A stretch of 64,000 nt of DNA from NCBI RefSeq assembly GCF_017916505.1, contig NZ_JAFMSZ010000001.1, forward strand, positions 248,001-312,000, written 5' to 3'. The translations under genes were made by a program, and so were the position numbers. The DNA is from Naasia sp. SYSU D00057. GTDB lineage: Bacteria > Actinomycetota > Actinomycetes > Actinomycetales > Microbacteriaceae. The number at the start of each line of letters is the position of its first letter. The first letter of the stretch is position 1. Below are positions 1-64,000 of the stretch, in pieces. The notes under the pieces were generated by a model. It ran no database searches. It saw only the letters and a list, made by a program, of their open reading frames with translations, and had not been told where the DNA came from.

Positions 1-708
1 GACCGTCGTCGCGCCGTGCGAGAGGTAGCCGAGCAGCACGTCGGTGAGGTCGAGCAGCACGGCGGGCGTGCTCGGGTCCACGTCCACCTGGTCGGGGCCG
101 AAGGTGGTCCACGCGCGCGCGACCGTGCCGTCGGGCCGCTCGTACTCGTGCGTCAGCGGCGTCGTGCGCGGCCGGACGACCCGGGAGGTGTCGAAGTCCT
201 CCCCCGGCTCGAGGAAGTAGCCGGCGTACCGCGGATTCCGGGCGAGCCAGCCGCGAAACCAGGGGCTCGAGCTCGAGAGGTGGTTGGCGACGAAGTCGAG
301 CATCAGGGCGTGGTCGGCGCGCAGGTCGGCGACGTCGTCCCACGTGCCGAGCGCGGGGTTCACCTCGCGGTGGTCGACGACGCCGAAGCCGTCGTCGGAG
401 GTCCAGGGGTAGATGGGCAGCAGGTGCACATCCGTCACGGCGTCGCGCACGTGCTCGCGCAGCACGTCGCGCAGGGTGTGCAGCGGCGCCTCCCCCTCCC
501 GCCGGAACGCGTCGCCGTAGGTGATGAGGTAGGCGGTGCCCTGGTCCGGGCGCTCTCGGTCGGCCCGCGGGATGCGCGGAGCCCAGCGCTCGGCGAGCGC
601 GAGAAGCTGCGGCAGCACCTCTCCGTCGCGGCCCGGATAGAGGTTCTCGACGATCGGCGCCAGCCGCGCCCGGAGCGCGTCGCCTCCGTCGGCGGTCCAC
701 TCGGTCAT
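1..708 (-). CDS. GH13_18 sucrose-phosphorylase-like glycoside phosphorylase (partial, C-terminus outside window)
   Basis: Last visible gene of the sugar operon; only the N-terminal 236 residues lie in the window. The translation has HLLPIYPWTSDDGFGVVD, which matches the start of the sucrose phosphorylase barrel (PF..SSDDGFSVID), and conserved region II of GH13 as DFVANHLSSSSPWF. Subfamily 18 enzymes cleave an alpha-glucoside with phosphate to release glucose 1-phosphate; members act on sucrose, sucrose 6-phosphate or glucosylglycerate, and the specificity cannot be read from this half. The ATG at 708 overlaps the stop of the GH36 gene (ATGA), so the two are translationally coupled. Expected to be cytoplasmic. 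The family call is firm, the substrate open. Confidence 0.85.
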   Translation of the reverse strand, partial: MTEWTADGGDALRARLAPIVENLYPGRDGEVLPQLLALAERWAPRIPRADRERPDQGTAYLITYGDAFRREGEAPLHTLRDVLREHVRDAVTDVHLLPIYPWTSDDGFGVVDHREVNPALGTWDDVADLRADHALMLDFVANHLSSSSPWFRGWLARNPRYAGYFLEPGEDFDTSRVVRPRTTPLTHEYERPDGTVARAWTTFGPDQVDVDPSTPAVLLDLTDVLLGYLSHGATTV

Positions 709-2021
709 GCCGTCCTCCCCTCCAGGAGCCGCCGGACGAGGTCCCGGCCGCGGTCGTCGAGGTCGGCGATGCGGTCGGAGAAGCCGCGGATGCCGGGCGC
801 GCTCAGCACCGCCTCGGCCCACTCGTCGCGGAGCTCGAACTGCGGGCGGGCGACGAGGCAGTCGGGGTCGTTGGTCCAGAGCCGGCCGTGCTGCCACGCG
901 CGGGCCTCGAGCGACATCCGGCCGCGCAGCCCCTGCGAGCCGTTCTCGCCGCCCTCGTGGAAGGTGTCGGGCGAGACCCGCATGGCGTCGACGAGGCCGA
1001 CGCTCGGCAGGATGGGGGCGCCGCAGCCGAGCAGGTACGCGTCCTCCCCCATCACCTCGCGGACGAGTTCGAGGCCCGAGCGGTAGGCCTCGACCGGCGT
1101 CGCGTCGGAGTCGTGGCGGCGGCCGGGGACCGCTCCCCCGTAGAGAAAGTCGAGCTTGGCGTAGTCGATGCCGAGGTCGCGGAGGCCGGACAGCACCTCG
1201 GTGAGGTAGCCGCGCACGCCGGGATGGGTGAGGTCGAGGCCGACGAGGTCGTCGCCCCAGTTGTAGCCGGCGGGGCCGACCAGCCAGTCCGGGTGTTCGG
1301 TCGCGATCGACGACTTCGACCCCACGAGAAAGGGAGCGAGCCAGATGCCGGCGCGCCGGCCGCTGTCCCGGATCGCCGCGACGACGTCGGGCAGCGAGCC
1401 GAAGCCGGGCCGCGGCCGGGTCCACTCCCCCGTGCCGAGGCTCCAGCCGTCGTCGACCTGGACGACCTCGACCGGCAGCTCCTCCCGCCCGATCGCGGCG
1501 AGGTTCTCCAGGACGTCGCCGGCGGTGACCTCCTCGAAGTAGTGGTACCAGGTGCACCACACCCGGGGCACGGCGTCCGACGTGCGGGCGCCCATCGCGG
1601 CGCCGAACCGGTCGCCGAACTCCTCGAGGGCCGCGAGCCCCGCCGACCCGGGCTCCGCCCCCGACGCGCCCGGCGACGTGCCCTCGGCCGACCACCGCTC
1701 CACCTCGTCGTCGGCGCTCACGGTCACCCGGTCGGTCCGCCACTCCGCGCGGATGGTGGGAACGGAGGATCGGGCGTCGGGGGTGCCGTAGGCGCGCGCG
1801 GGACTGCCGTCGCCGGGATCGACGACGAGCAGCCCTTCGCCCTGCAGTCCGCGCTCGGGCAGCTCGGTGCCCGGCCGGAAGCGCATCAGGTGCTGCCAGC
1901 CCTCCGCGGGCCGGTGCATCGGGTGGGTGACGCCGTACCAGGTGGTGGGACTCCAGCTCTGCCAGCCCTCGGCGTAGACGCGGCCCTCCGGGCCGACCGG
2001 CACCTCGTCGACGATCCTCAC
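705..2021 (-). CDS. GH36-type alpha-galactosidase (short form, 438 aa)
   Basis: Retaining alpha-galactosidase of the melibiase type, with no signal peptide, so it should act on an imported galactoside in the cytoplasm. Visible landmarks are CTWYHYFEE at residues 156-164, VVQVDDGWS at 186-194, RAGIWLAPF at 223-231, KLDF with Asp291 as the likely nucleophile, and RVSPD with Asp352 as the likely acid/base. At 438 residues it is much shorter than the 700-residue GH36 enzymes and carries only a short beta-rich N-terminus. The start is the GTG at 2021, which overlaps the TGA of the upstream oxidoreductase (GTGA) and is preceded by GCGGAGGT. Co-expression with a phosphorylase suggests stepwise breakdown of a galactosylated oligosaccharide, which is inference. 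Confidence 0.88.
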   Translation of the reverse strand: MRIVDEVPVGPEGRVYAEGWQSWSPTTWYGVTHPMHRPAEGWQHLMRFRPGTELPERGLQGEGLLVVDPGDGSPARAYGTPDARSSVPTIRAEWRTDRVTVSADDEVERWSAEGTSPGASGAEPGSAGLAALEEFGDRFGAAMGARTSDAVPRVWCTWYHYFEEVTAGDVLENLAAIGREELPVEVVQVDDGWSLGTGEWTRPRPGFGSLPDVVAAIRDSGRRAGIWLAPFLVGSKSSIATEHPDWLVGPAGYNWGDDLVGLDLTHPGVRGYLTEVLSGLRDLGIDYAKLDFLYGGAVPGRRHDSDATPVEAYRSGLELVREVMGEDAYLLGCGAPILPSVGLVDAMRVSPDTFHEGGENGSQGLRGRMSLEARAWQHGRLWTNDPDCLVARPQFELRDEWAEAVLSAPGIRGFSDRIADLDDRGRDLVRRLLEGRTA

Positions 2022-3139
2022 GCCCGCACCTCCGCTCGCTCGCCCGGTCTCGTCAGCACGAGGCCGTCGGGCCGCACCGGCACACCGCCGGCCTCGGCGG
2101 ACGCGGCCGCCGCGATGCCGAGCCGCACCGTCGCCAGCACGTGCTCCGCCGAGTTCTCCGGCTCGCGGTCCTCCGCGATGGCGGTGAGCAGCTCGCCCAT
2201 CGTTCCGGCGAACCCGTCGGGGAACCACTGGCCCTCGAGCGCGTACCTCGTGCTCGCGTCGCCGCGCTCGAGGACGAGCGAGTCGGAGCCGAGCAGCACG
2301 CTTCCCCGGATCGTGCCCTCGGTGCCGTGGATCCAGAACGGGCAGCCGCCCGTCCGGGTCCGCGCGTTGCCGACGATGCGCAGCAGCGCGCTCGCGCCGC
2401 TGTCGAGGCCGAGGTGCACGGTCGCCTGCCACGGGTTCCGGGCCTCGTCCGGCTGGCGGGGCACCCGGGAGTCCGCGGCGGTGACCGAGGTGACGCTCGT
2501 GCCCTCGAGCCAGCAGCGGGTGATGTCGAACCAGTGCACGAGGTAGTCGGTGATCAGCATGTGCGGGATGTCGTCGAAGGGCGTGCCGGCGAGCGGCGGC
2601 AGCGGCTTGTCGTGCAGGTGCGTCACGCCGACCACGTCGCCGATCGCACCGTCTCGGATGAGCAGGCTCGCGAGCCGCCAGGCCGGCGCCCAGCGGCCGT
2701 TCTGGTTCACGGCGACGCGGACGCCCCGCTCGCGGGCCTCGGCGAGCACCGCCTGGAGGCGCGGCAGGTCGGCCGGTTCCACGGCGAGCGGCTTCTGAGC
2801 GAGCACGTGCTTGCCCGCCCGAACCGCGGCGGCGACCAGGTCGACGCGCCCGAAGGGGCCGGTGGCGAGGTCGACGACCGCCACCTCCGGATCGGCGAGC
2901 AGCTCGTGGACGCCCGCATGCACCCGGCCGATGCCGAAGTCGGCGGCGAGCCGGCGGGCGTCCTCGACCTTGCGGGACGCGACCGCGACGACGGGGACGC
3001 CCCACGCGGCGTAGCCGGGCAGGTGCGCCGTCCGCGCGATCGCACCGGCGCCGATGAGGCCGACGGCGGCCGGCGAGGCGGGGATCCGCGGCCGATAGTC
3101 CGGCACGGACGACAGAGGGGAGCCGGTGAACCCGCTCAT
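2018..3139 (-). CDS. Gfo/Idh/MocA family NAD(P)-dependent oxidoreductase
   Basis: A 373-residue sugar or polyol dehydrogenase. The N-terminal Rossmann fold shows VGLIGAGAIARTAHLP (near residues 25-40), and the family's catalytic lysine is in the motif HVLAQKPLAVE, the position of the usual EKP. The C-terminal alpha/beta domain follows, with TDYLVHWFDITRCWLEG. The gene is locked in the operon: its ATG overlaps the stop of the MDR gene upstream and its stop overlaps the GTG of the GH36 gene. An MDR dehydrogenase next to a Gfo/Idh protein recurs in bacteria, where the two are sometimes fused. Here they probably act in sequence on one sugar-derived substrate; the identity of that substrate is unknown. 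Confidence 0.85.
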   Translation of the reverse strand: MSGFTGSPLSSVPDYRPRIPASPAAVGLIGAGAIARTAHLPGYAAWGVPVVAVASRKVEDARRLAADFGIGRVHAGVHELLADPEVAVVDLATGPFGRVDLVAAAVRAGKHVLAQKPLAVEPADLPRLQAVLAEARERGVRVAVNQNGRWAPAWRLASLLIRDGAIGDVVGVTHLHDKPLPPLAGTPFDDIPHMLITDYLVHWFDITRCWLEGTSVTSVTAADSRVPRQPDEARNPWQATVHLGLDSGASALLRIVGNARTRTGGCPFWIHGTEGTIRGSVLLGSDSLVLERGDASTRYALEGQWFPDGFAGTMGELLTAIAEDREPENSAEHVLATVRLGIAAAASAEAGGVPVRPDGLVLTRPGERAEVRA

Positions 3140-4194
3140 GCCGCGCTCCGCGGTGCCGCGTCGAACCGGAGCAGCGCCTGCAGCATGGCGGGGTCGCCGC
3201 TGTCGAGCCTCTCGAAGACCTCGGCGACCCGCGGGGCGTCGACGACGTCGGTGACGAGGGCGCGCCCGTCCACGGCGCCGGAGAGGAGCTGCCCCAGCAC
3301 GGTGCGGACGAGTCGCGGCTGGTCCCACCGGCCGCCGAGCCCGGCGGGAACGCCGGCGATCTGGCTCGCGACGATCCGCACGCGGTTGTGGTGGAACTCC
3401 TCCCCCAGGCGCAGGTTCGACGCCCCGCCCTGGTAGAAGCCGGAGGCAGCGACGAGCCCCTCGACCACCACGGACCGCACCGCCTCGTGCAGGGCCGCGT
3501 CGACGCCGGACAGCTCTATCGCGCTGTCGGCGCCACCGCCGGTGAGTTCCCGGATGCGCCGGCCGGCGCCGCCTTCCCGTCGCGCATCCACTCCCTCGGC
3601 CGCGCCGAACCGCCGCGCGACCTCGAGCCGCGCCGGCTGCGCGTCGACCGCGAGAACCCGGGCGCCGGACAGGGTCGCGAGCCGGGTGGCGAGGAGGCCG
3701 ATGACGCCCTGGCCGAAGATGGCGACCTGCTCCCCCAGCCGCACGTCGGCGGCGAGCACCGCGTTGAGTGCGATCGAGCCGACCCGGGCGAAGGTGCCGA
3801 GCAGCGGATCCGCGCCGTCCGGCAGCACGCGCCAGGCGAGCGCGGAGGCGGGCAGGACGGCGTCGCTGCGGTGTCCCCAGATCCCGTGCACGAGGTCGCC
3901 GACGCCGGGCGCCATGACGTCCTTCGCGACCTCGACGACCTGGCCGACCTCCGAGTAGCCCCAGCCGACGACCGGGTACCCGAAGCTCGGGGTGCCGGGC
4001 ACGAAGAGCCGGGCGTCCGCATCCCACGTCGACGTCAAGTACGGGTTGGTGCCGCGGTACGCGGTGAGCTCGGTGCCGGCCGAGATCCCGGAGTACCAGG
4101 TGGCGACCCGGACCTCGCCCGGGCCGAGCGGGGCCGCGTCGGTCTCGACGAGCTCCACCCGGCGGGGGCCGGGGAATTGGACGACGTGGGGCAC
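3136..4194 (-). CDS. MDR-family (zinc-alcohol-dehydrogenase-like) oxidoreductase
   Basis: Medium-chain dehydrogenase/reductase of 352 residues. It has a GroES-like N-terminal half (WYSGISAGTELTAYRG) and a nucleotide-binding half with VAIFGQGVIGLLATRLA, the glycine motif of the family. The cysteine/histidine pattern of the zinc sites is not evident, so this may be a zinc-independent member. The GTG start at 4194 is preceded by AAGGAGGG. A 46-base gap separates it from the permease gene upstream, the only real gap in the operon downstream of the binding-protein gene, so a small internal boundary is possible. Substrate unknown; likely a sugar or polyol from the imported glycoside. Confidence 0.8.
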   Translation of the reverse strand: MPHVVQFPGPRRVELVETDAAPLGPGEVRVATWYSGISAGTELTAYRGTNPYLTSTWDADARLFVPGTPSFGYPVVGWGYSEVGQVVEVAKDVMAPGVGDLVHGIWGHRSDAVLPASALAWRVLPDGADPLLGTFARVGSIALNAVLAADVRLGEQVAIFGQGVIGLLATRLATLSGARVLAVDAQPARLEVARRFGAAEGVDARREGGAGRRIRELTGGGADSAIELSGVDAALHEAVRSVVVEGLVAASGFYQGGASNLRLGEEFHHNRVRIVASQIAGVPAGLGGRWDQPRLVRTVLGQLLSGAVDGRALVTDVVDAPRVAEVFERLDSGDPAMLQALLRFDAAPRSAA

Positions 4195-4240
4195 GGGGAT
4201 GCGCCCTCCTTCCGTGGTGGGAGGCCGGAGGTGGTGGGGG

Positions 4241-5167
4241 TCAGCCCTTCTCGGCGCCAGCGGTGAGGCCGCCGACGAGCAGCCGCTCCGAGGCGAAGAA
4301 CAGGAGGATGATCGGCAGCGTGAGGATGACGGAGCCCGCCATCAGCACGGTCGTCGGCACCTCGATGCTGCCGCCGAGCTGCGACAGCCCGAGCGACACC
4401 GTCCACGCCTCCCGCCGCTCGACGAGGAAGAGCAGCGCGAACAGGAACTCGTTCCACGCGATCATGAAGATGAACAGGCCGTTCGACACGATGGCGGGCA
4501 TCGCGAGCGGCAGGCTCACGCGCCACATCGTCTGCAGCCGGCCCGCGCCGTCGATCGCCGCCGCCTCCTCGAGCGACACCGGGATCGTCGCGAAGTAGTT
4601 GCGCAGCGTGTAGATCGACACGGCCACCACCTGCGAGACGTAGACGATCAGCAGCCCGACGAGGGAGCCGCGGAGCCCGATCTGCGTGAAGAACACGAAG
4701 AGCGGGACCGCGAGCAGGATGCTCGGGAAGAAGTACACGGCGAGGAACAGCCCCGACACCTGCCGCCGGCCGAAGAACGCGAGCCGGCTCACCGCATACG
4801 CGCCGGGGATCGCGACGAGCAGCGACAGGGCCACCGTGCCGAGCGCGACGAGCAGCGAGTTGCGCATGAAGTTCGCGAACCCCTGCCCGCCCTCGGAGAC
4901 GGGGGCGAGCACGTTGAGGTACGTGCTGGGGTCGAACTCGGCCGGGGTGATCCAGAGCGCGCCCGGGTTCCGCAGCAGCGAGTCGAGCGACCGGAAGCTC
5001 AGCAGCACCATGTAGTAGAACGGCACGACCGCGACGAGCACGAGCAGTGTGATCACGATCGGCTTGAGGATCGCGAAGAGCGTGTTCTCGAACCCGTCGC
5101 GGCCGACGCCCTTCGCCTGGCCGCCGGCCGCCCGGTTCGGCGCCCGGGTCGACGTCGTGGTGCTCAT
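4241..5167 (-). CDS. Carbohydrate ABC transporter permease, MalG type
   Basis: Inner-membrane subunit of a CUT1 carbohydrate importer, 308 residues with about six hydrophobic segments after a polar N-terminus. The EAA loop that contacts the ATPase reads EEAAAIDGAGRLQTMWRVSL followed by PLAMPAI, in the position typical of MalG-like proteins. Its ATG at 5167 overlaps the stop of the MalF-like gene (ATGA). No ATPase gene is present in the operon. Many actinobacterial CUT1 importers borrow a shared MsiK-type ATPase encoded elsewhere, and that is the likely explanation here. Confidence 0.9.
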   Translation of the reverse strand: MSTTTSTRAPNRAAGGQAKGVGRDGFENTLFAILKPIVITLLVLVAVVPFYYMVLLSFRSLDSLLRNPGALWITPAEFDPSTYLNVLAPVSEGGQGFANFMRNSLLVALGTVALSLLVAIPGAYAVSRLAFFGRRQVSGLFLAVYFFPSILLAVPLFVFFTQIGLRGSLVGLLIVYVSQVVAVSIYTLRNYFATIPVSLEEAAAIDGAGRLQTMWRVSLPLAMPAIVSNGLFIFMIAWNEFLFALLFLVERREAWTVSLGLSQLGGSIEVPTTVLMAGSVILTLPIILLFFASERLLVGGLTAGAEKG

Positions 5168-6195
5168 GCCTGCTCCTCCTGCCGGCCGAACAGCTTGAGG
5201 TAGATGGTGACGAGCACGGCGAGGATCACCGCGAGCACAAGCGCCTGCGCCGACGCCGCCCCGATGTCACCGCGCGCCGTCAGGTAGTTGAAGACGCGGA
5301 CGGAGACCACCTCGGTGCCGGCGCCGCCGCCGGTGAGGAGGTAGATGTCGTCGAAGTTGTTGAACGTCCAGATGAAGCGGAGCACCGACAGCACCGCGAT
5401 GGTCGGCAGCAGCTGCGGCAGCAGGATGTGCCGGAAGCGCTGCGTCGGGGTCGCGCCGTCGATGCGGGCCGCCTCGTCGAGGACGTCAGGCACCGCCTGC
5501 AGTCGCGCGGTCAGGAAGAGGAACGCGAACGGGAACGACCGCCACGCCTCGAACAGGATCACCGTGATCAGCGCGATCGGCAGCTCCACCTGCCAGCCGA
5601 AGATGCTCGCGGGCACCGACCGGTCGGAGAGGAACGCGACCGGCTCCTCCCAGCCGAACACCTCGGTGCCGAACCAGTTGACGACGCCGAACTGCGGGTT
5701 GAGCATCGTCGACCACACGAAGGTGGCGGCGACGACCGGCGCGACGTACGGAATGAGCAGAGCGGCGCGGATGAGGCCGCGTCCCCTGAACGGCTTCTGG
5801 AGCGCGAGCGCCGCGATCAGCCCGATGCCGATCGCGAGCGCCGTGCCGAGCACCGAGTAGAGCAGCGTCGTCCAGAGCGCGTCGAGGAAGCCGTCCGACG
5901 TGATCACGTTCACGAAGTTCGCGAGCGTGTACTCGCCGAAGAAGCCGGTGCCGCGGATGTTGATCAGCCGCACCCGCTGGAAGGCGAGCGAGACCGCCCA
6001 GAGGATCGGCAGCACCACCGCGACGGTGATGATGATCAGCGTCGGCGAGATCAGCGTCAGGCCCGCGCGGTTCTCCTCCTTGCTCCGGAAGCCGCGCTTC
6101 CCGCGCTTCCCGCTCGCGCCGACGAGCTTCTCGGGCTCCGGCGGGAGGTTGGGGGCCGGGCCCATGCGGCCCGGCCCCCCGGCCAGCTGGGTCAC
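5164..6195 (-). CDS. Carbohydrate ABC transporter permease, MalF type
   Basis: The partner permease (343 residues). A long basic, proline-rich cytoplasmic N-terminus (residues 1-45) precedes about six membrane segments. The EAA motif reads DEAARIDGATPTQRFRHILL, and FNNFDDIYLLTGGG near the end is characteristic of MalF-like subunits of sugar importers. It overlaps its neighbours on both sides by ATGA junctions (binding-protein gene upstream, MalG-like gene downstream), so subunit stoichiometry is likely set by coupling. Confidence 0.9.
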   Translation of the reverse strand: MTQLAGGPGRMGPAPNLPPEPEKLVGASGKRGKRGFRSKEENRAGLTLISPTLIIITVAVVLPILWAVSLAFQRVRLINIRGTGFFGEYTLANFVNVITSDGFLDALWTTLLYSVLGTALAIGIGLIAALALQKPFRGRGLIRAALLIPYVAPVVAATFVWSTMLNPQFGVVNWFGTEVFGWEEPVAFLSDRSVPASIFGWQVELPIALITVILFEAWRSFPFAFLFLTARLQAVPDVLDEAARIDGATPTQRFRHILLPQLLPTIAVLSVLRFIWTFNNFDDIYLLTGGGAGTEVVSVRVFNYLTARGDIGAASAQALVLAVILAVLVTIYLKLFGRQEEQA

Positions 6196-7607
6196 AGCGA
6201 GCCCGCGACCGATCGCACCGTCTCGGCGGCCTGCTGGGCGGCCGTGGCCGGATCGTCGCCCTGAGCCACCCCGGCGACCGCGGCCGCGACGGGCTGCTCA
6301 CCGGTCAGGGCGCCGAGCAGGTCACCCTGCCCCTGCGGGATCGCCCAGCGGCCGATGTTCTCCGGCCCGGACGCGACAGCCTCGAGCACCTCCGCCGAGT
6401 AGAAGTCGGCGAGAGGCGCCTTCGTGTCGACGCCGACGGGCAGCGTGGACCAGACGTCGGAGTACGCGGTCGGCTCCTCGGGCGTGCCGAGGCGGACGGG
6501 CACCTTGCCCTCGGGCGCGATCGCGATCCACGGCTCGTAGCCGTCGCTCATCATGTACTCGATGAACGCCTCCGACGCCTCCGCGTTGGCGTCCGCGGTG
6601 ATCGTCCACGACGTGATCTCACCGAACTGCGCGGGGTCGTCCGCGTCCGGTCCCGCGATGGCGGTCACGACGCCGGTGTTCTCGGCGAGGAAGGCCGGGT
6701 TGCCGGCGCACTCCGCGCAGGAGGGCAACGCGTCGTTGCGGAGGCCGGCGAGCTCGTCGAGCAGGAAGCTCGACCAGATCGTCATGGCTGCGGTGCCGGC
6801 GAAGTAGCTCGCGCGCGTGGTGTCGACGTCCTGGGCCCCGGGAGGACCGTACTGGGTCACGAGGTCGCCGTAGAACTCGAAGGCCGCCACGCAGGCGTCG
6901 GAGTCGAGCGTCACCTCGCCCTGGTCGTCGACCAGCTGGCAGTCGTTGCCGAGCGCGATGTGCTCGAACGTCTGCTCGGTGAACGCGTCACCGGGTGCCG
7001 TCGATCCCACGAAGCCGGACACCCCGCCCGTGTTGAGCGCCTCTGCCGCGGCGAGGATGCTCTCGTACGAGTCGGGGGCGTCGAGCCCGGCCGCCTCGAA
7101 GAGGTCGGTCCGGTAGAAGAGCATCTGCAGCCACGACTCGCTCGGCACCGCGAGGCGGGTGTCGCCGTCCGAGACGAGCTCGAGGGCGCTCTCCGAGAAC
7201 GTCGACGGGTCGAGCGCCTCGATGGTGGCGCCGACCGCTTCGGTGTTGACGAGGTCGTTGGCCGAGAGGGTGCGCACCTGCGGCAGCGAGATGCCGCCGA
7301 TGACGTCGGGCAGGTCGCCGGCGGCCGCGGCCGCGGTGATCAGCTGGGCGAACTGGTCCTCCGCGACGGAGACCACCTCGACCTGGGTCCCGGAGTCGGC
7401 GACGAACGCGTCGACGATCTCCTGGGTGGCCGCGACGCGGTCGGGCAGGTCCTCCTGCACCCAGAAGAGGATGCTGTCGTCGCCGCCGCCGTCTCCCCCG
7501 CCGCCGTCGCCGTTCCCTCCCCCGCCGCCGCTCGTGCAGCCGGTCAGGGCGAGCGCCGCTGCACTCACCGCGGCTGCCATCGTCACTGCTCTGGAACGAA
7601 GTTTCAC
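6192..7607 (-). CDS. Extracellular solute-binding lipoprotein of the sugar importer
   Basis: First gene of the operon; 471 residues. A signal peptide ends in the lipobox ALTGC (Cys at about residue 24) and is followed by a glycine-rich tether, so the protein is anchored outside the membrane. The body has the family-1 solute-binding look, with FWVQEDLPDRVAATQEIVD near the N-terminus and a conserved GTAAMTIWSS segment in the middle. It would capture the oligosaccharide and pass it to the two permeases. The GTG start at 7607 has a perfect AAGGAGG six bases upstream. Ligand unknown; the downstream GH36 and GH13_18 enzymes point to an alpha-galactoside or alpha-glucoside. Confidence 0.9.
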   Translation of the reverse strand: MKLRSRAVTMAAAVSAAALALTGCTSGGGGGNGDGGGGDGGGDDSILFWVQEDLPDRVAATQEIVDAFVADSGTQVEVVSVAEDQFAQLITAAAAAGDLPDVIGGISLPQVRTLSANDLVNTEAVGATIEALDPSTFSESALELVSDGDTRLAVPSESWLQMLFYRTDLFEAAGLDAPDSYESILAAAEALNTGGVSGFVGSTAPGDAFTEQTFEHIALGNDCQLVDDQGEVTLDSDACVAAFEFYGDLVTQYGPPGAQDVDTTRASYFAGTAAMTIWSSFLLDELAGLRNDALPSCAECAGNPAFLAENTGVVTAIAGPDADDPAQFGEITSWTITADANAEASEAFIEYMMSDGYEPWIAIAPEGKVPVRLGTPEEPTAYSDVWSTLPVGVDTKAPLADFYSAEVLEAVASGPENIGRWAIPQGQGDLLGALTGEQPVAAAVAGVAQGDDPATAAQQAAETVRSVAGSL

Positions 7608-7677
7608 CGGGCGCCTCCTTGCGCTGTGACTGCAGGATCGCTCCCCGGAGCACTCGGCCCCGGCGAGTTAAGTCAGG

Positions 7678-7706
7678 ACGCTAGGTGCGTTATGTCTAGC
7701 TGTCAA
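7678..7706 (-). promoter_or_regulatory. Promoter of the sugar operon
   Basis: On the minus strand a perfect -35 TTGACA (7706-7701) is followed by a 17-base spacer and TAGCGT as -10 (7683-7678), giving transcription from about 7670 and a leader of roughly 60 bases before the GTG at 7607. The sequence fit is strong; activity has not been shown. Confidence 0.7.
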
Positions 7707-7712
7707 GCATAA
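7690..7712. promoter_or_regulatory. Candidate ROK operator (TTATG-N13-CATAA)
   Basis: An inverted repeat with arms TTATG (7690-7694) and CATAA (7708-7712) spans the -35 box of the sugar-operon promoter in the 142-base gap between the divergent binding-protein and ROK genes. Binding there would block the polymerase, so it is a plausible target for the ROK protein encoded next door. The arms are only five bases, so this is suggestive. Confidence 0.4.
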
Positions 7713-7749
7713 TTCGGAGTGTTCACCTGTCCTCGGGAAGGAGACCCGG

Positions 7750-8901
7750 ATGCCGGGACCGGGAGACGTGCTGGAGCTCATCCGCGCCGGCCGCGCGTCG
7801 ACGCGCGGCGACGTGCTGGAGCAGACCGGCCTGTCCCGCATGACCGTCGCGGGCCGCATCGACGCGCTCCTCGACGCGGGCTTCCTCGTCGAGCGGAACG
7901 GCACCGACCGCATCGCGGCGGGACGTCCGTCCCGACGGCTGCAGTTCAACACCGCGCGCGCCTCACTGCTCGCCGCGACCGTCGACACCACGCACACGAC
8001 CGTGGCGCTCACCGACCTCGCCGGACACGTCCAGCAGGACGCGCGGATCGACGTCGCGGTCGCCGACGGCCCCTACGCCACGCTGCACGCGATCCTCGAC
8101 TCGGCGCAGGGCCTGCTGGCTCGAGCCGGTCTCACTCCGGACCGTCTGAGCGGGATGGGCATCAGCGTGCCCGGCCCTGTCGACCCGGACACGGGCCGCC
8201 CCAGCCAGCCGCCGATCATGCCGGGCTGGGACGCCTACCCGATCCCGGATCACCTGCACGATGCGCTCGGCGTCCCGATCCTGGTCGCGAACGACGCCGA
8301 CGCCGCCGCGCTGGGTGAGCAGCGCGCGGCCCACCCCGAGTCCCGCTCGCTGTGCTTCCTCAAGGTCTCGTCCGGCATCGGCACGGGGATCGTCATCGGC
8401 GGTCAGGTCTACGTCGGCACCGACGGCGGCGCCGGCGACATCGGCCACGTGAAGCTCGCCGGCCACGACGATGCGGTGTGCCAGTGCGGCGCGCACGGCT
8501 GCCTGGCGGCCGTCGCGTCGGGCCGGGCGATCGCCCGGGCGCTATCAGCGCTGGGGAAGCCGGCCGCATCGGCGTCCGACGTGTCGGCGTATCTGGCGGC
8601 GGGTGACTCCGACGCCGCCCGCCTCACGCAGGCTGCCGGACGGGAGATCGGCGAGGTCGTCGCCACCGTGGTGTCGCTGCTCAACCCCGGCGAGGTCGTC
8701 ATCGGCGGCACCCTCGCCTCGCCGCCGCTGATCACCGGCATCCGGGAGACGCTGTACCCGCGATCCCTCCCCCGGGCGACGCGGCACCTCACGATCAGCC
8801 AGTCGACGCTCGGCGAGCGGGCCGCGATCGTCGGGCTCGCGACGATGGTCGTGGAGCGGGAGTACTCCGCCGCGGCGGTCAACGCCGCGCTCGGCGGCTG
8901 A
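7750..8901 (+). CDS. ROK-family transcriptional regulator
   Basis: A 383-residue ROK protein with an N-terminal winged helix (TRGDVLEQTGLSRMTVAGR near residues 18-36), then an actin-like sugar-kinase fold with GVSVPGPVD-type (here GISVPGPVD), NDADAAALGE and GTDGGAGDIGHVKL motifs. The zinc-type signature reads CQCGAHGCLAAVAS, in which the glutamate usually found after GCL is alanine. It is divergent from the sugar operon, starts at an ATG preceded by AAGGAG, and most likely represses that operon until a sugar binds. A purely enzymatic glucokinase role is less likely because of the helix-turn-helix. Confidence 0.88.
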   Translation: MPGPGDVLELIRAGRASTRGDVLEQTGLSRMTVAGRIDALLDAGFLVERNGTDRIAAGRPSRRLQFNTARASLLAATVDTTHTTVALTDLAGHVQQDARIDVAVADGPYATLHAILDSAQGLLARAGLTPDRLSGMGISVPGPVDPDTGRPSQPPIMPGWDAYPIPDHLHDALGVPILVANDADAAALGEQRAAHPESRSLCFLKVSSGIGTGIVIGGQVYVGTDGGAGDIGHVKLAGHDDAVCQCGAHGCLAAVASGRAIARALSALGKPAASASDVSAYLAAGDSDAARLTQAAGREIGEVVATVVSLLNPGEVVIGGTLASPPLITGIRETLYPRSLPRATRHLTISQSTLGERAAIVGLATMVVEREYSAAAVNAALGG

Positions 8902-9104
8902 GCCGGCAGCGCCTTCGGCATCCTCCCTGCGCCACCGCGTCAGCGCCTCTGGAGACCTCGACCGACTCGCGGTGCGGCTGCCGCCGCGCCGAACCCTCGC
9001 GTCGCGAGCGGGGTTCGACGACCGCCGCCGGAACCCGTAACAAGCCGGTAACGGACGGTCCCCATTTTTCGCTTGCGGGATGCCGCGCGCTCCGTAAGAC
9101 TCTC

Positions 9105-9139
9105 TCCATACGAGAAGAGCAAATCAGATCGTAAGAAAA
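9105..9139 (+). promoter_or_regulatory. Possible regulator half-sites upstream of the MHPC oxygenase operon
   Basis: The 265-base gap 8902-9166 holds no gene. Its distal part contains CATACGAGAA (9107-9116) and CGTAAGAAAA (9130-9139), two directly repeated copies related to the TTCTCA/TGAGAA half-sites in front of the other two vitamin B6 transcription units. A -35-like TTGCGG lies at 9073-9078, but no convincing -10 was found at the right distance. This is the weakest of the three sites. Confidence 0.35.
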
Positions 9140-9166
9140 ACTCGCCCTCAGTGGAAAGTTGGTGCC

Positions 9167-10303
9167 ATGCCCTCACCTCGCCACGCCGAGATCTCCGGCG
9201 CTGGATTCGCCGGGCTGACGGTGGCCACGGCGCTCGCCCAGAAGGGGTGGAGCGTCCGGGTCCACGAGCGCTCGGCCGAGCTCCGCGCCGAAGGTGCCGG
9301 CATCGTCCTCTGGGGCAACAGCCTCCAGGTCCTGGATCGGCTCGGAGCCACTCCCGACCTCGAATCCCGCGCGATGCACTCGCCGGCCTACGAGACGCGG
9401 ATGAACAACGTGATCCGCTCTCAGGAGAAGCTCGAGGGCATCCGGTGGATCTCCGTCACGCGCCCCCACCTGTACGCGACGCTGCTCACCGCGGCGCGCG
9501 AGTCGGGCGTCGAGATCATCTCCGGCTCCGAGGTGACCGGCGCGACGCCGGAGGGGCGCATCGACTTCGCCGACGGAACCTCGGCCGAGGCCGACCTCGT
9601 CGTCGGCGCCGACGGCGTGGGCTCCGCGGTCCGCGACTCGCTCGGCATCCCGCTCAAGCGGGAGCGGTCCCGCGACGGCATCACCCGCTTCCTCGTCCCG
9701 CGGCACAAGGCGGAGCTGCAGCAGCTCGAGCCGGACACCGAGTGGGACAACTACATCGACTTCTGGAACATCGAGCCCCGCGTGCTCCGCGTGCTCTACG
9801 TGCCGTGCAACGACGAGGAGGTGTACATCGCCCTGATGGCCCCGGTCAGCGACGCGCAGGGGTCGAAGGTGCCGATCGACCTCGCCCTCTGGACGGAGAA
9901 CTTCCCGCACCTCACCCCCGTGCTCGAGGAGGCGGCGAAGCTGCACGGCCGGTACTACGGGTACCAGACCACCCGGGTCGACCACTGGACCGAGGGCAGG
10001 GTCGCCATCATCGGTGACGCGGCGCACGCGATGTGCCCCGCGCTCGCGCAGGGCGCCGGCTGCTCGATCCACAACGCCTGGACGCTCGCCACCGAGGCGA
10101 CCAAGGCGTCGAACGACCAGCTGCCCGAGGTGCTCCGCGAGTGGGAGCGCCTCGAGCGGCCGATCACCGATCGCGCGCAGGACCGCTCCCAGTACTACGC
10201 CGACACCCGGCAGATGGCGCAGGGCAACCAGTTCGCGGGCGACGTCGTCGAGACGGCCCTGTACAACCCCACTGACCCGCACCGACACGAGGTGAACGTA
10301 TGA
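9167..10303 (+). CDS. 2-methyl-3-hydroxypyridine-5-carboxylate oxygenase (MHPCO)-type FAD monooxygenase
   Basis: Flavin monooxygenase of 378 residues that would hydroxylate and open the pyridine ring of MHPC with NAD(P)H and O2, giving E-2-(acetamidomethylene)succinate, the ring-cleavage step of vitamin B6 catabolism. It shows the FAD dinucleotide motif GAGFAG (11-16), the DG motif VVGADGVGS (145-153) and the GD motif GDAAHAM (283-289). WDNYIDFWN, YVPCND and GDAAHAMCPALAQGAGC closely resemble the Mesorhizobium loti enzyme Mlr6788 as I remember it. First gene of an eight-gene plus-strand cluster; GGAAAG lies eight bases before the ATG. The family is certain. The substrate rests on recalled similarity plus the neighbouring genes that encode the adjoining steps. 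Confidence 0.85.
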   Translation: MPSPRHAEISGAGFAGLTVATALAQKGWSVRVHERSAELRAEGAGIVLWGNSLQVLDRLGATPDLESRAMHSPAYETRMNNVIRSQEKLEGIRWISVTRPHLYATLLTAARESGVEIISGSEVTGATPEGRIDFADGTSAEADLVVGADGVGSAVRDSLGIPLKRERSRDGITRFLVPRHKAELQQLEPDTEWDNYIDFWNIEPRVLRVLYVPCNDEEVYIALMAPVSDAQGSKVPIDLALWTENFPHLTPVLEEAAKLHGRYYGYQTTRVDHWTEGRVAIIGDAAHAMCPALAQGAGCSIHNAWTLATEATKASNDQLPEVLREWERLERPITDRAQDRSQYYADTRQMAQGNQFAGDVVETALYNPTDPHRHEVNV

Positions 10304-10887
10304 GCATCGACCCCTACTACCGAGTCCGCGCCTTCCACTCCTTCGTGTCCGAGACCGTCCGCGAGGTGGGTCCGGCGCCCGAGCAGCCGCTCGTGAAGGC
10401 CGCCGTCGCCGTCGTGCTCGAGAACCCGTTCGCGGGCCAGTGGGTCGAGGACCTCTCGCCCCTCACCGCGCCCAGCGCGAGCATCGGCACCGAGCTCGGC
10501 CGACGTGCCGCCGAGCTGCTCGGCGGCCGGCCCGTCGAGTCCTACGGCAAGGGCGGCCTCGTCGGCCTGAACGGCGAGCAGGAGCACGTCGTCGCGTGCA
10601 TCACGACGGTCTTCGGCGACGCCCTCCGCGAGGCGGTCGGCGGCGGCAAGGCCTGGATCTCCTCGGCCTCGAAGGTCGCGGCCGCCGGGACGCAGATCGA
10701 CATCCCCCTCGCGTACAAGGATGAGGTCTACGTTCGCTCGCACTACGACGCGATGACGATCGCGCTGCCCGACGCCCCGCGGCCGGACGAGCTCGTGATC
10801 ATCGTGGCCGTCGCCACGGGCGGGCGGCCGAACGCCCGGGTGGGCGGGATGACCGCCGCCGACGTCGCAGCCCGAGACTCGCAGTAG
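10300..10887 (+). CDS. Amino-acid-synthesis (DUF1185/AA_synth) family protein, role unknown
   Basis: A 195-residue protein without signal peptide or membrane segment, overlapping the stop of the oxygenase gene by ATGA. The composition and the segments KAAVAVVLENPFAG, SYGKGGLVGLNGEQEHV and PDELVIIVAVATGGRPNARVGG fit the DUF1185 family, whose biochemistry is unsettled. No counterpart belongs to the textbook vitamin B6 degradation pathway, yet its tight coupling to the ring-cleaving oxygenase suggests a role in that step or in handling its product. That function is inference from position only. Confidence 0.7.
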   Translation: MSIDPYYRVRAFHSFVSETVREVGPAPEQPLVKAAVAVVLENPFAGQWVEDLSPLTAPSASIGTELGRRAAELLGGRPVESYGKGGLVGLNGEQEHVVACITTVFGDALREAVGGGKAWISSASKVAAAGTQIDIPLAYKDEVYVRSHYDAMTIALPDAPRPDELVIIVAVATGGRPNARVGGMTAADVAARDSQ

Positions 10888-10909
10888 TCCCTCGCAGATC
10901 AGGAAACCG

Positions 10910-11689
10910 ATGACGTATCAGCACAGCCAGTACTTCGAAGACGCCTCGATCGCGAGCGTGCTCGCGGACGTCGCCCGGGCGCACCGCATCCTCGAGCTGG
11001 AGGGGCACGGCGACATGTCCATGGGGCACCTCTCCTTCCGGGACCCCTTCGGGCGCGGCCTCTGGCTGAAGCGCGGCAACCTGGCGCTCTCCGAGGTGGA
11101 GGGCGACGATTTCATCCTCATCGACTTCGACGGCAACGTGCTCGAGGGCACCGGCCTCCGGCACCTCGAGTGGCCTCTGCACGCCGAGATCCTGAAGGCC
11201 CGCCCCGACGTCAACTTCGTCGGCCACTCGCACGCGCACTTCTCCACGGTGCTCGGCGCGTCCGAGGAGACTCTCAAGCCGTACAACAACCACGGTGTGT
11301 GGTTCGCCTATGAGGGCGTCCCGCGCTTCGCCGAGACGAGCCACATCATCACGACCGTGCCGCTGGGCGTCTCCGCGGCGCGGGCTCTCGGCCCGGCACA
11401 GGCGATCCTGCTCGCGAACCACGGCATCGCCTTCGTGGGCAGCACGGTCGCCGAGGTGACCCTCACCGGGATCTTCCTCGAGAAGGCCGCGCGCTTCCAG
11501 GTCGACCTCAAGTCGTCGGGCTTCACGCCGATCGAGCCGGACCCCGACGAGACGAAGGAGAAGTTCGACCGGATCTATCCGGCCAAGGCCCAGCACAACT
11601 TCTGGACCTACTTCAACCGCCGGCTCGACCGCGTCGAGGCCCTGCAGGGCATCGGCATCTCGCAGATCAGCCTGCCGCCCGGCATCTGA
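10910..11689 (+). CDS. Class II aldolase/adducin family protein, probable HMPDC decarboxylase
   Basis: A 259-residue metal enzyme of the class II aldolase fold. Metal ligands are visible as HSHAH (106-110) and a third histidine in ANHGI (His171). In the M. loti pathway the enzyme that removes the 4-carboxylate of 3-hydroxy-2-methylpyridine-4,5-dicarboxylate (Mlr6791) belongs to this fold. The gene lies between the MHPC oxygenase and the FHMPC dehydrogenase, exactly the steps either side of that reaction. It starts at the ATG at 10910 with AGGAAA upstream. The fold is clear; the decarboxylase assignment depends on context. Confidence 0.8.
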   Translation: MTYQHSQYFEDASIASVLADVARAHRILELEGHGDMSMGHLSFRDPFGRGLWLKRGNLALSEVEGDDFILIDFDGNVLEGTGLRHLEWPLHAEILKARPDVNFVGHSHAHFSTVLGASEETLKPYNNHGVWFAYEGVPRFAETSHIITTVPLGVSAARALGPAQAILLANHGIAFVGSTVAEVTLTGIFLEKAARFQVDLKSSGFTPIEPDPDETKEKFDRIYPAKAQHNFWTYFNRRLDRVEALQGIGISQISLPPGI

Positions 11690-11730
11690 ACCGCATCCAC
11701 CGCACCGCCAACGTCAGCTAGGAGCATCGC

Positions 11731-12672
11731 ATGAGCAGCCTTCCCAAGATCGCGACCGTCGTCGGCTCCGGGACGATGGGTCCCGGCATCGCCGCGACCC
11801 TCGCCCGCGCCGGTGTCGTCGTCCGCCTCTACGACATCTCGGACCAGGCCATCGAGAACGCGAAGGCGTCCTACGCGATGGTGAACGGCGTCCTCGAGAC
11901 CGTCGGCACGCCGAAGTCGGACGGCGGCTCCGTGGAGTTCGGGACCGACCTCGCCGCAGCGGTCGCGGACACCGAGCTCGTCATCGAGGCGATCCCGGAG
12001 CGGCTCGAGCTCAAGAAGTCGCTGCTCGCGCAGCTCGAGGACGGCCTCGTCGGCGACGACGTCATCATCGCGTCGAACACCTCCGGCATCCCGATCACGA
12101 CCATGGGCGAGGACATGCGCGTCCCCGGCCGGCTGATCGGCATGCACTGGTCCAACCCGCCGCACCTGATCCCGATGATCGAGGTGATCCCCGGCGAGGC
12201 GACCGACCCCGCGCTCGTCGACCGGCTCGTCGAGATCGTCAAGGCGTTCGACTACGTGCCCGTCGTCGAGAAGGAGACGCCCGGCTTCGTCGAGAACCGC
12301 GTCCTCTACGCGATCCTCCGCGAGTGCCTCGACCTCCTCGAGAAGGGCATCGTCACGCCGGAGGGCCTCGACGCCTGCGTCAAGTGGGGCATCGGCTACA
12401 AGCTCTCCGTCGTCGGCCCCACCCGCCTCCTCGACATGGCCGGCCTCGACATCTACAAGGCCGTCTCCAGCTACCTCAACGCCGACCTCGCGGACCGCAA
12501 GGACACCCCGGCGATGATCGAGGAGAAGATCGCCGCCGGCACCCTCGGCTTCAAGAGCGGCGCCGGCATGTACGAGTACGACGGCCCCGAGGCGATCGCG
12601 GAGAAGCGCAAGGAGATCGTCACCGGACTCGTCGCGGCCCGCAAGACGCTCTCGTCGATCCCGAACGTCTGA
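11731..12672 (+). CDS. 5-formyl-3-hydroxy-2-methylpyridine-4-carboxylate dehydrogenase (FHMPCDH)-like, HAD fold
   Basis: NAD-dependent dehydrogenase of the 3-hydroxyacyl-CoA dehydrogenase fold, 313 residues. It has GSGTMG at 12-17, IIASNTSGIP at 112-121, and the His-Glu pair expected for the fold at His139 and Glu151 within MHWSNPPHLIPMIEV. The remainder (ETPGFVENRVLYAILRE, WGIGYKLSVVGP, LLDMAGLDIYK) strongly recalls M. loti Mlr6793, which oxidises the 5-formyl group of FHMPC to the dicarboxylate. A simple fatty-acid enzyme is less likely because no CoA-handling genes are near. AGGAG lies seven bases before the ATG. Confidence 0.85.
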   Translation: MSSLPKIATVVGSGTMGPGIAATLARAGVVVRLYDISDQAIENAKASYAMVNGVLETVGTPKSDGGSVEFGTDLAAAVADTELVIEAIPERLELKKSLLAQLEDGLVGDDVIIASNTSGIPITTMGEDMRVPGRLIGMHWSNPPHLIPMIEVIPGEATDPALVDRLVEIVKAFDYVPVVEKETPGFVENRVLYAILRECLDLLEKGIVTPEGLDACVKWGIGYKLSVVGPTRLLDMAGLDIYKAVSSYLNADLADRKDTPAMIEEKIAAGTLGFKSGAGMYEYDGPEAIAEKRKEIVTGLVAARKTLSSIPNV

Positions 12673-13511
12673 TGCCCGTCACGGTCGGCGTCGAGCCGAT
12701 CGCGGACGGACTCTCCCGCACCCGGGGCGCCGAGGTCGACCTCGCGTTCCGGGTGCGGGGCTCCGGCCCGGCGATCGTGCTGCTGCACGGAACGTCGGCG
12801 AACCACGCCGTCTGGGAGCCGGTCGCCGAAGCTCTCGCCCCGCACTCCACCGTCATCGCGCTCGACCAGCGCGGCCACGGCCGGAGCGACAAGCCGGCCA
12901 CCGGCTACACCGGTCCGAGCTTCGCCGGAGACGTCGTCACCGTGCTCGACGCCCTCGGCATCGAGCGCGCGATCGTCGGCGGGCACTCGCTCGGCGGCCG
13001 CAACGCCTGGCTCGTCGGTGCGCTGCATCCCGACCGCGTGCGCGCCGTCGTCGCCGTGGACTACACGCCGTACGTGGAGTCGGGCGTGCTCGACGACCTC
13101 GCGGTCCGGGTCGCCGGCGGCTACCGCGCCTTCCCGGACCGCGCCGCGATCGAGGAGTACATCCGCGGCCGCTACCCGCGGATCCTGCCGGGCGCCGTTC
13201 AGCGCCGGGCACGCTGGGGCTACGAGCAGCGCGAGGACGGGCAGTGGTGGCCGCTCGCCGATCCGGACGCGATGCAGCAGCTCATCACGGGTTTCCGCAC
13301 CCCCTGGGACGCGGAGTTCCGGGCGGTGCCCGCCCCGATGACGCACCTGAGGGGCGTCGACAGCCGCATCCTCAGCGAGTCCGCCTGGGCCGCGGCGATC
13401 GCGGACCGGCCCGGCGACCGCTGGGTGCTGATCGACGACGCCGACCACTACATCCCGGAGGAGCACCCCGACCTCGTCGCCGCCGAGTTCGAGCGCCTGC
13501 TCGACGCCTGA
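12672..13511 (+). CDS. E-2-(acetamidomethylene)succinate hydrolase-like alpha/beta hydrolase
   Basis: Alpha/beta hydrolase of 279 residues that would split the ring-opened product into succinic semialdehyde, acetate, ammonia and CO2, completing the pathway. The nucleophile elbow is GGHSLGG with Ser106, the oxyanion region HGTSANHAVW starts at 39, and the catalytic histidine is His259 in DDADHYIPEE. DQRGHGRSDKPATGY, VDYTPYVESGVLDDL and GRYPRILPGA closely resemble M. loti Mlr6787 as I remember it. Its ATG overlaps the TGA of the dehydrogenase gene (TGATG), so the two are translated together. Cytoplasmic. Fold certain, substrate well supported by context. Confidence 0.85.
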   Translation: MPVTVGVEPIADGLSRTRGAEVDLAFRVRGSGPAIVLLHGTSANHAVWEPVAEALAPHSTVIALDQRGHGRSDKPATGYTGPSFAGDVVTVLDALGIERAIVGGHSLGGRNAWLVGALHPDRVRAVVAVDYTPYVESGVLDDLAVRVAGGYRAFPDRAAIEEYIRGRYPRILPGAVQRRARWGYEQREDGQWWPLADPDAMQQLITGFRTPWDAEFRAVPAPMTHLRGVDSRILSESAWAAAIADRPGDRWVLIDDADHYIPEEHPDLVAAEFERLLDA

Positions 13512-13552
13512 ACCCCTACCGAGAACACCACCCACCGACGAAAGGACGAGCC

Positions 13553-14008
13553 GTGGCGCTCTTCATCGACAAGCTCACGATCTCCAGCCCCGACATCCCC
13601 ACCCTCGGGCGCTTCCCCGAGGAGTTCACCGCCGACGGCGGCAACTCGGTGCCGCGCCTCGAGTTCTCCGGCGCGCCGGAGGGCACCGTCGAGTACGCGG
13701 TGATCCTCCACGACCCGGACGCGCCGCTCCCCCACGGCTTCACCCACTGGGTCGTCTACGGCATCTCGCCGCAGGCGACCTCCCTCGACGTCGACGCGCC
13801 GGGCGTCCGCCAGGCGCCGAACGGCGCCGGGGCGACCCAGTACTTCGGTCCCCAGCCGCCCGCCGGTCACGGCGACCACCACTACTACTTCTGGATCTAC
13901 GCGCTGAACCGCAAGGTCGAGGGCACGCCCACCCGCGAGGAGTTCCTCGCCCAGTACGCGGACGCCATCATCGAGCAGGCGCGATTCGTCGGAGTCTGGC
14001 AGAGCTGA
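13553..14008 (+). CDS. YbhB/YbcL-type phosphatidylethanolamine-binding (PEBP) family protein
   Basis: A 151-residue PEBP protein. The ligand-pocket motifs DPDAPLPHGFTHWVVYG and YFGPQPPAGHGDHHYYFWIY are intact. Bacterial family members have no agreed enzymatic role. GTG at 13553 is chosen because AAAGGA lies six bases before it and the family begins here; a longer reading would run into the previous gene. It sits between the hydrolase and an amidohydrolase gene in the vitamin B6 operon and ends in a TGATG overlap with the latter. It could bind a pathway intermediate, but nothing in the sequence proves that. Confidence 0.8.
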   Translation: MALFIDKLTISSPDIPTLGRFPEEFTADGGNSVPRLEFSGAPEGTVEYAVILHDPDAPLPHGFTHWVVYGISPQATSLDVDAPGVRQAPNGAGATQYFGPQPPAGHGDHHYYFWIYALNRKVEGTPTREEFLAQYADAIIEQARFVGVWQS

Positions 14009-14721
14009 TGGCGATCACCGACGCGCACTTCCACGTCGGGGACTTCCCGATGTCGGGGGTGCGCCTCGACGAGGACGGCCTCGCCCCCTACCTCGCGGCG
14101 AACGACATCGACACCGCGATGGTGTTCCACGAGGACAACGCGATGGTCCGCCGCGTGGTCGCCGGCATCCCCGGTGCGTACCAGCTGTACTGGGCGAACC
14201 CGAAGTGGGACGGCGCCGTCGCCGAGCTCCGCGAGTACCTCCGGGACCCGAAGGTGCGCGGGGTGAAGCTGCACCCGCTGTTCGGCGGCTTCCTGCCGGA
14301 CGACCCGAGGGTCCACCCGATCATCGAGGTGCTGATCGAGCACGACCTGCCGGCGCTCATCCACTGCGGGCACCCGATCTTCTCGCTGCCCTGGAGCATC
14401 GAGGAGCTGATCATCCGGTACCCCGAGGCGAAGATCATCCTCGGCCACATGGGTCACGGGAACATCGTCTACATCGACGCGTCGATCGCGATCGCCGCCC
14501 GGCACCCGAACGTGTGGCTGGAGACCAGCGGGATGCCGATGAGCCTCAAGATCAAGGAGGCCGTGGAGAAGGTGGGCGCCGACCGGGTGATGTACGGCTC
14601 GGACGGCCCCTGGCACGAGCCGAAGGTGGAGCAGCTGAAGGTGCAGCTCGCGGGCCTCGCCCCCGACGACCTGGACGCGGTGATGCACGGCACGGCCCAG
14701 CGCCTCTTCCTCGGCGCCTGA
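14008..14721 (+). CDS. Amidohydrolase-2 family metal-dependent hydrolase or decarboxylase
   Basis: A 237-residue TIM-barrel amidohydrolase. N-terminal DAHFHVGDF supplies the HxH metal ligands (His7, His9 region), GVKLHPLFGG and LIHCGHPIFS supply further histidines, and YGSDGPW supplies the C-terminal aspartate. The family includes hydrolases and non-oxidative decarboxylases such as ACMSD, so either a hydrolytic or a decarboxylating role on a B6-derived acid is possible. Last gene of the cluster that begins at 9167, coupled to the PEBP gene by TGATG. No step of the known pathway requires it, so it may mark an unrecognised branch or a salvage step. Confidence 0.75.
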   Translation: MAITDAHFHVGDFPMSGVRLDEDGLAPYLAANDIDTAMVFHEDNAMVRRVVAGIPGAYQLYWANPKWDGAVAELREYLRDPKVRGVKLHPLFGGFLPDDPRVHPIIEVLIEHDLPALIHCGHPIFSLPWSIEELIIRYPEAKIILGHMGHGNIVYIDASIAIAARHPNVWLETSGMPMSLKIKEAVEKVGADRVMYGSDGPWHEPKVEQLKVQLAGLAPDDLDAVMHGTAQRLFLGA

Positions 14722-14816
14722 CGCCTGCCGCGGGTCCTGCGGACAGCGGCCGAGGGGCCGGCACCCGGAGGTGTCCGCTCCACCCGCCGAAACGCCGTTC
14801 GACGCACGTGCCACTC

Positions 14817-16229
14817 TCAGAACGGAGGTGGTGCTTCGGCCGCCGCCGCAGCGGCGAGCCATTCGCGTTGCACGATCGGCGGCGCACCGGGACGTCGCGG
14901 CGTCGGTGGCGGCGGGAGGACCGTGTCGGCGAACGTGCGGTAGACCCTGCCCCTCGGGGAGGTCCACGCGAGCGTGCCGTCGCCGTTCCCGTGCTGGGTG
15001 ACGTTCCAGGGGCTTCCGTGCTTCAGCATGTGGTGGGCCTTGCAGAGGAACGCGAGGTTGCAGTCGTTCGACTCCCCGCCCTCTTCCCACGCGCGGGTGT
15101 GGTCGAGGTCGCAGTGAACGGCCGGGCGCGTGCAGCCGACGAACCGGCACACTCCGTCCCGGATGCGAAGCTTCGAGCGCAGCTCCTCGGGGCTCCGGTA
15201 CTTGACCTTCCCGTACTTGAGGATGATGCCCGTCTCCGGGTCGGTCAGCAGACGGATCCACTTCTCCGACATCCCGGCCAGCATGCGAGCGGTGTCGGCG
15301 TCGATCGGGCCGTAGTTCTCGAGGAACCCGGCTGCGTCGCTCTTGCCCAGCGCGGTCAGCGCCGGAATGTGCACGAACACATCGGGCGTCACCCGCCGGC
15401 GCGCCCGCGGGGACGGCTGCAGCGGCTGGTCGTCCTCGGCGGGCGGCACAGCGCCGGCGGCGTCGACCATGAGATCGCGGAAGACGTCCGCCGTGATCTG
15501 CGCCAGCGATCGGGGCTCGTCCTCGGTCTTCAGGGTCTGCGCGATGGCCTCGATCACCGCGACCACCTCGACGGCGTCCTCGGCGGACAGCAGGGCGCTG
15601 ACCCAGGCCATGCCGTCCTCGGCTCGCTCGAAGACGACCCGCCGCTCCAGCAGTGCCTCCTTGTGCCGGGCGATCAGCGACTCCGCGTCGAGCGACAGCC
15701 GGATCTCCCGAGCCTTCCGCTCGAATCGGGACGCCACGAGGTGCGTGTACGGCAGGAGGCGCTCCTCGTATTCGTGCAGCAGGTCGTCCCGCAGGCCCGA
15801 GGACTGCTCGACCAGGATCCGGGCGTGCCGCTCACTGATGACCATCCGCTCGAGCGCATCGAGGGTGTCGGGGAAGTCGTGGACCAGCTTCCGGGCCAGC
15901 TCGAGCTGCGCCTGTGCGGTGCGCTCGTGCACCTCCAGCGCCGCGGCCACCTCGGCGCGCAGGGAGCGCCACTCCAGGGCGTCCTGGTCAGTCCAGGTGG
16001 CCCCGGTCAGCGTCTCTTGCTCGAGGCGCATCGCATCCAGCAGCCGATACTGCCGCGCGGCGTGCTGACGAGCCTGACTCGCAAATTCCTCTAACTGGTC
16101 CAGCAGCGAGGGACGGGGAGAGACCGCGTCGAGAAGGCGCTGCATGAGCACGTCCTCGACAGTGCAGATACCCAGCGGATCCTCCGGGATCCCCTCGACC
16201 TGCACATCCTCGAACATGGACACAGTCAA
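14817..16229 (-). CDS. DUF222 domain and HNH endonuclease protein
   Basis: A 470-residue member of the actinobacterial DUF222-HNH family, present in many copies in Microbacteriaceae. The N-terminal two thirds is helical DUF222. The C-terminal HNH domain shows CRFVGCTRP, then CDLDHTRAWEEGG and LAFLCKAHHMLKH, giving the paired cysteines and catalytic histidine of the fold, followed by a proline/alanine-rich tail. The gene is monocistronic, convergent with the amidohydrolase gene and unrelated to vitamin B6 metabolism; it interrupts the two halves of that regulon. The biological role of the family is unknown. Confidence 0.9.
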   Translation of the reverse strand: MTVSMFEDVQVEGIPEDPLGICTVEDVLMQRLLDAVSPRPSLLDQLEEFASQARQHAARQYRLLDAMRLEQETLTGATWTDQDALEWRSLRAEVAAALEVHERTAQAQLELARKLVHDFPDTLDALERMVISERHARILVEQSSGLRDDLLHEYEERLLPYTHLVASRFERKAREIRLSLDAESLIARHKEALLERRVVFERAEDGMAWVSALLSAEDAVEVVAVIEAIAQTLKTEDEPRSLAQITADVFRDLMVDAAGAVPPAEDDQPLQPSPRARRRVTPDVFVHIPALTALGKSDAAGFLENYGPIDADTARMLAGMSEKWIRLLTDPETGIILKYGKVKYRSPEELRSKLRIRDGVCRFVGCTRPAVHCDLDHTRAWEEGGESNDCNLAFLCKAHHMLKHGSPWNVTQHGNGDGTLAWTSPRGRVYRTFADTVLPPPPTPRRPGAPPIVQREWLAAAAAAEAPPPF

Positions 16230-16380
16230 CCGGCACCCACCGACACTGGCCGGTCCGATAACGCTCGAGATGCCGCAACCTTCAACCGATGATCGAAGCG
16301 ACTTCCGGCCGTCGTTCCGGGGCCTACGGTCGCTCGTCGATCACGGGGTGGGCCGGCGAGTCGGCGGCGTCAGCCGCGGG

Positions 16381-17505
16381 TCAGGCCGTCAGGCGTGTCG
16401 CCGCGAGGGCGAGCACCTCCGCGATGCTCCGCGCCATCGCCGCTCCCTCGGGGCCGGCGAACTGCGCCTCACCGCCGTCCCGGTGGAACGCCCACCCCTC
16501 GGAGCGGCCGACGCCGATGAGGGCAGCGGGCACGACGCGGGTCACGTTGCCGAAGTCGGTCGCGAACGGGAGCGGCGGAACGTCCGACTGCACCGGACGC
16601 CCGGCGGCGGCCAGCGCGTCCCGCACGGCGGCGGTCACGCGCTCGTCCGGGCGGATCGCCTCGATGGCGTTCCCCCTCTCCCAGACCGCCTCCGGCAGCG
16701 CCTGCCGGACCGGCTCGAGCAGGGAGTCGATCTCCGCCTCGGACGACGCGAAGACGAGGAACTGCGCCCGGAGGGAGAGCCCGGAGCCCTCCTCCACGTC
16801 GCCGTCGAGCACGATCGTCTCCACCATGACCCGGGCGCGGTCGAGGGTCTCCAGCAGCTCGCCGAGCCGGCGGAACGCCGCGTAGGGGGCGGGGTCGACG
16901 TCGTTCCGGAGGGTGCGTCCGCCCGCCACGACCGCCGTCTCGCGCCGCATCCACAGCGACTCCGACCACACCGCGTCGAGGAACTCGGGGTGCACGTAGA
17001 GGGCGGCGTCGACGCCCCGCCACACGCCGCGGGCCGCGGTCAGCGCCTTGCCGCTGCCGAGGCGCTGCGTGCCGGGGGCGTGGATCTCGTCGGCCGGGCA
17101 GCCGACAACGACGACCGTGCCGGAAAGCGACTCGCGGAGGTCGGCGAGGGCGAGGGCGGCGCCGAGGACGCCGGCCGACTGCGCCGTGTGCCCGCAGGAG
17201 TGGGTGGGCACCGTCGCCCCGTCGGAGGGGCGGTGAGCCGGCACGGCGTCGTAGACGGCGAGCAGTCCCACCGTGCCGCCGGGCCGGCCGGTGGCGAGCT
17301 CGGCGCGGAACGCCGTCGGCAGGCCGCCCGCGCCGCGCTCGACCCGGTAGCCAGCGGCCTCCAGGCGGGAGGCGAGCTCCGCCGAGGTGGCGTGCTCCTC
17401 GTGGCCCAGCTCCGGATGCGCGAGCACGAACGCCGAGATCTCGCCGATGTCACGCTCCCGAGCGGCGACGGCATCGAGGACGGCGCGGTCGGGAACGGTG
17501 CTCAT
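16381..17505 (-). CDS. M20 family metal-dependent amidohydrolase/peptidase (AbgB/HipO-like)
   Basis: A 374-residue M20 enzyme. Metal-site landmarks are HSCGH (102-106), PADE with Glu140 and a later YVHPEF. These enzymes hydrolyse N-acyl amino acids, aminobenzoyl-glutamate or similar amides in the cytoplasm. Start ATG at 17505, with GGGGAG a few bases upstream. The gene is the last of the minus-strand unit lactonase, SDR, GMC and is separated from the GMC gene by a short tandem repeat. Co-expression suggests it cleaves an amide linked to B6 catabolism, perhaps a conjugated vitamer or an acetamido intermediate. No such step is known, so this is inference. Confidence 0.78.
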   Translation of the reverse strand: MSTVPDRAVLDAVAARERDIGEISAFVLAHPELGHEEHATSAELASRLEAAGYRVERGAGGLPTAFRAELATGRPGGTVGLLAVYDAVPAHRPSDGATVPTHSCGHTAQSAGVLGAALALADLRESLSGTVVVVGCPADEIHAPGTQRLGSGKALTAARGVWRGVDAALYVHPEFLDAVWSESLWMRRETAVVAGGRTLRNDVDPAPYAAFRRLGELLETLDRARVMVETIVLDGDVEEGSGLSLRAQFLVFASSEAEIDSLLEPVRQALPEAVWERGNAIEAIRPDERVTAAVRDALAAAGRPVQSDVPPLPFATDFGNVTRVVPAALIGVGRSEGWAFHRDGGEAQFAGPEGAAMARSIAEVLALAATRLTA

Positions 17506-17519
17506 CGGGTCTCCCCTTG

Positions 17520-17595
17520 TCGGTTCGGTCGGGCCTGGTCGGTCCGGTCGGGCCTGGTCGGTCCGGTCGGGCCTGGTCGGTCCGGTCAGGCGTAG
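17520..17595. repeat. Four tandem copies of a 19-bp unit
   Basis: The unit TCGGTCCGGTCGGGCCTGG is repeated at 17520, 17539, 17558 and 17577. The first copy has one change and the last is degenerate. It fills the gap between the GMC and M20 genes, and its final copy overlaps the GMC stop codon at 17586-17588. Such arrays vary in copy number by slippage and could affect expression of the M20 gene. Confidence 0.9.
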
Positions 17596-19124
17596 GAGGC
17601 GGTGAAGGTCTCGGCGATCGCGAGGACCGGCGCGTGCACCGGTCCGGCCGTGATGGACGGGATCACCGACGCGTCGACGACGTGCAGCCCGTCGATGCCC
17701 CGGAAGGCGAGGTCCGGGGTGACCGGCGCTTCGTCGTCCGCGCCCATCCGAAGGGTGCCGACAGGATGGTGGTGGGTGATCGCGGCGCGGGCGATGAACG
17801 CGTCGACCTCGGCCTCGGTGCGGACGCCCTGCCCGGGCAGCACCTCCTCGGCACGCCACCCGGCCATCGCCTCGGTTCCGGCGATCGCTCGCGCGCGCTC
17901 GAGGGCGAGCCGGAACATCGACCGGTCGTGCTCCGTGTCCAGGTAGTTCGGATCGATGAGGGGTGCGTCGTCCACCGAGGGGCCGCTGATGCGCAGCTCG
18001 CCGCGGCTCGTCGGATTGGTGACGCCGAAGAGCAGGGTGAAGCCCTCCCCGAGGCCGACGCCGGGTTCGAACGACTCGGACGCGCTGGGCGCCACAACGC
18101 AGCCCACCACGACGTCGACCGGGCCGGCGGTCTCGCCGAGGCCCTTCGCCGACTGGTAGCACATCGACTCGGAGAGGTTGAGCCGGGTCGGCGGAACCGG
18201 CTTCGCCGCGCGGTACAGGTTGCCGGCGCCGAGGAGGTGGTCGTGCAGGTTCTTGCCGACCCCGCGCGACTCGACGACGGTGGCCACGCCGGCCGCCTCG
18301 AGCACGTCGGGGTCGCCGACGCCGGACCGCATGAGCAGCAGCGGGTCCGCGATCGAGCCGGCGGAGAGGATCACCGTGTCGGCGGAGATGTCCATCCGCT
18401 CCCCGCCGACGATCACTGCGGCGCCGACGACCCGGCCGCGCGAGATCCGCAGGCGCTCGACGACCACCCCGGTGAGCACCGCGAGGTTCGGCCGGTCCAT
18501 CACCGGGTCCAGGTAGGCGTCGGCGACCGTCATCCGCTCGCCGTTCCGGAGAGTGAGGGAGTTCGGGGTCGCCCCGAGCATCTCGCCGCCGTTGTGGTCG
18601 GGGATCCGTGGGATGCCGAGCGAGACCGCCCCCGCGAGGTAGTCCTGCACGAGCGGGCTCACGAGATCGGGGCCCGGCAGCAGCACGGACAGCGGACCGT
18701 CGGCCCCGTGCACCTCGTCGGCCCCGCCGGAGAAGGACTCCATCGCCTTGAACCGGGGAAGCAGCTCGTCCCAGGACCAGCGCTCGTCGCCGGTCGCCGC
18801 GACCCAGCGATCGAAGTCCGCACGGCACCCGCGCATGTGCGCGTTCGCGTGCAGCAGGCTCGAGCCGCCGAGCCCGCGGCCGCGCGCCCAGCTCAGCTGC
18901 CGCCCCGCCAGCCTCGGCTGAGGCACGGTGAGGTAGTCCCAGTCGTACTCGCGGTGCTGGATGAACGGCCACAGCTCCGGCCGCCGCATGTCCGGGTCGG
19001 TGACCCGGCCCCCCGCCTCCAGCACGACCACGCGCCTGCTGGGGTCGGCGCTCAGCCGGTTGGCGAGCACGCATCCCGCGGAGCCGGCGCCGAGGATGAG
19101 GACGTCGGCACTCGCGGTCGTCAT
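17586..19124 (-). CDS. GMC-family FAD oxidoreductase, probable pyridoxine 4-oxidase
   Basis: GMC flavoenzyme of 512 residues. It has the ADP-binding motif GAGSAG (12-17) with Glu36, the GMC signature GRGLGGSSLLHANAH (82-96) and the catalytic histidine region THHHPVGT (450-457), plus GPVHAP at 494-499. HLLGAGNLYRAAKPVPP, LFGVTNPTSRGELRISG and the overall length recall M. loti pyridoxine 4-oxidase (Mlr6785), which oxidises pyridoxine to pyridoxal. The pathway also needs a 4-pyridoxate dehydrogenase (Mlr6792), another GMC protein, and only one GMC gene is present, so the assignment has a real alternative. A choline dehydrogenase role is unlikely in this neighbourhood. Confidence 0.8.
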   Translation of the reverse strand: MTTASADVLILGAGSAGCVLANRLSADPSRRVVVLEAGGRVTDPDMRRPELWPFIQHREYDWDYLTVPQPRLAGRQLSWARGRGLGGSSLLHANAHMRGCRADFDRWVAATGDERWSWDELLPRFKAMESFSGGADEVHGADGPLSVLLPGPDLVSPLVQDYLAGAVSLGIPRIPDHNGGEMLGATPNSLTLRNGERMTVADAYLDPVMDRPNLAVLTGVVVERLRISRGRVVGAAVIVGGERMDISADTVILSAGSIADPLLLMRSGVGDPDVLEAAGVATVVESRGVGKNLHDHLLGAGNLYRAAKPVPPTRLNLSESMCYQSAKGLGETAGPVDVVVGCVVAPSASESFEPGVGLGEGFTLLFGVTNPTSRGELRISGPSVDDAPLIDPNYLDTEHDRSMFRLALERARAIAGTEAMAGWRAEEVLPGQGVRTEAEVDAFIARAAITHHHPVGTLRMGADDEAPVTPDLAFRGIDGLHVVDASVIPSITAGPVHAPVLAIAETFTASYA

Positions 19125-19163
19125 GCGTCTCCGATCGGAAGCGGGGTCGGCCTCAGCCGCGGC

Positions 19164-19889
19164 TCAGTTGCGCGTGTGGCCGCCGTCGACGACGAGAAGC
19201 TGGCCGGTGACCCACTCCGCCTTCTCCGAGGTGAGGAACGCGACAGCCGGCGCGATGTCGGCGGGCGTCGCGCGGCGGTTGAAGGCCTGCATCGGGACGA
19301 CGTAGTCGAAGCCCGCGCCGTGGCCGGTCGTGAACACGCCCTCGCTCGCGGTGATGCCGGGCGCGACCGCGTTGATGGTGATGCCGTACTTGCCGATCTC
19401 GCCCGCGACGGCGCGGGTGAAGCCGACGACCGCACCCTTGGTGGCGACGTAGTCGGCGCAGTTGGGCGTGCCGGCGACGAAGGTGTTGGACGCGATGTTG
19501 ACGATGCGGCCGTACTCGTTCGCCTTCATCGCCTCGACGGCGGCCTTCGTCATGTTGAAGAGGCCCTCTCCGTTGACCGAGAAGGTGCGTCGCCACTGCT
19601 CGATGGTCAGGTCGTCGAAGGGGGTGAAGGGCACGAGCCCGGCGTTGTTGACGAGGATGTCCAGGCGGCCGAGCTCCGCGACGACCTCGGCGACCACGGC
19701 GTTCGCCTGGTCCGGGTCGGAGACGTCGAGCCGCTTCGCGACTCCCCCGATCTCCTCGGCGACCTTGGTGGCGCCCTCGACGTTGATGTCGGTGACGACG
19801 ACCTTGACGCCGTCCTCGGCGAGCTCCTTGGCAATGGCCGCGCCGATGCCCTGGGCGGCTCCGGTCACGATGGCGACGCGATCAGTCAT
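19164..19889 (-). CDS. SDR-family pyridoxal 4-dehydrogenase
   Basis: Classical short-chain dehydrogenase of 241 residues that would oxidise pyridoxal (as its hemiacetal) to 4-pyridoxolactone with NAD. It has TGAAQGIG at 9-16, NNAG at 81-84, and the catalytic Ser134, Tyr147 and Lys151 in SNTFVAGTPNCADYVATKG. That stretch is nearly the one I recall from M. loti Mlr6807 (SNTFFAGTPNMAAYVAAKG). The product is the substrate of the lactonase encoded directly upstream, 51 bases away. Microbacterium luteolum is reported to use an aldo-keto reductase for this step, so an SDR in a related actinobacterium is notable. Confidence 0.85.
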   Translation of the reverse strand: MTDRVAIVTGAAQGIGAAIAKELAEDGVKVVVTDINVEGATKVAEEIGGVAKRLDVSDPDQANAVVAEVVAELGRLDILVNNAGLVPFTPFDDLTIEQWRRTFSVNGEGLFNMTKAAVEAMKANEYGRIVNIASNTFVAGTPNCADYVATKGAVVGFTRAVAGEIGKYGITINAVAPGITASEGVFTTGHGAGFDYVVPMQAFNRRATPADIAPAVAFLTSEKAEWVTGQLLVVDGGHTRN

Positions 19890-19940
19890 GCTGCTTCCTT
19901 TGTTTCGATTCGGTTGCGGGACGGTCGATTGCCGCCGCCG

Positions 19941-20699
19941 TCAGTTGCCGCCGTAGTACTCCGGCGCGAGCTTCCACTCGAGGTAGGGCTCCAGCTCGTG
20001 GGAGGGGTAGATGTCGGCGTCCTTGACCCGGCCGAGGTAGTTGAGCCGGCGGATCGCCTCGACCGACTTGGCCGGGTCGAGGTGGAAGCCCGCGATCCAC
20101 TCCTTCTCGAGCGTCGTGCGGGTGTACGCCGCGTCGCCGCAGAAGAGCATGCTCCGGTCGTTCTGCAGCTCGACGAGCATCGAGTAGTGACCGATCGTGT
20201 GGCCGGGGGTCTCGAACAGGGTCACGCCGGGGACGATCTCGTAGTCGCCGGAGATCGGCTTGTAGGTGACGCCCGGGAAGTCGAAGGACATGTCGGAGTA
20301 GCCGAGCCGCTCGAACGGCTCCGGGTACTTGGCCTGGCGCAGCTCGGCCTTGTGGACGAGGTGCGTCGCCTTGGTGAGGTACTTGTTGCCGCCGACGTGG
20401 TCGAAGTGGAAGTGCGAGTTGACGACGATGTCGACGTCCTCGGGCTTGTAGCCGATCTTCTCGAGCTGCGCCGGGATCGTCTGCTCGGGCGTCTGCTCAG
20501 GGAGCTCGAAGGGCAGGACCTTCTTCACGTGCTCGAGGTCGTAGCCGGTGTCGTACATGATGAGTGCATCCGGGTGCTCGACCAGCACCGAGTACACGGG
20601 GAACCGCACGGGATTGCCCGCGTTGATGTGCCAGTGGACGTCGGACTCGTCGATGACGAGAGTGCCGCCATCGAGCAGGTAGACCTTCGGATCCGCCAT
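19941..20699 (-). CDS. 4-pyridoxolactonase (metallo-beta-lactamase fold)
   Basis: Metallo-beta-lactamase-fold lactonase of 252 residues that hydrolyses 4-pyridoxolactone to 4-pyridoxate. The zinc motif is SHFHFDH (95-101, with His96, His98, Asp100 and His101), and further ligands lie in ETPGHTIGHYS and FCGDAAY. The opening KVYLLDGGTLVID, the YDTGYDLEHVKKVLPFE stretch and FERLGYSDMSF strongly resemble M. loti Mlr6805, which sets it apart from acyl-homoserine lactonases of the same fold. First gene of the minus-strand unit; GAGGAG lies seven bases before the ATG, and a TTGACC/CATAGT promoter lies upstream. Confidence 0.88.
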   Translation of the reverse strand: MADPKVYLLDGGTLVIDESDVHWHINAGNPVRFPVYSVLVEHPDALIMYDTGYDLEHVKKVLPFELPEQTPEQTIPAQLEKIGYKPEDVDIVVNSHFHFDHVGGNKYLTKATHLVHKAELRQAKYPEPFERLGYSDMSFDFPGVTYKPISGDYEIVPGVTLFETPGHTIGHYSMLVELQNDRSMLFCGDAAYTRTTLEKEWIAGFHLDPAKSVEAIRRLNYLGRVKDADIYPSHELEPYLEWKLAPEYYGGN

Positions 20700-20716
20700 C
20701 GAATGCTCCTCGCTTT

Positions 20717-20753
20717 TCTTACATGGTCCTGAGTGCCGCTCACACTATGAGAA
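20717..20753. promoter_or_regulatory. Candidate operator of the lactonase unit
   Basis: Two inverted half-sites, TTCTTACATGGT (20717-20728) and ACACTATGAGAA (20742-20753), are spaced 25 bases centre to centre. The second covers the -10 region of the promoter. They match the pair in front of the BMP transporter operon in sequence and spacing. The IclR regulator at 27675 is the obvious candidate to bind them. Confidence 0.5.
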
Positions 20754-20771
20754 TCGACGGCGGGTGGTCAA
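20744..20771 (-). promoter_or_regulatory. Promoter of the lactonase-SDR-GMC-M20 unit
   Basis: Read on the minus strand: -35 TTGACC (20771-20766), a 16-base spacer, and -10 CATAGT (20749-20744). The leader is about 35-40 bases. The same -35 and spacer length and nearly the same -10 occur at 21365-21392 before the transporter operon, which argues against chance. Confidence 0.6.
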
Positions 20772-20793
20772 TGGCGGATTCGGCGGTTCGCGG

Positions 20794-21279
20794 TCAGGTG
20801 TCGGCCGGGACCGCGGGGTGGTCCTCGAACACCGGCTCGAGGTCGTAGTGGACCCAGCGGTAGCAGTGGTCGAGCATCGGCTGCGCCGCGAAGTCGCCGG
20901 TGCAGTTCGTGTCCTGGTACCGCGCGGTGCCGTCCTCCTCGTGCCAGTGGATGCGGCAGATCACCGCCCAGGTCGTCTCGTTGCCGACCTCCTCGGCCGG
21001 CAGCAGGTGGTCGCTCGGCAGCCAGCACTCCGTCCAGTCGGCGAGGGCGGGGTCGATGGTGGAGGTGCGCGGCGCGACGTCCGCGAGTTGGGCGAGCGCG
21101 TCGGCGTCGCGAGGCGCCAGCGGCTCCGCCGGCGCCGATCTGGTGGGCGCGGGAGACGTCGGCGACGATGTCGCGGAAGCCGTGCCGGCGGGCGGCTGAC
21201 CCGCCCCGGCGCAGCCCGAGAGCGCGACCATCGACAGCGCGAGCGCCGCCATCCCGATGCGGCGGAGAGGACCGTTCAT
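20794..21279 (-). CDS. Small secreted lipoprotein, unknown function
   Basis: A 161-residue protein. The signal peptide (RRIGMAALALSMVALSGC) ends in a lipobox with Cys near residue 23, followed by a Thr/Ser/Pro/Ala-rich linker. The mature C-terminal part contains four cysteines that could form two disulfides (ECWLP, VICRIHWHEEDG, DTNCTGDF, DHCYRWVHYD). No family was recognised. The gene lies between the divergent lactonase and transporter units and reads in the lactonase direction, ending just before the lactonase promoter. TAGGAAG lies upstream of the ATG. It may be a bystander or an envelope partner of the importer. Confidence 0.75.
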   Translation of the reverse strand: MNGPLRRIGMAALALSMVALSGCAGAGQPPAGTASATSSPTSPAPTRSAPAEPLAPRDADALAQLADVAPRTSTIDPALADWTECWLPSDHLLPAEEVGNETTWAVICRIHWHEEDGTARYQDTNCTGDFAAQPMLDHCYRWVHYDLEPVFEDHPAVPADT

Positions 21280-21364
21280 GGGCTCGCTTCCTAGGAGATG
21301 ACCCCAGCCAACAGGCTCGATGCCTGGCGTCGTGTTTCGGACCGGTAAATCTCTCGGGAGATCG

Positions 21365-21392
21365 TTGACCTCCCTGTCATCCTTCTCATATT
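21365..21392 (+). promoter_or_regulatory. Promoter of the BMP transporter-PPAT-IclR operon
   Basis: -35 TTGACC (21365-21370), a 16-base spacer, -10 CATATT (21387-21392). Predicted start near 21399, giving a leader of about 75 bases to the ATG at 21473. The layout is shared with the lactonase promoter. Confidence 0.6.
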
Positions 21393-21420
21393 GTCCCCGT
21401 ACCGACGCACATTGTGAGAA
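21383..21420. promoter_or_regulatory. Candidate operator of the transporter operon
   Basis: TTCTCATATTGT (21383-21394) and ACATTGTGAGAA (21409-21420) form an inverted repeat matching at 10 of 12 positions, 26 bases centre to centre. The first arm overlaps the -10 box and the second lies just downstream of the predicted start, a repressing arrangement. It parallels the lactonase-unit site. Confidence 0.55.
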
Positions 21421-21472
21421 ATCGAGGCGCAAGGCCGCGGCGGTTCCCACTCTCGGAGAGGACTCCCAGGCA

Positions 21473-22582
21473 ATGTACAAAGCAGTCACCAGCGGCGTTC
21501 GGCGCCGCGCGGCCAGGGGCGCCGGCGCGCTTCTGGCCGCATCCGCCCTCACCATCGCGCTCGCCTCCTGCTCGTCGCAGGCGGGCGGAGGCGGCAGCGA
21601 CTCCGGCGGGGGCGGCGACGATGCCGCCACCGACGTGACGAAGCTCGCGTTCGTCGCCCCGGAGAACGAGACCGACCTCGGCTGGAACCAGGTCGGACTC
21701 GCCAACTCTGAGGCCGCGGCCGACAGCCTCGGGCTCGAATACGTCGCCGTCCCCGACGCGGGCTGGGACAACATCGAGACGGTGCTCAGCCAGGTCATCG
21801 ACGACGATGGCGCGAACTTCGTCATCGCCCACGCCTCCGGCTACGGCGTCGCGGCGCAGTCGGTGTCGGCGGAGACCGGCGTTCCGATCCTCGCTCAGGA
21901 CTCCGGCCTCGAGCCGGTCCCCGGCCAGCTGGCCCAGGCGCTCGTCTCCGCGGAGCAGGGCGGCTACATCGCCGGCATCGCCGCGGCGATGTCCACCCAG
22001 TCGAAGACGGTCGCCGTCGTCATCTCCGCCGATGACGTCAACTGGCTCGACATGGCCGCCGGCTTCGCGCAGGGCGTGTACTCCGTCGACCCGGGCATCA
22101 ACGTGCTGTTCGGCCAGATCAGCGCGAGCGGCTACGCCGACTCCGCGGGCGGCAAGGCCGCGGTCGAGACCGTCATCGCCGGCGGTGCGGACGTGGTCTT
22201 CGGCATGGGCGACGGCGCGACCCTCGGCTACCTCCAGGCGATCGACGCGCACCCGGGCGTCAAGTACATCGCCGACATCGGCGACGTGACGGGCGCGCTG
22301 CAGGACCCGAGCGCGCTGCTCACCTCCGTCATCTGGGACTACACCGCCACCTACGAGCAGGCGATCAAGGACGTCGAGGCCGGCACGTTCGGCACCGAGG
22401 ACTACCAGCTGACGGTCGGCAACGGCGGCCTGTACCTGCAGGAGACCGACAACCTCACGCAGGAGATCAAGGACGCCGTCGCGACCGCGACCGCCGCGAT
22501 CGAGGCGGGAGAGATCGAGCCGAGCGGCGCGGCGGACTCCGCCGAGGTCAAGGAGGTCATCGCCTCCAAGAAGGCCGCCTAA
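21473..22582 (+). CDS. BMP-family ABC transporter substrate-binding lipoprotein, predicted B6-vitamer binder
   Basis: A 369-residue binding protein of the basic membrane protein (PnrA/Med-like) family, usually nucleoside or related-ligand receptors. The signal peptide ends in LASC (Cys near residue 33) with a Gly/Ser/Asp tether. The body has ETDLGWNQVGLANSEAAAD, GVAAQSVSAETGVPI and GVKYIADIGDVTG, typical of BMP proteins. The start is the ATG at 21473 with GGAGAGGA about ten bases upstream. Because the operon also encodes pyridoxamine-pyruvate aminotransferase and the regulator, and the next unit encodes pyridoxal catabolism, the ligand is inferred to be pyridoxine, pyridoxamine or pyridoxal. 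Confidence 0.85.
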   Translation: MYKAVTSGVRRRAARGAGALLAASALTIALASCSSQAGGGGSDSGGGGDDAATDVTKLAFVAPENETDLGWNQVGLANSEAAADSLGLEYVAVPDAGWDNIETVLSQVIDDDGANFVIAHASGYGVAAQSVSAETGVPILAQDSGLEPVPGQLAQALVSAEQGGYIAGIAAAMSTQSKTVAVVISADDVNWLDMAAGFAQGVYSVDPGINVLFGQISASGYADSAGGKAAVETVIAGGADVVFGMGDGATLGYLQAIDAHPGVKYIADIGDVTGALQDPSALLTSVIWDYTATYEQAIKDVEAGTFGTEDYQLTVGNGGLYLQETDNLTQEIKDAVATATAAIEAGEIEPSGAADSAEVKEVIASKKAA

Positions 22583-22595
22583 GCGCCTTCGAGCG

Positions 22596-22631
22596 CCGTT
22601 CCGGTGCCGGGGGTCCCCGGCACCGGAACGG
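22596..22631 (+). terminator. Perfect 17-bp hairpin between binding-protein and ATPase genes
   Basis: CCGTTCCGGTGCCGGGG (22596-22612) pairs perfectly with 22615-22631 across a two-base centre. No T-tract follows, so it is probably an attenuating or mRNA-stabilising structure rather than a full terminator, a common way to keep binding protein in excess over the membrane subunits. Confidence 0.75.
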
Positions 22632-22678
22632 CCCGGCCGCCCTCGGCGGCGATCCGAGCGAAGAACTGAGGAGAGAGT

Positions 22679-24277
22679 GTGAGCAGCACAGCCGCTGCGC
22701 CGGGAGTGATCTCCCTGAGAGAGATCACCAAGGCGTTCCCCGGAGTCGTGGCCAATGACCGCATCTCCCTCGACATCGTCGGCGGGCAGGTCCACTGCCT
22801 GCTCGGCGAGAACGGTGCGGGCAAGTCGACCCTGATCAGCATCCTCGCCGGGATGCAGCAGCCGGACTCCGGCACGATCCTCGTGGACGGCGTCCCCACC
22901 CCCATCAACTCCCCCAAGGCGGCCGTCGACCTCGGCATCGGCGTGGTCCACCAGCACTCGACGCTCGTGCCCGCGTTCACGGTGCTCGAGAACCTGATGC
23001 TCGGCGAGACGGGGGTGCTGCGCAACGAGACCCGCGCGAAGGCACGTCTCGGTGAGCTCTCCGAGCTGCTCGGCGCCCGCATCGACCCGGACGCCCTGGC
23101 GGGCGACCTCGGCCTCGGCCAGCAGCAGCAGGTCGAGATCGCGAAGGCGATGTGGAAGGGCAGCCGGCTCCTCATCCTCGACGAGCCCACCTCCATGCTG
23201 ACGCCGCAGGCGATCGAGAAGCTCGCCGCGTCCGTCGCGCAGATCAAGGCGCAGGGCCTCGCCGTGGTGTTCATCACCCACAAGCTCCGCGAGGCCTACC
23301 AGATGGGCGACTGCGTGACGATCCTTCGCGGCGGCAAGAACGTCGGCCACATCGGCACCGAGGAGCTCGCCTCCTACAGCGAGGCGCAGGCGCAGCGCGC
23401 CATCCTCGCCGCGATGTTCGGCGACGACGTCGCCACCACCGCCGAGGCCGCCGAGCTCGCCGGCGCGACCGAGGCCGTGCGCGAGGTCGACGACCTCGAG
23501 ATCGGCGCCAAGCGGGCCCGCCTCGAGCTCACCGGCGTCGCCACCCGCGGCCACGGGCACGACGTCGACGTCCGCAACGTCTCGCTGAGCGTCCACGAGG
23601 GCGAGATCCTCGGCATCGCCGGCATCGACGGGCACGGCCAGGCGGCCCTCGCCCAGGTCGTCGCCGGCCAGCGCTCGGCCGCCGAGGGCACCATCCGCTT
23701 CGACGGCGAGGACGTCACCCGCCGCGGCGTGCGCGGTCGGCAGCAGCTGGGCCTCCGCTACGTCACCGACGACCGGCTGCACGAGGGCACCGTCGCCGGC
23801 ATGTCCGTCGCGATGAACCTCGTGCTCAAGCGGATCGGCCAGGCGCCGTTCTGGAAGATCGGCCAGATCAACCGCAAGGCGGTGGACGCGGAGGCGGAGC
23901 GGCTGATCGCCGAGTACGCGATCAAGACCCCGTCGTCCGGAACGCGAGCCGGCACGCTGTCCGGCGGCAACATCCAGAAGATCCTGCTCGCGCGCGAGCT
24001 CACCGACGGCGCACGGTTCGTCGTCGTCAACAAGCCGACGTACGGCCTCGACCTCAAGACCGTGAAGCTCGTCCGCCAGATCCTCACCGACTTCGCCGCC
24101 GGAGGGGGCAGCGTGCTGCTGCTCTCGACCGACCTCGACGAGCTTGTCGAGCTCTCGCACCGGATCGCCGTGATCTCGGACGGCGAGATCGTCGGCACCG
24201 TGCAGAACGACGGACGCGGCACCGCGGAGAAGGTCGGCCAGCTGATGACCGGAGCCATCGAGGGGGTCCACGCATGA
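22679..24277 (+). CDS. ABC transporter ATPase with two nucleotide-binding domains (sugar/nucleoside type)
   Basis: A 532-residue tandem ATPase of the RbsA/NupA class. Domain one has Walker A GENGAGKST (near 52-60), a relaxed signature LGLGQQQQVEIAKAM and Walker B LLILDEPTSML. Domain two has a degenerate P-loop (GIDGHGQAALAQ) and a good signature LSGGNIQKILLAREL. Such asymmetry is normal in this class. It energises the two permeases encoded next. The GTG start at 22679 follows GAGGAGAG. Overlaps the next gene by ATGA. Confidence 0.9.
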   Translation: MSSTAAAPGVISLREITKAFPGVVANDRISLDIVGGQVHCLLGENGAGKSTLISILAGMQQPDSGTILVDGVPTPINSPKAAVDLGIGVVHQHSTLVPAFTVLENLMLGETGVLRNETRAKARLGELSELLGARIDPDALAGDLGLGQQQQVEIAKAMWKGSRLLILDEPTSMLTPQAIEKLAASVAQIKAQGLAVVFITHKLREAYQMGDCVTILRGGKNVGHIGTEELASYSEAQAQRAILAAMFGDDVATTAEAAELAGATEAVREVDDLEIGAKRARLELTGVATRGHGHDVDVRNVSLSVHEGEILGIAGIDGHGQAALAQVVAGQRSAAEGTIRFDGEDVTRRGVRGRQQLGLRYVTDDRLHEGTVAGMSVAMNLVLKRIGQAPFWKIGQINRKAVDAEAERLIAEYAIKTPSSGTRAGTLSGGNIQKILLARELTDGARFVVVNKPTYGLDLKTVKLVRQILTDFAAGGGSVLLLSTDLDELVELSHRIAVISDGEIVGTVQNDGRGTAEKVGQLMTGAIEGVHA

Positions 24278-25488
24278 TCGAAGAGCTTCCGCGCTGGCGT
24301 CGGATCACCGACACCGTCGTGCGCTCCGTCCTCCCCGTCGTCCTGGCGCTCGTCGTCGCCGGGCTGATCATCGCCGCGATGGGCAGCAACCCGCTCGACT
24401 TCTTCGCCGGCGTCTGGAAGTACGGGGTCACGGGCAACAACTGGCAGGACAGCCTCCGGCTGATGGCACCGCTGATGATCATCGCCCTCGGCCTGATCGT
24501 CGCGTTCCGCGGCCAGCTGTGGAACCTCGGCTACAACGGCACGTTCCTGCTCGGATCGGTCGTCGCCGCCGGCGCGGGCCCGGTCCTCTTCCCGATCCTG
24601 CCCGGCTGGCTCGTGACCGCGGTCATCATCGTCGGCGCGCTGCTCATCGGCGCGATCTGGTCGATCGTGCCCGCCGTGCTCAAGGCCCGGTTCGGCACGA
24701 ACGAGATCATCACCTCGCTCGTCATGTCGTTCATCGCGATCGGCGTCGTGAACCTGCTCATCAAGGGGCCGCTGCACGACCCGAACCCTCGAGTGACGGC
24801 CCCGCAGACCGCGACCATCGACCGCGCTGACCTGCTGCCCTTCTTCGGCGGCACCCGCGTGCACGTCGGCTTCCTGGTAGCGATCGCGCTGGCGTTGGTC
24901 GCGCAGTTCGTGATCAGCCGGACGTCGTTCGGTGTCCGGCTCGACGTCTTCGGGGCCAGCCCGAAGGCCGCCCAGCACGTCGGCATCAGCCGCAGCTGGA
25001 TGATCGTCCTGCTGTTCAGCCTCTCCGGCGCCCTGATCGCCCTCGCGGGCACGATCGACGTGCTCGGCAACGTCACGTACATGCGGGCGAACTGGAACCC
25101 CGGGTACGGGGACGCCATCCTGCCCTTCGTGTTCCTCGCGCGGCTGAGCCCCCTGGGCGCGATTCCGCTCGTGGCCTTCTACTCGGTCTTCGCGAACGGC
25201 GGCATCAACGCCGCCCGCAGCGTCGGACTCAGCTCCGACTTCCTGCTCGTCGTGGTCGGTCTGATCCTCGTGTTCATGACGATCACCGAGTACGTCGGGG
25301 ACAAGCGCCGGCTCGGGCAGAGCTACCTGCCGGCCGGCATGAAGCAGTCGGTGATGTCGCTCTTCGGCCCCCGCACCACGGCCACAACCCGGGTCCCGTC
25401 CTCTCCCGAGAAGGCGACCACTCCCCCGGAGAAGGTCAGCACCACGAAGACGACGGCGACGCGCGCGCCCGGAAAGGTGACGACATGA
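24274..25488 (+). CDS. ABC transporter permease (BMP-type importer), with Thr/Lys/Pro-rich tail
   Basis: A 404-residue permease of the branched-chain/nucleoside-like superfamily with about nine hydrophobic segments. GQLWNLGYNGTFLLGSVVAAG and NEIITSLVMSFIAIGVVN are the conserved stretches of the family. After residue about 365 the protein continues into an unusual low-complexity tail rich in Thr, Lys and Pro (SPEKATTPPEKVSTTKTTAT), not needed for transport and probably cytoplasmic. Coupled to both neighbours by ATGA overlaps. Confidence 0.88.
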   Translation: MIEELPRWRRITDTVVRSVLPVVLALVVAGLIIAAMGSNPLDFFAGVWKYGVTGNNWQDSLRLMAPLMIIALGLIVAFRGQLWNLGYNGTFLLGSVVAAGAGPVLFPILPGWLVTAVIIVGALLIGAIWSIVPAVLKARFGTNEIITSLVMSFIAIGVVNLLIKGPLHDPNPRVTAPQTATIDRADLLPFFGGTRVHVGFLVAIALALVAQFVISRTSFGVRLDVFGASPKAAQHVGISRSWMIVLLFSLSGALIALAGTIDVLGNVTYMRANWNPGYGDAILPFVFLARLSPLGAIPLVAFYSVFANGGINAARSVGLSSDFLLVVVGLILVFMTITEYVGDKRRLGQSYLPAGMKQSVMSLFGPRTTATTRVPSSPEKATTPPEKVSTTKTTATRAPGKVTT

Positions 25489-26417
25489 GCGAGCTGCTGT
25501 CGGCGACGGTCCTCGCCGCCTTCCTCACGGCGATCATCGTCCAGACGATGCCGCTCATCCTCGCCGCCGTCGGCGAGACGATCGGCGAGCAGTCCGGGGT
25601 GCTCAACCTCGGCATCGAGGGCGTCATGCTCGTCGGCGCGTACAGCGGCTACGTGACCGCCCTCGTCACCGGCAGCCCGTGGCTGGGGATGCTCGGCGGC
25701 ATCGCTGGAGGCGTGGTCGCGAACCTCCTGATGCTCGTCCTCAACATCTGGCTGGGGCTCAACCAGATCGTCATCGGCCTCGCGATCACGCTGATGGGCG
25801 AGGGCATCACGGCCGTGCTCTACCTCCAGAACTACGGCAAGAGCCCGCAGAGCGTGCCCGGCGACGCCTGGGTGATCCCGGGACTGTCGGACCTGCCGGT
25901 CGTCGGACCGTCGCTGTTCCGGCAGTCCGGCATCTTCTGGGTGCTCCTCCTCACCCTGGTCGTGGTCGCGTTCCTTCTCGCGAGGACGAACTGGGGCCTG
26001 TCCATCCGGGCCGCCGGGCAGAAGCCGTCCTCGCTCGACGCGGCCGGCGGCAACGTGGTGCGGACCCGCTCCTCCGCGGTCCTGCTCAACGGCGCGTTCG
26101 TCGGAGCGGGCGGAGCTTTCCTCTCCGTCCTCACGACCGGAACCTTCACCCCATTCATGACGGGTGGCCTCGGGTTCATCGCGATCGTCATCACGATGCT
26201 CTCCCGCGGGCGGGTGGCCTGGATCGTCGTCACCTCGCTGCTCTACGGCATCGCGGTCGCGATCAAGAACCCGCTGCAGCTGATCGGCGTCACCGTCCCG
26301 GCCGACGTCTTCCAGATGCTGCCGTTCATCGTCGTGATGCTGACGCTGATCATCTTCGCGCGGAGCTCCATGGTGCCGCCGGCACTCGGCGCCCCGTACA
26401 CCCGCGGCGCGCGCTGA
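25485..26417 (+). CDS. ABC transporter permease, second subunit
   Basis: A 310-residue hydrophobic protein with about eight to nine membrane segments. LILAAVGETIGEQSGVLNLG followed by IEGVMLVGAY is the classic opening of the smaller permease of BMP-dependent importers, and GLNQIVIGLAITLMGEG is the conserved cytoplasmic loop. It forms a heterodimer with the product of the previous gene. The PPAT gene follows 35 bases later with its own AGAGAGGA, so the operon continues. Confidence 0.9.
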   Translation: MSELLSATVLAAFLTAIIVQTMPLILAAVGETIGEQSGVLNLGIEGVMLVGAYSGYVTALVTGSPWLGMLGGIAGGVVANLLMLVLNIWLGLNQIVIGLAITLMGEGITAVLYLQNYGKSPQSVPGDAWVIPGLSDLPVVGPSLFRQSGIFWVLLLTLVVVAFLLARTNWGLSIRAAGQKPSSLDAAGGNVVRTRSSAVLLNGAFVGAGGAFLSVLTTGTFTPFMTGGLGFIAIVITMLSRGRVAWIVVTSLLYGIAVAIKNPLQLIGVTVPADVFQMLPFIVVMLTLIIFARSSMVPPALGAPYTRGAR

Positions 26418-26452
26418 CGCGTCCGCTTCCGACCGTCAGAGAGGACCGTCCC

Positions 26453-27661
26453 ATGCAGAAGCTCGAGTTCACCCTGTCCGCGGGGCCCGTGGAGGTCACC
26501 GCGGCGACCCTGGCGGGCCTCGCGAAGCCGATCCAGTACCACTACGACGACGACTTCAAGGCGACGTTCCGCCGGGTGCAGGAGAAGACGGCCGAGATCC
26601 TGCAGACCCGGAACGACGTGCTCATCCTGCAGGGCGAGGCGATCCTCGGCCTCGAGGGCGCCCTCAAGTCGCTGGTGACCCCTGGCATGAAGGTGCTCAA
26701 CCTCGTGCAGGGCATCTTCGGCAAGGGCACCGGGTACTGGCTCCGCGACTTCGGAGCAGAAGTGCACGAGCTCGAGGTCGGCTACGACGACGCCGTGACG
26801 CCCGAGATGGTCGAGGAGTTCCTCGACGCCCATCCCAGCATCGAGATGGTCTGCCTCGTCGCCTCCGAGACCCCGTCGGGCACGGTCACCGACGTCTCCC
26901 GGATCGGCCCCATGTGCCGCGACCGCGGCATCCTTACCTACGTCGACACCGTGTCCGGCGTGCTCGGCATGGAGCACCGCACCGACGACTGGGGCCTCGA
27001 CCTCTGTGTGACCGGCCCGCAGAAGTGCCTCGGCGGCGCTCCCGGCCTCTCCCTCATCTCGGTGAGCCAGCGCGCCTGGGACAAGATCTACTCGAACCCG
27101 GCGGCCCCGCGCGACTCCTACCTCTCCCTCCTCGACTGGAAGGAGAAGTGGCTCGGCGACGGGCGCTTCCCGTACACGCCGTCGGTCAGCGACATCAACG
27201 GCCTCGAGGCCGCGCTCGACCAGGCCCTCGCCGAGGGCATCGACCAGGTCATCCAGCGCCACGTCGACGCCCGCGAGCTCACCAAGGCCGGGGCCCGTGC
27301 GATGGGCCTCGAGTTCTGGGCGCGGCGCGAGGAGAGCATGTCGGCGTGCGTGACCTCGATTCGCCTCCCAGACGACATCGACAACGCCGAGGTGCGCGAC
27401 CTCGCCCGATCGAAGTACGGCGTGATGTTCTCCCACGGCCAGGGCGCCGGCAACCTCATCCGCCTCTCCCACATGGGCTCGACCGCCGGCGGGTTCCACT
27501 CGATCGTCGGCCTCACCGCGCTCGGCCGGACGCTGCTCGACCTCGGCATGAAGCTCGACCTCGGCATGAAGCTCGACGTCGGCGCCGGCGTGGACGCGGC
27601 GCTCGAGGTGCTGAGCGAGCAGCGGGGGCGTCAGCGCAGCGCCGCCGACGCGCTGGTTTAG
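26453..27661 (+). CDS. Pyridoxamine-pyruvate aminotransferase (PPAT)-like class V aminotransferase
   Basis: A fold-type I aminotransferase of 402 residues that would transfer the amino group of pyridoxamine to pyruvate, giving pyridoxal and alanine. This enzyme uses pyridoxamine as substrate, not PLP as cofactor. LSAGPVEV opens the protein, ETPSGT is at 139-144, and the Schiff-base lysine is Lys191 in VTGPQKCLGGAPGLS. FPYTPSVSDINGLEAALD closely resembles M. loti PPAT (Mlr6806). Alanine-glyoxylate transaminase is the usual automatic label for this family, but the company of pyridoxal catabolic genes makes PPAT far more likely. An 18-bp in-frame tandem repeat near 27536-27571 lengthens a C-terminal helix. 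Confidence 0.85.
   Translation: MQKLEFTLSAGPVEVTAATLAGLAKPIQYHYDDDFKATFRRVQEKTAEILQTRNDVLILQGEAILGLEGALKSLVTPGMKVLNLVQGIFGKGTGYWLRDFGAEVHELEVGYDDAVTPEMVEEFLDAHPSIEMVCLVASETPSGTVTDVSRIGPMCRDRGILTYVDTVSGVLGMEHRTDDWGLDLCVTGPQKCLGGAPGLSLISVSQRAWDKIYSNPAAPRDSYLSLLDWKEKWLGDGRFPYTPSVSDINGLEAALDQALAEGIDQVIQRHVDARELTKAGARAMGLEFWARREESMSACVTSIRLPDDIDNAEVRDLARSKYGVMFSHGQGAGNLIRLSHMGSTAGGFHSIVGLTALGRTLLDLGMKLDLGMKLDVGAGVDAALEVLSEQRGRQRSAADALV
27536..27577 (+). repeat. In-frame 18-bp tandem repeat inside the PPAT gene
   Basis: The unit CTCGACCTCGGCATGAAG occurs twice (27536-27553 and 27554-27571), plus six bases of a third copy, encoding the peptide LDLGMK twice. It is perfect at DNA level, so it is either recent or prone to slippage. 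Confidence 0.9.
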
Positions 27662-27674
27662 GCTCGACGCCTCT

Positions 27675-28466
27675 ATGAATGCCATGAATGCACCGGACGG
27701 GGTGGAGCCGGTTCCCTCTCTCGCGCAGCGGACCAAGGGTGTCGACAGCGCCCGGCGGGTGCTGCAGATCCTCCTCCAGTTCTCGGAGAGCCGTCCCGAG
27801 CTCACCATCGACAACGTGCTCGAGAGCTTCGACATCTCGGTGCCGAGCGCCTACCGCTACCTGTCGCTGCTGCGGGAGATGAACCTCATCGAGGAGCGCA
27901 GCAAGGGCACGTTCGTGCTCAGTCCGCGCATCCTTCAGCTCGCCCACTCGGCGGAGGCGTCGCTCGACTACCGGACCCTCGCGCAGCCGATCCTCGATCG
28001 CATGCGCGAGGAGACCGGCGAGACGGCGCTGTACCTCCGCCGGGTCAACGACGCCGCCGTCTGCCTCGCGATCGCCGAGAGCGACCACCAGATCTCGATC
28101 TCGTTCCAGCCGGGTCACCTGATGCCGCTGCACCAGGGCGCCGCGCCGAAGGTGTTGCTCTCCGAGTACAGCGACGCGAAGCGGGAGCAGTACATCGACC
28201 TGCTCCGCCCGCCCATGTCGAAGGCGGCCCGCGCGAAGCTCGAGGCGGATCTGGGGGCGATTCGGGACAGCGGGTACGCGGAGTCGGCTGCTGAGGTCGA
28301 CGCTGGGGTGTGGGCTGCTGCTGCCGCTGTGCGGTCCTACGGCGCGCTCGTCGGTGCGGTCACGGTCGTCGCGCCCGCGTATCGGCTCTCCGAGTCGCAT
28401 CGGCGGCAGATCGGGGATGTCGTGCGGGCCGGGGCGGCGGAGTTCGAGGCGGTCATCGCGCAGTAG
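27675..28466 (+). CDS. IclR-family transcriptional regulator of the vitamin B6 regulon
   Basis: A 263-residue IclR protein. The N-terminal winged helix includes DNVLESFDISVPSAYRYLSLLREM (roughly residues 52-75, given here across the helix-turn-helix), and the C-terminal effector domain has the usual GETALYLRRVND and LHQGAAPKVLLSEYSD segments. The gene starts 13 bases after the PPAT stop with no strong ribosome site of its own; a second in-frame ATG at 27684 is an alternative start. It is the only regulator in the regulon, so it probably senses a B6 vitamer or 4-pyridoxate and binds the TTCTCA-type sites upstream of the transporter and lactonase units. Confidence 0.85.
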   Translation: MNAMNAPDGVEPVPSLAQRTKGVDSARRVLQILLQFSESRPELTIDNVLESFDISVPSAYRYLSLLREMNLIEERSKGTFVLSPRILQLAHSAEASLDYRTLAQPILDRMREETGETALYLRRVNDAAVCLAIAESDHQISISFQPGHLMPLHQGAAPKVLLSEYSDAKREQYIDLLRPPMSKAARAKLEADLGAIRDSGYAESAAEVDAGVWAAAAAVRSYGALVGAVTVVAPAYRLSESHRRQIGDVVRAGAAEFEAVIAQ

Positions 28467-28494
28467 CGGAGCGCCTACTGGGTCACGCAGGTAC

Positions 28495-29277
28495 TCAGTA
28501 CCAGACGTCGCAGGCGATCCCGTCTCCGTCGCGATCGAGCGCGTAGATGTCGCTCCCGACCACCGTCACGGGGCCTCGGACGTAGGACGGTCCGTTGCCA
28601 GCTCCGCCGTCGCAGTCCACGTCGAAATCGATGGGGACGCACGCGCCGCCGTAGTTCGGGTCGCACCCCTCCCCCGCCGCTGATGCCGGCGGAGCAACGG
28701 GCGCGGGCGGAGCGACGTAGGTGCCGACGGAGGTGATCTCCTCCACCGGCGGCGTGGTGATCTCGTCCGCCGTGACTGTGCGCTCGACCTCGATTCCGTC
28801 ATGGAGAGTCACCCGATAGGTCTTGGTTCGGACCCCGTCCACACCGACCTGGGTCACCGCCGACGTGCCGGCGTCGCGGCTCGGGTCGTCCACGGTGGTG
28901 CGCGAGAACGGGACGACTTCCGTCTCGGCGGCCGTCGTGAAGGTCTCTTCCGGGCCGTCGCCAGGGGCGGTCGGCTTGGACATCGCATCGGCGTCAGAGA
29001 TCGCCGCTGCACCGTTGGCCAGCTGCGCGTGCGCGCCTCCTGTGGAGATCGCACCGATGAAGAGAAGCAGCGCCGCGGAGGCCGCGATGACGACGTTCCG
29101 CGGCCGCAGGAGCGGCCCGAATCTTCGTGGCGGAGCGGACGCGCTGCGCGCCGTCGCAGATGCGTAAGTGTCGCTGGTCGGTGCCCCGAAGAGTTGCGAG
29201 GCCCACTGCTCTCCGTCCCACCAGCGCATCTGCCCGGGTTTCTCCGGATCCTTGTACCAGCCAGCCGGGCGGCTCAT
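28495..29277 (-). CDS. DUF2510, G5-like and excalibur domain membrane protein
   Basis: A 260-residue actinobacterial surface protein. An N-terminal DUF2510 motif (GWYKDPEKPGQMRWWDGEQW, 6-25) precedes one membrane segment (residues about 60-78). The extracellular part contains a G5-like stretch (TKTYRVTLHDGIEVERTV), a proline/alanine linker and a C-terminal excalibur calcium-binding motif DRDGDGIACD. Cysteines in GCDPNYGGACVP and CDGGAG likely pair. Such proteins are attached to the cell surface with unclear roles. It is convergent with the IclR gene and monocistronic. Confidence 0.85.
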   Translation of the reverse strand: MSRPAGWYKDPEKPGQMRWWDGEQWASQLFGAPTSDTYASATARSASAPPRRFGPLLRPRNVVIAASAALLLFIGAISTGGAHAQLANGAAAISDADAMSKPTAPGDGPEETFTTAAETEVVPFSRTTVDDPSRDAGTSAVTQVGVDGVRTKTYRVTLHDGIEVERTVTADEITTPPVEEITSVGTYVAPPAPVAPPASAAGEGCDPNYGGACVPIDFDVDCDGGAGNGPSYVRGPVTVVGSDIYALDRDGDGIACDVWY

Positions 29278-29639
29278 TTCGTTCTCCTCTTGTCGGCGTC
29301 GCCTCGATCAGATTGGCGCGCCCAGCGACGTGGTGCCATCGGCAGGCGTCCCCCAGAACGCGGGCCAGCACTTTTGGACCGACCTTTCCCCAGGCAATGT
29401 CGCCGGAACTAAGACGACTCTCCGCGCAAAGACTGGGTGGTGCCGTTCGGGCACGGCGATGAACTATCGCGCATAAAACGCCAACAAACGCAAGCCGGTC
29501 CCCCCGGACTGGGGGAAGTTACCGCAGAGCGACCTTCGTTAGTGTCCAGCGAAGAGGCCACCCACCTCTCTCTTCGTCTCCGACCCCGAACGGTCCACTT
29601 TCCGGCGATAAGCCGGTTCACGTGGATTGTGGAGAACCC
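29278..29639. other. Intergenic region upstream of the four-gene envelope module
   Basis: About 360 bases without a credible gene between two divergent genes. It includes a GC-rich inverted stretch around 29500-29515 and a -10-like TAGTGT near 29540, but no strong promoter pair could be picked by eye. Confidence 0.5.
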
Positions 29640-30299
29640 ATGACCCTGTCTAGATCCGAGCGCCCTTCTCTGCGGTCCGGCGTGCCCTTTTGGACGCGCA
29701 TTTCCCTGCAGCGGAACGCGCGCCGCGACGGAGCCCGCAATATCCCCCATATCGATGCGCTGACCAATTCCGGCACCGTCGCATCGACGACGCCGAAGAT
29801 CGGAATGATCACCAGGCTGGCGGACGACTCCGCGCGGACCGTGTGGCGGAAGCTCGACGAGGCGAGTCGCGACGATCGCGAGTACGTCGAGCGCGCCGCA
29901 CCGCTGCGCCAACTGCTCGAGGCTCGACTCGACGCGCTGTCCACCGCCGTTTCGGACACGCAGGCCTCCACCGTCGAGGCGGAGGAGTTCCGGCGACTGA
30001 GCCGCGAACTCGCCGCCGTCGACCGGCACGTCGTCGAGGCGAGGGCACGCATCGACGAGCGGACGAAGGCCGCACACCTCGCGATCGAGCACCTTGTCGA
30101 CCGAGCGAACCAGCAGCTCTATATCTACTGGTACGCCCTCCGACGGCATCACCGATATCGGGATGCGCTCGTCGATGAACCCAAGCCCATCCCGGCGCCC
30201 GAGTGGCTCCCCGCCGCCGCAACCTCCGACGGCGGCCACCGGACGACCGATGCCCTCCCGATGAAGTGGACTGGAGAGAAGCGCCGTGCCAAGAACTAG
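29640..30299 (+). CDS. Hypothetical coiled-coil protein, first gene of the envelope module
   Basis: A 219-residue protein with no recognised domain. Residues 65-150 are charged and heptad-like (ERAAPLRQLLEARLDALSTA and following), predicting a coiled coil. A short aromatic patch QQLYIYWYALRRHHRYRD comes next, then a proline-rich, basic tail. No signal peptide. The ATG at 29640 follows GGAGAA; a GTG eighteen bases upstream is possible. The next gene overlaps its end by 14 bases. The tight four-gene arrangement implies a joint complex, probably at the membrane where its partners sit. Confidence 0.7.
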   Translation: MTLSRSERPSLRSGVPFWTRISLQRNARRDGARNIPHIDALTNSGTVASTTPKIGMITRLADDSARTVWRKLDEASRDDREYVERAAPLRQLLEARLDALSTAVSDTQASTVEAEEFRRLSRELAAVDRHVVEARARIDERTKAAHLAIEHLVDRANQQLYIYWYALRRHHRYRDALVDEPKPIPAPEWLPAAATSDGGHRTTDALPMKWTGEKRRAKN

Positions 30300-30714
30300 A
30301 GGAGCCCGCTACCCGGGAGCCGCAACCGCCATCGTTTCCAGCGCAGCGATCGGCCGGACACGTGGTGTCCAGCCGGTCGACTACGACCTCAGCGAGCTGA
30401 GCAAGTTCGAGAACATGATCCTCGGGCGACTCCGCTCGATGATGGACGCGAACGCGACCGACGCCGAGACGCTGCGAGTCCTCGACGGGCATCTCGCCGC
30501 TGGAGAACGCGAGTTGCACCTGGGACTCGACGTGCAGCGCACCCATCACCAGAAGGCCGCCGCGAACCTCGTCAGCATCGCCGAGGACAACCTCGCCGCC
30601 GCCCGTACCCGACTCGACCGCGGAGAGTTCCGCCTCGACCGCGCATCGCGGGCACTCACGGAACTCGAAGCCAAGCTGGCCCGTCACGACCCGGAGGGCA
30701 ACATCCATGTCTAG
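30286..30714 (+). CDS. Hypothetical coiled-coil protein, second gene of the envelope module
   Basis: A 142-residue soluble protein, GTG start at 30286 inside the end of the previous gene. The second half is a long amphipathic helix (HHQKAAANLVSIAEDNLAAA, then ALTELEAKLARHDPEG). No family was recognised. It overlaps the membrane-protein gene by eight bases. Could be a small adaptor for the membrane subunit. Confidence 0.65.
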   Translation: MPRTRGARYPGAATAIVSSAAIGRTRGVQPVDYDLSELSKFENMILGRLRSMMDANATDAETLRVLDGHLAAGERELHLGLDVQRTHHQKAAANLVSIAEDNLAAARTRLDRGEFRLDRASRALTELEAKLARHDPEGNIHV

Positions 30715-31567
30715 CCTCAGCACCCCTCGCCGTTACCGAGGGCCGGCCCGCCCGGGCCACCTGTCCGTCTGGAAGCACGTCGGCGTCTATGTGATCCTCG
30801 CCGTGCTCGTCGTTGCGGATTACCTCCTGCTGCAGCAGTCGCTGCTGATGCTGAACCGGTCGGCCAGTGCCGCAGGGTCCATCGGCTTCCAGCTCTACCT
30901 GGTGACTGCCGGCTTCTCGGTCATGATGATCGTGCTCCCGCACGTGGCGGCGATCGCCGCCCGACGGGTGTCCGACGGCATCTACCGCGGCTCGTGGAAG
31001 TGGCTGCTGGCAGTGATCGCCCTCGTCTGGGTCGCGATCCTCGTGCTCGTCACCACGATGCGCATCTCCGCCTCGGCCACGTCGGACGCCCCGACGGCGA
31101 CGGAGGCGGCGCTGGGCGCCGCTGCGCCGGCGCCGGCCGGTGGGGTCGACCTGCTCGCTCCCGAGTCTCTGATGGCCCTGATGACGGCGTTCTTCCTTAC
31201 GGCGACGGGCATCGCGAGCTTCTTCGTCACCTACTTCACCAGCCGCCCGCTGCTGGCCGCAGTCGAGCAGGCCGAGCGCGTCGTGTACCGGGCCCGGCAG
31301 GAGCGGGACGACGCGGCCGTCGCAGTGCGGGCGGCAGAGGCGGACGTCGCTGAAGCGGAAGCTCTCGACGACGTCGATGCGCAGCGGCTCGAGATTGCAC
31401 ACGGCATCGTGGTCGAGCGTTTCGCGCTTCTGCGGTCCGAGATCGCCACTCGTCTCGCTGAGCACGAGCAGGACCCGCGACAGACCAGCCACCTGCTGCG
31501 CGAGCTCAACTCGCGCCGCGACCGGCTCGCGGTGCTTCCCCGCCCCGACATGGAGGACGCTGGATGA
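30707..31567 (+). CDS. Membrane protein with C-terminal coiled coil, third gene of the envelope module
   Basis: A 286-residue protein with about four membrane segments: VGVYVILAVLVVADYLLL, YLVTAGFSVMMIVLPHVAAI, WKWLLAVIALVWVAILVLV and LMALMTAFFLTATGIASFFV. An alanine/proline-rich loop lies between the third and fourth. A cytoplasmic coiled coil of about 90 residues (QAERVVYRARQERDDAAVAV onward) ends the protein. The arrangement is reminiscent of stator-like or channel subunits, but no catalytic or ion-binding motif was identified. Overlaps the lipoprotein gene by ATGA. Confidence 0.7.
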   Translation: MSSLSTPRRYRGPARPGHLSVWKHVGVYVILAVLVVADYLLLQQSLLMLNRSASAAGSIGFQLYLVTAGFSVMMIVLPHVAAIAARRVSDGIYRGSWKWLLAVIALVWVAILVLVTTMRISASATSDAPTATEAALGAAAPAPAGGVDLLAPESLMALMTAFFLTATGIASFFVTYFTSRPLLAAVEQAERVVYRARQERDDAAVAVRAAEADVAEAEALDDVDAQRLEIAHGIVVERFALLRSEIATRLAEHEQDPRQTSHLLRELNSRRDRLAVLPRPDMEDAG

Positions 31568-32736
31568 GCCGGCGCAGAATCGGTGTCATGGTCGGCGCCG
31601 TCCTCGCAGCCGGCACGCTGACGGCGTGCACTAGCGGCGACGCGGTGGCCTGCGACGCGAGCGACCCGAAGCACCTTGGGATCGTGTACGGAGCGACCGC
31701 GAACTCCGCAGCGCCTGCGCTCACAGAGTCCGGCACGGGTCTGCTCGAGCAGGCCGCCGAGAGCAACGGGTCGGTGACCATCGTTGTTCCGAGCGGCGTT
31801 CCCGAAGCTGCACCGGTCGTGCCGCTCGGATCGCCCGCGCATGACGAAGCCATCTGCGCGGATGACCACGCGAGGGCCGTATCTGCGGTCTCCGCGGACC
31901 TCGAGAAGCGGCGAGCCTCGACCCCAGAAGTCGACTACCTGGCTGCGATGGACCTCGCCGCGAGAAGCGGTGGGGGCTCTCAGCTCGGTGTACTGGTCGT
32001 CGGCAGCGGCCTCCAGACCACAGGCACGCTTAACTTCGTCGAGGGCGACCTGCTCTACGCGCCGGCGGCTGAGGTGGCCGACGCCCTTCGAACCGCGAAC
32101 GAACTGCCGTCGCACCTCGCCGGGGTGACCGTCTACTGGTCGGGGATGGGCGACGTGTCCAGCCCGCAGCAGCCGCTCTCCATCTCCGCCCGCGAGAATC
32201 TCATCGCCATTTGGCGCGCGGTGATCGAGGGCGCGGGCGGCACTCTCGAAGTTCTGGAGGAGCCGCTCACGGGTGCGCCCGATCCCGGTCTTCCCGATGT
32301 CACGGCGGTCCCCATCAGAGCCGTGCCGCTGACGCCGAGCTGGGACGAGCCGGTCGTGCTGCACGATGACCAGGTTCGCTTCCAGCCGGATTCCTCGGAG
32401 CTTCTCGATGAGGCCAGCGTCCGCATCGTGCTGGGCGAGATCGCGACCAGCATCGCCGACGGCAGCGTTGCTGTGACGGTCACGGGCAGCACCTCAGCGC
32501 AGGGAAGCCAGTCGCAGGAAGCCGACGTCCAGCTCTCACTCGCGAGAGCCGAACGCGTGAAGGGCATTCTCGTCTCGCTCGGGGCGCCGGCCGACTCCAT
32601 CCAGACTGCCGGTGTGGGGCACGAGTGGTGCGGATTCATCGACGAGGTGGACGGCGGTGGCAAGACCGCCGAGCAGCGCGCCGCCGAGAACCGCAAGGTC
32701 ATCCTGACGGCTGCCGGTATGAACCCGTGCGCCTGA
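31564..32736 (+). CDS. OmpA-like peptidoglycan-binding lipoprotein, fourth gene of the envelope module
   Basis: A 390-residue lipoprotein: signal peptide with lipobox LTAC (Cys near residue 22), an unassigned central domain of about 240 residues, and an OmpA/MotB-like C-terminal domain (FQPDSSELLDEASVRI, LSLARAERVKGILVSLG, ENRKVILTA). The canonical GHTD motif that contacts diaminopimelate is GSTS here, so the key aspartate is replaced, while the arginine of ENRKV is kept. OmpA-like domains anchor membrane machines to the wall, which fits coupling to the preceding membrane protein. Function of the module is unknown. Confidence 0.8.
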   Translation: MSRRRIGVMVGAVLAAGTLTACTSGDAVACDASDPKHLGIVYGATANSAAPALTESGTGLLEQAAESNGSVTIVVPSGVPEAAPVVPLGSPAHDEAICADDHARAVSAVSADLEKRRASTPEVDYLAAMDLAARSGGGSQLGVLVVGSGLQTTGTLNFVEGDLLYAPAAEVADALRTANELPSHLAGVTVYWSGMGDVSSPQQPLSISARENLIAIWRAVIEGAGGTLEVLEEPLTGAPDPGLPDVTAVPIRAVPLTPSWDEPVVLHDDQVRFQPDSSELLDEASVRIVLGEIATSIADGSVAVTVTGSTSAQGSQSQEADVQLSLARAERVKGILVSLGAPADSIQTAGVGHEWCGFIDEVDGGGKTAEQRAAENRKVILTAAGMNPCA

Positions 32737-32874
32737 CGCATCAGGCGGGGGCCGCAACAGTCGACTCAGCACCGATGATGTTCAGCGAAGAACCGGCCGA
32801 CTTCGATGGACGTTCTGCTCAGACACAAAGGAGAGGCGGCCGTGTGGGCGTCGTCGGCAGCCTGTTACTTCGGG

Positions 32875-33513
32875 CTACAGACGGGCTAGCAACTCGGCCT
32901 TTTTAGTCGCGAATTCCTCATCGGTGAGGATTCCCTGATCACGAAGCGCGGCGAGCTTCGCGATGTGCTCCGTCACGTCCGGCTGGGCTTCGGGTGCTGC
33001 CCCTGGAGCTGTTGACCGCCGATCCTTCAAGAAGCCGGCCAGGTGAGTCAGGACCTGCCCAGTGAGATCAGGCTTGGAGTCCTGTGCTGGTTCAGCGGGG
33101 GCAAGAATCGGTGCCACCGGCTCGACCTGCCGGTCCTTCAGTAGGACCGAGAGGTGGATGAAGAGCTTTTCAGGCAGCTTGATCAGTGACTGCTTGCCGT
33201 CCATCCAGTCCACGCGGATCGTTCGTGGCGGGCGGCTTGTTGCGTCCACCGTTGCGCCGAGCGCGGCGGAGGCTGCCTTACCTACCACCCCTGGCAGGAC
33301 AGCGCCTGCGACTGCCTTTCCGACCGCCCCCACGGCGCCTGCGGCACCACCGCGTGCGTCGGAGGTGATCTCCTCCCACTCAGCTACTTCGTCGGCGGTC
33401 AGTTTCCGGGTCTTGAATGGCGGCACAATCTGCACGACAAGATCACCTCTGCTATTCGTATCAACAGAGGCGTTCATGTACTGACCGCCGATGACTCGCC
33501 CGGGAAACACCAT
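32875..33513 (-). CDS. SHOCT-domain protein
   Basis: A 212-residue protein ending in a clear SHOCT motif: LAALRDQGILTDEEFATKKA then ELLARL. The middle has a glycine/alanine-rich membrane-prone helix (GGAAGAVGAVGKAVAGAVLP). The N-terminus resembles short-helix membrane-associated proteins of actinobacteria. SHOCT tails mediate oligomerisation. It is convergent with the envelope-module operon across a gap of 138 bases. Function unknown. Confidence 0.8.
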   Translation of the reverse strand: MVFPGRVIGGQYMNASVDTNSRGDLVVQIVPPFKTRKLTADEVAEWEEITSDARGGAAGAVGAVGKAVAGAVLPGVVGKAASAALGATVDATSRPPRTIRVDWMDGKQSLIKLPEKLFIHLSVLLKDRQVEPVAPILAPAEPAQDSKPDLTGQVLTHLAGFLKDRRSTAPGAAPEAQPDVTEHIAKLAALRDQGILTDEEFATKKAELLARL

Positions 33514-33634
33514 GCAGTCACACTAGGCGGATGCGGATCCAACTGTCCGCAGCCCTGGCGCTGACGCCACCCCTTTTCGGGTGACTCGGCCGGCGAAGCT
33601 CCTCTTCGCGTCCTCTTGGATTCGTTCGGCTCGA

Positions 33635-34216
33635 CTAGCGCGGATATTGAGAGGCGGCCCACTCGCGGGCTTCAGCAGCCATGGCCGCGCGCTGGGTTTT
33701 CAGATACCGAGAGGGTTCGGCCACATCGGTGAGATTCAGCGGTGGCTGCCACGCACGCAGGACGGCAACTTCGATATCTCTCAATCGGACAAGATCTGGC
33801 TTCGCCCAGACCGAGAGGGTGAGGTGATCCCTCATCCATTCGGTGAGGCGGGCCTCGCCCTCCGACGTAAGGGTGTAGTTGGCGAAGTGGCCCGGCTTGG
33901 CAGGATTTCGGGGCGTCGCACAGAGTTCGAGCGACCGCCGAAGAAGCGCCGCCAAGGACCGCCGCAAGGTGGACGACCCTGTGCGTCCCGCAGAGAAGTG
34001 AGTCCGCAAGTCGCGTGAAGCCAGACTGTCCTCGGCCTTGCCGACGTAGAGAGGGAAAGACCCGGAGCGGGGCTCAAGCTGCAATTCACGCCACACCTCG
34101 CCGTCCGCGTGTACTGCGTAGAGACCGGGCACGTTCGGGACGTGGTCGAAGGCATCGGCTATACGGTGACCAGGTGCCGCGAGTGTCCGCAGCGCGTTCT
34201 CGATCGCCTCTTTCAA
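33635..34216 (-). CDS. GIY-YIG nuclease-fold protein
   Basis: A 193-residue protein with a GIY-YIG-like core: VPGLYAVHADG supplies the first strand and FPLYVGKAEDSLASRDLRTH the second motif and following arginine region. The C-terminal half is helical with EGEARLTEWMRDHL and EVAVLRAWQPPLNLTD, the last matching the PPLN ending typical of these domains. TTG at 34216 is preferred because AAGGAG lies six bases before it; the TTG two codons earlier abuts the same site. It lies 22 bases upstream of the sbcC stop in the same direction, after sbcC, and may be co-transcribed. Confidence 0.75.
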   Translation of the reverse strand: MKEAIENALRTLAAPGHRIADAFDHVPNVPGLYAVHADGEVWRELQLEPRSGSFPLYVGKAEDSLASRDLRTHFSAGRTGSSTLRRSLAALLRRSLELCATPRNPAKPGHFANYTLTSEGEARLTEWMRDHLTLSVWAKPDLVRLRDIEVAVLRAWQPPLNLTDVAEPSRYLKTQRAAMAAEAREWAASQYPR

Positions 34217-34238
34217 GGCCAACTCCTTCTCCGCCCAG

Positions 34239-37181
34239 TCACACCATGGCGTAGCTGGACTCGATCTCGCTCTCCCCCGTGCTCTTCACGGTGATCGCGA
34301 GCTTCGCCGGAATCTGCTCCTTCATCGAGTCGACGTGGCTGATGAGGCCGATCGTCCTGCCGCCCGCACGAAGGCTGTCGAGGGCATGCATAGCGACCTC
34401 GAGCGTCTCGCCGTCGAGGGAACCGAAGCCCTCGTCGACGAACAGGGTGTCGAGGCGGATGCCGCCTGCCTGCTGCGAAACGACCTCGGCGAGGCCGAGC
34501 GCGAGCGAGAGCGAGGCGAGGAACATCTCGCCGCCCGACAGTGACGCTGTCTGGCGCGGGACACCGGTGTGCTCGTCGAGCACGCTGAGCCCGAGGCCCG
34601 CCTCGGCGTTCCGGTACTGCTTGTTGTCATCGAGGACCAGCGTGTAGCGGCCGTCGGTCATCGTCCGCAGCCGGCGGTTGGCTGCGGCGATGATCTCCTC
34701 GAGCTGCGCGGCGAGAACGAACGTCTCCAGCCGCATGCGCTTGGTGTTCGGCTCGTCCCCGTGCACGACCGCGGCGAGCTCGCGCACCTGCGCGTACTCG
34801 TCGAGCAGACGAGCGGAGCGGCCGATCAGGTCCTCGGCTTCAGTGACACGCGCCTGCACGAGTTCGGCTCGTCCGCGGAGGGCGGCGTGGGCCGCGATCG
34901 TCTCGTCGCGAGTGGTGCGGGCCGTGAGCAGAGCCGCGCGGGTGGGCTCGAGGTCGACCAGATCGGCGGGAAGGTCGGCGAGTTCCGGCTCCGCCAGCAC
35001 GCCACGGGCGGCGGCGAGCTCGTCCTCGTACCGCTTCACCTCCGACCGGTGCTGCTCGGTGCCCCGAACGCTGAGGCGAGCGGCACGAACCTCATCCGAA
35101 CTCGCGAACGACTGCTCGGCCAGCTGGCGCGCGAGCGCTGCTTGAGCTTCCTCGAGAGCTTCTGTCCGCTGAGCGACGAGCCGCCGCGCCTCGTCGAGCG
35201 CGCGGGCGGCGTCACGCTGCTCGCGCAACTTGGTGGCGCGCTCGTTCACAGAGGGGAAGCCGGCGAGGTGAGTCGCGACGCGCGTCTTCGCCTCCAGCGC
35301 CTTCACCTCGGCCTCGGTGTGCCGGGTCGCGAGCGAAGCGCGCTCGGTCCGGTCCGCGGTCAGAGCCGCCTGTTCGGAGTCCAGACGCTCACGCAGCGCC
35401 GCCTTCTGCTTCTCGAGGGAGGCGCACTCGGTCTCGGCGGTCTTCGCGGCGGCGAGGTTCACAGAAGCTCGGTCGAGGTCGGCCTGCAGCTCGTCCAGCG
35501 CTGCACCGGCCTTCGCGCGGGCCTCCGAGAGCGCGGTGGCCATATCGATGACGCGTTGCGATGCCGCCTGGAGATCCCGTTGCCGCTCCCCCATGGTCGC
35601 TCGCGCGCGTTCGATGGCCTCCGGGGTCACCGGGTCCTCCACCTGCGGCGCAGGCGACGGATGGTCAACCGAGCCGCACACGATGCAGGCCTCACCGGGG
35701 GTGAGAGCGGCGGCGAGTTCTGAGGCGATGTCCGCGTGCCGGCGGTTGAGGATGTCGTCGTAAGCGGCGGCCGCGTCCCGATTCCTGCTGCTGGCAAGCC
35801 GCTCCGACCCCTCAGCCGACTCGAACGCCGACGCCAGCCGCGCGGCGCTCCGGCCGGCCTCTACCGCGACGGTGAGCCGCTCGACCTCTCGGCGCCGGTC
35901 CTCGACGGTGGCGGCTAGCTGTGCCGCCGCGGAGATCCGGCCGTCGAGCTCGTCGATTTGCTTTGGGAGCTCGGCGATGCGCTGCTGGCGGCTCTCGATG
36001 AGCCCGTCCTTCACACCGAGCGCCTGCGCGAGCTCCGTCACGTCGGCGTCCAGGTAGGCGAGGCGAGTCTCGTCGGCGAGGGCCGACTCGAGCGATCCGA
36101 GGGCAGCTGTCAGTCGGTCGACCTCGGCGGCGAGGTCCGCGTCGGTCGCTCCAAAGAGGGACCAGGCTACAGCGGCGACGGCCTCACTGTCCCGCGCCCC
36201 GGCCAGGGCGGCCGTGGCGGCATCGACGGCATCGACCTGCGGCAGCACCCGCTCGGCTCGCTCGGCCGCCGCCAGGGCGACGCGAAGCACGGCGGTCTCC
36301 GGCTCGCGCTCCACCAGCGCGTCGAGCTTCGCGGCGGCGTTCGCGCGCCGGTCCTGCTTGCTCCGCAGCCCCTCGAGCTGTCGCCAGCGGTCCTCGGCCT
36401 CGTCCGCGGCGGCACGCGCCGTGTCGACCGACGCGGTCGCGACGACGAGCTGTTCGGTGACGAGGTCGCGCGCTTCCAGGAACCAGTCGAGGGTCGGCTC
36501 GCTCACCTCGTCCAGCCCGGCCTGCTCGGCGACCGTCGCCGCATGCGACCGCAGGGCCTGGCGGCTGGAGGCGACCTCGGCATCCAGCGCCTTCCGCCGC
36601 TCGATGAGGTCTGACTCGAGTTTCTCGAACCGGGCCGTGCCGAAGAGGGTGCGGAGGACGGCCCGCCGCTCGTCGGTCTTGGCAAGCAGGAAGCGCTGGA
36701 ACCGGTTCTGGGCGAGCAGGATCACCTGGAGGAACTGGTCCTCCTTGATGGGCAGTATCTCGGCAAGGGCCGTTCCCACCTCGCGCGGCATCGCGGCGAG
36801 CCCGCGCCAGCCGTCGCCGTCGCGGACGTCGAGCCGCGCCTCAGGCTTCGCTGTGGTCAGCCCTCCCCCGCGCTTGGCGGGTCGCTGGTACTCGGGCGTC
36901 CGGTGGATCCGGTAGTCCTCGCCGCGGAGCCGGAACTCGAGCTCGACGTAGGAGGGGTCGTCGACGCCGCAGTGGTGGCTGCGGATCTGGGCGTCGCGGC
37001 CGTCGTAGCGCGGAATCGCGTTGTAGAGGGCGAAGCAGATCGCGTCGAGGATGCTCGACTTGCCGGCGCCCGTTTTGCCGGAGATGAGGAAGATGCCGTC
37101 GGCGTCGAACTGCTCGAAGTCGACGACCTGCTCGTCCTTGTACGGCCCGAAGCCGGCGAGGCGGAGTCGGAGGATCTTCAC
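34239..37181 (-). CDS. sbcC: Exonuclease SbcC (SMC-like ATPase subunit)
   Basis: A 980-residue SMC-like ATPase of the SbcCD (Mre11-Rad50) nuclease that opens hairpins and processes DNA ends. Walker A is GKTGAGKSS at 35-43, the zinc hook is CIVC at roughly residue 500 between two long coiled coils, the signature ASLSGGEMF and Walker B LFVDEGFGSLDG lie near the C-terminus. The GTG at 37181 overlaps the TGA of sbcD (GTGA), the usual gene order. A longer upstream reading exists but would be out of frame with sbcD overlap logic and lacks family support. Confidence 0.95.
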   Translation of the reverse strand: MKILRLRLAGFGPYKDEQVVDFEQFDADGIFLISGKTGAGKSSILDAICFALYNAIPRYDGRDAQIRSHHCGVDDPSYVELEFRLRGEDYRIHRTPEYQRPAKRGGGLTTAKPEARLDVRDGDGWRGLAAMPREVGTALAEILPIKEDQFLQVILLAQNRFQRFLLAKTDERRAVLRTLFGTARFEKLESDLIERRKALDAEVASSRQALRSHAATVAEQAGLDEVSEPTLDWFLEARDLVTEQLVVATASVDTARAAADEAEDRWRQLEGLRSKQDRRANAAAKLDALVEREPETAVLRVALAAAERAERVLPQVDAVDAATAALAGARDSEAVAAVAWSLFGATDADLAAEVDRLTAALGSLESALADETRLAYLDADVTELAQALGVKDGLIESRQQRIAELPKQIDELDGRISAAAQLAATVEDRRREVERLTVAVEAGRSAARLASAFESAEGSERLASSRNRDAAAAYDDILNRRHADIASELAAALTPGEACIVCGSVDHPSPAPQVEDPVTPEAIERARATMGERQRDLQAASQRVIDMATALSEARAKAGAALDELQADLDRASVNLAAAKTAETECASLEKQKAALRERLDSEQAALTADRTERASLATRHTEAEVKALEAKTRVATHLAGFPSVNERATKLREQRDAARALDEARRLVAQRTEALEEAQAALARQLAEQSFASSDEVRAARLSVRGTEQHRSEVKRYEDELAAARGVLAEPELADLPADLVDLEPTRAALLTARTTRDETIAAHAALRGRAELVQARVTEAEDLIGRSARLLDEYAQVRELAAVVHGDEPNTKRMRLETFVLAAQLEEIIAAANRRLRTMTDGRYTLVLDDNKQYRNAEAGLGLSVLDEHTGVPRQTASLSGGEMFLASLSLALGLAEVVSQQAGGIRLDTLFVDEGFGSLDGETLEVAMHALDSLRAGGRTIGLISHVDSMKEQIPAKLAITVKSTGESEIESSYAMV

Positions 37182-38332
37182 GCGGTGACCTCGCGCAGGT
37201 CCTGCTCGGTGAGCAGCTCGTGCACGAGCCCGCGCTCGTAGTCGCTGGGGCCGACGCCGTTGCGGACGAAGGAGAGGAACTCGCCGACGATCTCGGCGTC
37301 CGTCCGCTCCTTGACCCGGTCGCCGTAGCTCGCCGCAATGACGTCGGCGACGACGGTGGGCCGGTACTCGAGGGCGACGCAGTGCGGGAAGCGCTGCTGC
37401 AGCCGGCGCATGGCGTCCATCGGCCGAACCTGGTCGGTGAGGACCGCCTTCACCCAGTCCCCCTCGTGCTCGGCGTGCGCCGCGTCGGTGAGGAGGGCGT
37501 CGAGCTCGCCGGTGAGCTGCGTCAGCCGACGCGGCACGGGCAGCTCGAGCCAGGTGACATCGCCGAGCCCGTCGGCGCGAAGCTCGACGAGCCAGCCGCC
37601 GCGCAGCTTGTCGGTCTCCGAGAAGGAGTAGTGCAGCGGGGCGCCCGAGTAGCGGACCCGCTCGCTGAGCCGGGCGCGGCCGTGGATGTGGCCGAGGGCG
37701 ACGTAGTCGGGGCCGTCGAAGACGCCGGCGGGGACGAGGTCGAGGCCGCCCGAGGTGATGTCGCGCTCGACGCCGTCGCTTGCCGCGACGTCGGCCGTGA
37801 AGCAGTGCGAGAGGACGACGGAGCGGCCGCCCCGCGAGGCGCGGTCGGCGTTGATGCGTGACATCGCGAACGCGAGTGCCTGCTCGTGGGTGCGGAGGTC
37901 GGTCTCCGGGTAGTGGTGCCGGAGCAGCGAGGGCTCGAGGTACGGGATGCCGTAGAAGTGCACGGTGCCGTGCTCGTCCTCGAGGGCGACCGGCTCGTCG
38001 AGGCTGTGGTGCTGGGTGAGCACGTGGATGCCGGCGTGGCGGATCCACTCCGAGTGGAAGCCGAGGCGCGTGATGGAGTCGTGGTTGCCGCTCGTGACGA
38101 CGATCTCGGCACCCGCGGCACGGATGCTCCGGAACGCGTCGCTCAGGAGCGTCATCGCGTCGGCCGACGGCATCGACGAGTCGAAGACGTCGCCGGCGAC
38201 GAGGACGACGTCGATCCCCTGCTCCCGGACGGCGGCGGCCAGCGCGTCGAGCACGACGCGGAGGTGGTCGAGCGTCGAGTGCGTGTGGAAGGTGCGCCCG
38301 ATGTGCCAGTCCGAGGTGTGGAGGATCTTCAC
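37178..38332 (-). CDS. sbcD: Exonuclease SbcD (Mre11-like nuclease subunit)
   Basis: A 384-residue calcineurin-like phosphoesterase. The metal motifs are intact: HTSDWHIG (5-12), AGDVFDSS (47-53), SGNHDS (81-86), LSHCFTADV, and LGHIHG. The GTG at 38332 is chosen because the family begins with MKILHTSDWH; the reading frame stays open upstream but without homology. It pairs with sbcC downstream. A decayed second copy of the first third of this gene lies at 52783-53011. Confidence 0.95.
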   Translation of the reverse strand: MKILHTSDWHIGRTFHTHSTLDHLRVVLDALAAAVREQGIDVVLVAGDVFDSSMPSADAMTLLSDAFRSIRAAGAEIVVTSGNHDSITRLGFHSEWIRHAGIHVLTQHHSLDEPVALEDEHGTVHFYGIPYLEPSLLRHHYPETDLRTHEQALAFAMSRINADRASRGGRSVVLSHCFTADVAASDGVERDITSGGLDLVPAGVFDGPDYVALGHIHGRARLSERVRYSGAPLHYSFSETDKLRGGWLVELRADGLGDVTWLELPVPRRLTQLTGELDALLTDAAHAEHEGDWVKAVLTDQVRPMDAMRRLQQRFPHCVALEYRPTVVADVIAASYGDRVKERTDAEIVGEFLSFVRNGVGPSDYERGLVHELLTEQDLREVTA

Positions 38333-38486
38333 GCCTGCGACGGTAGGTCGAGGGTGCGACATCGGGGCGGAGGAACGCCGCGATGCTGTGACCTCGTGGC
38401 CAGATCGCCGCCCGAGGCCGCGGTCATCCGCACGGCGACGCATGCTTCCCGGTCGAAGGCCGGGCGCGCCCATGTCCGGATCCTCG

Positions 38487-38822
38487 TCAGGAGGCGTCGC
38501 TTAGCTGGTACGCCCAGGGGGCGACGGTCATGCCGTAGGCATCCATCGCCCGCTGGGCCACGATCGCGAAGGCCTCGCCGCGTCGTTCCGCGTAGCTGGA
38601 GGCCTGGTCGACGAGGTCCGTGGTGCCGAGGGAGCGCATCCGCTTCTCGAGCCGATCCACCGCGCGGATGAGCGCGGCCATGGATCTCGGATCGGCCGTA
38701 CCGGCGAGCCGGAGGGTGTGGCCGTGCCTGCCGCAGACCCGCATGCTCAAAACCGCGGCGAGTATCAGCGAGGCTCGTTCTCCCTCGATCATCGGCTCCC
38801 GCGGGCTTTCCATGCCGGTCAC
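38487..38822 (-). CDS. Small hypothetical protein (111 aa)
   Basis: A small helical protein with no recognised domain. GERASLILAAVLSMRVCGR and AVDRLEKRMRSLG are the main helices. The GTG start at 38822 is preferred because GGAGGGG precedes it, with ATG codons at 38813 and 38792 as alternatives. It sits upstream of sbcD in the same direction. A frameshifted second copy at 53083-53412 keeps the same position relative to an sbcD fragment, which confirms that this is a real conserved gene linked to sbcD. Confidence 0.65.
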   Translation of the reverse strand: MTGMESPREPMIEGERASLILAAVLSMRVCGRHGHTLRLAGTADPRSMAALIRAVDRLEKRMRSLGTTDLVDQASSYAERRGEAFAIVAQRAMDAYGMTVAPWAYQLSDAS

Positions 38823-38953
38823 GGTAGGCCCCTCCGCCGACAGCCACCAGACCCCAAGATTTTCCGGCGCGTCCTCCACATGTGGAGTCTTGAGCGGTGG
38901 ATAAGCACCAGGTGTTGTGATTCACGAGGGGCGGAAGGCGGAGGCCCGCAGGC

Positions 38954-39364
38954 TCACATCCACTCCTCGGGCGGGAGCCAGCGGCAGCCCGTCGAGTGGC
39001 TGAGCACCATGCCCGCCGAGCCCAGCCCGGCTTCGATGAGGCCCGCAGCGAGGAAGCGGAGCCACCCCCGATCGTCGGCGCTGAGCCGCGGATCACCGAG
39101 CCGTTCGAGGACCCCGACCACCTCCCGTGCCGGGGCGGCGCAGACGGCCTTCAGGAACGGTCCCAGCGAGCCGTCGGTCGGCGCCTTCTCGGGAATGCCG
39201 TCGATCGGCATCAGGAGCGGTATCTGCTTCCGCTCGGCGTCGAGGGGAAGCAGCCAGAGCTTGCGGATGATCGCCTTCCCGATCAGTCCGGCGACGCGAT
39301 TCTCGATGTCGGCGGCGGTGATGAGCGGCACGTTGCTGAGTTCGTCGGCGGTCGGCATCGTCAT
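38954..39364 (-). CDS. Hypothetical protein (136 aa)
   Basis: A 136-residue protein without signal peptide or membrane segments. VPLITAADIENRVAGLIGKA and LWLLPLDAERKQIPLLMPID suggest a compact alpha/beta fold; the C-terminus is leucine- and glycine-rich. A single-gene unit on the minus strand. Family not recognised; codon usage is typical for the genome, so it is probably real. Confidence 0.6.
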   Translation of the reverse strand: MTMPTADELSNVPLITAADIENRVAGLIGKAIIRKLWLLPLDAERKQIPLLMPIDGIPEKAPTDGSLGPFLKAVCAAPAREVVGVLERLGDPRLSADDRGWLRFLAAGLIEAGLGSAGMVLSHSTGCRWLPPEEWM

Positions 39365-39558
39365 GCGCCGATGGTGCTGGGCCGGTGTGCAGGCATCCCG
39401 TCGCTGGCGCTGATTCGTGGGCAGACACCCATGTCACACGCTTGGGGAGGGAGGACCTCCTACGAAACCAACTCGGCCGGCCCATCGACCCCCACTTGCG
39501 GCCGGCTTCCGCGCTCATTCCCGCGCGGGGCAGCGGTCGCCGTGACGGCGGAACAGAG

Positions 39559-41031
39559 TCACAGACGGGCCATCGCTCGAGCCGTGCTGGCGGTGACTTC
39601 CGACAGCTCCCGCCAGAGCCCGTACGCTCCGTCATAGCGCGCGACGAGTGCGGGATCCGGCTCGATCTCCTCGCCCTCAACCACGAAGCGGCCGACATCC
39701 CGCCAGCCGTCGAGGGCGCCGACGCCGACAGCCGCCGCGACCGCCGCTCCCAAGCTGGCACCGGGATGACCCAAGACAGTCCGCAGCGGCACCCCGAGCA
39801 CCGACGCGTGGATCCGCTTCCACAGCAGGGACGTCGCGCCGCCGTTCGTCACGGTGGCGCGAGCAAGGGAAAGGCCCGCCTCGCGCATCGCGTCCGCATT
39901 GTGCCGGAAGCCGAACGCGATCCCCTCGAGCGCGGACCGGTAGAGGTCGACTCGGTCGTGCCCGAGGTGCAGGCCCGCGAAGACGCCGCGCAGGTCGGGG
40001 TCGTTGAGCGGGCTCTTCTCGCCGAGGAAGTAGGGCAGGCACAGGATCTCCGCCGCGCCCCGCCGCTCGGCTTCGTCATCCATCTCCCGGAGGTCGGGTC
40101 CGCCGATCAGTGCCTGCACCCAGCGGACCAGGCTGCCGCTCGTCGCCATGCAGCCGTTCGGCAGCCAGAGCCCTTCAATCGGATGCTCGTCGAGGTAGAA
40201 GCGCCGGTCGACGAGAGGCGACGCGGAGACGGTGAGGATGTCGCCGGCACCCCCGAGCTTCACCAGCCAGTCGCCCTCGGACGCCAGCCCGGCGGCGTAG
40301 GCGGAGAGCACGTGGTCCGCTCCCCCGACGACCAGCGCGACGCCCGGCGGAAGGCCGACTCGGGCGGCGATCGACGCGTCGAGCGTCCCGACCACCTCCC
40401 CGGATCCGCGAACAGGAGGGAGGCGAGCGCCCACCTCCGTCGCACCCCACGCCGGCGCGAAGGGTTCGCCGTCCACCGTGAAGAGCCCCGACTCGAGGGC
40501 CCAGTTACGCTCGATGTGCGGGTCGGCGCCGAGCGCGAAGAGCAGCCAGTCGTACGACCCGAGGAGCGTGCGGGTCCGGGCCCAGGACTCCGGCTCGTTC
40601 CGCTCGAGCCAGAGCGCGGTCGGAGCGACCGACTGCTGGGTCACCGGCGAGCCCGTGCGGCCGAGCGGATCGTGCGGCGCGAGTGCTTCCGCGAGCTCGG
40701 CGACCTCGCCGGAGGCGCGCGCGTCGTTCTGCAGGATCGCCGGGCGGAGGGCCCGCCCAGCGTCGTCCTGGCACACGACGGCAGGCACCATGCCGGTGGT
40801 CGCGATCGCGACCACCTCCGACGGAACGACGAGGGGCGAGCTCGCCAGCGCGCTGAGGACGTCCACGACGTTGGCCAGCCACTGGTCGGTCGATGCCTCC
40901 GCCCATCCGGCCTGCGGCGACGACAGCGTGTTCGCCCGCGTCTCCTGCGCGAGCAGCCCGCGCTCGGTGTCGAGAGCGATGCCCTTGACCCCGGTCGTCC
41001 CGATGTCGATGCCGATCGTGACGTGCGCCAT
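39559..41031 (-). CDS. FGGY-family carbohydrate kinase
   Basis: A 490-residue FGGY kinase (xylulokinase-like). The phosphate-1 motif is GIDIGTTGVKG (7-17), ADHVLSAYAAGL and NGGATSLLWKRIHASVLGVP are the adenosine and family signatures. It would phosphorylate a pentose, polyol or similar sugar released from the imported ligand. Last gene of the operon that begins with the permeases at 48974, separated from the BtpA gene by 50 bases with GGGAG before the ATG. The exact substrate cannot be read. Confidence 0.88.
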   Translation of the reverse strand: MAHVTIGIDIGTTGVKGIALDTERGLLAQETRANTLSSPQAGWAEASTDQWLANVVDVLSALASSPLVVPSEVVAIATTGMVPAVVCQDDAGRALRPAILQNDARASGEVAELAEALAPHDPLGRTGSPVTQQSVAPTALWLERNEPESWARTRTLLGSYDWLLFALGADPHIERNWALESGLFTVDGEPFAPAWGATEVGARLPPVRGSGEVVGTLDASIAARVGLPPGVALVVGGADHVLSAYAAGLASEGDWLVKLGGAGDILTVSASPLVDRRFYLDEHPIEGLWLPNGCMATSGSLVRWVQALIGGPDLREMDDEAERRGAAEILCLPYFLGEKSPLNDPDLRGVFAGLHLGHDRVDLYRSALEGIAFGFRHNADAMREAGLSLARATVTNGGATSLLWKRIHASVLGVPLRTVLGHPGASLGAAVAAAVGVGALDGWRDVGRFVVEGEEIEPDPALVARYDGAYGLWRELSEVTASTARAMARL

Positions 41032-41081
41032 CCCCCGACTCCCTTAGGTCGTCGAGAAGGTGACGGCGCGGGCCGGTCGGC

Positions 41082-41891
41082 TCATGGGGTCGCCACCTTC
41101 GCCGCCTCCACGAACGCCTGCGCGCGCGCCGGGTCGACCGGGTTCCACGTGTGGCCGTCGACCTTGAGCGAGGATCCGACGATGCAGCCGTCCGCGATCG
41201 TCAGCATCGTAGCGATCGTGTCCGCGCGGGCGCCCGTGTTGAGCAGCACCGGCACCTCCTCCGGAACCGCATCGCGGACCTCGCGGAGCACCGACTCGTC
41301 CGGGCCGGCCCCCGCCATCGGCCCGGAGACGAGGATCGCGTCGGCGAGGCTCGAGACGACCGTGCTCTTGGCGATCTGCGGGAAGGTCCTCGAGCCGATC
41401 GGCGAGGCGAACTCGGGCGCGATGTTCATCAGGACGGCGAGGTCGTCCCGGTCGAAGCGCCGGCGATCGCGGAGCGTGGTGGCGACGTCGGTGTTCCAGA
41501 GACCCATGTCGGACTCCCAGACGCCGCTGACCACCTCCCGCATGAAGCGGGCGCCGGTGGCGACGGCGGTCGCGAGCGCGATCGACGGGTCCCAGAGGTA
41601 GTCGACGCCGAACGGGATCGTCGTGGGCCGGCATTCGGTGACGACGCGGGTCATCACAGCCGACGCCTCGGGGCCGGCCTTCAGCTGGTAGGGCCGGTCG
41701 TTCTCGTTGCAGAACATCACCGCGTCGAACCCCGCGTCGACGAGCATCGCGACGTCGCGCTGAACGTGCTCGATCAGGGCGTCGACTCCCCCGGCGGCCT
41801 CGTACAGGGGCGTGCCTGGGAGCGCGGGGACGTGCGCCATCGCGATGAGGGGCTTGCGGACTCCGGGGAACACGGCGGCGAAACGGCTCAT
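41082..41891 (-). CDS. BtpA/SgcQ family TIM-barrel protein
   Basis: A 269-residue protein of the BtpA/SgcQ family: KPLIAMAHVPALPGTPLY opening, FCNENDRPYQLKAGPE, and the phosphate-site-like ILVSGPMAGAGPDES and GCIVGSSLKVDGHTWNPVD. The family has a phosphate-binding TIM barrel and is often adjacent to sugar kinases and transporters, but its reaction is not established. Its ATG overlaps the stop of the DeoR gene. Plausibly acts on the phosphorylated product of the FGGY kinase. Confidence 0.85.
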   Translation of the reverse strand: MSRFAAVFPGVRKPLIAMAHVPALPGTPLYEAAGGVDALIEHVQRDVAMLVDAGFDAVMFCNENDRPYQLKAGPEASAVMTRVVTECRPTTIPFGVDYLWDPSIALATAVATGARFMREVVSGVWESDMGLWNTDVATTLRDRRRFDRDDLAVLMNIAPEFASPIGSRTFPQIAKSTVVSSLADAILVSGPMAGAGPDESVLREVRDAVPEEVPVLLNTGARADTIATMLTIADGCIVGSSLKVDGHTWNPVDPARAQAFVEAAKVATP

Positions 41892-42691
41892 GAGATCTCT
41901 CCAGCGGCGAGGTGCGGTTCGGGGGACGGAACGGTGACGACCTCGATCCCCCGGGCACGCGCGGCGGCGAGGGTGGGGTGGGTGGCCGGCGCGTCGGAGA
42001 CGAGCGCGGAGATCGCCTCGAACGGCGCCACGGTGACGAGATGGACGCGGCCGAGCTTCATGCCGTCCACCCCCACCAGGACCCGGCCGGCGGCGAGCAC
42101 CGCGGCCTGCTTCACCGCGGCCTCCGCGGGGTGGTACTCGGTGAGGCCGCGCTCGGCGTCCACTCCAGCGACACCGGCGACGTAGGTGTCGCAGTTGTAG
42201 CGGCGGATCCAGAGCTCGGTGTCGCTGCCGATGAGGCTCAGCTCGCCCGGACGGACCTCGCCGCCCGCGAGCAGGACCCGCGTGTGCGGCTCGTCGGCGA
42301 GCTCGGTGGCGACGCCGATGCTCGGCGTCAGCACCGTCAGGCCGAGGTCCTTGCCCCGGATGGCGCGCGCGACGGCGAGCACGGTGCTGCCGCTGTCGAG
42401 CAGCACCGTCTCGCCGGGGTGCAGCATCGCGGCGATCTCCTCGCCGATCTGGACCTTGCTGTCCACCGCCTGACCCGCTCGGAGCCCGTAGGAGGGCTCG
42501 AACGCCGTCCCCCCGAGCGCGATCGCGCCGCCCGAGACGCGGCGCACGATCCCCTGGGCCTGCAGCGCCTCGATGTCGCGGCGGATCGTCATCTCCGACA
42601 CCCCGAAGCTGGCCGAGAGGTCCGCGAAGGAGACCTCGCCGGTGCGGGTCACCAGCTCCTCGATGCGGGTGCGCCGTTCTCCGACATCCAT
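41888..42691 (-). CDS. DeoR-family transcriptional regulator
   Basis: A 267-residue DeoR repressor with an N-terminal helix-turn-helix (FADLSASFGVSEMTIRRDIE, 22-41) and a C-terminal sugar-phosphate sensor with LLDSGSTVLAVARAI and LIGSDTELWIRRYNCD. It is embedded in the operon, coupled to the amidohydrolase gene by TGATG and to btpA by ATGA, so autoregulation is expected. The paired repeats at 49028-49078 in front of the operon are its probable targets. Confidence 0.9.
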   Translation of the reverse strand: MDVGERRTRIEELVTRTGEVSFADLSASFGVSEMTIRRDIEALQAQGIVRRVSGGAIALGGTAFEPSYGLRAGQAVDSKVQIGEEIAAMLHPGETVLLDSGSTVLAVARAIRGKDLGLTVLTPSIGVATELADEPHTRVLLAGGEVRPGELSLIGSDTELWIRRYNCDTYVAGVAGVDAERGLTEYHPAEAAVKQAAVLAAGRVLVGVDGMKLGRVHLVTVAPFEAISALVSDAPATHPTLAAARARGIEVVTVPSPEPHLAAGEIS

Positions 42692-44025
42692 CAGCGCCGT
42701 GCTCCTTCCGCCGCCACCTTGCGGCCGAGAAGAGTGTCCCAGTCGGCTTGCTGCTGCGCGCGTGCCGCGCCCGCGTCGATTGTCCCGACGACCCCGTCCC
42801 GCATGAGCCAGCGGCCCGCGACCATCGAGGATCGGACGGAGGCGCCCGACGTGCAGTAGATGAGAGCCGACTCGAGCGACTGCGCTCCCCGCGGTCCCCG
42901 GGCGATGTCGGAGATGGGAATCGCGATGAGGTCCGCGACCGCGCCGGGCACGAGCCGTCCGTCGTCCGGTCCGCCGTCGAGCGCACGGTGCCCGCCGGCG
43001 GTGGCGATGTCGAGGATCTCCCGGGAAGTCACCTGGTTGGGCACCTTCGAGGTGAAGGCGGCAAGCTTGCCCAGGGTGCGCATCTCCTCGAACAGGTCGA
43101 CGTTCGTGTTGTTGCAGACGTTGTCGGAGCCGAGCGCCACGTTGACGCCCGCGTCGAGCGCCGCTCGGACGGGAGCGGCGGGGGCGCCGCTCTGCATCGC
43201 GACCGAGGGGATCACCGCCATCGTGGCGCGGGTGCCGGCGAGGAGGGGCAGCTGATCGACGGGCACCGTGTTGCAGTGGGCGAGGATGAGGGGCACGTCG
43301 AGCAGGCCGAGGTCCTTCATCACGTGCAGGGCCGGGCGGCCGTACTCGGCGAGGCAGTGCTCGTCCTCCTCGCTGGAGGTCGAGAAGTGGGCGTGCAGCC
43401 CGACGCCGAGGCGGACGGCGAGGTCGACCTCCGCGCGGATCGCCTCCACCTGGTTGTCGACAAAGAAGGCGTGCGGTCCCACCCACCCTCGGATCACGCC
43501 CGCAGGATCCGTCGATTCGACGAAGGCGGTCGTGGCGGCGAGCTCGCGGGCGCGGGCCTCGTCGTCGCCGAGCTCGACGATGCCCCAGGCGACGCGGGCC
43601 CGCAGGCCCGACCGCTCGACGGTGGGCACGATCTCGTCGGCGTAGAAGTACTGGTCGGCGAAGGCGGTCGTCCCGGTGCGGATCATGTCCGCGCAGGAGA
43701 CCGCGACGGAGGCGGCGACGAGCTCGGGCGTGAGGAACTCCTCGTGCGCCCGGAGCGTCTGCAGGAAGCCGTCCATCGTGAGCAGCGAGACGCCCTCCGC
43801 GACGCCGCGCATCAGGGACATCGGGGTGTGCGCGTGCGCGTTCACGAGCCCGGGCATCACCACGGCTTCGCCGAGGTCCATGACGCCGGGACCGGCGGGA
43901 CGGGGACCGGGAACCGGTCCGACGGCGACGATCCGGCCGTCCTCGACCTCCACGACGCCAGGTTCGAAGACGGGGTTCGCGGGGTAGCCGGTCCACACGG
44001 TGTCGGCGACGACCAGGGTCTTCAT
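42691..44025 (-). CDS. Amidohydrolase of the SsnA/MtaD/guanine-deaminase group
   Basis: A 444-residue metal-dependent deaminase or hydrolase. NAHAHTPMSLMRG (His64, His66), LHAHFSTSSEEDE, ILAHCNTVP and GSDNVCNNTNVDLF give the complete set of metal ligands and the pattern of the adenosylhomocysteine/chlorohydrolase group. With a BMP-type (nucleoside-like) importer, it could deaminate an imported nucleoside or base. ATG overlaps the stop of the ATPase gene. Confidence 0.85.
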   Translation of the reverse strand: MKTLVVADTVWTGYPANPVFEPGVVEVEDGRIVAVGPVPGPRPAGPGVMDLGEAVVMPGLVNAHAHTPMSLMRGVAEGVSLLTMDGFLQTLRAHEEFLTPELVAASVAVSCADMIRTGTTAFADQYFYADEIVPTVERSGLRARVAWGIVELGDDEARARELAATTAFVESTDPAGVIRGWVGPHAFFVDNQVEAIRAEVDLAVRLGVGLHAHFSTSSEEDEHCLAEYGRPALHVMKDLGLLDVPLILAHCNTVPVDQLPLLAGTRATMAVIPSVAMQSGAPAAPVRAALDAGVNVALGSDNVCNNTNVDLFEEMRTLGKLAAFTSKVPNQVTSREILDIATAGGHRALDGGPDDGRLVPGAVADLIAIPISDIARGPRGAQSLESALIYCTSGASVRSSMVAGRWLMRDGVVGTIDAGAARAQQQADWDTLLGRKVAAEGARR

Positions 44026-45602
44026 CGGAGTCCTCCTGAGGCGGGGTCGGCAAGCGGGAACGGGGTGGCGGCCGCGCCGCCGGTCATCAGTCGCCCGAGG
44101 CGCTCGCGGTCGAGCTCGGAGCGCGGGAACGGGCCGAGGAGCGTGCCGTCGAACATGACGGCGACCCGGTCGGAGAGGGCCATGATCTCCTCGAGCTCCG
44201 TCGAGACGAGCAGCACGCCGCTTCCGGCAGCCCGCGCCGCCGACAGGGCCTTGTGCACGAACTCGATGCTCCCGACGTCGAGGCCCCGGGTCGGCTGGTT
44301 GGCGAGCACGACGCGCGGGCTGCCGTGCAGCTCCCGCCCGATGACGACCTTCTGCAGGTTGCCGCCGGACAGCGAGCCGACGGGGCGGCCGGGCGCAGCG
44401 CCCCGCACCTCGTAGTCGTCGATGAGCCGCTGGGCGAAGGCGCGTCGCGCCCGGCGGCGGATGACGCCCGCGCGGGCGAAGGCCCGCGAGGTGAACGACG
44501 TGCTGACCGCGTTCTCCTCGAGGGTCGCGAGCCGGTTGAGGCCGACGTGCATCCGGTCGCCGGCGATGTGGGCGAGGCCGGCCGCGCGCGCCCCGGCCGG
44601 GGTCCTGCGCGTCAGCTCGACGTCGTCCAGGCGGATCGTCCCCGAGGCCGGGGTGCGCAGGGCGGCGATGGCCTCGACGAGCTCGTCCTGGCCGTTGCCG
44701 CTGACGCCCGCGAGGCCGACGATCTCCCCCGCGTGGAGCGAGAACGTGACGTCGTCGAGTCCGGTGCTGCCGTCCGCACCGGGCGGTACGGATACCCCGG
44801 CGAGCTCGAGGATCGGCGCACCGGGCGCCTGCTCCGCCCGATCGGCGGTGAGGAGCACGTCGCGCCCCACCATCAGGCGCGCCAGCTCGGCGTCGGACGC
44901 CTCTCCCCGCGCGAACTCCCCCACGACCCGGCCGCGGCGCATGACGACGATCCGGTCGGCGACGGCCTGCACCTCGGGGAGCTTGTGCGAGATGAAGACG
45001 ACGGAGCGTCCGGACGCGGCCAGGGCGCGGACTCGGAGCACCAGGTCGTCGGCCTCGCTCGGGGTGAGCACCGCGGTCGGCTCGTCGAGGATGAGCAGGC
45101 GCGCGTCCGCCGCCAGGGACTTGAGGATCTCGACGCGCTGCTGCGTGCCGATCGGCAGATCCCGGACCACCTGCCGCGGGTCGACCGTGAAGCCGGTCTC
45201 GGCTGCGAGCTCCGCCACCCGCCGCTCTGCCGCCGCGTCGTCGTAGAAGCCGAGGCGGCGGGGCTCCCGCCCGAGGAGGACGTTCTGCGCCACGGTGAAG
45301 GACGGCACGAGCTCGAAGTGCTGGTGCACCATCCCCAGCCCCACCCGGAGGGCGTCCTGCTGGCTCCGGATCTGCACCTCGGTGCCGTCGACGAGGATCG
45401 TGCCGGCGTCCGGCGAGTGCACGCCGAAGAGCAGGTTCATCAGCGTGGACTTGCCGGTCCCGTTCTCCCCGATCAGGGCGACGACTTCACCGGCCCCCAC
45501 CTCGAGCGAGACGTCCGCGACGGCGAGCACACCCGAGGCGGCGAAGTACTTCCGCAGCCCGCGGAGCTCGAGTCGGGGCGTCTCGCCCGAGGTCGGTGTC
45601 AT
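44022..45602 (-). CDS. ABC transporter ATPase, two nucleotide-binding domains (second BMP importer)
   Basis: A 526-residue tandem ATPase. First domain: GENGTGKST Walker A, relaxed signature LPIGTQQRVEILKS and Walker B LLILDEPTAVLT. Second domain: GVSGNGQDELVEAI and signature LSGGNLQKVVIGREL. Organisation matches the ATPase at 22679, its paralogue in the B6 regulon. The binding-protein gene lies 38 bases upstream. Confidence 0.92.
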   Translation of the reverse strand: MTPTSGETPRLELRGLRKYFAASGVLAVADVSLEVGAGEVVALIGENGTGKSTLMNLLFGVHSPDAGTILVDGTEVQIRSQQDALRVGLGMVHQHFELVPSFTVAQNVLLGREPRRLGFYDDAAAERRVAELAAETGFTVDPRQVVRDLPIGTQQRVEILKSLAADARLLILDEPTAVLTPSEADDLVLRVRALAASGRSVVFISHKLPEVQAVADRIVVMRRGRVVGEFARGEASDAELARLMVGRDVLLTADRAEQAPGAPILELAGVSVPPGADGSTGLDDVTFSLHAGEIVGLAGVSGNGQDELVEAIAALRTPASGTIRLDDVELTRRTPAGARAAGLAHIAGDRMHVGLNRLATLEENAVSTSFTSRAFARAGVIRRRARRAFAQRLIDDYEVRGAAPGRPVGSLSGGNLQKVVIGRELHGSPRVVLANQPTRGLDVGSIEFVHKALSAARAAGSGVLLVSTELEEIMALSDRVAVMFDGTLLGPFPRSELDRERLGRLMTGGAAATPFPLADPASGGLR

Positions 45603-45640
45603 GTCCTGCTGCTTTCGTTGTCGTCCGGCGGTTCAGTCGG

Positions 45641-46729
45641 TCAGGACGCGAGGCCGAGCTCGGCGCAGACGTCGCTCGAGGGGTCGTTGAGCGCATCGCA
45701 GACCTCGATCTCGCCGTCGAGGATCTGCTGCTGCAGGCCCTCCACCTCGCTCGTGAGTCCCGGCACGAGGCTGGCGAGCTCCTCCGGTCCCTCCTCCTGG
45801 AAGACGGTGGAGCCGTCAGCCCACGAGATGCCCGAGACGCCCTCGGCCATGCCGGCCTGCACGAAGCCGGACTCGAACTCGTCGTTCAGCGCCGCCTCGA
45901 TGAGGTTGTAGGTGGTCTGGTCGACGCGCTTCATGACGGAGACGATGACCGTGCCGGGCGCGTCGCCGTCCTGGTTGCTGTCGACGCCGATGGCGTAGGC
46001 GCCCTCCTGCTCGGCGGCGGTGAACACGCCCTGGCCGGAGAGGCCGGCGACGGCGTAGATGATGTCGTTGCCCTCCTGGTAGAGCGCGAGGGCCGCCTCC
46101 TGGCCGACCGCCGGGTCGGAGAACTCGCCGTTCAGGTAGGTGGACGTGACCGTGCAGTCGGGGCAGGCGGCGAGGACGCCCTGCATGTAGCCGTAGTAGA
46201 ACTGGTCGATCCCGGGCGCCTCGATGCCGAGCACCGCGCCGACCTTCTTGGTCTGGGTCATCTTCCCCGCGATGTAGCCGCCGAGGAAGCTGCTCTCGTG
46301 CACGTTGATGGCGAACGCCTGCACGTTGTCGGGCAGCTCGTCGACGAAGATGTCGCTCGGCACGCCGAACCTCTGGTCGGGGTTCTCCTCTGCGACCGCG
46401 AGCAGCGCCTCCGGGTCGAGTCCCGGCGCGAGGATGATGTCCGGCTGGGTGGCGACGGTGGAGCGGATGACGCCCTCCTGCTGGGAGACCGACTCGGCCT
46501 CGACGAGGCGGCCCTCCACGCCGAGCTCGTCCTTCGCGAGCTCGACGCCCGCGATGGCGGAGTCGATGTAGCCGCCGTCCCCGGCCGCGCCGGGCGTGAT
46601 GAGGGCGTAGGTGAACGTGTCGTCGCCGGAGGCGGCGGCGTCATCCGCTGAGCCGCCGGCACAGCCGGCGAGAAGCGCGGTGACGGCGAGGGCGGAGAGA
46701 GGGACCAGGGCGATCCGCTGTCGTGACAT
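45641..46729 (-). CDS. BMP-family substrate-binding lipoprotein (second importer)
   Basis: A 362-residue lipoprotein with lipobox LLAGC (Cys near residue 23) and a short Ser/Asp tether. The body has the BMP pattern: DGGYIDSAIAGVELAKDELG, GYIAGKMTQTKKVGAVLG and AIGVDSNQDGDAPGTVIVSV, the last very characteristic. Cysteines in AACPDCTV and near the C-terminus (VCDAL, DVCAEL) may pair. Start ATG at 46729 after AAGGAGC. It supplies ligand to the permeases encoded upstream in the operon. Confidence 0.9.
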   Translation of the reverse strand: MSRQRIALVPLSALAVTALLAGCAGGSADDAAASGDDTFTYALITPGAAGDGGYIDSAIAGVELAKDELGVEGRLVEAESVSQQEGVIRSTVATQPDIILAPGLDPEALLAVAEENPDQRFGVPSDIFVDELPDNVQAFAINVHESSFLGGYIAGKMTQTKKVGAVLGIEAPGIDQFYYGYMQGVLAACPDCTVTSTYLNGEFSDPAVGQEAALALYQEGNDIIYAVAGLSGQGVFTAAEQEGAYAIGVDSNQDGDAPGTVIVSVMKRVDQTTYNLIEAALNDEFESGFVQAGMAEGVSGISWADGSTVFQEEGPEELASLVPGLTSEVEGLQQQILDGEIEVCDALNDPSSDVCAELGLAS

Positions 46730-46824
46730 GGGGCTCCTTCGAGGGAATGGTGCGGAACGGTGCGGTGGTGCGTCGGTGGAACGTTCGTGGTGCGGGTGGG
46801 TGGAGCGGGAGGTGCTGCTGGCCG

Positions 46825-47853
46825 TCAGCCCCGCGGGGAGCGGGAGGAGGACGGCTCCTCGACCCGCGACGACTCCGGTGGGGGCGCCGCGCCGGGCTCG
46901 GGCCTCGGCGGCCCCGGTTCTCGGAGTCGCCCCAGCGGGATCCGGCTGCTCTGCGACCACAGCCGGAGGAACGAGCCCCTCGACTTGGCGCGCAGTCCGA
47001 CGAGGACGAGCGCGACGAACGCGGCGCCCTGCGGGATGAACTGCGTCACGCTCGCGGGCACGTCGAACGCCTGCAGGCGGATCGACGCGGCGCTCGCGAA
47101 GCCGAACACGGCCGCGGCGGGCACGATGAAGGCGGGCTTGTTGAGCGCGAGGAGCGCGGCGGTGATGCCGATCCAGCCACGGTCCGCGCTCATGTTGCGG
47201 GTGAACAGGCCGAGGTCCCCGACCGAGAGGTAGGCGCCGCCGATGCCCGCGAGGGCGCCGGCCGCGAGCAGGGTGAGGGTCTGGGTGCGACCGACGGAGA
47301 GGCCCGCGGATGCCGCGGCGATCGGCGCCTCCCCGACGGCGAGGAGGTGTCGTCCGCTGCGGGTGCGGAAGTAGATCCCGACGAGGATGGCGGCGAAGAA
47401 GGCGAGGTAGACCGACCAGTTCAGCCGGCTGAGGAGCGCGCCGAGGAAGGGCAGGTCGCTGATGCCTGGGATTGTGAGCGGCGGGATCGTCTCGAGGTCC
47501 GGGCTGTAGGTCCCCACCCCGCCGAGGTAGGACCGCATCAGGTAGACGGTGAGCTGCAGCACGAGGATGTTGAGCCCGATCGCGAGCACCACGAGGTCGA
47601 CCCCGAGGCGTTGGGCGAGGGCGAGGAGAGCGCCGATCAGCGCGCCGCTCGCCGCGGCGGCGAGGACGCCGAGGAGTGTGTTGCCCGTCCCGGCCGCGAC
47701 GAGGATGCCGACGAAGGCGCCGGCGAGCACCTTGGACTCGATTGCGAGGTTGAGCACGCCGGCTCGGGCGCTCAGCAGCGAGGCGATCGCGGCGAAGAGG
47801 ATCGGCACCGTGAGGCGGATGCCGCTGTTGAGGAAGTCGGCGACGAGATTCAT
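46825..47853 (-). CDS. ABC transporter permease (second importer)
   Basis: A 342-residue permease with about eight to nine membrane segments. LFAAIASLLSARAGVLNLAI is the family opening, and GLNILVLQLTVYLMRSYLGG a conserved loop. The last 40 residues are a Pro/Arg/Ser/Glu-rich tail without membrane character. ATG overlaps the stop of the other permease. The gap to the binding-protein gene (about 95 bases) could hold an internal ribosome entry or weak promoter. Confidence 0.88.
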   Translation of the reverse strand: MNLVADFLNSGIRLTVPILFAAIASLLSARAGVLNLAIESKVLAGAFVGILVAAGTGNTLLGVLAAAASGALIGALLALAQRLGVDLVVLAIGLNILVLQLTVYLMRSYLGGVGTYSPDLETIPPLTIPGISDLPFLGALLSRLNWSVYLAFFAAILVGIYFRTRSGRHLLAVGEAPIAAASAGLSVGRTQTLTLLAAGALAGIGGAYLSVGDLGLFTRNMSADRGWIGITAALLALNKPAFIVPAAAVFGFASAASIRLQAFDVPASVTQFIPQGAAFVALVLVGLRAKSRGSFLRLWSQSSRIPLGRLREPGPPRPEPGAAPPPESSRVEEPSSSRSPRG

Positions 47854-48974
47854 GCTGCGCTCCCCCGTCCCGCCGGCTGGGCGAGACTGGCGCCCGAGTC
47901 GAGCAGCCGGTTCGCCCTCCGCCGGTCGAGGAATCGTTCCCACCGGGTGAGCAGCGGCGCCTGGGCGGCGATGAAGACGATCATCAGCGCGAGCACGGTC
48001 GAGCCGATCTCGCGCGGCACGCCGAGCATGATCTGCAGGCCGTTGACCGCGCCGACGGTGATGCCGGCGTAGAGGATGCCGAGGAGCCCGGCTCCGATCG
48101 CGGTCGTCCCGCCGAGGATCGCGGCCGTCAGGCCGGTGAATCCGGTGCCGTCGGAGAAGCCCTCGACGACGCGGTAGTTGGTGCCGATCACCTGGATGCC
48201 GCCGCCGATGCCGGCGAGGGCGCCGCCGAGCAGGCCGGCGCGGAGCACGCTCGCGGTGCTCGACATACCGGAGTAGCGGGCGAACGCCGGCGCCTCCCCT
48301 GACATCCGCTGCTCGTAGCCGACGGTGGTGCGGTTGAGGTAGAAGCCGACGGCGACGACGGCGAGGACCGCCAGCACGAAGGCGAGCCCGAACTTGGTCG
48401 AGGTGTCGAAGACCGGGAGCCGCGCCTCGTCGCGCACGACGTGCGTGTATCCGTTAGTCGACGCCTCCGCGCGCAGCGGGTAGTTGACGAGGAAGTCGAG
48501 CAGCAGGCCGGCGATGGCGTTGAGGACGATCGTGATGATGAGCTCGTTGACGCCGAGGAAGACCTTGAGGATCGCCGGGATCACTCCCCACAGCGCTCCC
48601 ATGAGGGCCGAGGCGGCGAGGGCGACGACCGGGGCGACTCCCGCCGGCGCCGCGATCGCGTAGCCGGCGACGGCTCCGGCGAGCCCGCCGAGCGCGTACT
48701 GGCCCTCCTGCCCGATGCTGAACAGCCCCGTGCGGAGGGAGACGACAGCGCCGAGGGCGCAGAAGATGATCGGCCCGGCGAGGGCGAGGGTGCCGCCGAG
48801 GTTGCAGTAGCCGGGTGAGCAGGAGAACCCCGCCTGCACGACGGTGCTCGCGGCTGCGACCGGCGACTCCCCCAGCGCCAGGACGAGCAGTGCGCCGACC
48901 ATCAGCGAGGCCACGATCGCGAGCACGGGCATGCCGATGCGGCGGATGGTCCGCTCGATCGCGTCGCGCTGCAT
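47850..48974 (-). CDS. ABC transporter permease, first gene of the second importer operon
   Basis: A 374-residue permease with about nine hydrophobic segments. LRTGLFSIGQEGQYALGGLA and NELIITIVLNAIAGLLLDFL identify the larger permease of BMP-type importers. ATG at 48974 is preferred because GGGGAG lies just upstream; a GTG at 49013 would add 13 residues but has no ribosome site. Transcription should begin in the 49014-49176 gap, where the DeoR-like repeats lie. Confidence 0.88.
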   Translation of the reverse strand: MQRDAIERTIRRIGMPVLAIVASLMVGALLVLALGESPVAAASTVVQAGFSCSPGYCNLGGTLALAGPIIFCALGAVVSLRTGLFSIGQEGQYALGGLAGAVAGYAIAAPAGVAPVVALAASALMGALWGVIPAILKVFLGVNELIITIVLNAIAGLLLDFLVNYPLRAEASTNGYTHVVRDEARLPVFDTSTKFGLAFVLAVLAVVAVGFYLNRTTVGYEQRMSGEAPAFARYSGMSSTASVLRAGLLGGALAGIGGGIQVIGTNYRVVEGFSDGTGFTGLTAAILGGTTAIGAGLLGILYAGITVGAVNGLQIMLGVPREIGSTVLALMIVFIAAQAPLLTRWERFLDRRRANRLLDSGASLAQPAGRGSAA

Positions 48975-49027
48975 GGGGCTCCCCGGCTCGGTGGTGCGAG
49001 AGGTACTCGGCACAGCCTGGCGGGCCC

Positions 49028-49044
49028 GTGTTACGTATTCACAC
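49028..49044. promoter_or_regulatory. Operator-like repeat, copy 1 (GTGTTACGTATTCACAC)
   Basis: First of two 17-bp near-identical elements between the divergent permease operon and APC permease gene. Ends form GTGT/ACAC dyads. The core resembles the E. coli DeoR operator (TGTTAGAATTCTAACA). Confidence 0.65.
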
Positions 49045-49061
49045 TTGTTTCGGTTTCGCCA

Positions 49062-49078
49062 GTGTTACGAATTCACAC
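49062..49078. promoter_or_regulatory. Operator-like repeat, copy 2 (GTGTTACGAATTCACAC)
   Basis: Second copy, 34 bases downstream (about three helical turns) and differing from copy 1 at one base. Same-face spacing suits cooperative binding of a repressor, most likely the operon's own DeoR protein. Confidence 0.65.
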
Positions 49079-49176
49079 GGTCGCGATCGGTGCGGCCCAA
49101 CGTGCAGGGCCACCCACCGCACCCCTTGCGGTGGCAACCCCTTGTTGCGGGCGGCGGTGGTGAGTGAGGTGTTCGC

Positions 49177-50550
49177 ATGACTAGCGCGGCAAGCGCCTCG
49201 GGCGCGACGGCCGGTGCGGTCCCCGTCAAGGGGATCGGCCACCTCAAGCGGGTCGTCACCGGCCCCCTCCTCTTCGCCTTCATCGTCGGCGATACCCTCG
49301 GCGCGGGCATCTACACGCTGGTCGGCACCATGGCCACCGATGTCGGCGGCGTCATCTGGCTGCCGTTGCTCATCGCACTCGTCGCGGCACTCCTGACGGC
49401 GGGAACCTACGCGGAGCTGATCACGAAGTATCCGCACGCGGGCGGCGCCGCCCGGTACGCAGAGCGGGCGTTCAAGGTCCCGTACGTGTCGTTCCTCGTC
49501 GGGTTCCTGATGATGTCGTCGGGCATCACGACGGCGGCCGCGCTCGCGAACGCGTTCGCCGGCGACTACCTCGGCGCGCTGCTGCCGGCCCTGCCGGCGG
49601 CCCCGACCGCGATCGTCTTCATCGGCATCCTCGTTCTGATCAACCTGTGGGGCGTCCGCGAGTCGCTGACCGCGAACCTGGTGGCATCGGTGATCGAGGT
49701 CACGGGCCTCGTGATCGTGATCTTCTGCGCCGCCGTGCTCCTTGGCGGCGGCGGTGGGGACCCGGCGCGCGTGCTCGAGTTCGCGCCCGACGTTCCTCCG
49801 CTGCAGGGTGCGTTCGCGGCCTCGATCGTCGCGTTCTTCTCCTTCCTCGGGTTCGAGGCGGCCGCGAACATGGCGGAGGAGGTGCGCAACCCGTCGAAGG
49901 TGTATCCGCGGGCGCTGTTCGCCGCGCTCGGCACGGCCGCGGTCGTCTACCTCCTCATCGCGCTCGGCGCCGTGATCGCCGTGGAGCCGTCCGAGCTCGC
50001 GACGTCGAGCGGCCCGCTGCTCGAGGTGGTCCGCGGCAGCGGCGTGGGCATCCCGCTGTGGATCTTCAGCCTCATCGCCCTCGTCGCGATCGCGAACGGC
50101 GCCCTGCTCTTCATGGTGATGGCGAGCCGGGTCGCCTACGGTCTCGCCGAGTCGGGCCTGCTCCCCACCGCGTTCGGGCGGGTGCTCCTCAACCGCCGCA
50201 CGCCGTGGGTGTCGATCCTCGTCATCGGCGGCGCGACGATGCTGCTGAGCATCCTCGGCGACGTCGGCACGCTGGCCCAGACGACGGTGCTGCTGCTCCT
50301 CCTCGTCTTCATCTCGGCCAACATCAGCGTGCTGGTGCTGAAGAAGGACCGCGTCGAGCACGACCACTTCCATGTGCCCCGGGTGGTGCCGGTGCTCGCG
50401 ATCATCGCGGCGCTCGTGCTGCTCACGCAGCAGAGCGGGATCGCGTGGCTCGGGTCGCTCGGGTACGCGGTGGTGGGGACGGTGCTGTTCTTCGTGGCGC
50501 GGTTCTCGAAGACAAGAGCGGAGCAGGTACCAAGCGAGCCCTCGAGCTGA
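49177..50550 (+). CDS. APC-superfamily amino-acid permease
   Basis: A 457-residue permease with about twelve membrane segments. FIVGDTLGAGIYTLVGTMA is the unwound-helix substrate motif, KYPHAGGAARYAERAF the conserved segment before helix 3, and FSFLGFEAAANMAEEVRNPS the region of the central loop. Substrate is likely an amino acid or amine. It is divergent from the second importer operon and shares its 5' region. A truncated, frameshifted second copy of the middle of this gene lies at 52201-52751. Confidence 0.9.
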   Translation: MTSAASASGATAGAVPVKGIGHLKRVVTGPLLFAFIVGDTLGAGIYTLVGTMATDVGGVIWLPLLIALVAALLTAGTYAELITKYPHAGGAARYAERAFKVPYVSFLVGFLMMSSGITTAAALANAFAGDYLGALLPALPAAPTAIVFIGILVLINLWGVRESLTANLVASVIEVTGLVIVIFCAAVLLGGGGGDPARVLEFAPDVPPLQGAFAASIVAFFSFLGFEAAANMAEEVRNPSKVYPRALFAALGTAAVVYLLIALGAVIAVEPSELATSSGPLLEVVRGSGVGIPLWIFSLIALVAIANGALLFMVMASRVAYGLAESGLLPTAFGRVLLNRRTPWVSILVIGGATMLLSILGDVGTLAQTTVLLLLLVFISANISVLVLKKDRVEHDHFHVPRVVPVLAIIAALVLLTQQSGIAWLGSLGYAVVGTVLFFVARFSKTRAEQVPSEPSS

Positions 50551-50978
50551 GGCGATACAGCGGCCGACTTTTCGTTACACCTGGAATCCGAGGAGCTTTT
50601 CGTCCCTACAAGGGCACTACGAGCTTCAACGTCCACAATCGCAGTTGCGGCGATGCCCTGGGCCGCCCCTCGATACTCTCTTGTTGATCGACGGCAATCC
50701 GGCGAATACTGGTTGTGTTGCCTGGTGTCCTGGCACGCCGACTCAGAAGCGGCAGCATCCGAGCCGTGGATTCGGCCGCTTCGCGTTGAGAATCAGTCCT
50801 CTGCTCGTAATTGCGCACGAGACCGTCGAGTTGGGCGCAGGTTGTACTGACGGATGTTGCTTCCCGCGAGAACACGCGCCATTGAGAAGCGGCAGATAGA
50901 CCAAAAACCCGAAGGTAGCGAGCAGGGGCAACCACCATACCGTTAGTATCTTTTGCAGGTTCGCAACACGGGAGCGGT
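50551..50978. other. Intergenic region at the left border of the accessory island
   Basis: About 430 bases with visibly more A and T than the flanking gene; short overlapping reading frames show no domain. The composition change suggests the island begins here, soon after the APC permease stop. Confidence 0.5.
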
Positions 50979-51941
50979 ATGACACGTCTTAATCAGAATG
51001 AGTTGCTGGAAGTTATACTCTTGTCACTCGACCGTTCAGGCACGGTCGTGCGCATTCTCGAACACAGGAAACCCTTCCTGCTGGCTCTGGGCCACGGCGC
51101 TGAAGCTCCGGGCATCATTGAAATCTTCATCTGGAACGTGACGCATGGAGGCGCAACGCGCAACCCTGACGAGTATCGTGTCCAGGTAACTCCAACAATG
51201 CCGCCTGCCGTTTCCTCTCATTCGCGCGTCGTACTCGGATGGTCTGATGACCTGCAGGTATTCACCGCCTGGGATCCATTCCGTCACTCGCAGCGATCCG
51301 CGGCTTCGCCGTCGCTGCAGGTCTCACTGGACACCATGGTGCTGGCAGCCGACGTAGGTGTCTCCTCTGAGATCAGAGGAAGCGGCGATGTGGTGGTTGC
51401 TTTGCAGCCATATTTCCTCGCCGTGTACCTCGAGTCCCTGGCCGAGATGCACAGCCTGCGGCCCTCCGACGTCGTGAGCGCAATGAATCTGGGGAGCACG
51501 GATCTCCCGCCTATTGACGAGAGGGACGTCATGGTGCAGCAGGTTCGAAAGCGCTTCCGCTCAGCAGACTTTGGGACCCGAGTTCGTACGGCCTACCGGT
51601 ACGGATGCGCAGTGTGCGGCCTTCAACTCAACTTGACGGAGGCGGCCCACATCGTACCGGTGTGGAGCGGGGTGAACAATGACTCTGTCTCCAATGGGAT
51701 GAATCTTTGCCGAAACCATCACGCAGCATATGATTCCGCTCTCTTCACCGTCGACGACGACTACACGATCCGGGTCAGTTCCGCCGCCAGATTGCTGTTG
51801 CCTGAGAAGAGGAGATTCGGATACGAGGAGCTTTCGTCGTTCCATGGGCTACCGCTTGAAAACCTGCCAGTTCTTCGCAGCCTTCGGCCTGATACAACGC
51901 TCCTAAGGCGCGGCGACGAAATCCGAAAATTCGTCATGTAG
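50979..51941 (+). CDS. HNH endonuclease, restriction-like
   Basis: A 320-residue protein with a C-terminal HNH domain: YGCAVCGLQLNLTEAAHIVP, then NGMNLCRNHHAAYDSALF, providing the cysteine pair, AHI catalytic histidine and NHH. The first 190 residues form an unrecognised sensor-like domain rich in beta strands. HNH proteins of this shape are found as stand-alone restriction factors. GGGAGC precedes the ATG. Composition is less GC-biased than the neighbours, and no methyltransferase is adjacent, so it may restrict modified or foreign DNA. It lies between the intact APC permease and the truncated copy, so it was probably inserted there. Confidence 0.82.
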   Translation: MTRLNQNELLEVILLSLDRSGTVVRILEHRKPFLLALGHGAEAPGIIEIFIWNVTHGGATRNPDEYRVQVTPTMPPAVSSHSRVVLGWSDDLQVFTAWDPFRHSQRSAASPSLQVSLDTMVLAADVGVSSEIRGSGDVVVALQPYFLAVYLESLAEMHSLRPSDVVSAMNLGSTDLPPIDERDVMVQQVRKRFRSADFGTRVRTAYRYGCAVCGLQLNLTEAAHIVPVWSGVNNDSVSNGMNLCRNHHAAYDSALFTVDDDYTIRVSSAARLLLPEKRRFGYEELSSFHGLPLENLPVLRSLRPDTTLLRRGDEIRKFVM

Positions 51942-52200
51942 GCGCATGACGTGCCACACGGCCGCAATGTCCCCTGCTAAACCGAGTGGATGACGGCTCT
52001 GCCTGGAACATCGCGGATTCGACAGTGCGGAGCAACGGCTGAAGCGGCTTGTCAGCGAGTGCCTGCAGCCAAAACCCCGAGCTTGCGGAACGTGAACACC
52101 TCGGGCGGTTACGTGGCGGCCGAACTGTGCGTGGGCGGATAGCGCGCGATGTTCTCACCTAGAACCTGCGCAAGCCGCGGAGGCGCAGCGTTCCCCCCTC
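51942..52200. other. Spacer between HNH gene and decayed-copy patchwork
   Basis: About 260 bases with no credible gene. Homology to the APC permease begins abruptly at 52201, so this is where the island DNA meets the duplicated chromosomal fragments. Confidence 0.5.
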
Positions 52201-52751
52201 GCGTTCTTCTCCTTCCTCGGCTTCGAGGCCGCGGCCAATATGGCGGAGGAGGTGCGGAACCCGTCCAAGGTGTATCCGCGCGCTCTGTTCGCGGCCCTCG
52301 GCACCGCCGCCGTGGTCTATCTGCTCATCGCGCTGGGCGCCGTGATCGCCGTCGAGCCGACGACGCTCACGACCTCGAGCGGCCCGCTGCTCGAGGTGGT
52401 CCGCGGCAGCGGCGTCGGCATCCCGCTCTGGATCTTCAGCCTCATCGCCCTCGTCGCGATCGCGAACGGCGCCCTGCTGTTCATGGTGATGGCGAGCCGG
52501 GTGGCCTACGGCCTCGCCGAGTCGGGCCTGCTGCCCAGCGCGTTCGGGCGCGTGGTCAAGAATCGGCGCACGCCGTGGGTCTCGATCCTCGTCATCGGCG
52601 GCGCGACAATGCTGCTCAGCGTCCTCGGCGACGTCGGCACCCTCGCTCAGACGACGGTGCTGCTGCTCCTCCTCGTCTTCATCTCCGCGAATGTGAGCGT
52701 GTTGGTGCTTCCACGTGCCCCGGGTGGTGCCCGTGCTCGCGATCATCGCGT
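52201..52751 (+). pseudogene. Truncated second copy of the APC permease
   Basis: From 52201 the DNA matches 49831-50411 of the intact permease closely, with mostly silent differences. The first half of the gene and the C-terminus are missing. A 29-base deletion after the codons for SVLVL (near 52705) destroys the frame. Cannot make a functional permease. The silent differences imply an old duplication or import from a related strain. Confidence 0.88.
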
Positions 52752-52782
52752 GATGAAGTCGTCAGTGCCGCTTGTCACACGA

Positions 52783-53011
52783 TCTTCGCGCCAGCCTCGC
52801 GGATGCGGCGGAACACGTCGCTGAGCAGGGTTATGGCGGCGGCGGACGGCATCGACGAGTCGACGACGTCGCCCGCGACGAGCACCACGTCGAGCCCCTG
52901 CTCCCGCACGGCGGTCGCCAGCGCGTCGCGCACCTCGAGCAGGTGCGCGAGCGTCGAGTGCGTGTGGAAGGTGCGCCCGATGTGCCAGTCCGAGGTGTGG
53001 AGGATCTCCAC
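52783..53011 (-). pseudogene. Truncated second copy of sbcD (N-terminal third)
   Basis: Translates as about 78 residues beginning MEILHTSDWHIGRTFHTHST and ending after REAGAKIV at a stop. It matches residues 1-78 of the SbcD encoded at 38332, with diverged third positions. All later metal motifs are absent. Confidence 0.88.
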
Positions 53012-53082
53012 ACGCTGGGACGGTAGGCGGGGCTGCCGACACCGACGGGGAGGATCGCCGGGATGCGGCGGCGACGTGGCGT

Positions 53083-53412
53083 TCAGGAGGCGTCGTTGAT
53101 CTATTAGCCCAGGGTGGGACGGTCATCCCGTAGGCGTCCATCGCGCGCTGCGCGACGATCGCGAAGGCCTCGGCGGGCCGCTCCACGTAGCCAGCCGCCT
53201 AGTCGACGAAGTCGGTCGGGCCGAGGGCGCATCCGCTTCTCGAGGCGGTCGACCGCGCGGAAAAGCGCGGCCATGGCGCGAGGGTCCGCGGTGCCGTCGC
53301 GCCGAAGGTGCCGCCCTGCTTGCCGCGGATGCGCAGGCTGACCAAGGCCGCGAGCAGCAACGAGGCTCGCTCTCCCTCGATCATCGGCTCCCGGCGGCCT
53401 TCCTTGCCGACG
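53083..53412 (-). pseudogene. Frameshifted second copy of the 111-aa hypothetical gene upstream of sbcD
   Basis: Matches 38487-38820 along its length, but the start codon is changed, the frame is broken at several points, and a stop interrupts the C-terminal part (near 53102). It keeps the same order and orientation relative to the sbcD fragment as the intact genes, so the two were copied or acquired together. Confidence 0.82.
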
Positions 53413-53483
53413 TCTTCTCCAGTCCCACCGAAGTCCGCGGTCGCGGGCCCCAGGCGACGTAGTCCGCCCCGAGGACGGCAACT

Positions 53484-55286
53484 TCAGCGGCTAGCCGGGC
53501 CCCCCCCCGTTGCCGAGCCGTTTCCGATGAACTTGGCCAGATAGGCGCGAAGTCCCGGGTCGCAGGCGTAGACGTACGTTCCGAGAATGCCACGTGTGAG
53601 CAGGACCGCGTAGATGTTGGTGATGAACTGCAGCAGGTCCTGGTCGCCGTAGGCCTTGCCCAGGACCGGGTTATTCTCCTTGCCCTTCTTGTCAAAGTAG
53701 GCTGCCCGGTCGATCGTTAGCTGGCGGTTGGCCATGTCGTAAGTAAGGTCAGGTCCGATGATGACGCCGGCATAGTTGAGGTCGTAGCCCTGGACGGTGT
53801 GGATCGACCCGACTTCCTCAAGGGATTTCGGAGACGCGATCCAGTCGATCGCGGAACTGTTCCACCGGAGGTAAGAGCCGTCGATCTCGATGTCGTGCGC
53901 CGTCTTGTCGGACCTGCTCTTCCACTCCCATGCGTACCCTGCGACCAGCCGCGCGAGCCCCGACTCTGCGTCCCTCCGTCGGATTTCTTCTCGCATGTCG
54001 GCGACGCTGTCGAACATTCGGAAGTCGTATCCCTCGAACTCCTGCCGCACCAGCTCTCGAGGGGCGACGCTCGGCGGCCGAAGGATGGCTCGGACATAGC
54101 CAACGTAGTCGTCACCCGCTCGCACGCGCATCTGGGACGTCAGTCGGTAGTGACGGCCGCTTCTTTCCGTTTCGCGGACGAGTTCGTCGAGCAGCGTGCG
54201 CGGAAGGTCTGCAGGCCGGACTGACTGTGCTGCATCCAGAAGAAAGATCTGGTGCTTGCTCTTCGTTCGTATCCAGTCCAACTGGGTCTTTGTCAAGTCG
54301 TCCGAGCCGAAGAGCGTCTCGGTAATCTCACGGAACTTCTTGTTCTGCACTCCGGACGGTTGATTCGCCCGCTGATTCAGGCGATGAGTTTCGTCGATTA
54401 GCAGCACGTCGAAGTCCTGCTCCGCCCCTCCGACATCGAAGGGGGTTAACACCATCCCCGGGTGCAATCCCGGAGTCTTGTTGAAGACCTTCTTGATGGA
54501 CTCCCGCAACGACTGTTGTGGGACGACGAGGCCGATGCGGATGTCCTTCACGAGGTCGCCGTATCCGCTCCCGAAGAAGTCCGAGAACATCGAGTTGCCA
54601 TCGAGGCCCTCCGCCGGAGTCGTCCGCCCGATGTCGATGATCAGCTTGAGCAGGTAGATCGCGAGAACCGTCTTGCCCGTGCCAGGCGCTCCTTGGATGA
54701 CGATCGTGCTCTGCGCGCCGCGTTGTAGGTCCTCGAAGAGCCCTTCCAGGATGTCTTCGACGGAGCTAGCCTGGTCCGGGGTCAGCGCCTTGAATGGGGA
54801 CAGCTTGAAGTGGTCACTGTTCTCGATCTCTGGGACTGTTCGGCTGAAGAGGCCGTCCCGCCGCAGCTCATCGAAGATCTCGAGGAATTTGGCGCGGTAG
54901 GTGGCCCTGTCGTAGTAGTCGGCATCGGTGACGCCGTCATTGCGGTTCAGCACGCTGTACCGGCCGTCCCCAGCTAGAAGACGGATGAGGTAGGACTCGA
55001 GGTCTAGGCAGACGGACTTGTTGAACGTCTTGTCGACTATCACCCGGACAGTGGTGAGGTGGTTCTTCTGGGAGGAGTCGAGGTGCTGCCGCATACGAGC
55101 GGCGACGTTCAGAGATTCCCCGACGTAGACCTCGTTCAAAGAGAGGCGACCCGCTGGTTCGCTGTCCTTGTGGGAGTCATCGAGGACGTATACGACGGGC
55201 CAGTTGCTGTGGCGAGGATCAGTGGAGCCCCAAGCTTTGAGGGTTTCCTGGCTGAACGCTAGCCGCGTGATTTCACAGGTCGTCAT
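53484..55286 (-). CDS. GIY-YIG/DUF2075 (Schlafen-3-like) ATPase
   Basis: A 600-residue fusion. The N-terminus is a GIY-YIG nuclease-like domain: VVYVLD at 31-36, VYVGES at 53-58, an Arg at about 64 and a Glu in DLESYLI (97). After a linker, the DUF2075 P-loop domain shows Walker A GAPGTGKT (199-206), Walker B DVLLIDETHR and later HTVQGYDLNYAGVIIGPDL, a helicase-like motif. The combination is found in defence neighbourhoods. Overlaps the MazG-like gene by 14 bases. A run of nine G residues near the 3' end could allow slippage in the last few codons. Confidence 0.85.
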   Translation of the reverse strand: MTTCEITRLAFSQETLKAWGSTDPRHSNWPVVYVLDDSHKDSEPAGRLSLNEVYVGESLNVAARMRQHLDSSQKNHLTTVRVIVDKTFNKSVCLDLESYLIRLLAGDGRYSVLNRNDGVTDADYYDRATYRAKFLEIFDELRRDGLFSRTVPEIENSDHFKLSPFKALTPDQASSVEDILEGLFEDLQRGAQSTIVIQGAPGTGKTVLAIYLLKLIIDIGRTTPAEGLDGNSMFSDFFGSGYGDLVKDIRIGLVVPQQSLRESIKKVFNKTPGLHPGMVLTPFDVGGAEQDFDVLLIDETHRLNQRANQPSGVQNKKFREITETLFGSDDLTKTQLDWIRTKSKHQIFLLDAAQSVRPADLPRTLLDELVRETERSGRHYRLTSQMRVRAGDDYVGYVRAILRPPSVAPRELVRQEFEGYDFRMFDSVADMREEIRRRDAESGLARLVAGYAWEWKSRSDKTAHDIEIDGSYLRWNSSAIDWIASPKSLEEVGSIHTVQGYDLNYAGVIIGPDLTYDMANRQLTIDRAAYFDKKGKENNPVLGKAYGDQDLLQFITNIYAVLLTRGILGTYVYACDPGLRAYLAKFIGNGSATGGGPASR

Positions 55287-55590
55287 ACTTCCTGCTTCGC
55301 CCCCGAGCTTTCTCGACCGGATACTTCTCCCCCGTCATCGCCAGCTTATCCAGCACGATTTGATTCAGGTCAGCCCCGATGCGGTCGGCAAGCAGGATGC
55401 AGTACGTAAGCACGTCTGCCAACTCTTCGCGCACCCGACTCTCGTCGGCGTCGGCGTTCCATTGGAAGCACTCCAGCAACTCCCCAGCCTCGATGGCGAT
55501 GCTCTTGGCCAGGTTCTCCGTCGTATGGAATTGTGACCAGTCGCGCTCAGCGACGAACGCGGCGATCTGCTGACGCACGGTCTCGTCCAT
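55273..55590 (-). CDS. MazG-like nucleotide pyrophosphohydrolase
   Basis: A 105-residue all-alpha NTP pyrophosphohydrolase. The EExxE-type metal motif is IEAGELLECFQW, with a second set of acids in EELADVLTYCILLAD. These proteins hydrolyse (d)NTPs or unusual nucleotides to the monophosphate. First gene of a two-gene unit with the GIY-YIG/DUF2075 ATPase, which suggests a joint job, perhaps nucleotide depletion linked to DNA sensing. Confidence 0.88.
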   Translation of the reverse strand: MDETVRQQIAAFVAERDWSQFHTTENLAKSIAIEAGELLECFQWNADADESRVREELADVLTYCILLADRIGADLNQIVLDKLAMTGEKYPVEKARGRSRKYDDL

Positions 55591-56057
55591 GGGTCGAAGT
55601 TATCAGGGCGCGATGCTTGAACGGCGCGGGCAACCTGTTGCCCCCCATCGCGCGTCGACCGACCGCTCGGCGTGCGCGGAGTCCGACTTCTACGCGCTCC
55701 GCCGCGGACGCACTAGTTACGCGGAGCGGGACTGGACGCCGCGGCACCGGTGCAGGGGTGAGCGCTGCCGGAGACCGCGCTGGCCGAGGCGGTCCTGCCT
55801 GTGTTCTCGACCTGCCTGCGACCCCGACGACTGCCTGCGCAGCACCCCTAGCCGGCCGACATGGAAACGACCGTCGCGCTCCGCTCGCTGCGCCCATGCG
55901 CCGTGGCCCTCGGCGCCGTAGCCGTCCTCTTTCGGGCGCCTTCGGAATCTTCATCCTCAACGCGACGATGAAGGGCCTTCACTGGCGTCATGGAGTGCTC
56001 CGAGGGCTCCCTCTGGAAAATTATGAGGCTACGGACTGAGTAGAGGTCGCCACGTAC
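55591..56057. other. Intergenic region within the island
   Basis: About 470 bases with no gene that could be supported. Several short frames overlap each other in both strands without recognisable motifs. It contains the promoter region of the MazG-like gene, but no clear boxes were found. Confidence 0.5.
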
Positions 56058-56816
56058 TCAAGAGGATCCGATGCCAGCCTTGATTAGCCAGTCCGCGGTC
56101 GCAGTCTGAAGCTGCCACGGTGCGGCGAGGAGAACGCCCGCGAGATAGGGACGATCCGAGACTTCAGGAGGTTCAGGGGTCTGAAGCCCCACCCAATCGA
56201 TCTCGCTGATGCCCTCCGACTTATGTGGATGGTCCAGAGACCTGATGAACCGTTCGACAAGATTTGGCCACCTCGGATGCCCCCACCAGTGGCCTGCGAA
56301 AACGGCGCCTTGTAGCGCGAGAGACAACAGAGCAGCATCTACGCCATACCGACGCGCAAGCGGCAGCAAGGCGAATAGAGCACGCTCCGCATGCAATTGC
56401 ACCTCCTCTAGCTTGACACCCGCGCTATCGTGTAACGGCGCGCCGCCCGGGAGCACTCGGTTTGGATTCGCAACCCAGCGATACCAACGTGAGACAAGGG
56501 TCTCGAGATCCTCGTGGCATATGGACCAACCTCTGGATTGATTTCCTCGTTCCCCGAAGCCGACCTCCCGAAGCCATCGACCGGTAATCCCGCGGACTCG
56601 CCAGGTCGTGTGGGAATTGATTCGGAGCAATTCGCCGTCGCTTAGCCCGCCAAGGCGCGCGTGGATGTCTTCGATCGGGCCATTTCGCCATGCCGTGACT
56701 ACTACACCGAGGTCCGCGAGCCGCAGAACCTGGCGCGGCGAGGACGCATCGAGCCCGAACTGTCCCTGCAAGTGATGCCGGATGCTATCTGCGTCTAAGG
56801 TGCCGAAGCCGTCCAT
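56058..56816 (-). CDS. Hypothetical protein (252 aa) in the defence-like island
   Basis: A 252-residue soluble protein of mixed character. SSPRQVLRLADLGVVVTAWR and EVQLHAERALFALLPLARRY are the clearest helices; tryptophan is frequent (TTWRVRGITGRW, GHWWGHPRWPN). No nuclease, ATPase or HTH motif was seen. ATG at 56816. Its setting among nuclease and methyltransferase genes suggests a defence or mobile-element role, but it cannot be assigned. Confidence 0.65.
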   Translation of the reverse strand: MDGFGTLDADSIRHHLQGQFGLDASSPRQVLRLADLGVVVTAWRNGPIEDIHARLGGLSDGELLRINSHTTWRVRGITGRWLREVGFGERGNQSRGWSICHEDLETLVSRWYRWVANPNRVLPGGAPLHDSAGVKLEEVQLHAERALFALLPLARRYGVDAALLSLALQGAVFAGHWWGHPRWPNLVERFIRSLDHPHKSEGISEIDWVGLQTPEPPEVSDRPYLAGVLLAAPWQLQTATADWLIKAGIGSS

Positions 56817-56825
56817 GATTCGTCA

Positions 56826-57330
56826 ATTCTCGCAGGTACGCGGGCGTCGGCCATCCGTACGAGCGACCGCCATGCGGCTGCATAAACGACGTGATCGCGA
56901 TCGATGCACCCCTGGTCGTCCACAATCCCCCGCCGAAGACCATGCGGGACTGCGAACGGGAGATCGGGGTGCGCTGCGACCGCTGGCGCTTCTCGGCGTA
57001 CCCAGCCTCACGGGCCTGCCCTGGTTGGCCGATGTCGCCCTCCGCCGGGGTCCCGGAGGGTCGCGGTGTCGTGTACGCGGATGGCACCGCTCGCCCGTCG
57101 TCGGTCGCGCCCGTCATATTCGAGTGCCACCTCAAGACGACCTCGCGGCATGCCCGAACTCGGATACGACGAGCGCAAGCGGAGTACAAATCTGCACGAG
57201 CGGCCGCGGCCGCCTGGTTCGCTCCTTCCGGTGACATCTTCCGGACCGTATTTCAAGCCGCAGAGACTCTCGGCGCGACAGCCGCCACCGCGCCCAGGGC
57301 CTCCCTCTCCCCCTCCCCCCGCACGCAAGC
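56826..57330 (+). pseudogene. Possible remnant of a DUF429-type gene
   Basis: A short stretch reads RRYAGVGHPY, then DVIAIDAPLVVHNPP and DCEREIGVRCDRWRFSAYP, resembling the DUF429 (predicted RNase-H-like nuclease) pattern in which a D-A-P-L-V-V motif is followed by C-E-R-E-I-G. The expected distance between first motif and second is shortened and the rest is out of frame, so it would be a decayed gene. Low confidence; the remainder of 56817-57422 holds nothing else. Confidence 0.35.
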
Positions 57331-57422
57331 GTGGTTCGGCATAGTGCGTCGCCGTGCGCGCGATTCTGCGGTCGCCGGGGCGGCGGTCCTGCTCGTCCGC
57401 CAGGAGACTCGGAGAGGCGAGG

Positions 57423-59039
57423 TCAGGTGCGGGGCATCTCCCGCAACTGCGGACGCTTGAGGGTCAACGCGGTGACCGCCCGATTGTGCAGTTCGGTCCG
57501 AAGTGCGATTGCACCCTTCGCGCGATAGTTCTTCAAGAACTCGCCGTCCAAGAGGATGACCTGAATTGCAGTTGTCTCGGAAGCCCTCCTGGCGTAATCC
57601 AGCACCGACTTCGCGAAAGGGCCGGTAGTCACGATCGCGACAACTTGCGCCCTGAGCAGCGTCGCCATTCCTAATTCCTTTGCTAGGACGTCAAGACCGA
57701 CCGCACTCTTCTGGTTCTTGCACTGGAAAAGCCACCGCGAAAAATGAAGGTGGGCCCCTTCCGCAACGAGGTCAACTTCTGCCCCACCCGTTTCCACTCC
57801 ACGTTGCCGTAGTTCCACCGGCAGAAGTCCGGCTTCCGTCGCCAACCGAAGGGCAAGCAGTTCAAGGCCGATACCCTTGACGTGCTTATCCTCCGAATCC
57901 AGCATCGCCAGCACGTCGGAGAGCGGGGTACCCAGTTGCTTTTGAAGCTCCGGAGGGAAATCGCCCAGCTCGAGGCCCTCGACCAACTCGAGATCTAGAG
58001 CGAGCGCCTTCTCCGTCGGAGATATCAAGCCACCCTTGCCTCCTCGCCCTCCCTTTTTGACCTCCTGGTGGATCCATCCCTTTGCTACGAGTGGTCCATA
58101 GATGGTTTTCGCTACTTGAGCAGGGTCGAAGTCGACGCCGCCCTGGCGCAGCAACTCGAGCAACTCGGGTGACGGGATGGGCGTCGTGTTTCCGATCGCT
58201 CGGACACACAGCGCGACCACGACCGCCTGTTGCGCCGGGGAGAGCAGCCGCCACTCCGTTATGTCGTCCGCGCTCACGCCCGCTAACTCCACGAACCTGT
58301 CCTCATTGATGCCCCAGTTTGCGTCCACCACGTCAGCCACCGCGAGCCATTGACGCAATTTCCCGGAGTAGGAACTGTTGGTCGGGAGCGCGTAGCCTCG
58401 GCGAATCAACTCTTGGTCGACCGCCTTCTTCGTGACGATCCCATCGCGCTTCTTGAGTGCGCGAGCGACCTCAAGCACCTCGATACCTCGGCGATTCTTC
58501 AGAAGGAATCGAACGAACTCCGCGTAAGCATGAGGGGGCTGCTCCTTGAGGGCAAGGATCGCTTGCCCAAGCTCGGACAGTTCGATATTCACCAGAGATG
58601 GCCCAAGCAGGCCAGCCTGGCGCATGCCGGCGATAACGTTTCGGGCACGCGTCATTTGTTGCCTGAGTTGATCCTCCGGGTCCTCCTGCTTCTTCGCCGA
58701 GTTTAGGAACCACTCCTGCCGAATGGCCTCCACAATCTCGGCACGATCGGTGGAGCGTGCGACCAGTTCCAGAAGAAAGAGGAGAGCTTCAGGCCCTCCG
58801 AGTTGATCTGGGGTGAACTCGTTAAGAGCCGGGAGCCGGGGAGCGACGTCCGTCGACTCGAAGTTGTCGTCCGCCGCGGGGGCAGACGAGGACTCTTCAG
58901 TCCCGCCCTCTAGCTCTTCGTCGTTTCGACTCGCCTCGGGCAGGGGGACGTCCGCGCCCGGGACTTCTGAGTTCCGAGATGCCTCCCTCGCGTCAGCCTC
59001 CTCGGCATCGCCGCTCGAGGCTGGATCTAGTTCCGTCAC
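57423..59039 (-). CDS. Restriction endonuclease, Mrr-like C-terminal domain
   Basis: A 538-residue protein. An acidic, serine-rich N-terminus (residues 1-65) is followed by a helical region with winged-helix-like segments, and a C-terminal PD-(D/E)xK domain of Mrr type: GGAEVDLVAEGAHLHF then RWLFQCKNQ, giving the D...QxK pair, and ALVAIVTTGPF-like (here VVAIVTTGPFAKSVLDYA). The GTG start overlaps the stop of the methyltransferase gene (GTGA), so it is translated after its protective enzymes. Third gene of the modification operon. Confidence 0.82.
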   Translation of the reverse strand: MTELDPASSGDAEEADAREASRNSEVPGADVPLPEASRNDEELEGGTEESSSAPAADDNFESTDVAPRLPALNEFTPDQLGGPEALLFLLELVARSTDRAEIVEAIRQEWFLNSAKKQEDPEDQLRQQMTRARNVIAGMRQAGLLGPSLVNIELSELGQAILALKEQPPHAYAEFVRFLLKNRRGIEVLEVARALKKRDGIVTKKAVDQELIRRGYALPTNSSYSGKLRQWLAVADVVDANWGINEDRFVELAGVSADDITEWRLLSPAQQAVVVALCVRAIGNTTPIPSPELLELLRQGGVDFDPAQVAKTIYGPLVAKGWIHQEVKKGGRGGKGGLISPTEKALALDLELVEGLELGDFPPELQKQLGTPLSDVLAMLDSEDKHVKGIGLELLALRLATEAGLLPVELRQRGVETGGAEVDLVAEGAHLHFSRWLFQCKNQKSAVGLDVLAKELGMATLLRAQVVAIVTTGPFAKSVLDYARRASETTAIQVILLDGEFLKNYRAKGAIALRTELHNRAVTALTLKRPQLREMPRT

Positions 59040-60118
59040 GCAGCTACCTTCTCGCCAGCGCGAGCGAGAAGGGCCTGCGCGATGTTGGCGCCAAGCGCGT
59101 GCGCGAGGGCAGGCGGAACGGCGTTTCCGACCTGCCTCCATTGCTGCTCGACATTCCCGCTAAGGAACCAGTCATCGGGGAAGGTCTGCAGTCTTTTGAC
59201 CTCCTCGATGCGGAGGATCCGGTTTCGCCAATGGAAGGGCCCCATGTTGTTTGACCGGCGTGCCTGGATCGTCCACGACGGCATATCGGGGCTCAGTTTG
59301 AGGAGGAAGGACCAGTAGCGCTTCCGCCACTCGAACTGCGGGTTGGGGTGCCCCCGCTTGGCGGTGAAGAACAGGTAATTGTCGCCCGGCGGAATCTGCT
59401 CGAGGAGGTGACGATGCTTGCCACCGGCCACGTGTCCCTCGTCGCTCGCGAATTCCTCCGTGTCGAGGTCACCGATCGCCTCTCCAGAAGTACGCCAGGG
59501 ACGGTCCACCGCAAGGCTCGGCGTCTGCGGATCGTGATGCGTCGGCTCGGGCCACGAGTATTCCGCATCGAGTGTTCCGACGATGAAGAACCGCTGACGC
59601 AGTTGCGGCACCCCGTAGTCCGCTGCATTCAGCACTCGCGTGGAGCAGGTATACCCGAGCTCCCGAGCCGTGGCCAGAATGAAGTCGAGCGTCTCCGCGT
59701 GCACCTTGAAGGCCATGCCGGCAACGTTCTCGAGGAGGAAGGCCTTAGGCCGCAACCAACGCAACGTGTTCAGGTAGCCGCCGATGGTCACCTCCCCCAC
59801 CGGGTCGCTCATCGCACGAGGCTTGTCGGTTCGATAGAACCGGCTCTTAGAGAAAGGCGGGCAGGGCGGACCGCCGACCAGCAGATCGACGTCGCTCAAT
59901 CTGTCCGCGCCGATGAGCTTCTTCGCCAACTCCTCAGAGAAGTCCGCGATGCTGCCGAGATAGAACTTCGACTCGGGGAAATTGACGGCATGGCTTTGAG
60001 CCGAGAAGGGGTCGTTGTCAACGCCGCCCAGGACGTCAAATCCCGCGTTGCGAATTCCCAGGTCGAGCCCCCCGCACCCGGAGAACAAGCTCAAGGCGGT
60101 CAGGCGCTCGCCGCTCAC
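59036..60118 (-). CDS. DNA (cytosine-5) methyltransferase, second of two
   Basis: A 360-residue C5-cytosine methyltransferase. SAM motif LSLFSGCGGLDLG (8-20), catalytic cysteine Cys86 in GGPPCPPFSKS (83-92), ENV at 130-132, QLRQR at 172-176, and motif X GNAVPPALA. ATG overlaps the stop of the first methyltransferase gene by ATGA and its own stop overlaps the nuclease start. Confidence 0.95.
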   Translation of the reverse strand: MSGERLTALSLFSGCGGLDLGIRNAGFDVLGGVDNDPFSAQSHAVNFPESKFYLGSIADFSEELAKKLIGADRLSDVDLLVGGPPCPPFSKSRFYRTDKPRAMSDPVGEVTIGGYLNTLRWLRPKAFLLENVAGMAFKVHAETLDFILATARELGYTCSTRVLNAADYGVPQLRQRFFIVGTLDAEYSWPEPTHHDPQTPSLAVDRPWRTSGEAIGDLDTEEFASDEGHVAGGKHRHLLEQIPPGDNYLFFTAKRGHPNPQFEWRKRYWSFLLKLSPDMPSWTIQARRSNNMGPFHWRNRILRIEEVKRLQTFPDDWFLSGNVEQQWRQVGNAVPPALAHALGANIAQALLARAGEKVAA

Positions 60119-61239
60119 GCCGCGTGCCTAGCGTCGGATACTAGCGTCTGGATGGCCGCCGAGACCATGGCAGAACCCATGACAGCAGGCACTGCATTCC
60201 CAATCTGGCGAACCTGCTCGCGACGAGGTCCGGCGAAGCGATAGTCACGAGGGAAAGTCTGCAGAGCAGCTAGTTCAGGGATGCGGAGGCGCCGGCCGGA
60301 CCAGTGGAACGGCCCGGTCCAGGGGCCTGGGCTGGCCGGGATGGTCCAAGATGGGCGCTCGGGTGACAGCTTGAGCAAGAAGTTCCAGTAGCGTGTCTCC
60401 GCCTCGAAAGTCGGGCTGGGATGCCCCGCCCAAGCGGAATGGAACTTGTAGTTCATTCCGGGTGGAATGTCGGCGAGATGTTGCGCCCACCGGCCCTGCA
60501 CGACCTCGGCATCCTCCGCGAAGTCCGGTCCGTCGAACTCCGCGAGCGCGTCGCCCGAAGTCCGCCATGGCAACATCCCGTGCTCGGCCGTCTCGGCGTG
60601 AGTCTCTAGGGGTTCCTCCGGCATCCCATTCAGCGATCCAAGCAGGAAGACGCGCTGCCGCATCTGGGGAGCGCCGTAGTTGGTGGCAGTCGCGACCACC
60701 TTCCTCGTGGCGTATCCGGCAGCTTCCGCGTCGGCGCGCAATGCCTCGAAAATGTGCTTATTCCTCGGGTGCAGGATGCTCGGAACGTTCTCGAAGACGA
60801 AGGCGGAAGCTTCCGACTCTCGAGTGAGTCTCCAGAACTCGTGCACCAGGGTGCGGCGACTGTCCGGACGCGCGACGAGAGGTTCAGTGGGCTTCAGAGC
60901 CGCTTCCCCTCGAGCACGCGCGCGGCGATACGCCGCCTCGTCGCCCTTATCAACCCAGTAGGCCGCCTTCGAGAAAGGCTGGCAGGGAGCACCACCGATC
61001 ATGACGAAGTCGTCGGCGGCCGACAGCCCCGCTGCTTTCCGCAGTTGGGCGCCGGTCAGCGTGGTGACGTCCGCCTCCATGACATGCCCTCCATGGAGTC
61101 CCGGGTTCAGGCGCATGGTCTCGCAGGAGAAGGAATCGTTGTCGACCGACAGGCGTAGTTCGCCGCCAGCCTGCCCAGCACCGATCCCCAGTCCTCCTGC
61201 TCCGGCGAACAGGTCAATGATTGGCATCTGTCGTGTCAT
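60115..61239 (-). CDS. DNA (cytosine-5) methyltransferase, first of two
   Basis: A 374-residue C5-cytosine methyltransferase. SAM motif IIDLFAGAGGLGIG (7-20), catalytic Cys86 in GGAPCQPFSKA (82-91), ENV at 150-152, QMRQR at 191-195, and GNAVPAVMG near the C-terminus. It is distant enough from the next methyltransferase that the two should read different strands or sites; two C5 enzymes with one nuclease are typical of systems with an asymmetric recognition sequence. First gene of the three-gene operon. Confidence 0.95.
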   Translation of the reverse strand: MTRQMPIIDLFAGAGGLGIGAGQAGGELRLSVDNDSFSCETMRLNPGLHGGHVMEADVTTLTGAQLRKAAGLSAADDFVMIGGAPCQPFSKAAYWVDKGDEAAYRRARARGEAALKPTEPLVARPDSRRTLVHEFWRLTRESEASAFVFENVPSILHPRNKHIFEALRADAEAAGYATRKVVATATNYGAPQMRQRVFLLGSLNGMPEEPLETHAETAEHGMLPWRTSGDALAEFDGPDFAEDAEVVQGRWAQHLADIPPGMNYKFHSAWAGHPSPTFEAETRYWNFLLKLSPERPSWTIPASPGPWTGPFHWSGRRLRIPELAALQTFPRDYRFAGPRREQVRQIGNAVPAVMGSAMVSAAIQTLVSDARHAA

Positions 61240-61726
61240 GAAGTCCCTCGTCGTCCTAGGTGCAGCGTGGCCGTCAAGCTAGCGGGAGCCTCCGACACCA
61301 CCTCACAGCACCGCCTACGGACGCTAACGGCTGTGGCGGCGAGAGAGAGGGAGGGCGCATGAGTGTCATCGAAATGGAGCCGCCGAAGCCTCTCCGTGGG
61401 CGGCGTTAGCACCGGAGCGAACGACAATAACCCAGTCCGGCGCGTCTCCCAGGCATACCCACCGCCGAGGCCTGCTGGCTGGGGTATCTGAAGCAGGCGC
61501 TAGGCGCCTGGAAGAGGGCCTCAGTGTCGCAGCGCGACTGTGACAGTCTGTGGAACGGTCGTGGTTTCGACAACGGCACCGATGAGGTTCGCTCGTGGTG
61601 GAGAAAGACGTCAAGCCGTAGACACGGGATGGGTGTGACCGGCGGGCCGAGCACCCTGCGCGGGTGCGGCAGAGATCACTCGGGCTCATCAGCCGGGCGG
61701 AGGTGTGCGCCGCACCGGTCGAACGC
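61240..61726. other. Intergenic region upstream of the methyltransferase operon
   Basis: About 490 bases between the first methyltransferase gene and the end of vsr. Nothing gene-like could be supported; no controller-protein gene was found. Confidence 0.5.
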
Positions 61727-62152
61727 TCACGTTCGGGATCGGACCTCTCGGTCTCGCTCGATCCTTTCCAAGATGGAACGGACGATCTGCTCAGGCGCCT
61801 CATGCTCCCAGTACCGCAACACTGTCCACCCTGCCTGGCGGAGTTGGCTGTCGGTTTCGCGATCGCGCTCAACGTTGCGCTTGAGCTTCGGAAGCCAGTA
61901 GTCGCTATTGGTCCGCGGGTACGTCGCGTGTTGGGGGCATCCGTGCCAGAAGCACCCATCGATATACACCGCTATGCGTCGGCGGCTGAAGACGATGTCC
62001 GCCCTTCGTCGCCCTCCGAGCGGAGCGAGGTCGACGCGGTAGCGGGCGCCGGCGGCGTGCAGAAGCTTCCGAACCCGCAGTTCGGGCGTGGTGTCTCGAC
62101 CGCGGTTCGCCTGCATCGAGCGCCGCGCCCCGGGAGTGGACGCCCAGGACAT
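61727..62152 (-). CDS. vsr: Very short patch repair endonuclease (Vsr)
   Basis: A 141-residue mismatch endonuclease that nicks next to T in T:G mismatches arising from deamination of 5-methylcytosine. Landmarks: NRGRDTTPE, catalytic Asp52 in RRADIVF, YIDGCFWHGCPQH (63-75) and SDYWLPKLKRNVERD. Its presence fits the C5-methyltransferases encoded downstream. Divergent from the GHKL ATPase gene over a 77-base gap. Confidence 0.93.
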   Translation of the reverse strand: MSWASTPGARRSMQANRGRDTTPELRVRKLLHAAGARYRVDLAPLGGRRRADIVFSRRRIAVYIDGCFWHGCPQHATYPRTNSDYWLPKLKRNVERDRETDSQLRQAGWTVLRYWEHEAPEQIVRSILERIERDREVRSRT

Positions 62153-62229
62153 GCGAGCAGCGTATCGCGCCCCGACCGCGATGAATCGATATCGTCCTCC
62201 TAGCCATACACCCTGGGGGGAACAGATTC

Positions 62230-64000
62230 ATGGTCGAATCGACGCGCACTTGGGCGCCGAATCCCGAACTCGTTCGAGAAGTAGAGCAGCAGTTCGAGCG
62301 CGCCATCGCCTCGTACAGAGCGAACCCGAACCTGATCAGCGAGCACGCTAATCATGAAGAGTCGATCCGCGTCGGCGGGTACGCCAACCGCACGCTGCTG
62401 GAGCTCGTGCAGAACGCGGCGGACGCGATGGCGGGTGCCGGCGGCCCAGACGACGACGGCCTCGGCCGAGTCGAGATCATCCTCGATCCGATGTCGCGAA
62501 CGCTCTACTGTGCGAACTCCGGTCGGCCGTTCTCCAAGAACGGACTCATCGCCATCACGCATGCGCACTTGAGTGGCAAGCGCGGCGATGAGATCGGACG
62601 CTTCGGCCTCGGGTTCAAGTCGGTGCTCGCAGTCGCCGACTCGCCGCAGGTACTGAGTAGATCGGTCTCGTTCGAGTTCAACTCGGCGAAGGCGAAGGAT
62701 GCGATCCGCAATGTTGGATCGGCCGTGCGGCGACTTCCCGTGCTTCGCACGGCCACGCCACTCGATGCGGAGCGGCTGCACCAGGAGGATCCGATCGTGC
62801 AAGCGCTCGGTGACTGGGCGACCACGATCGTGAGACTGCCCAACATCTCGAACGTCGACAGGCTTCAGCATGAGATGCAGTCGTTCGCTTCAGAATTCCT
62901 GCTCTTCGTAGGTGCCGTCCGCGAGGTCCGGCTCCGCGTTCTCGGTGATCAGGGATTCGAAACGAGTCACGTTTCGCGGAGCCTCGGGGACGGGCTCTAT
63001 AAGATTGAGCGCCCCGACGGCAGTGGCGACGAATGGATCGTCGGCGAGCGCATGCACTCCCCCACCCCGTCGGCTCGTCGCGAGGTCGGAGAGGCCGTCT
63101 CTCGTGACCAGGTAAAGGTCAGTGTGGCCATCCCGGCGAAGTATTCGCAGCAACGGATCGGGCAGTTCTGGTCCTACTTCCCGCTTCGCGATGAGACGTC
63201 GGCATCAGCCCTGTTCAACGCTCCATGGAGCGTGAACGACGACCGAACCACCCTGCTCCGCAACGACTACAACCGCGAGATCCTCACGACGCTGGCGGAG
63301 ATGTTCGTCGAACTGCTCCCGCGCGTGAGCACGGCGGCGGATCCCGCCGCCGTCCTCGACTACCTTCCAGCGCGAGGACGGGAGGCCACCTACTTCGGGG
63401 ACGAGGTGCTTTGCGCACTGGTTCCGCGTCTGGCCGTCGAGACCGCGCTGATTCCGGACGGGCCTGGCCGGCTGCGCGTCGCTCCAGCTCTCAGGCCGCT
63501 CGACTTCGAGTGGGAGGCGCACGAGTCCGTTCACAGGGCATGGATCGCCTCGCCGAACACTGGTGACGACGTCCCGCACTGGCGGTGCTACGCAACCCCG
63601 AGGCGCATCGCAAGACTGCGTCAACTATTTGTGGTCAGCGTCGACCCGGACCGCTTCGACGATGACGGTCGGGACCTCCGACGGGCGCTCGACTCAGTGC
63701 CGAAGAGAGGGATCCTGTCGTGGCTCCGCGAGTGGGCCGAGGGCGGTGATATCGAGTCCGCTGCTAACGCGCTCAAATTTGTGATGGCGGATCGTGGCAA
63801 GCCTGAGATGGGTCAGGCCAGGGTGATCCCGACGAGCGATGGCGTGCGTTCGCTCAACGACAAGAGCCTGGTGTTCCTCAGACGAGCCGAGGACCTCGAG
63901 ATCGAGGGTGCTGTCTTCGTTGACCCCGAGTTCCTTGTCTATCCCGGCATGGATCGGATGCTCCGGGAAGCCGGATTCCGGGATCTCGATCCCGTCGCCA
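62230..64000 (+). CDS. Large sacsin/HSP90-type GHKL ATPase (partial, C-terminus outside window)
   Basis: At least 590 residues remain open to the window edge. The N-terminus has the GHKL nucleotide pocket: LLELVQNAADAM (N box, Glu58, Asn62), CANSGRPFSKNGL and IGRFGLGFKSVL (G-rich lid, 122-133), as in sacsin-like proteins. A MORC/MutL-like or Z1-linked partner role in restriction systems is known for such ATPases, and the position beside vsr and the methyltransferase cluster supports it. GGGGGGAAC precedes the ATG. Missing from simple reading-frame lists only because no stop lies in the window. Confidence 0.85.
   Translation, partial: MVESTRTWAPNPELVREVEQQFERAIASYRANPNLISEHANHEESIRVGGYANRTLLELVQNAADAMAGAGGPDDDGLGRVEIILDPMSRTLYCANSGRPFSKNGLIAITHAHLSGKRGDEIGRFGLGFKSVLAVADSPQVLSRSVSFEFNSAKAKDAIRNVGSAVRRLPVLRTATPLDAERLHQEDPIVQALGDWATTIVRLPNISNVDRLQHEMQSFASEFLLFVGAVREVRLRVLGDQGFETSHVSRSLGDGLYKIERPDGSGDEWIVGERMHSPTPSARREVGEAVSRDQVKVSVAIPAKYSQQRIGQFWSYFPLRDETSASALFNAPWSVNDDRTTLLRNDYNREILTTLAEMFVELLPRVSTAADPAAVLDYLPARGREATYFGDEVLCALVPRLAVETALIPDGPGRLRVAPALRPLDFEWEAHESVHRAWIASPNTGDDVPHWRCYATPRRIARLRQLFVVSVDPDRFDDDGRDLRRALDSVPKRGILSWLREWAEGGDIESAANALKFVMADRGKPEMGQARVIPTSDGVRSLNDKSLVFLRRAEDLEIEGAVFVDPEFLVYPGMDRMLREAGFRDLDPVA

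Follow-up and report, generated by a model that had tools for sequence, protein, structure and literature searches.

Three operons in the genome of the actinobacterium Naasia sp. SYSU D00057 (Microbacteriaceae) probably constitute a regulon for vitamin B6 catabolism of the 4-pyridoxate type, in which the homolog of FHMPC dehydrogenase would carry out two oxidation steps. The route itself is well supported by sequence comparison, which establishes to which families seven enzymes and an importer belong and that a second GMC flavoenzyme, present in rhizobia, is absent. The activities ascribed to the encoded proteins in the following are predictions from homology.

Results

The genes are located at positions 9167-28466 of the window, i.e. 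the whole stretch of 64,000 nucleotides that was analyzed. According to strand and spacing, they form three operons (9167-14721 and 21473-28466 on the plus strand, 17586-20699 on the minus strand), as had been proposed in the first-pass annotation, and the genes named there are indeed long open frames with coding-like GC3 in the places assigned to them. Its identification of B6 catabolism is also borne out, since seven enzymes (MHPC oxygenase, hydrolase, FHMPC dehydrogenase, pyridoxine oxidase, pyridoxal dehydrogenase, lactonase and pyridoxamine-pyruvate transaminase, PPAT) have a named B6 enzyme as best PDB match, and these are shared with the B6 genes of Mesorhizobium loti (mlr67xx-mlr68xx). 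The description of the set as nearly complete is correct for these seven enzymes but overlooked that the step from 4-pyridoxate to FHMPC is missing. Moreover, the listed genes do belong to the set, but a PF06684 protein, a PEBP-family protein, a four-gene ABC importer and an IclR-family regulator have to be added.

Unphosphorylated B6 would enter the cell via the BMP-type ABC importer, whose four genes, all on the plus strand, match NCBI 'putative B6' models: a binding lipoprotein (21473..22582; NF047927, 425.6 bits, cut-off 400), an ATPase (22679..24277; NF047930, 791.5 bits, cut-off 670), permease 2 (24274..25488; NF047929, 448.5 bits, cut-off 400) and permease 1 (25485..26417; NF047928, 338.1 bits and thus below the cut-off of 465). 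By homology, entry enzymes for both pyridoxamine and pyridoxine are present. The conversion of pyridoxamine to pyridoxal would be catalyzed by the PPAT homolog (26453..27661, plus strand), which reaches 335 bits with PDB entry 2z9u vs. 122 bits with the next different enzyme and 412 bits with NF046070 (cut-off 600). The depositors labeled 2z9u 'Aspartate aminotransferase'; we take it to be the M. loti PPAT, which agrees with NF046070 being the best NCBIfam model. In the alignment, E68, D171, K197 and R345 are kept, whereas, unlike in M. loti, Arg336 is replaced by Gln and Tyr95 by Phe.

Pyridoxine would be oxidized to pyridoxal by the GMC flavoenzyme (17586..19124, minus strand), which the first-pass annotation recognized but left unassigned. 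Its best PDB matches are 3t37 ('Probable dehydrogenase', 557.0 bits) and 4ha6 ('Pyridoxine 4-oxidase', 556.7 bits), followed by a different enzyme at 263 bits, and in the tree it falls into one clade with pyridoxine 4-oxidase and 15 proteobacterial GMC proteins at the position of Mlr6785 (support 100/100). Judged by tree and scores, it is a pyridoxine 4-oxidase, and an assignment as 4-pyridoxate dehydrogenase was set aside on the same grounds.

From pyridoxal, 4-pyridoxate would be formed by an SDR-type pyridoxal 4-dehydrogenase (19164..19889, minus strand; NF047923, 362 bits, cut-off 325) and a 4-pyridoxolactonase (19941..20699, minus strand; NF047925, 423.7 bits, cut-off 325). The dehydrogenase shows the smallest gap of the seven enzymes (236 bits to 3ndr vs. 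191 for the next enzyme); for the lactonase the values are 257 bits to 3aj3 vs. 129 for the next different enzyme. The reading of this MBL-fold gene as an N-acyl homoserine lactonase was rejected, with 151 bits for the AiiA model vs. 424 for the 4-pyridoxolactonase model.

The expectation that automatic annotation would miss these genes turned out to be wrong, since the dehydrogenase, the lactonase and three of the four importer genes are identified by NCBIfam models above cut-off; for PPAT, FHMPC dehydrogenase and permease 1 the correct model ranks first but stays below it. The six models NF047923, NF047925 and NF047927-NF047930 cover the dehydrogenase, lactonase and importer of Naasia, with the lower pathway outside of them. 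Since part of the set is already named by NCBI models, the locus is a variant of a known pathway.

The lower pathway is encoded by the plus-strand operon that begins with the FAD-dependent MHPC (2-methyl-3-hydroxypyridine-5-carboxylate) oxygenase (9167..10303; 388 bits to 3alj vs. 88 for the next different enzyme; 53% identity over the aligned part), which would open the ring. It contains FHMPC dehydrogenase (11731..12672; 316 bits to 4om8 vs. 164 for the next enzyme; NF042925, 407.5 bits, under the cut-off of 500) and an alpha/beta hydrolase of the (E)-2-(acetamidomethylene)succinate type (12672..13511, start codon checked; 195 bits to 3kxp, next 76), which would release succinic semialdehyde, acetate, ammonia and CO2. 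Upstream of FHMPC dehydrogenase, the operon encodes a class II aldolase-type enzyme (10910..11689, PF00596) that is presumed to decarboxylate HMPDC to MHPC. For this protein, the claim of an HMPDC decarboxylase fold holds with regard to the fold family, and a His and a Glu position are common to it and Mlr6791 in the alignment. The match to Mlr6791 itself did not stand: its best PDB match is an 'Aldolase' (83 bits), Mlr6791 ranks only fourth with 61 bits, which rules out orthology, and 29-33% identity to the counterparts in two Mesorhizobium loci indicates a different subfamily from that of M. loti.

Three further genes complete the operon, namely those for the PF06684 (AA_synth / DUF1185, TgnF-like) protein (10300..10887; Pfam 218 bits), whose role is unproven, the PEBP-family protein (YbhB/YbcL; 13553..14008, GTG start by alignment; PF01161, TIGR00481) and an Amidohydro_2 family protein (14008..14721; PF04909, 116 bits). 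The last one is confined to Naasia-type clusters (L007, L008, L009 and, cut, L001). In contrast, the PF06684 and PEBP genes adjoin the oxygenase in Mesorhizobium loci also, and the PEBP gene is kept in rhizobia too. With their counterparts in the Mesorhizobium locus L035, the two proteins share 66% and 60% identity, respectively, and hence more than the oxygenase (52%), FHMPC dehydrogenase (50%) and hydrolase (41%) share between Naasia and Mesorhizobium. Both proteins can be assigned to the pathway. For the PF06684 protein, relatedness in fold to imine/enamine deaminases (RidA) would have pointed to removal of the enamine product; however, all Foldseek matches of its AlphaFold model at E < 0.001 are PF06684 structures (three chains of the two known ones, 3byq and 2qtp), so this idea stays speculation.

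Clustering of the lower-pathway genes recurs in 12 further actinobacterial loci and in those 56 proteobacterial loci whose FHMPC dehydrogenase is full-length, which excludes chance. A search of 72,556 plasmid records for FHMPC dehydrogenase at 1e-60 gave no match and hence no sign of spread by plasmids. Ruicaihuangia caeni possesses lactonase, dehydrogenase, PPAT, importer and lower pathway and has no GMC match anywhere in the genome. Seven related Actinobacteria carry the lower pathway alone, together with an NMT1-type importer and without lactonase or dehydrogenase, so FHMPC dehydrogenase must act there on the imported compound. Their gene content is as expected of 4-pyridoxate scavengers.

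The second GMC type, located beside FHMPC dehydrogenase in rhizobia and presumed to be the 4-pyridoxate dehydrogenase, was found neither in the Naasia locus nor in the genome, where the only PF00732 match is the GMC protein of the pyridoxine oxidase clade. Within the fetched stretches, it occurs in none of the 13 actinobacterial but in all 56 proteobacterial loci. FHMPC dehydrogenase itself differs in the same way: alignment column 116 is Asn in 13/13 actinobacterial, including Naasia, and Asp in 56/56 proteobacterial sequences, although this split separates essentially two clades and may therefore represent one event. The missing second GMC suggests that the neighboring FHMPC dehydrogenase performs two steps in a row. 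We infer that the actinobacterial enzyme takes 4-pyridoxate through to the dicarboxylate HMPDC, the NAD-dependent homolog in Naasia oxidizing the 5-hydroxymethyl group via the aldehyde to the acid and thereby replacing the rhizobial GMC-type 4-pyridoxate dehydrogenase.

It is less likely, yet deserves consideration, that the pathway of M. loti operates with a separate 4-pyridoxate-oxidizing enzyme encoded away from the cluster. Examples would be a zinc alcohol dehydrogenase and, in related strains, a GMC protein encoded at a distance. Several related genomes do possess further full-length GMC genes that are remote from the cluster. Ten of these were placed in the tree; each of them gives its best score with the second-type GMC as query (201 to 402 bits), but they fall outside the second-type clade, some of them on long branches. 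In addition to the genes placed in the tree, the three type III genomes carry GMC genes as well. Since the Naasia genome contains no second GMC gene, only a non-GMC 4-pyridoxate dehydrogenase may be encoded elsewhere in it. A zinc alcohol dehydrogenase and a VOC protein adjoin lactonase and dehydrogenase in L011, L013, L133 and L134, but tblastn at 1e-10 gave no match for this pair in the window or in type II loci. Furthermore, L011 and L013 lack pyridoxine 4-oxidase, and the pair is therefore more simply explained as a replacement for that step.

The presence of two GMC genes in rhizobial clusters and of one in Naasia could also mean that the Naasia GMC protein accepts 4-pyridoxate in addition to pyridoxine and thereby covers the missing step. 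We regard this as improbable, because the tree places it with the oxidase and apart from the second GMC, because the pathway of R. caeni gets along with no GMC protein, and because the Streptomyces genomes of L016 and L017 yield only weak partial GMC matches (27.8 to 34.8 bits).

The least probable explanation is another substituted pyridine as substrate, e.g. in pathway B through 5-pyridoxate, with B6 not being physiological: MHPC oxygenase-type modules whose fetched stretch contains no FHMPC dehydrogenase (L023, L025, L027, L054, L076, L078) indicate that different upper routes may feed into the lower module, but in Naasia homologs of pyridoxal 4-dehydrogenase, 4-pyridoxolactonase and PPAT, all concerned with the 4-side of the ring, are grouped with B6 importer genes, and the dehydrogenase, the lactonase and FHMPC dehydrogenase belong to the 4-pyridoxate type in a comparison whose yardstick contained no pathway B gene.

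The last gene of the importer operon encodes the IclR-family regulator (27675..28466, plus strand; TIGR02431, 101 bits, below cut-off), which is likely to regulate the three operons by binding to TTCTCRYA sites. Such sites, as putative operators, lie upstream of the oxygenase operon (9109..9116, minus strand), the lactonase operon (20746..20753, minus strand) and the importer operon (21383..21390, plus strand; 21413..21420, minus strand). Four sites in two promoter regions compare with 0.06 expected, and none of 20000 simulations reached four, for a motif that was picked after inspection of the sequence. The motif is kept in close relatives. Over the whole window there is no enrichment, with 6 sites vs. 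3.3 expected and at least 6 in 11 of 100 shuffles. An IclR gene also occurs in L010, L011 and L013-L019; the type II operons L014-L019 have no TTCTCRYA upstream. The palindrome TATYAN5TRATA, which precedes the operons of some relatives, has no match in the window.

Discussion

The preferred reading for Naasia thus remains the 4-pyridoxate route with a double role of FHMPC dehydrogenase. For Actinobacteria, such a pathway is less of a novelty than the first-pass annotation implied: for Microbacterium luteolum, both a pyridoxine 4-oxidase and a pyridoxal 4-dehydrogenase are known (PMC2642769), and Naasia shares with it these first B6 oxidation steps in an actinobacterium. There is a clear difference in the second enzyme, which is an aldo-keto reductase in M. 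luteolum, according to the title of a reference in PMC2642769, and an SDR protein in Naasia. The hydrolase gene of M. loti is given as mlr6786 in PMC3538738 and as mlr6787 in the first-pass annotation. Among the matches listed in the open-licence literature, there was no paper on B6-degrading gene clusters of Actinobacteria; as far as their available passages go, one paper tested 4-pyridoxic acid against an RNA element only (PMC1273637) and another merely cites the M. loti work (PMC12188741).

The degradation of trigonelline (Tgn) starts from a different substrate but also involves succinic semialdehyde, an end product of the B6 pathway as well. Its route presumably passes through a related amidomethylene-succinate. 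In Acinetobacter baylyi, TgnF reportedly enhances the oxidation of succinic semialdehyde; it is called homologous to the PF06684 protein HcdD, for which no such stimulation could be seen (PMC7913881). Being more conserved between Naasia and Mesorhizobium than the oxygenase, FHMPC dehydrogenase and hydrolase beside them, the two uncharacterized PF06684 and PEBP proteins are awaiting a function.

Whether the double role can be extended to the whole group is, in our opinion, evenly balanced. In Actinobacteria, a single NAD-dependent member of the 3-hydroxyacyl-CoA dehydrogenase family would then convert 4-pyridoxate to HMPDC in a four-electron oxidation that involves no flavin dehydrogenase, and rhizobia would have added a GMC protein while their FHMPC dehydrogenase became specialized (Asn to Asp in column 116). 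A second group of Actinobacteria, comprising Streptomyces, Streptomonospora, Georgenia, Arthrobacter and Microbacterium marinilacus, would be specialized in scavenging 4-pyridoxate, the form in which animals dispose of B6, and would take it up via the NMT1-type ABC importer.

The comparison also defines two modules, an upper B6 module with the BMP-type importer and a lower module that is able to stand alone with another importer. Two M. loti papers reportedly disagree on the gene, with mlr6793 named in one and mlr6792 in the other. The 13 actinobacterial clusters represent a natural experiment on this disagreement, since the counterpart of the first gene is kept and that of the second is absent, so that it could be tested with one purified protein.

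Gene content and enzyme identities

The first-pass annotation had described the genes between positions 9167 and 28466 as a vitamin B6 catabolic set, and on the evidence of sequence comparison this is nearly certain. For seven genes the best match among all PDB sequences is the respective B6 enzyme, and the three proposed transcription units are borne out by strand and spacing, by which the operons were delimited (gene starts were checked). Operon 1 (9167-14721, forward strand) encodes the MHPC oxygenase, a PF06684 protein, a class II aldolase-type enzyme, FHMPC dehydrogenase, acetamidomethylene-succinate hydrolase, a PEBP and an Amidohydro_2 protein. Operon 2 (20699-17586, reverse strand) comprises 4-pyridoxolactonase, an SDR-type pyridoxal 4-dehydrogenase and a GMC enzyme, and operon 3 (21473-28466, forward strand) a four-gene BMP-type ABC importer, pyridoxamine-pyruvate transaminase (PPAT) and an IclR regulator. 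Between operons 1 and 2 lie a tRNA-Arg gene (16741-16819) and a gene for a 470 aa protein (14817-16229) without NCBIfam match, whose C-terminal motif we take to be HNH-like. The genome has a size of 3.36 Mb, and its nearest named relatives are Naasia aerilata (93% identity in the MHPC oxygenase) and a Naasia metagenome bin (91%).

The set is a variant of the known pathway. Generic labels had been expected from automatic annotation, but part of the set is already named by NCBI models: pyridoxal 4-dehydrogenase, 4-pyridoxolactonase and three of the four importer genes score above the NCBIfam cut-offs, and for PPAT, FHMPC dehydrogenase and permease 1 the right model is the best one, below its cut-off. 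Identities to the proteins of the Mesorhizobium locus L035 are 66% (PF06684 protein), 60% (PEBP), 53% (GMC), 52% (oxygenase), 50% (FHMPC dehydrogenase), 41% (hydrolase) and 29% (decarboxylase). In the alignment (literature numbering), the PPAT keeps Glu68, Asp171, Lys197 and Arg345, and has Phe at Tyr95. The position of Arg336 is occupied by Gln here and in five other actinobacterial cluster PPATs and by Tyr in a sixth (L135). Glu68 is also kept in a transaminase of a type II Streptomyces (L127) and is Thr in two more distant transaminases of the compared genomes (L128, L129).

From its position and family, the class II aldolase-type enzyme is presumed to be the HMPDC decarboxylase. Fold family and a His/Glu position pattern common to the actinobacterial and rhizobial enzymes agree with this earlier assignment, whereas the match to Mlr6791 of M. 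loti does not, as it ranks only fourth among the PDB matches and the aligned subfamilies differ. The protein at the decarboxylase place in L035 matches Mlr6791 with 462 bits, and the window-type enzyme is found with more than 300 bits in all 12 complete actinobacterial clusters. The Amidohydro_2 gene (14008-14721) overlaps the PEBP stop and was seen in Naasia-type clusters only; since this family includes decarboxylases, it may encode a second one.

Elsewhere in the window, a second ABC importer (42691-49013) with distant similarity to that for B6 (ATPase: 328 bits) lies beside an Amidohydro_1 gene and perhaps serves nucleoside or purine uptake. A lower-GC stretch at 53484-61239, with a Schlafen group 3 helicase-domain gene and two C5-cytosine methylase genes, resembles a mobile or defence region.

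The missing second-type GMC, a presumed 4-pyridoxate dehydrogenase

The rhizobial gene order is hydrolase, oxygenase, PF06684, PEBP, Mlr6791-type decarboxylase, GMC and FHMPC dehydrogenase. This GMC is Mlr6792 by position, and we take it to be the 4-pyridoxate dehydrogenase. All 56 proteobacterial loci having a full-length FHMPC dehydrogenase also have such a second-type GMC. The actinobacterial FHMPC dehydrogenase has no GMC gene of this kind beside it, neither in the window nor in the stretch fetched for each of 12 related loci. From the 79 loci of this count 11 were left out, since the contig ends there (L012, L085), FHMPC dehydrogenase is in two pieces (L064) or the locus is without it (L023, L025, L027, L054, L076, L078, L081, L084); the GMC of L083 was counted as present despite a longest open piece of 371 aa. 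The GMC gene of L083 (~13100-14650) and the FHMPC dehydrogenase gene of L064 (~14700-15700) are fragmented in the record, by mutation or assembly error.

The single GMC match in the Naasia genome groups with the pyridoxine oxidases of Proteobacteria (22 rows, 100/100); the 15 second-type rows form a separate clade (100/100). In the genome of Ruicaihuangia caeni the search gave no GMC match; the 11 others searched with it all have matches (32 in the whole search), and 13 of these entered the tree as full-length rows. Three of them are the window-type oxidase. For the remaining ten the second-type query is the best-scoring one (201-402 bits), yet they fall outside the second-type clade, and some sit on long branches. 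GMC matches also occur in the three type III genomes, outside the tree's rows. Absence of the second-type GMC is therefore firm for the window's genome and Ruicaihuangia and less so elsewhere.

The best candidate for this step would be FHMPC dehydrogenase itself, since it belongs to an alcohol-oxidising family and is the sole dehydrogenase seen in type II operons. The M. loti enzyme is reportedly an NAD-dependent dismutase; one group has reportedly named the same gene 4-pyridoxate dehydrogenase, and the titles of two papers conflict on this. Actinobacterial and proteobacterial enzymes are separated by 18 columns (each at least 90% constant). At column 116 (motif SNTSG) Asn is found in 13 of 13 actinobacterial enzymes and in three ordinary family members (L004-L006), Asp in 56 of 56 proteobacterial ones. 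Asp would be the derived state, because two Asn-bearing type III enzymes join the proteobacterial clade in a 30-row tree, with weak support (82/70). With five candidates scored per genome, the window's own genome is the only one among 396 from the order in which FHMPC dehydrogenase was found at E 1e-80 or better, and the phylum search, also over 396 genomes, gave four including it; three of nine genomes of the genus exceed 400 bits.

Three types of actinobacterial clusters

All six type I genomes (own, G009, G010, G011, G013, G014) possess lactonase, SDR dehydrogenase, a PPAT of at least 401 bits and the B6 importer over cut-off. In none of the seven type II genomes (G012, G015-G020; completeness unstated) did genome searches find a lactonase at 1e-30, a dehydrogenase at 1e-60, a PPAT above 259 bits or a BMP over cut-off (best 115 bits). 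Directly upstream of their oxygenase lies an ABC importer whose binding protein is of the NMT1 type (Pfam on L016 only); the binding protein of L016 is 53% identical to the one following FHMPC dehydrogenase in L035. Type II probably arose more than once, since in the 30-row tree the enzyme of the Microbacterium marinilacus type II cluster groups with Naasia-type rows (100/100), apart from the other type II rows.

The type III clusters, also from Actinomycetota (L133:6268-19383, G629; L134:2-7110, G670; L135:3-10685, G556), combine lactonase, dehydrogenase and FHMPC dehydrogenase with xanthine dehydrogenase-family molybdenum hydroxylase genes (large and iron-sulfur subunits in L133 and L134, FAD subunit in L135). 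L133 adds a cupin and a luciferase-like monooxygenase. No MHPC oxygenase occurs in the stretches read (19.9, 7.1 and 11.5 kb), and these clusters possibly represent a different ring-opening route. A zinc alcohol dehydrogenase and a VOC (glyoxalase) protein adjoin lactonase/dehydrogenase at L011:6091-7523, L013:6679-8096, L133:6268-7697 and L134:6311-7110; these clusters have no pyridoxine 4-oxidase nearby, which the pair may replace.

Apart from these three types, six loci (L023, L025, L027, L054, L076, L078) have homologues of MHPC oxygenase and hydrolase without FHMPC dehydrogenase. All except L025 also have PF06684 and PEBP, and they share an importer made up of two permeases and a binding protein of the NMT1 type (Pfam in L027). 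Either MHPC scavenging or pathway B via 5-pyridoxate would fit.

PF06684 and PEBP proteins

A PF06684 gene lies within 2.5 kb of the oxygenase in 73 of 79 loci, and a PEBP gene within the stretch in 73 of 79, five of them without FHMPC dehydrogenase. Since both accompany the oxygenase, PEBP even without FHMPC dehydrogenase, their products would go with ring opening or following steps. In trigonelline degradation, according to PMC7913881, TgnF has a stimulating effect on succinic semialdehyde oxidation, which could not be seen for its homolog HcdD, a PF06684 protein. Succinic semialdehyde is likewise the end product of the B6 pathway (PMC3538738), and a helper role at this stage is plausible. 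A structure search with the AlphaFold model (mean pLDDT 88.6) gave no further lead.

Regulation and significance

The putative operator TTCTCRYA, picked by eye before its statistics, is not enriched over the whole window (six sites against an expected 3.3, a count attained in 11 of 100 shuffles). Four sites lie in the set's two intergenic regions (265 and 773 bases; 0.06 expected), a number that no sequence attained in 20000 simulations based on the dinucleotides of these regions. In each of the Naasia-type clusters L007, L008 and L009, one site precedes the oxygenase and three lie between lactonase and importer. Sites also lie near the first genes in L010, L011 and L013, and none at corresponding places in L014-L019; an IclR gene is present in L010, L011 and L013-L019. 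Given the promoter sites in window and relatives and these IclR genes, "regulon", as the operons had been called, is a fair word, though unproven. Another palindrome, TATYAN5TRATA, stands just before the first importer gene (L014:7116, L015:7115, L018:7077, L019:7108) or the oxygenase (L011:9919), without a match in the window, and may be the operator of another IclR subgroup.

What is new in this variant, if true, is that the step of the flavin dehydrogenase has been lost and that there are relatives using 4-pyridoxate only.
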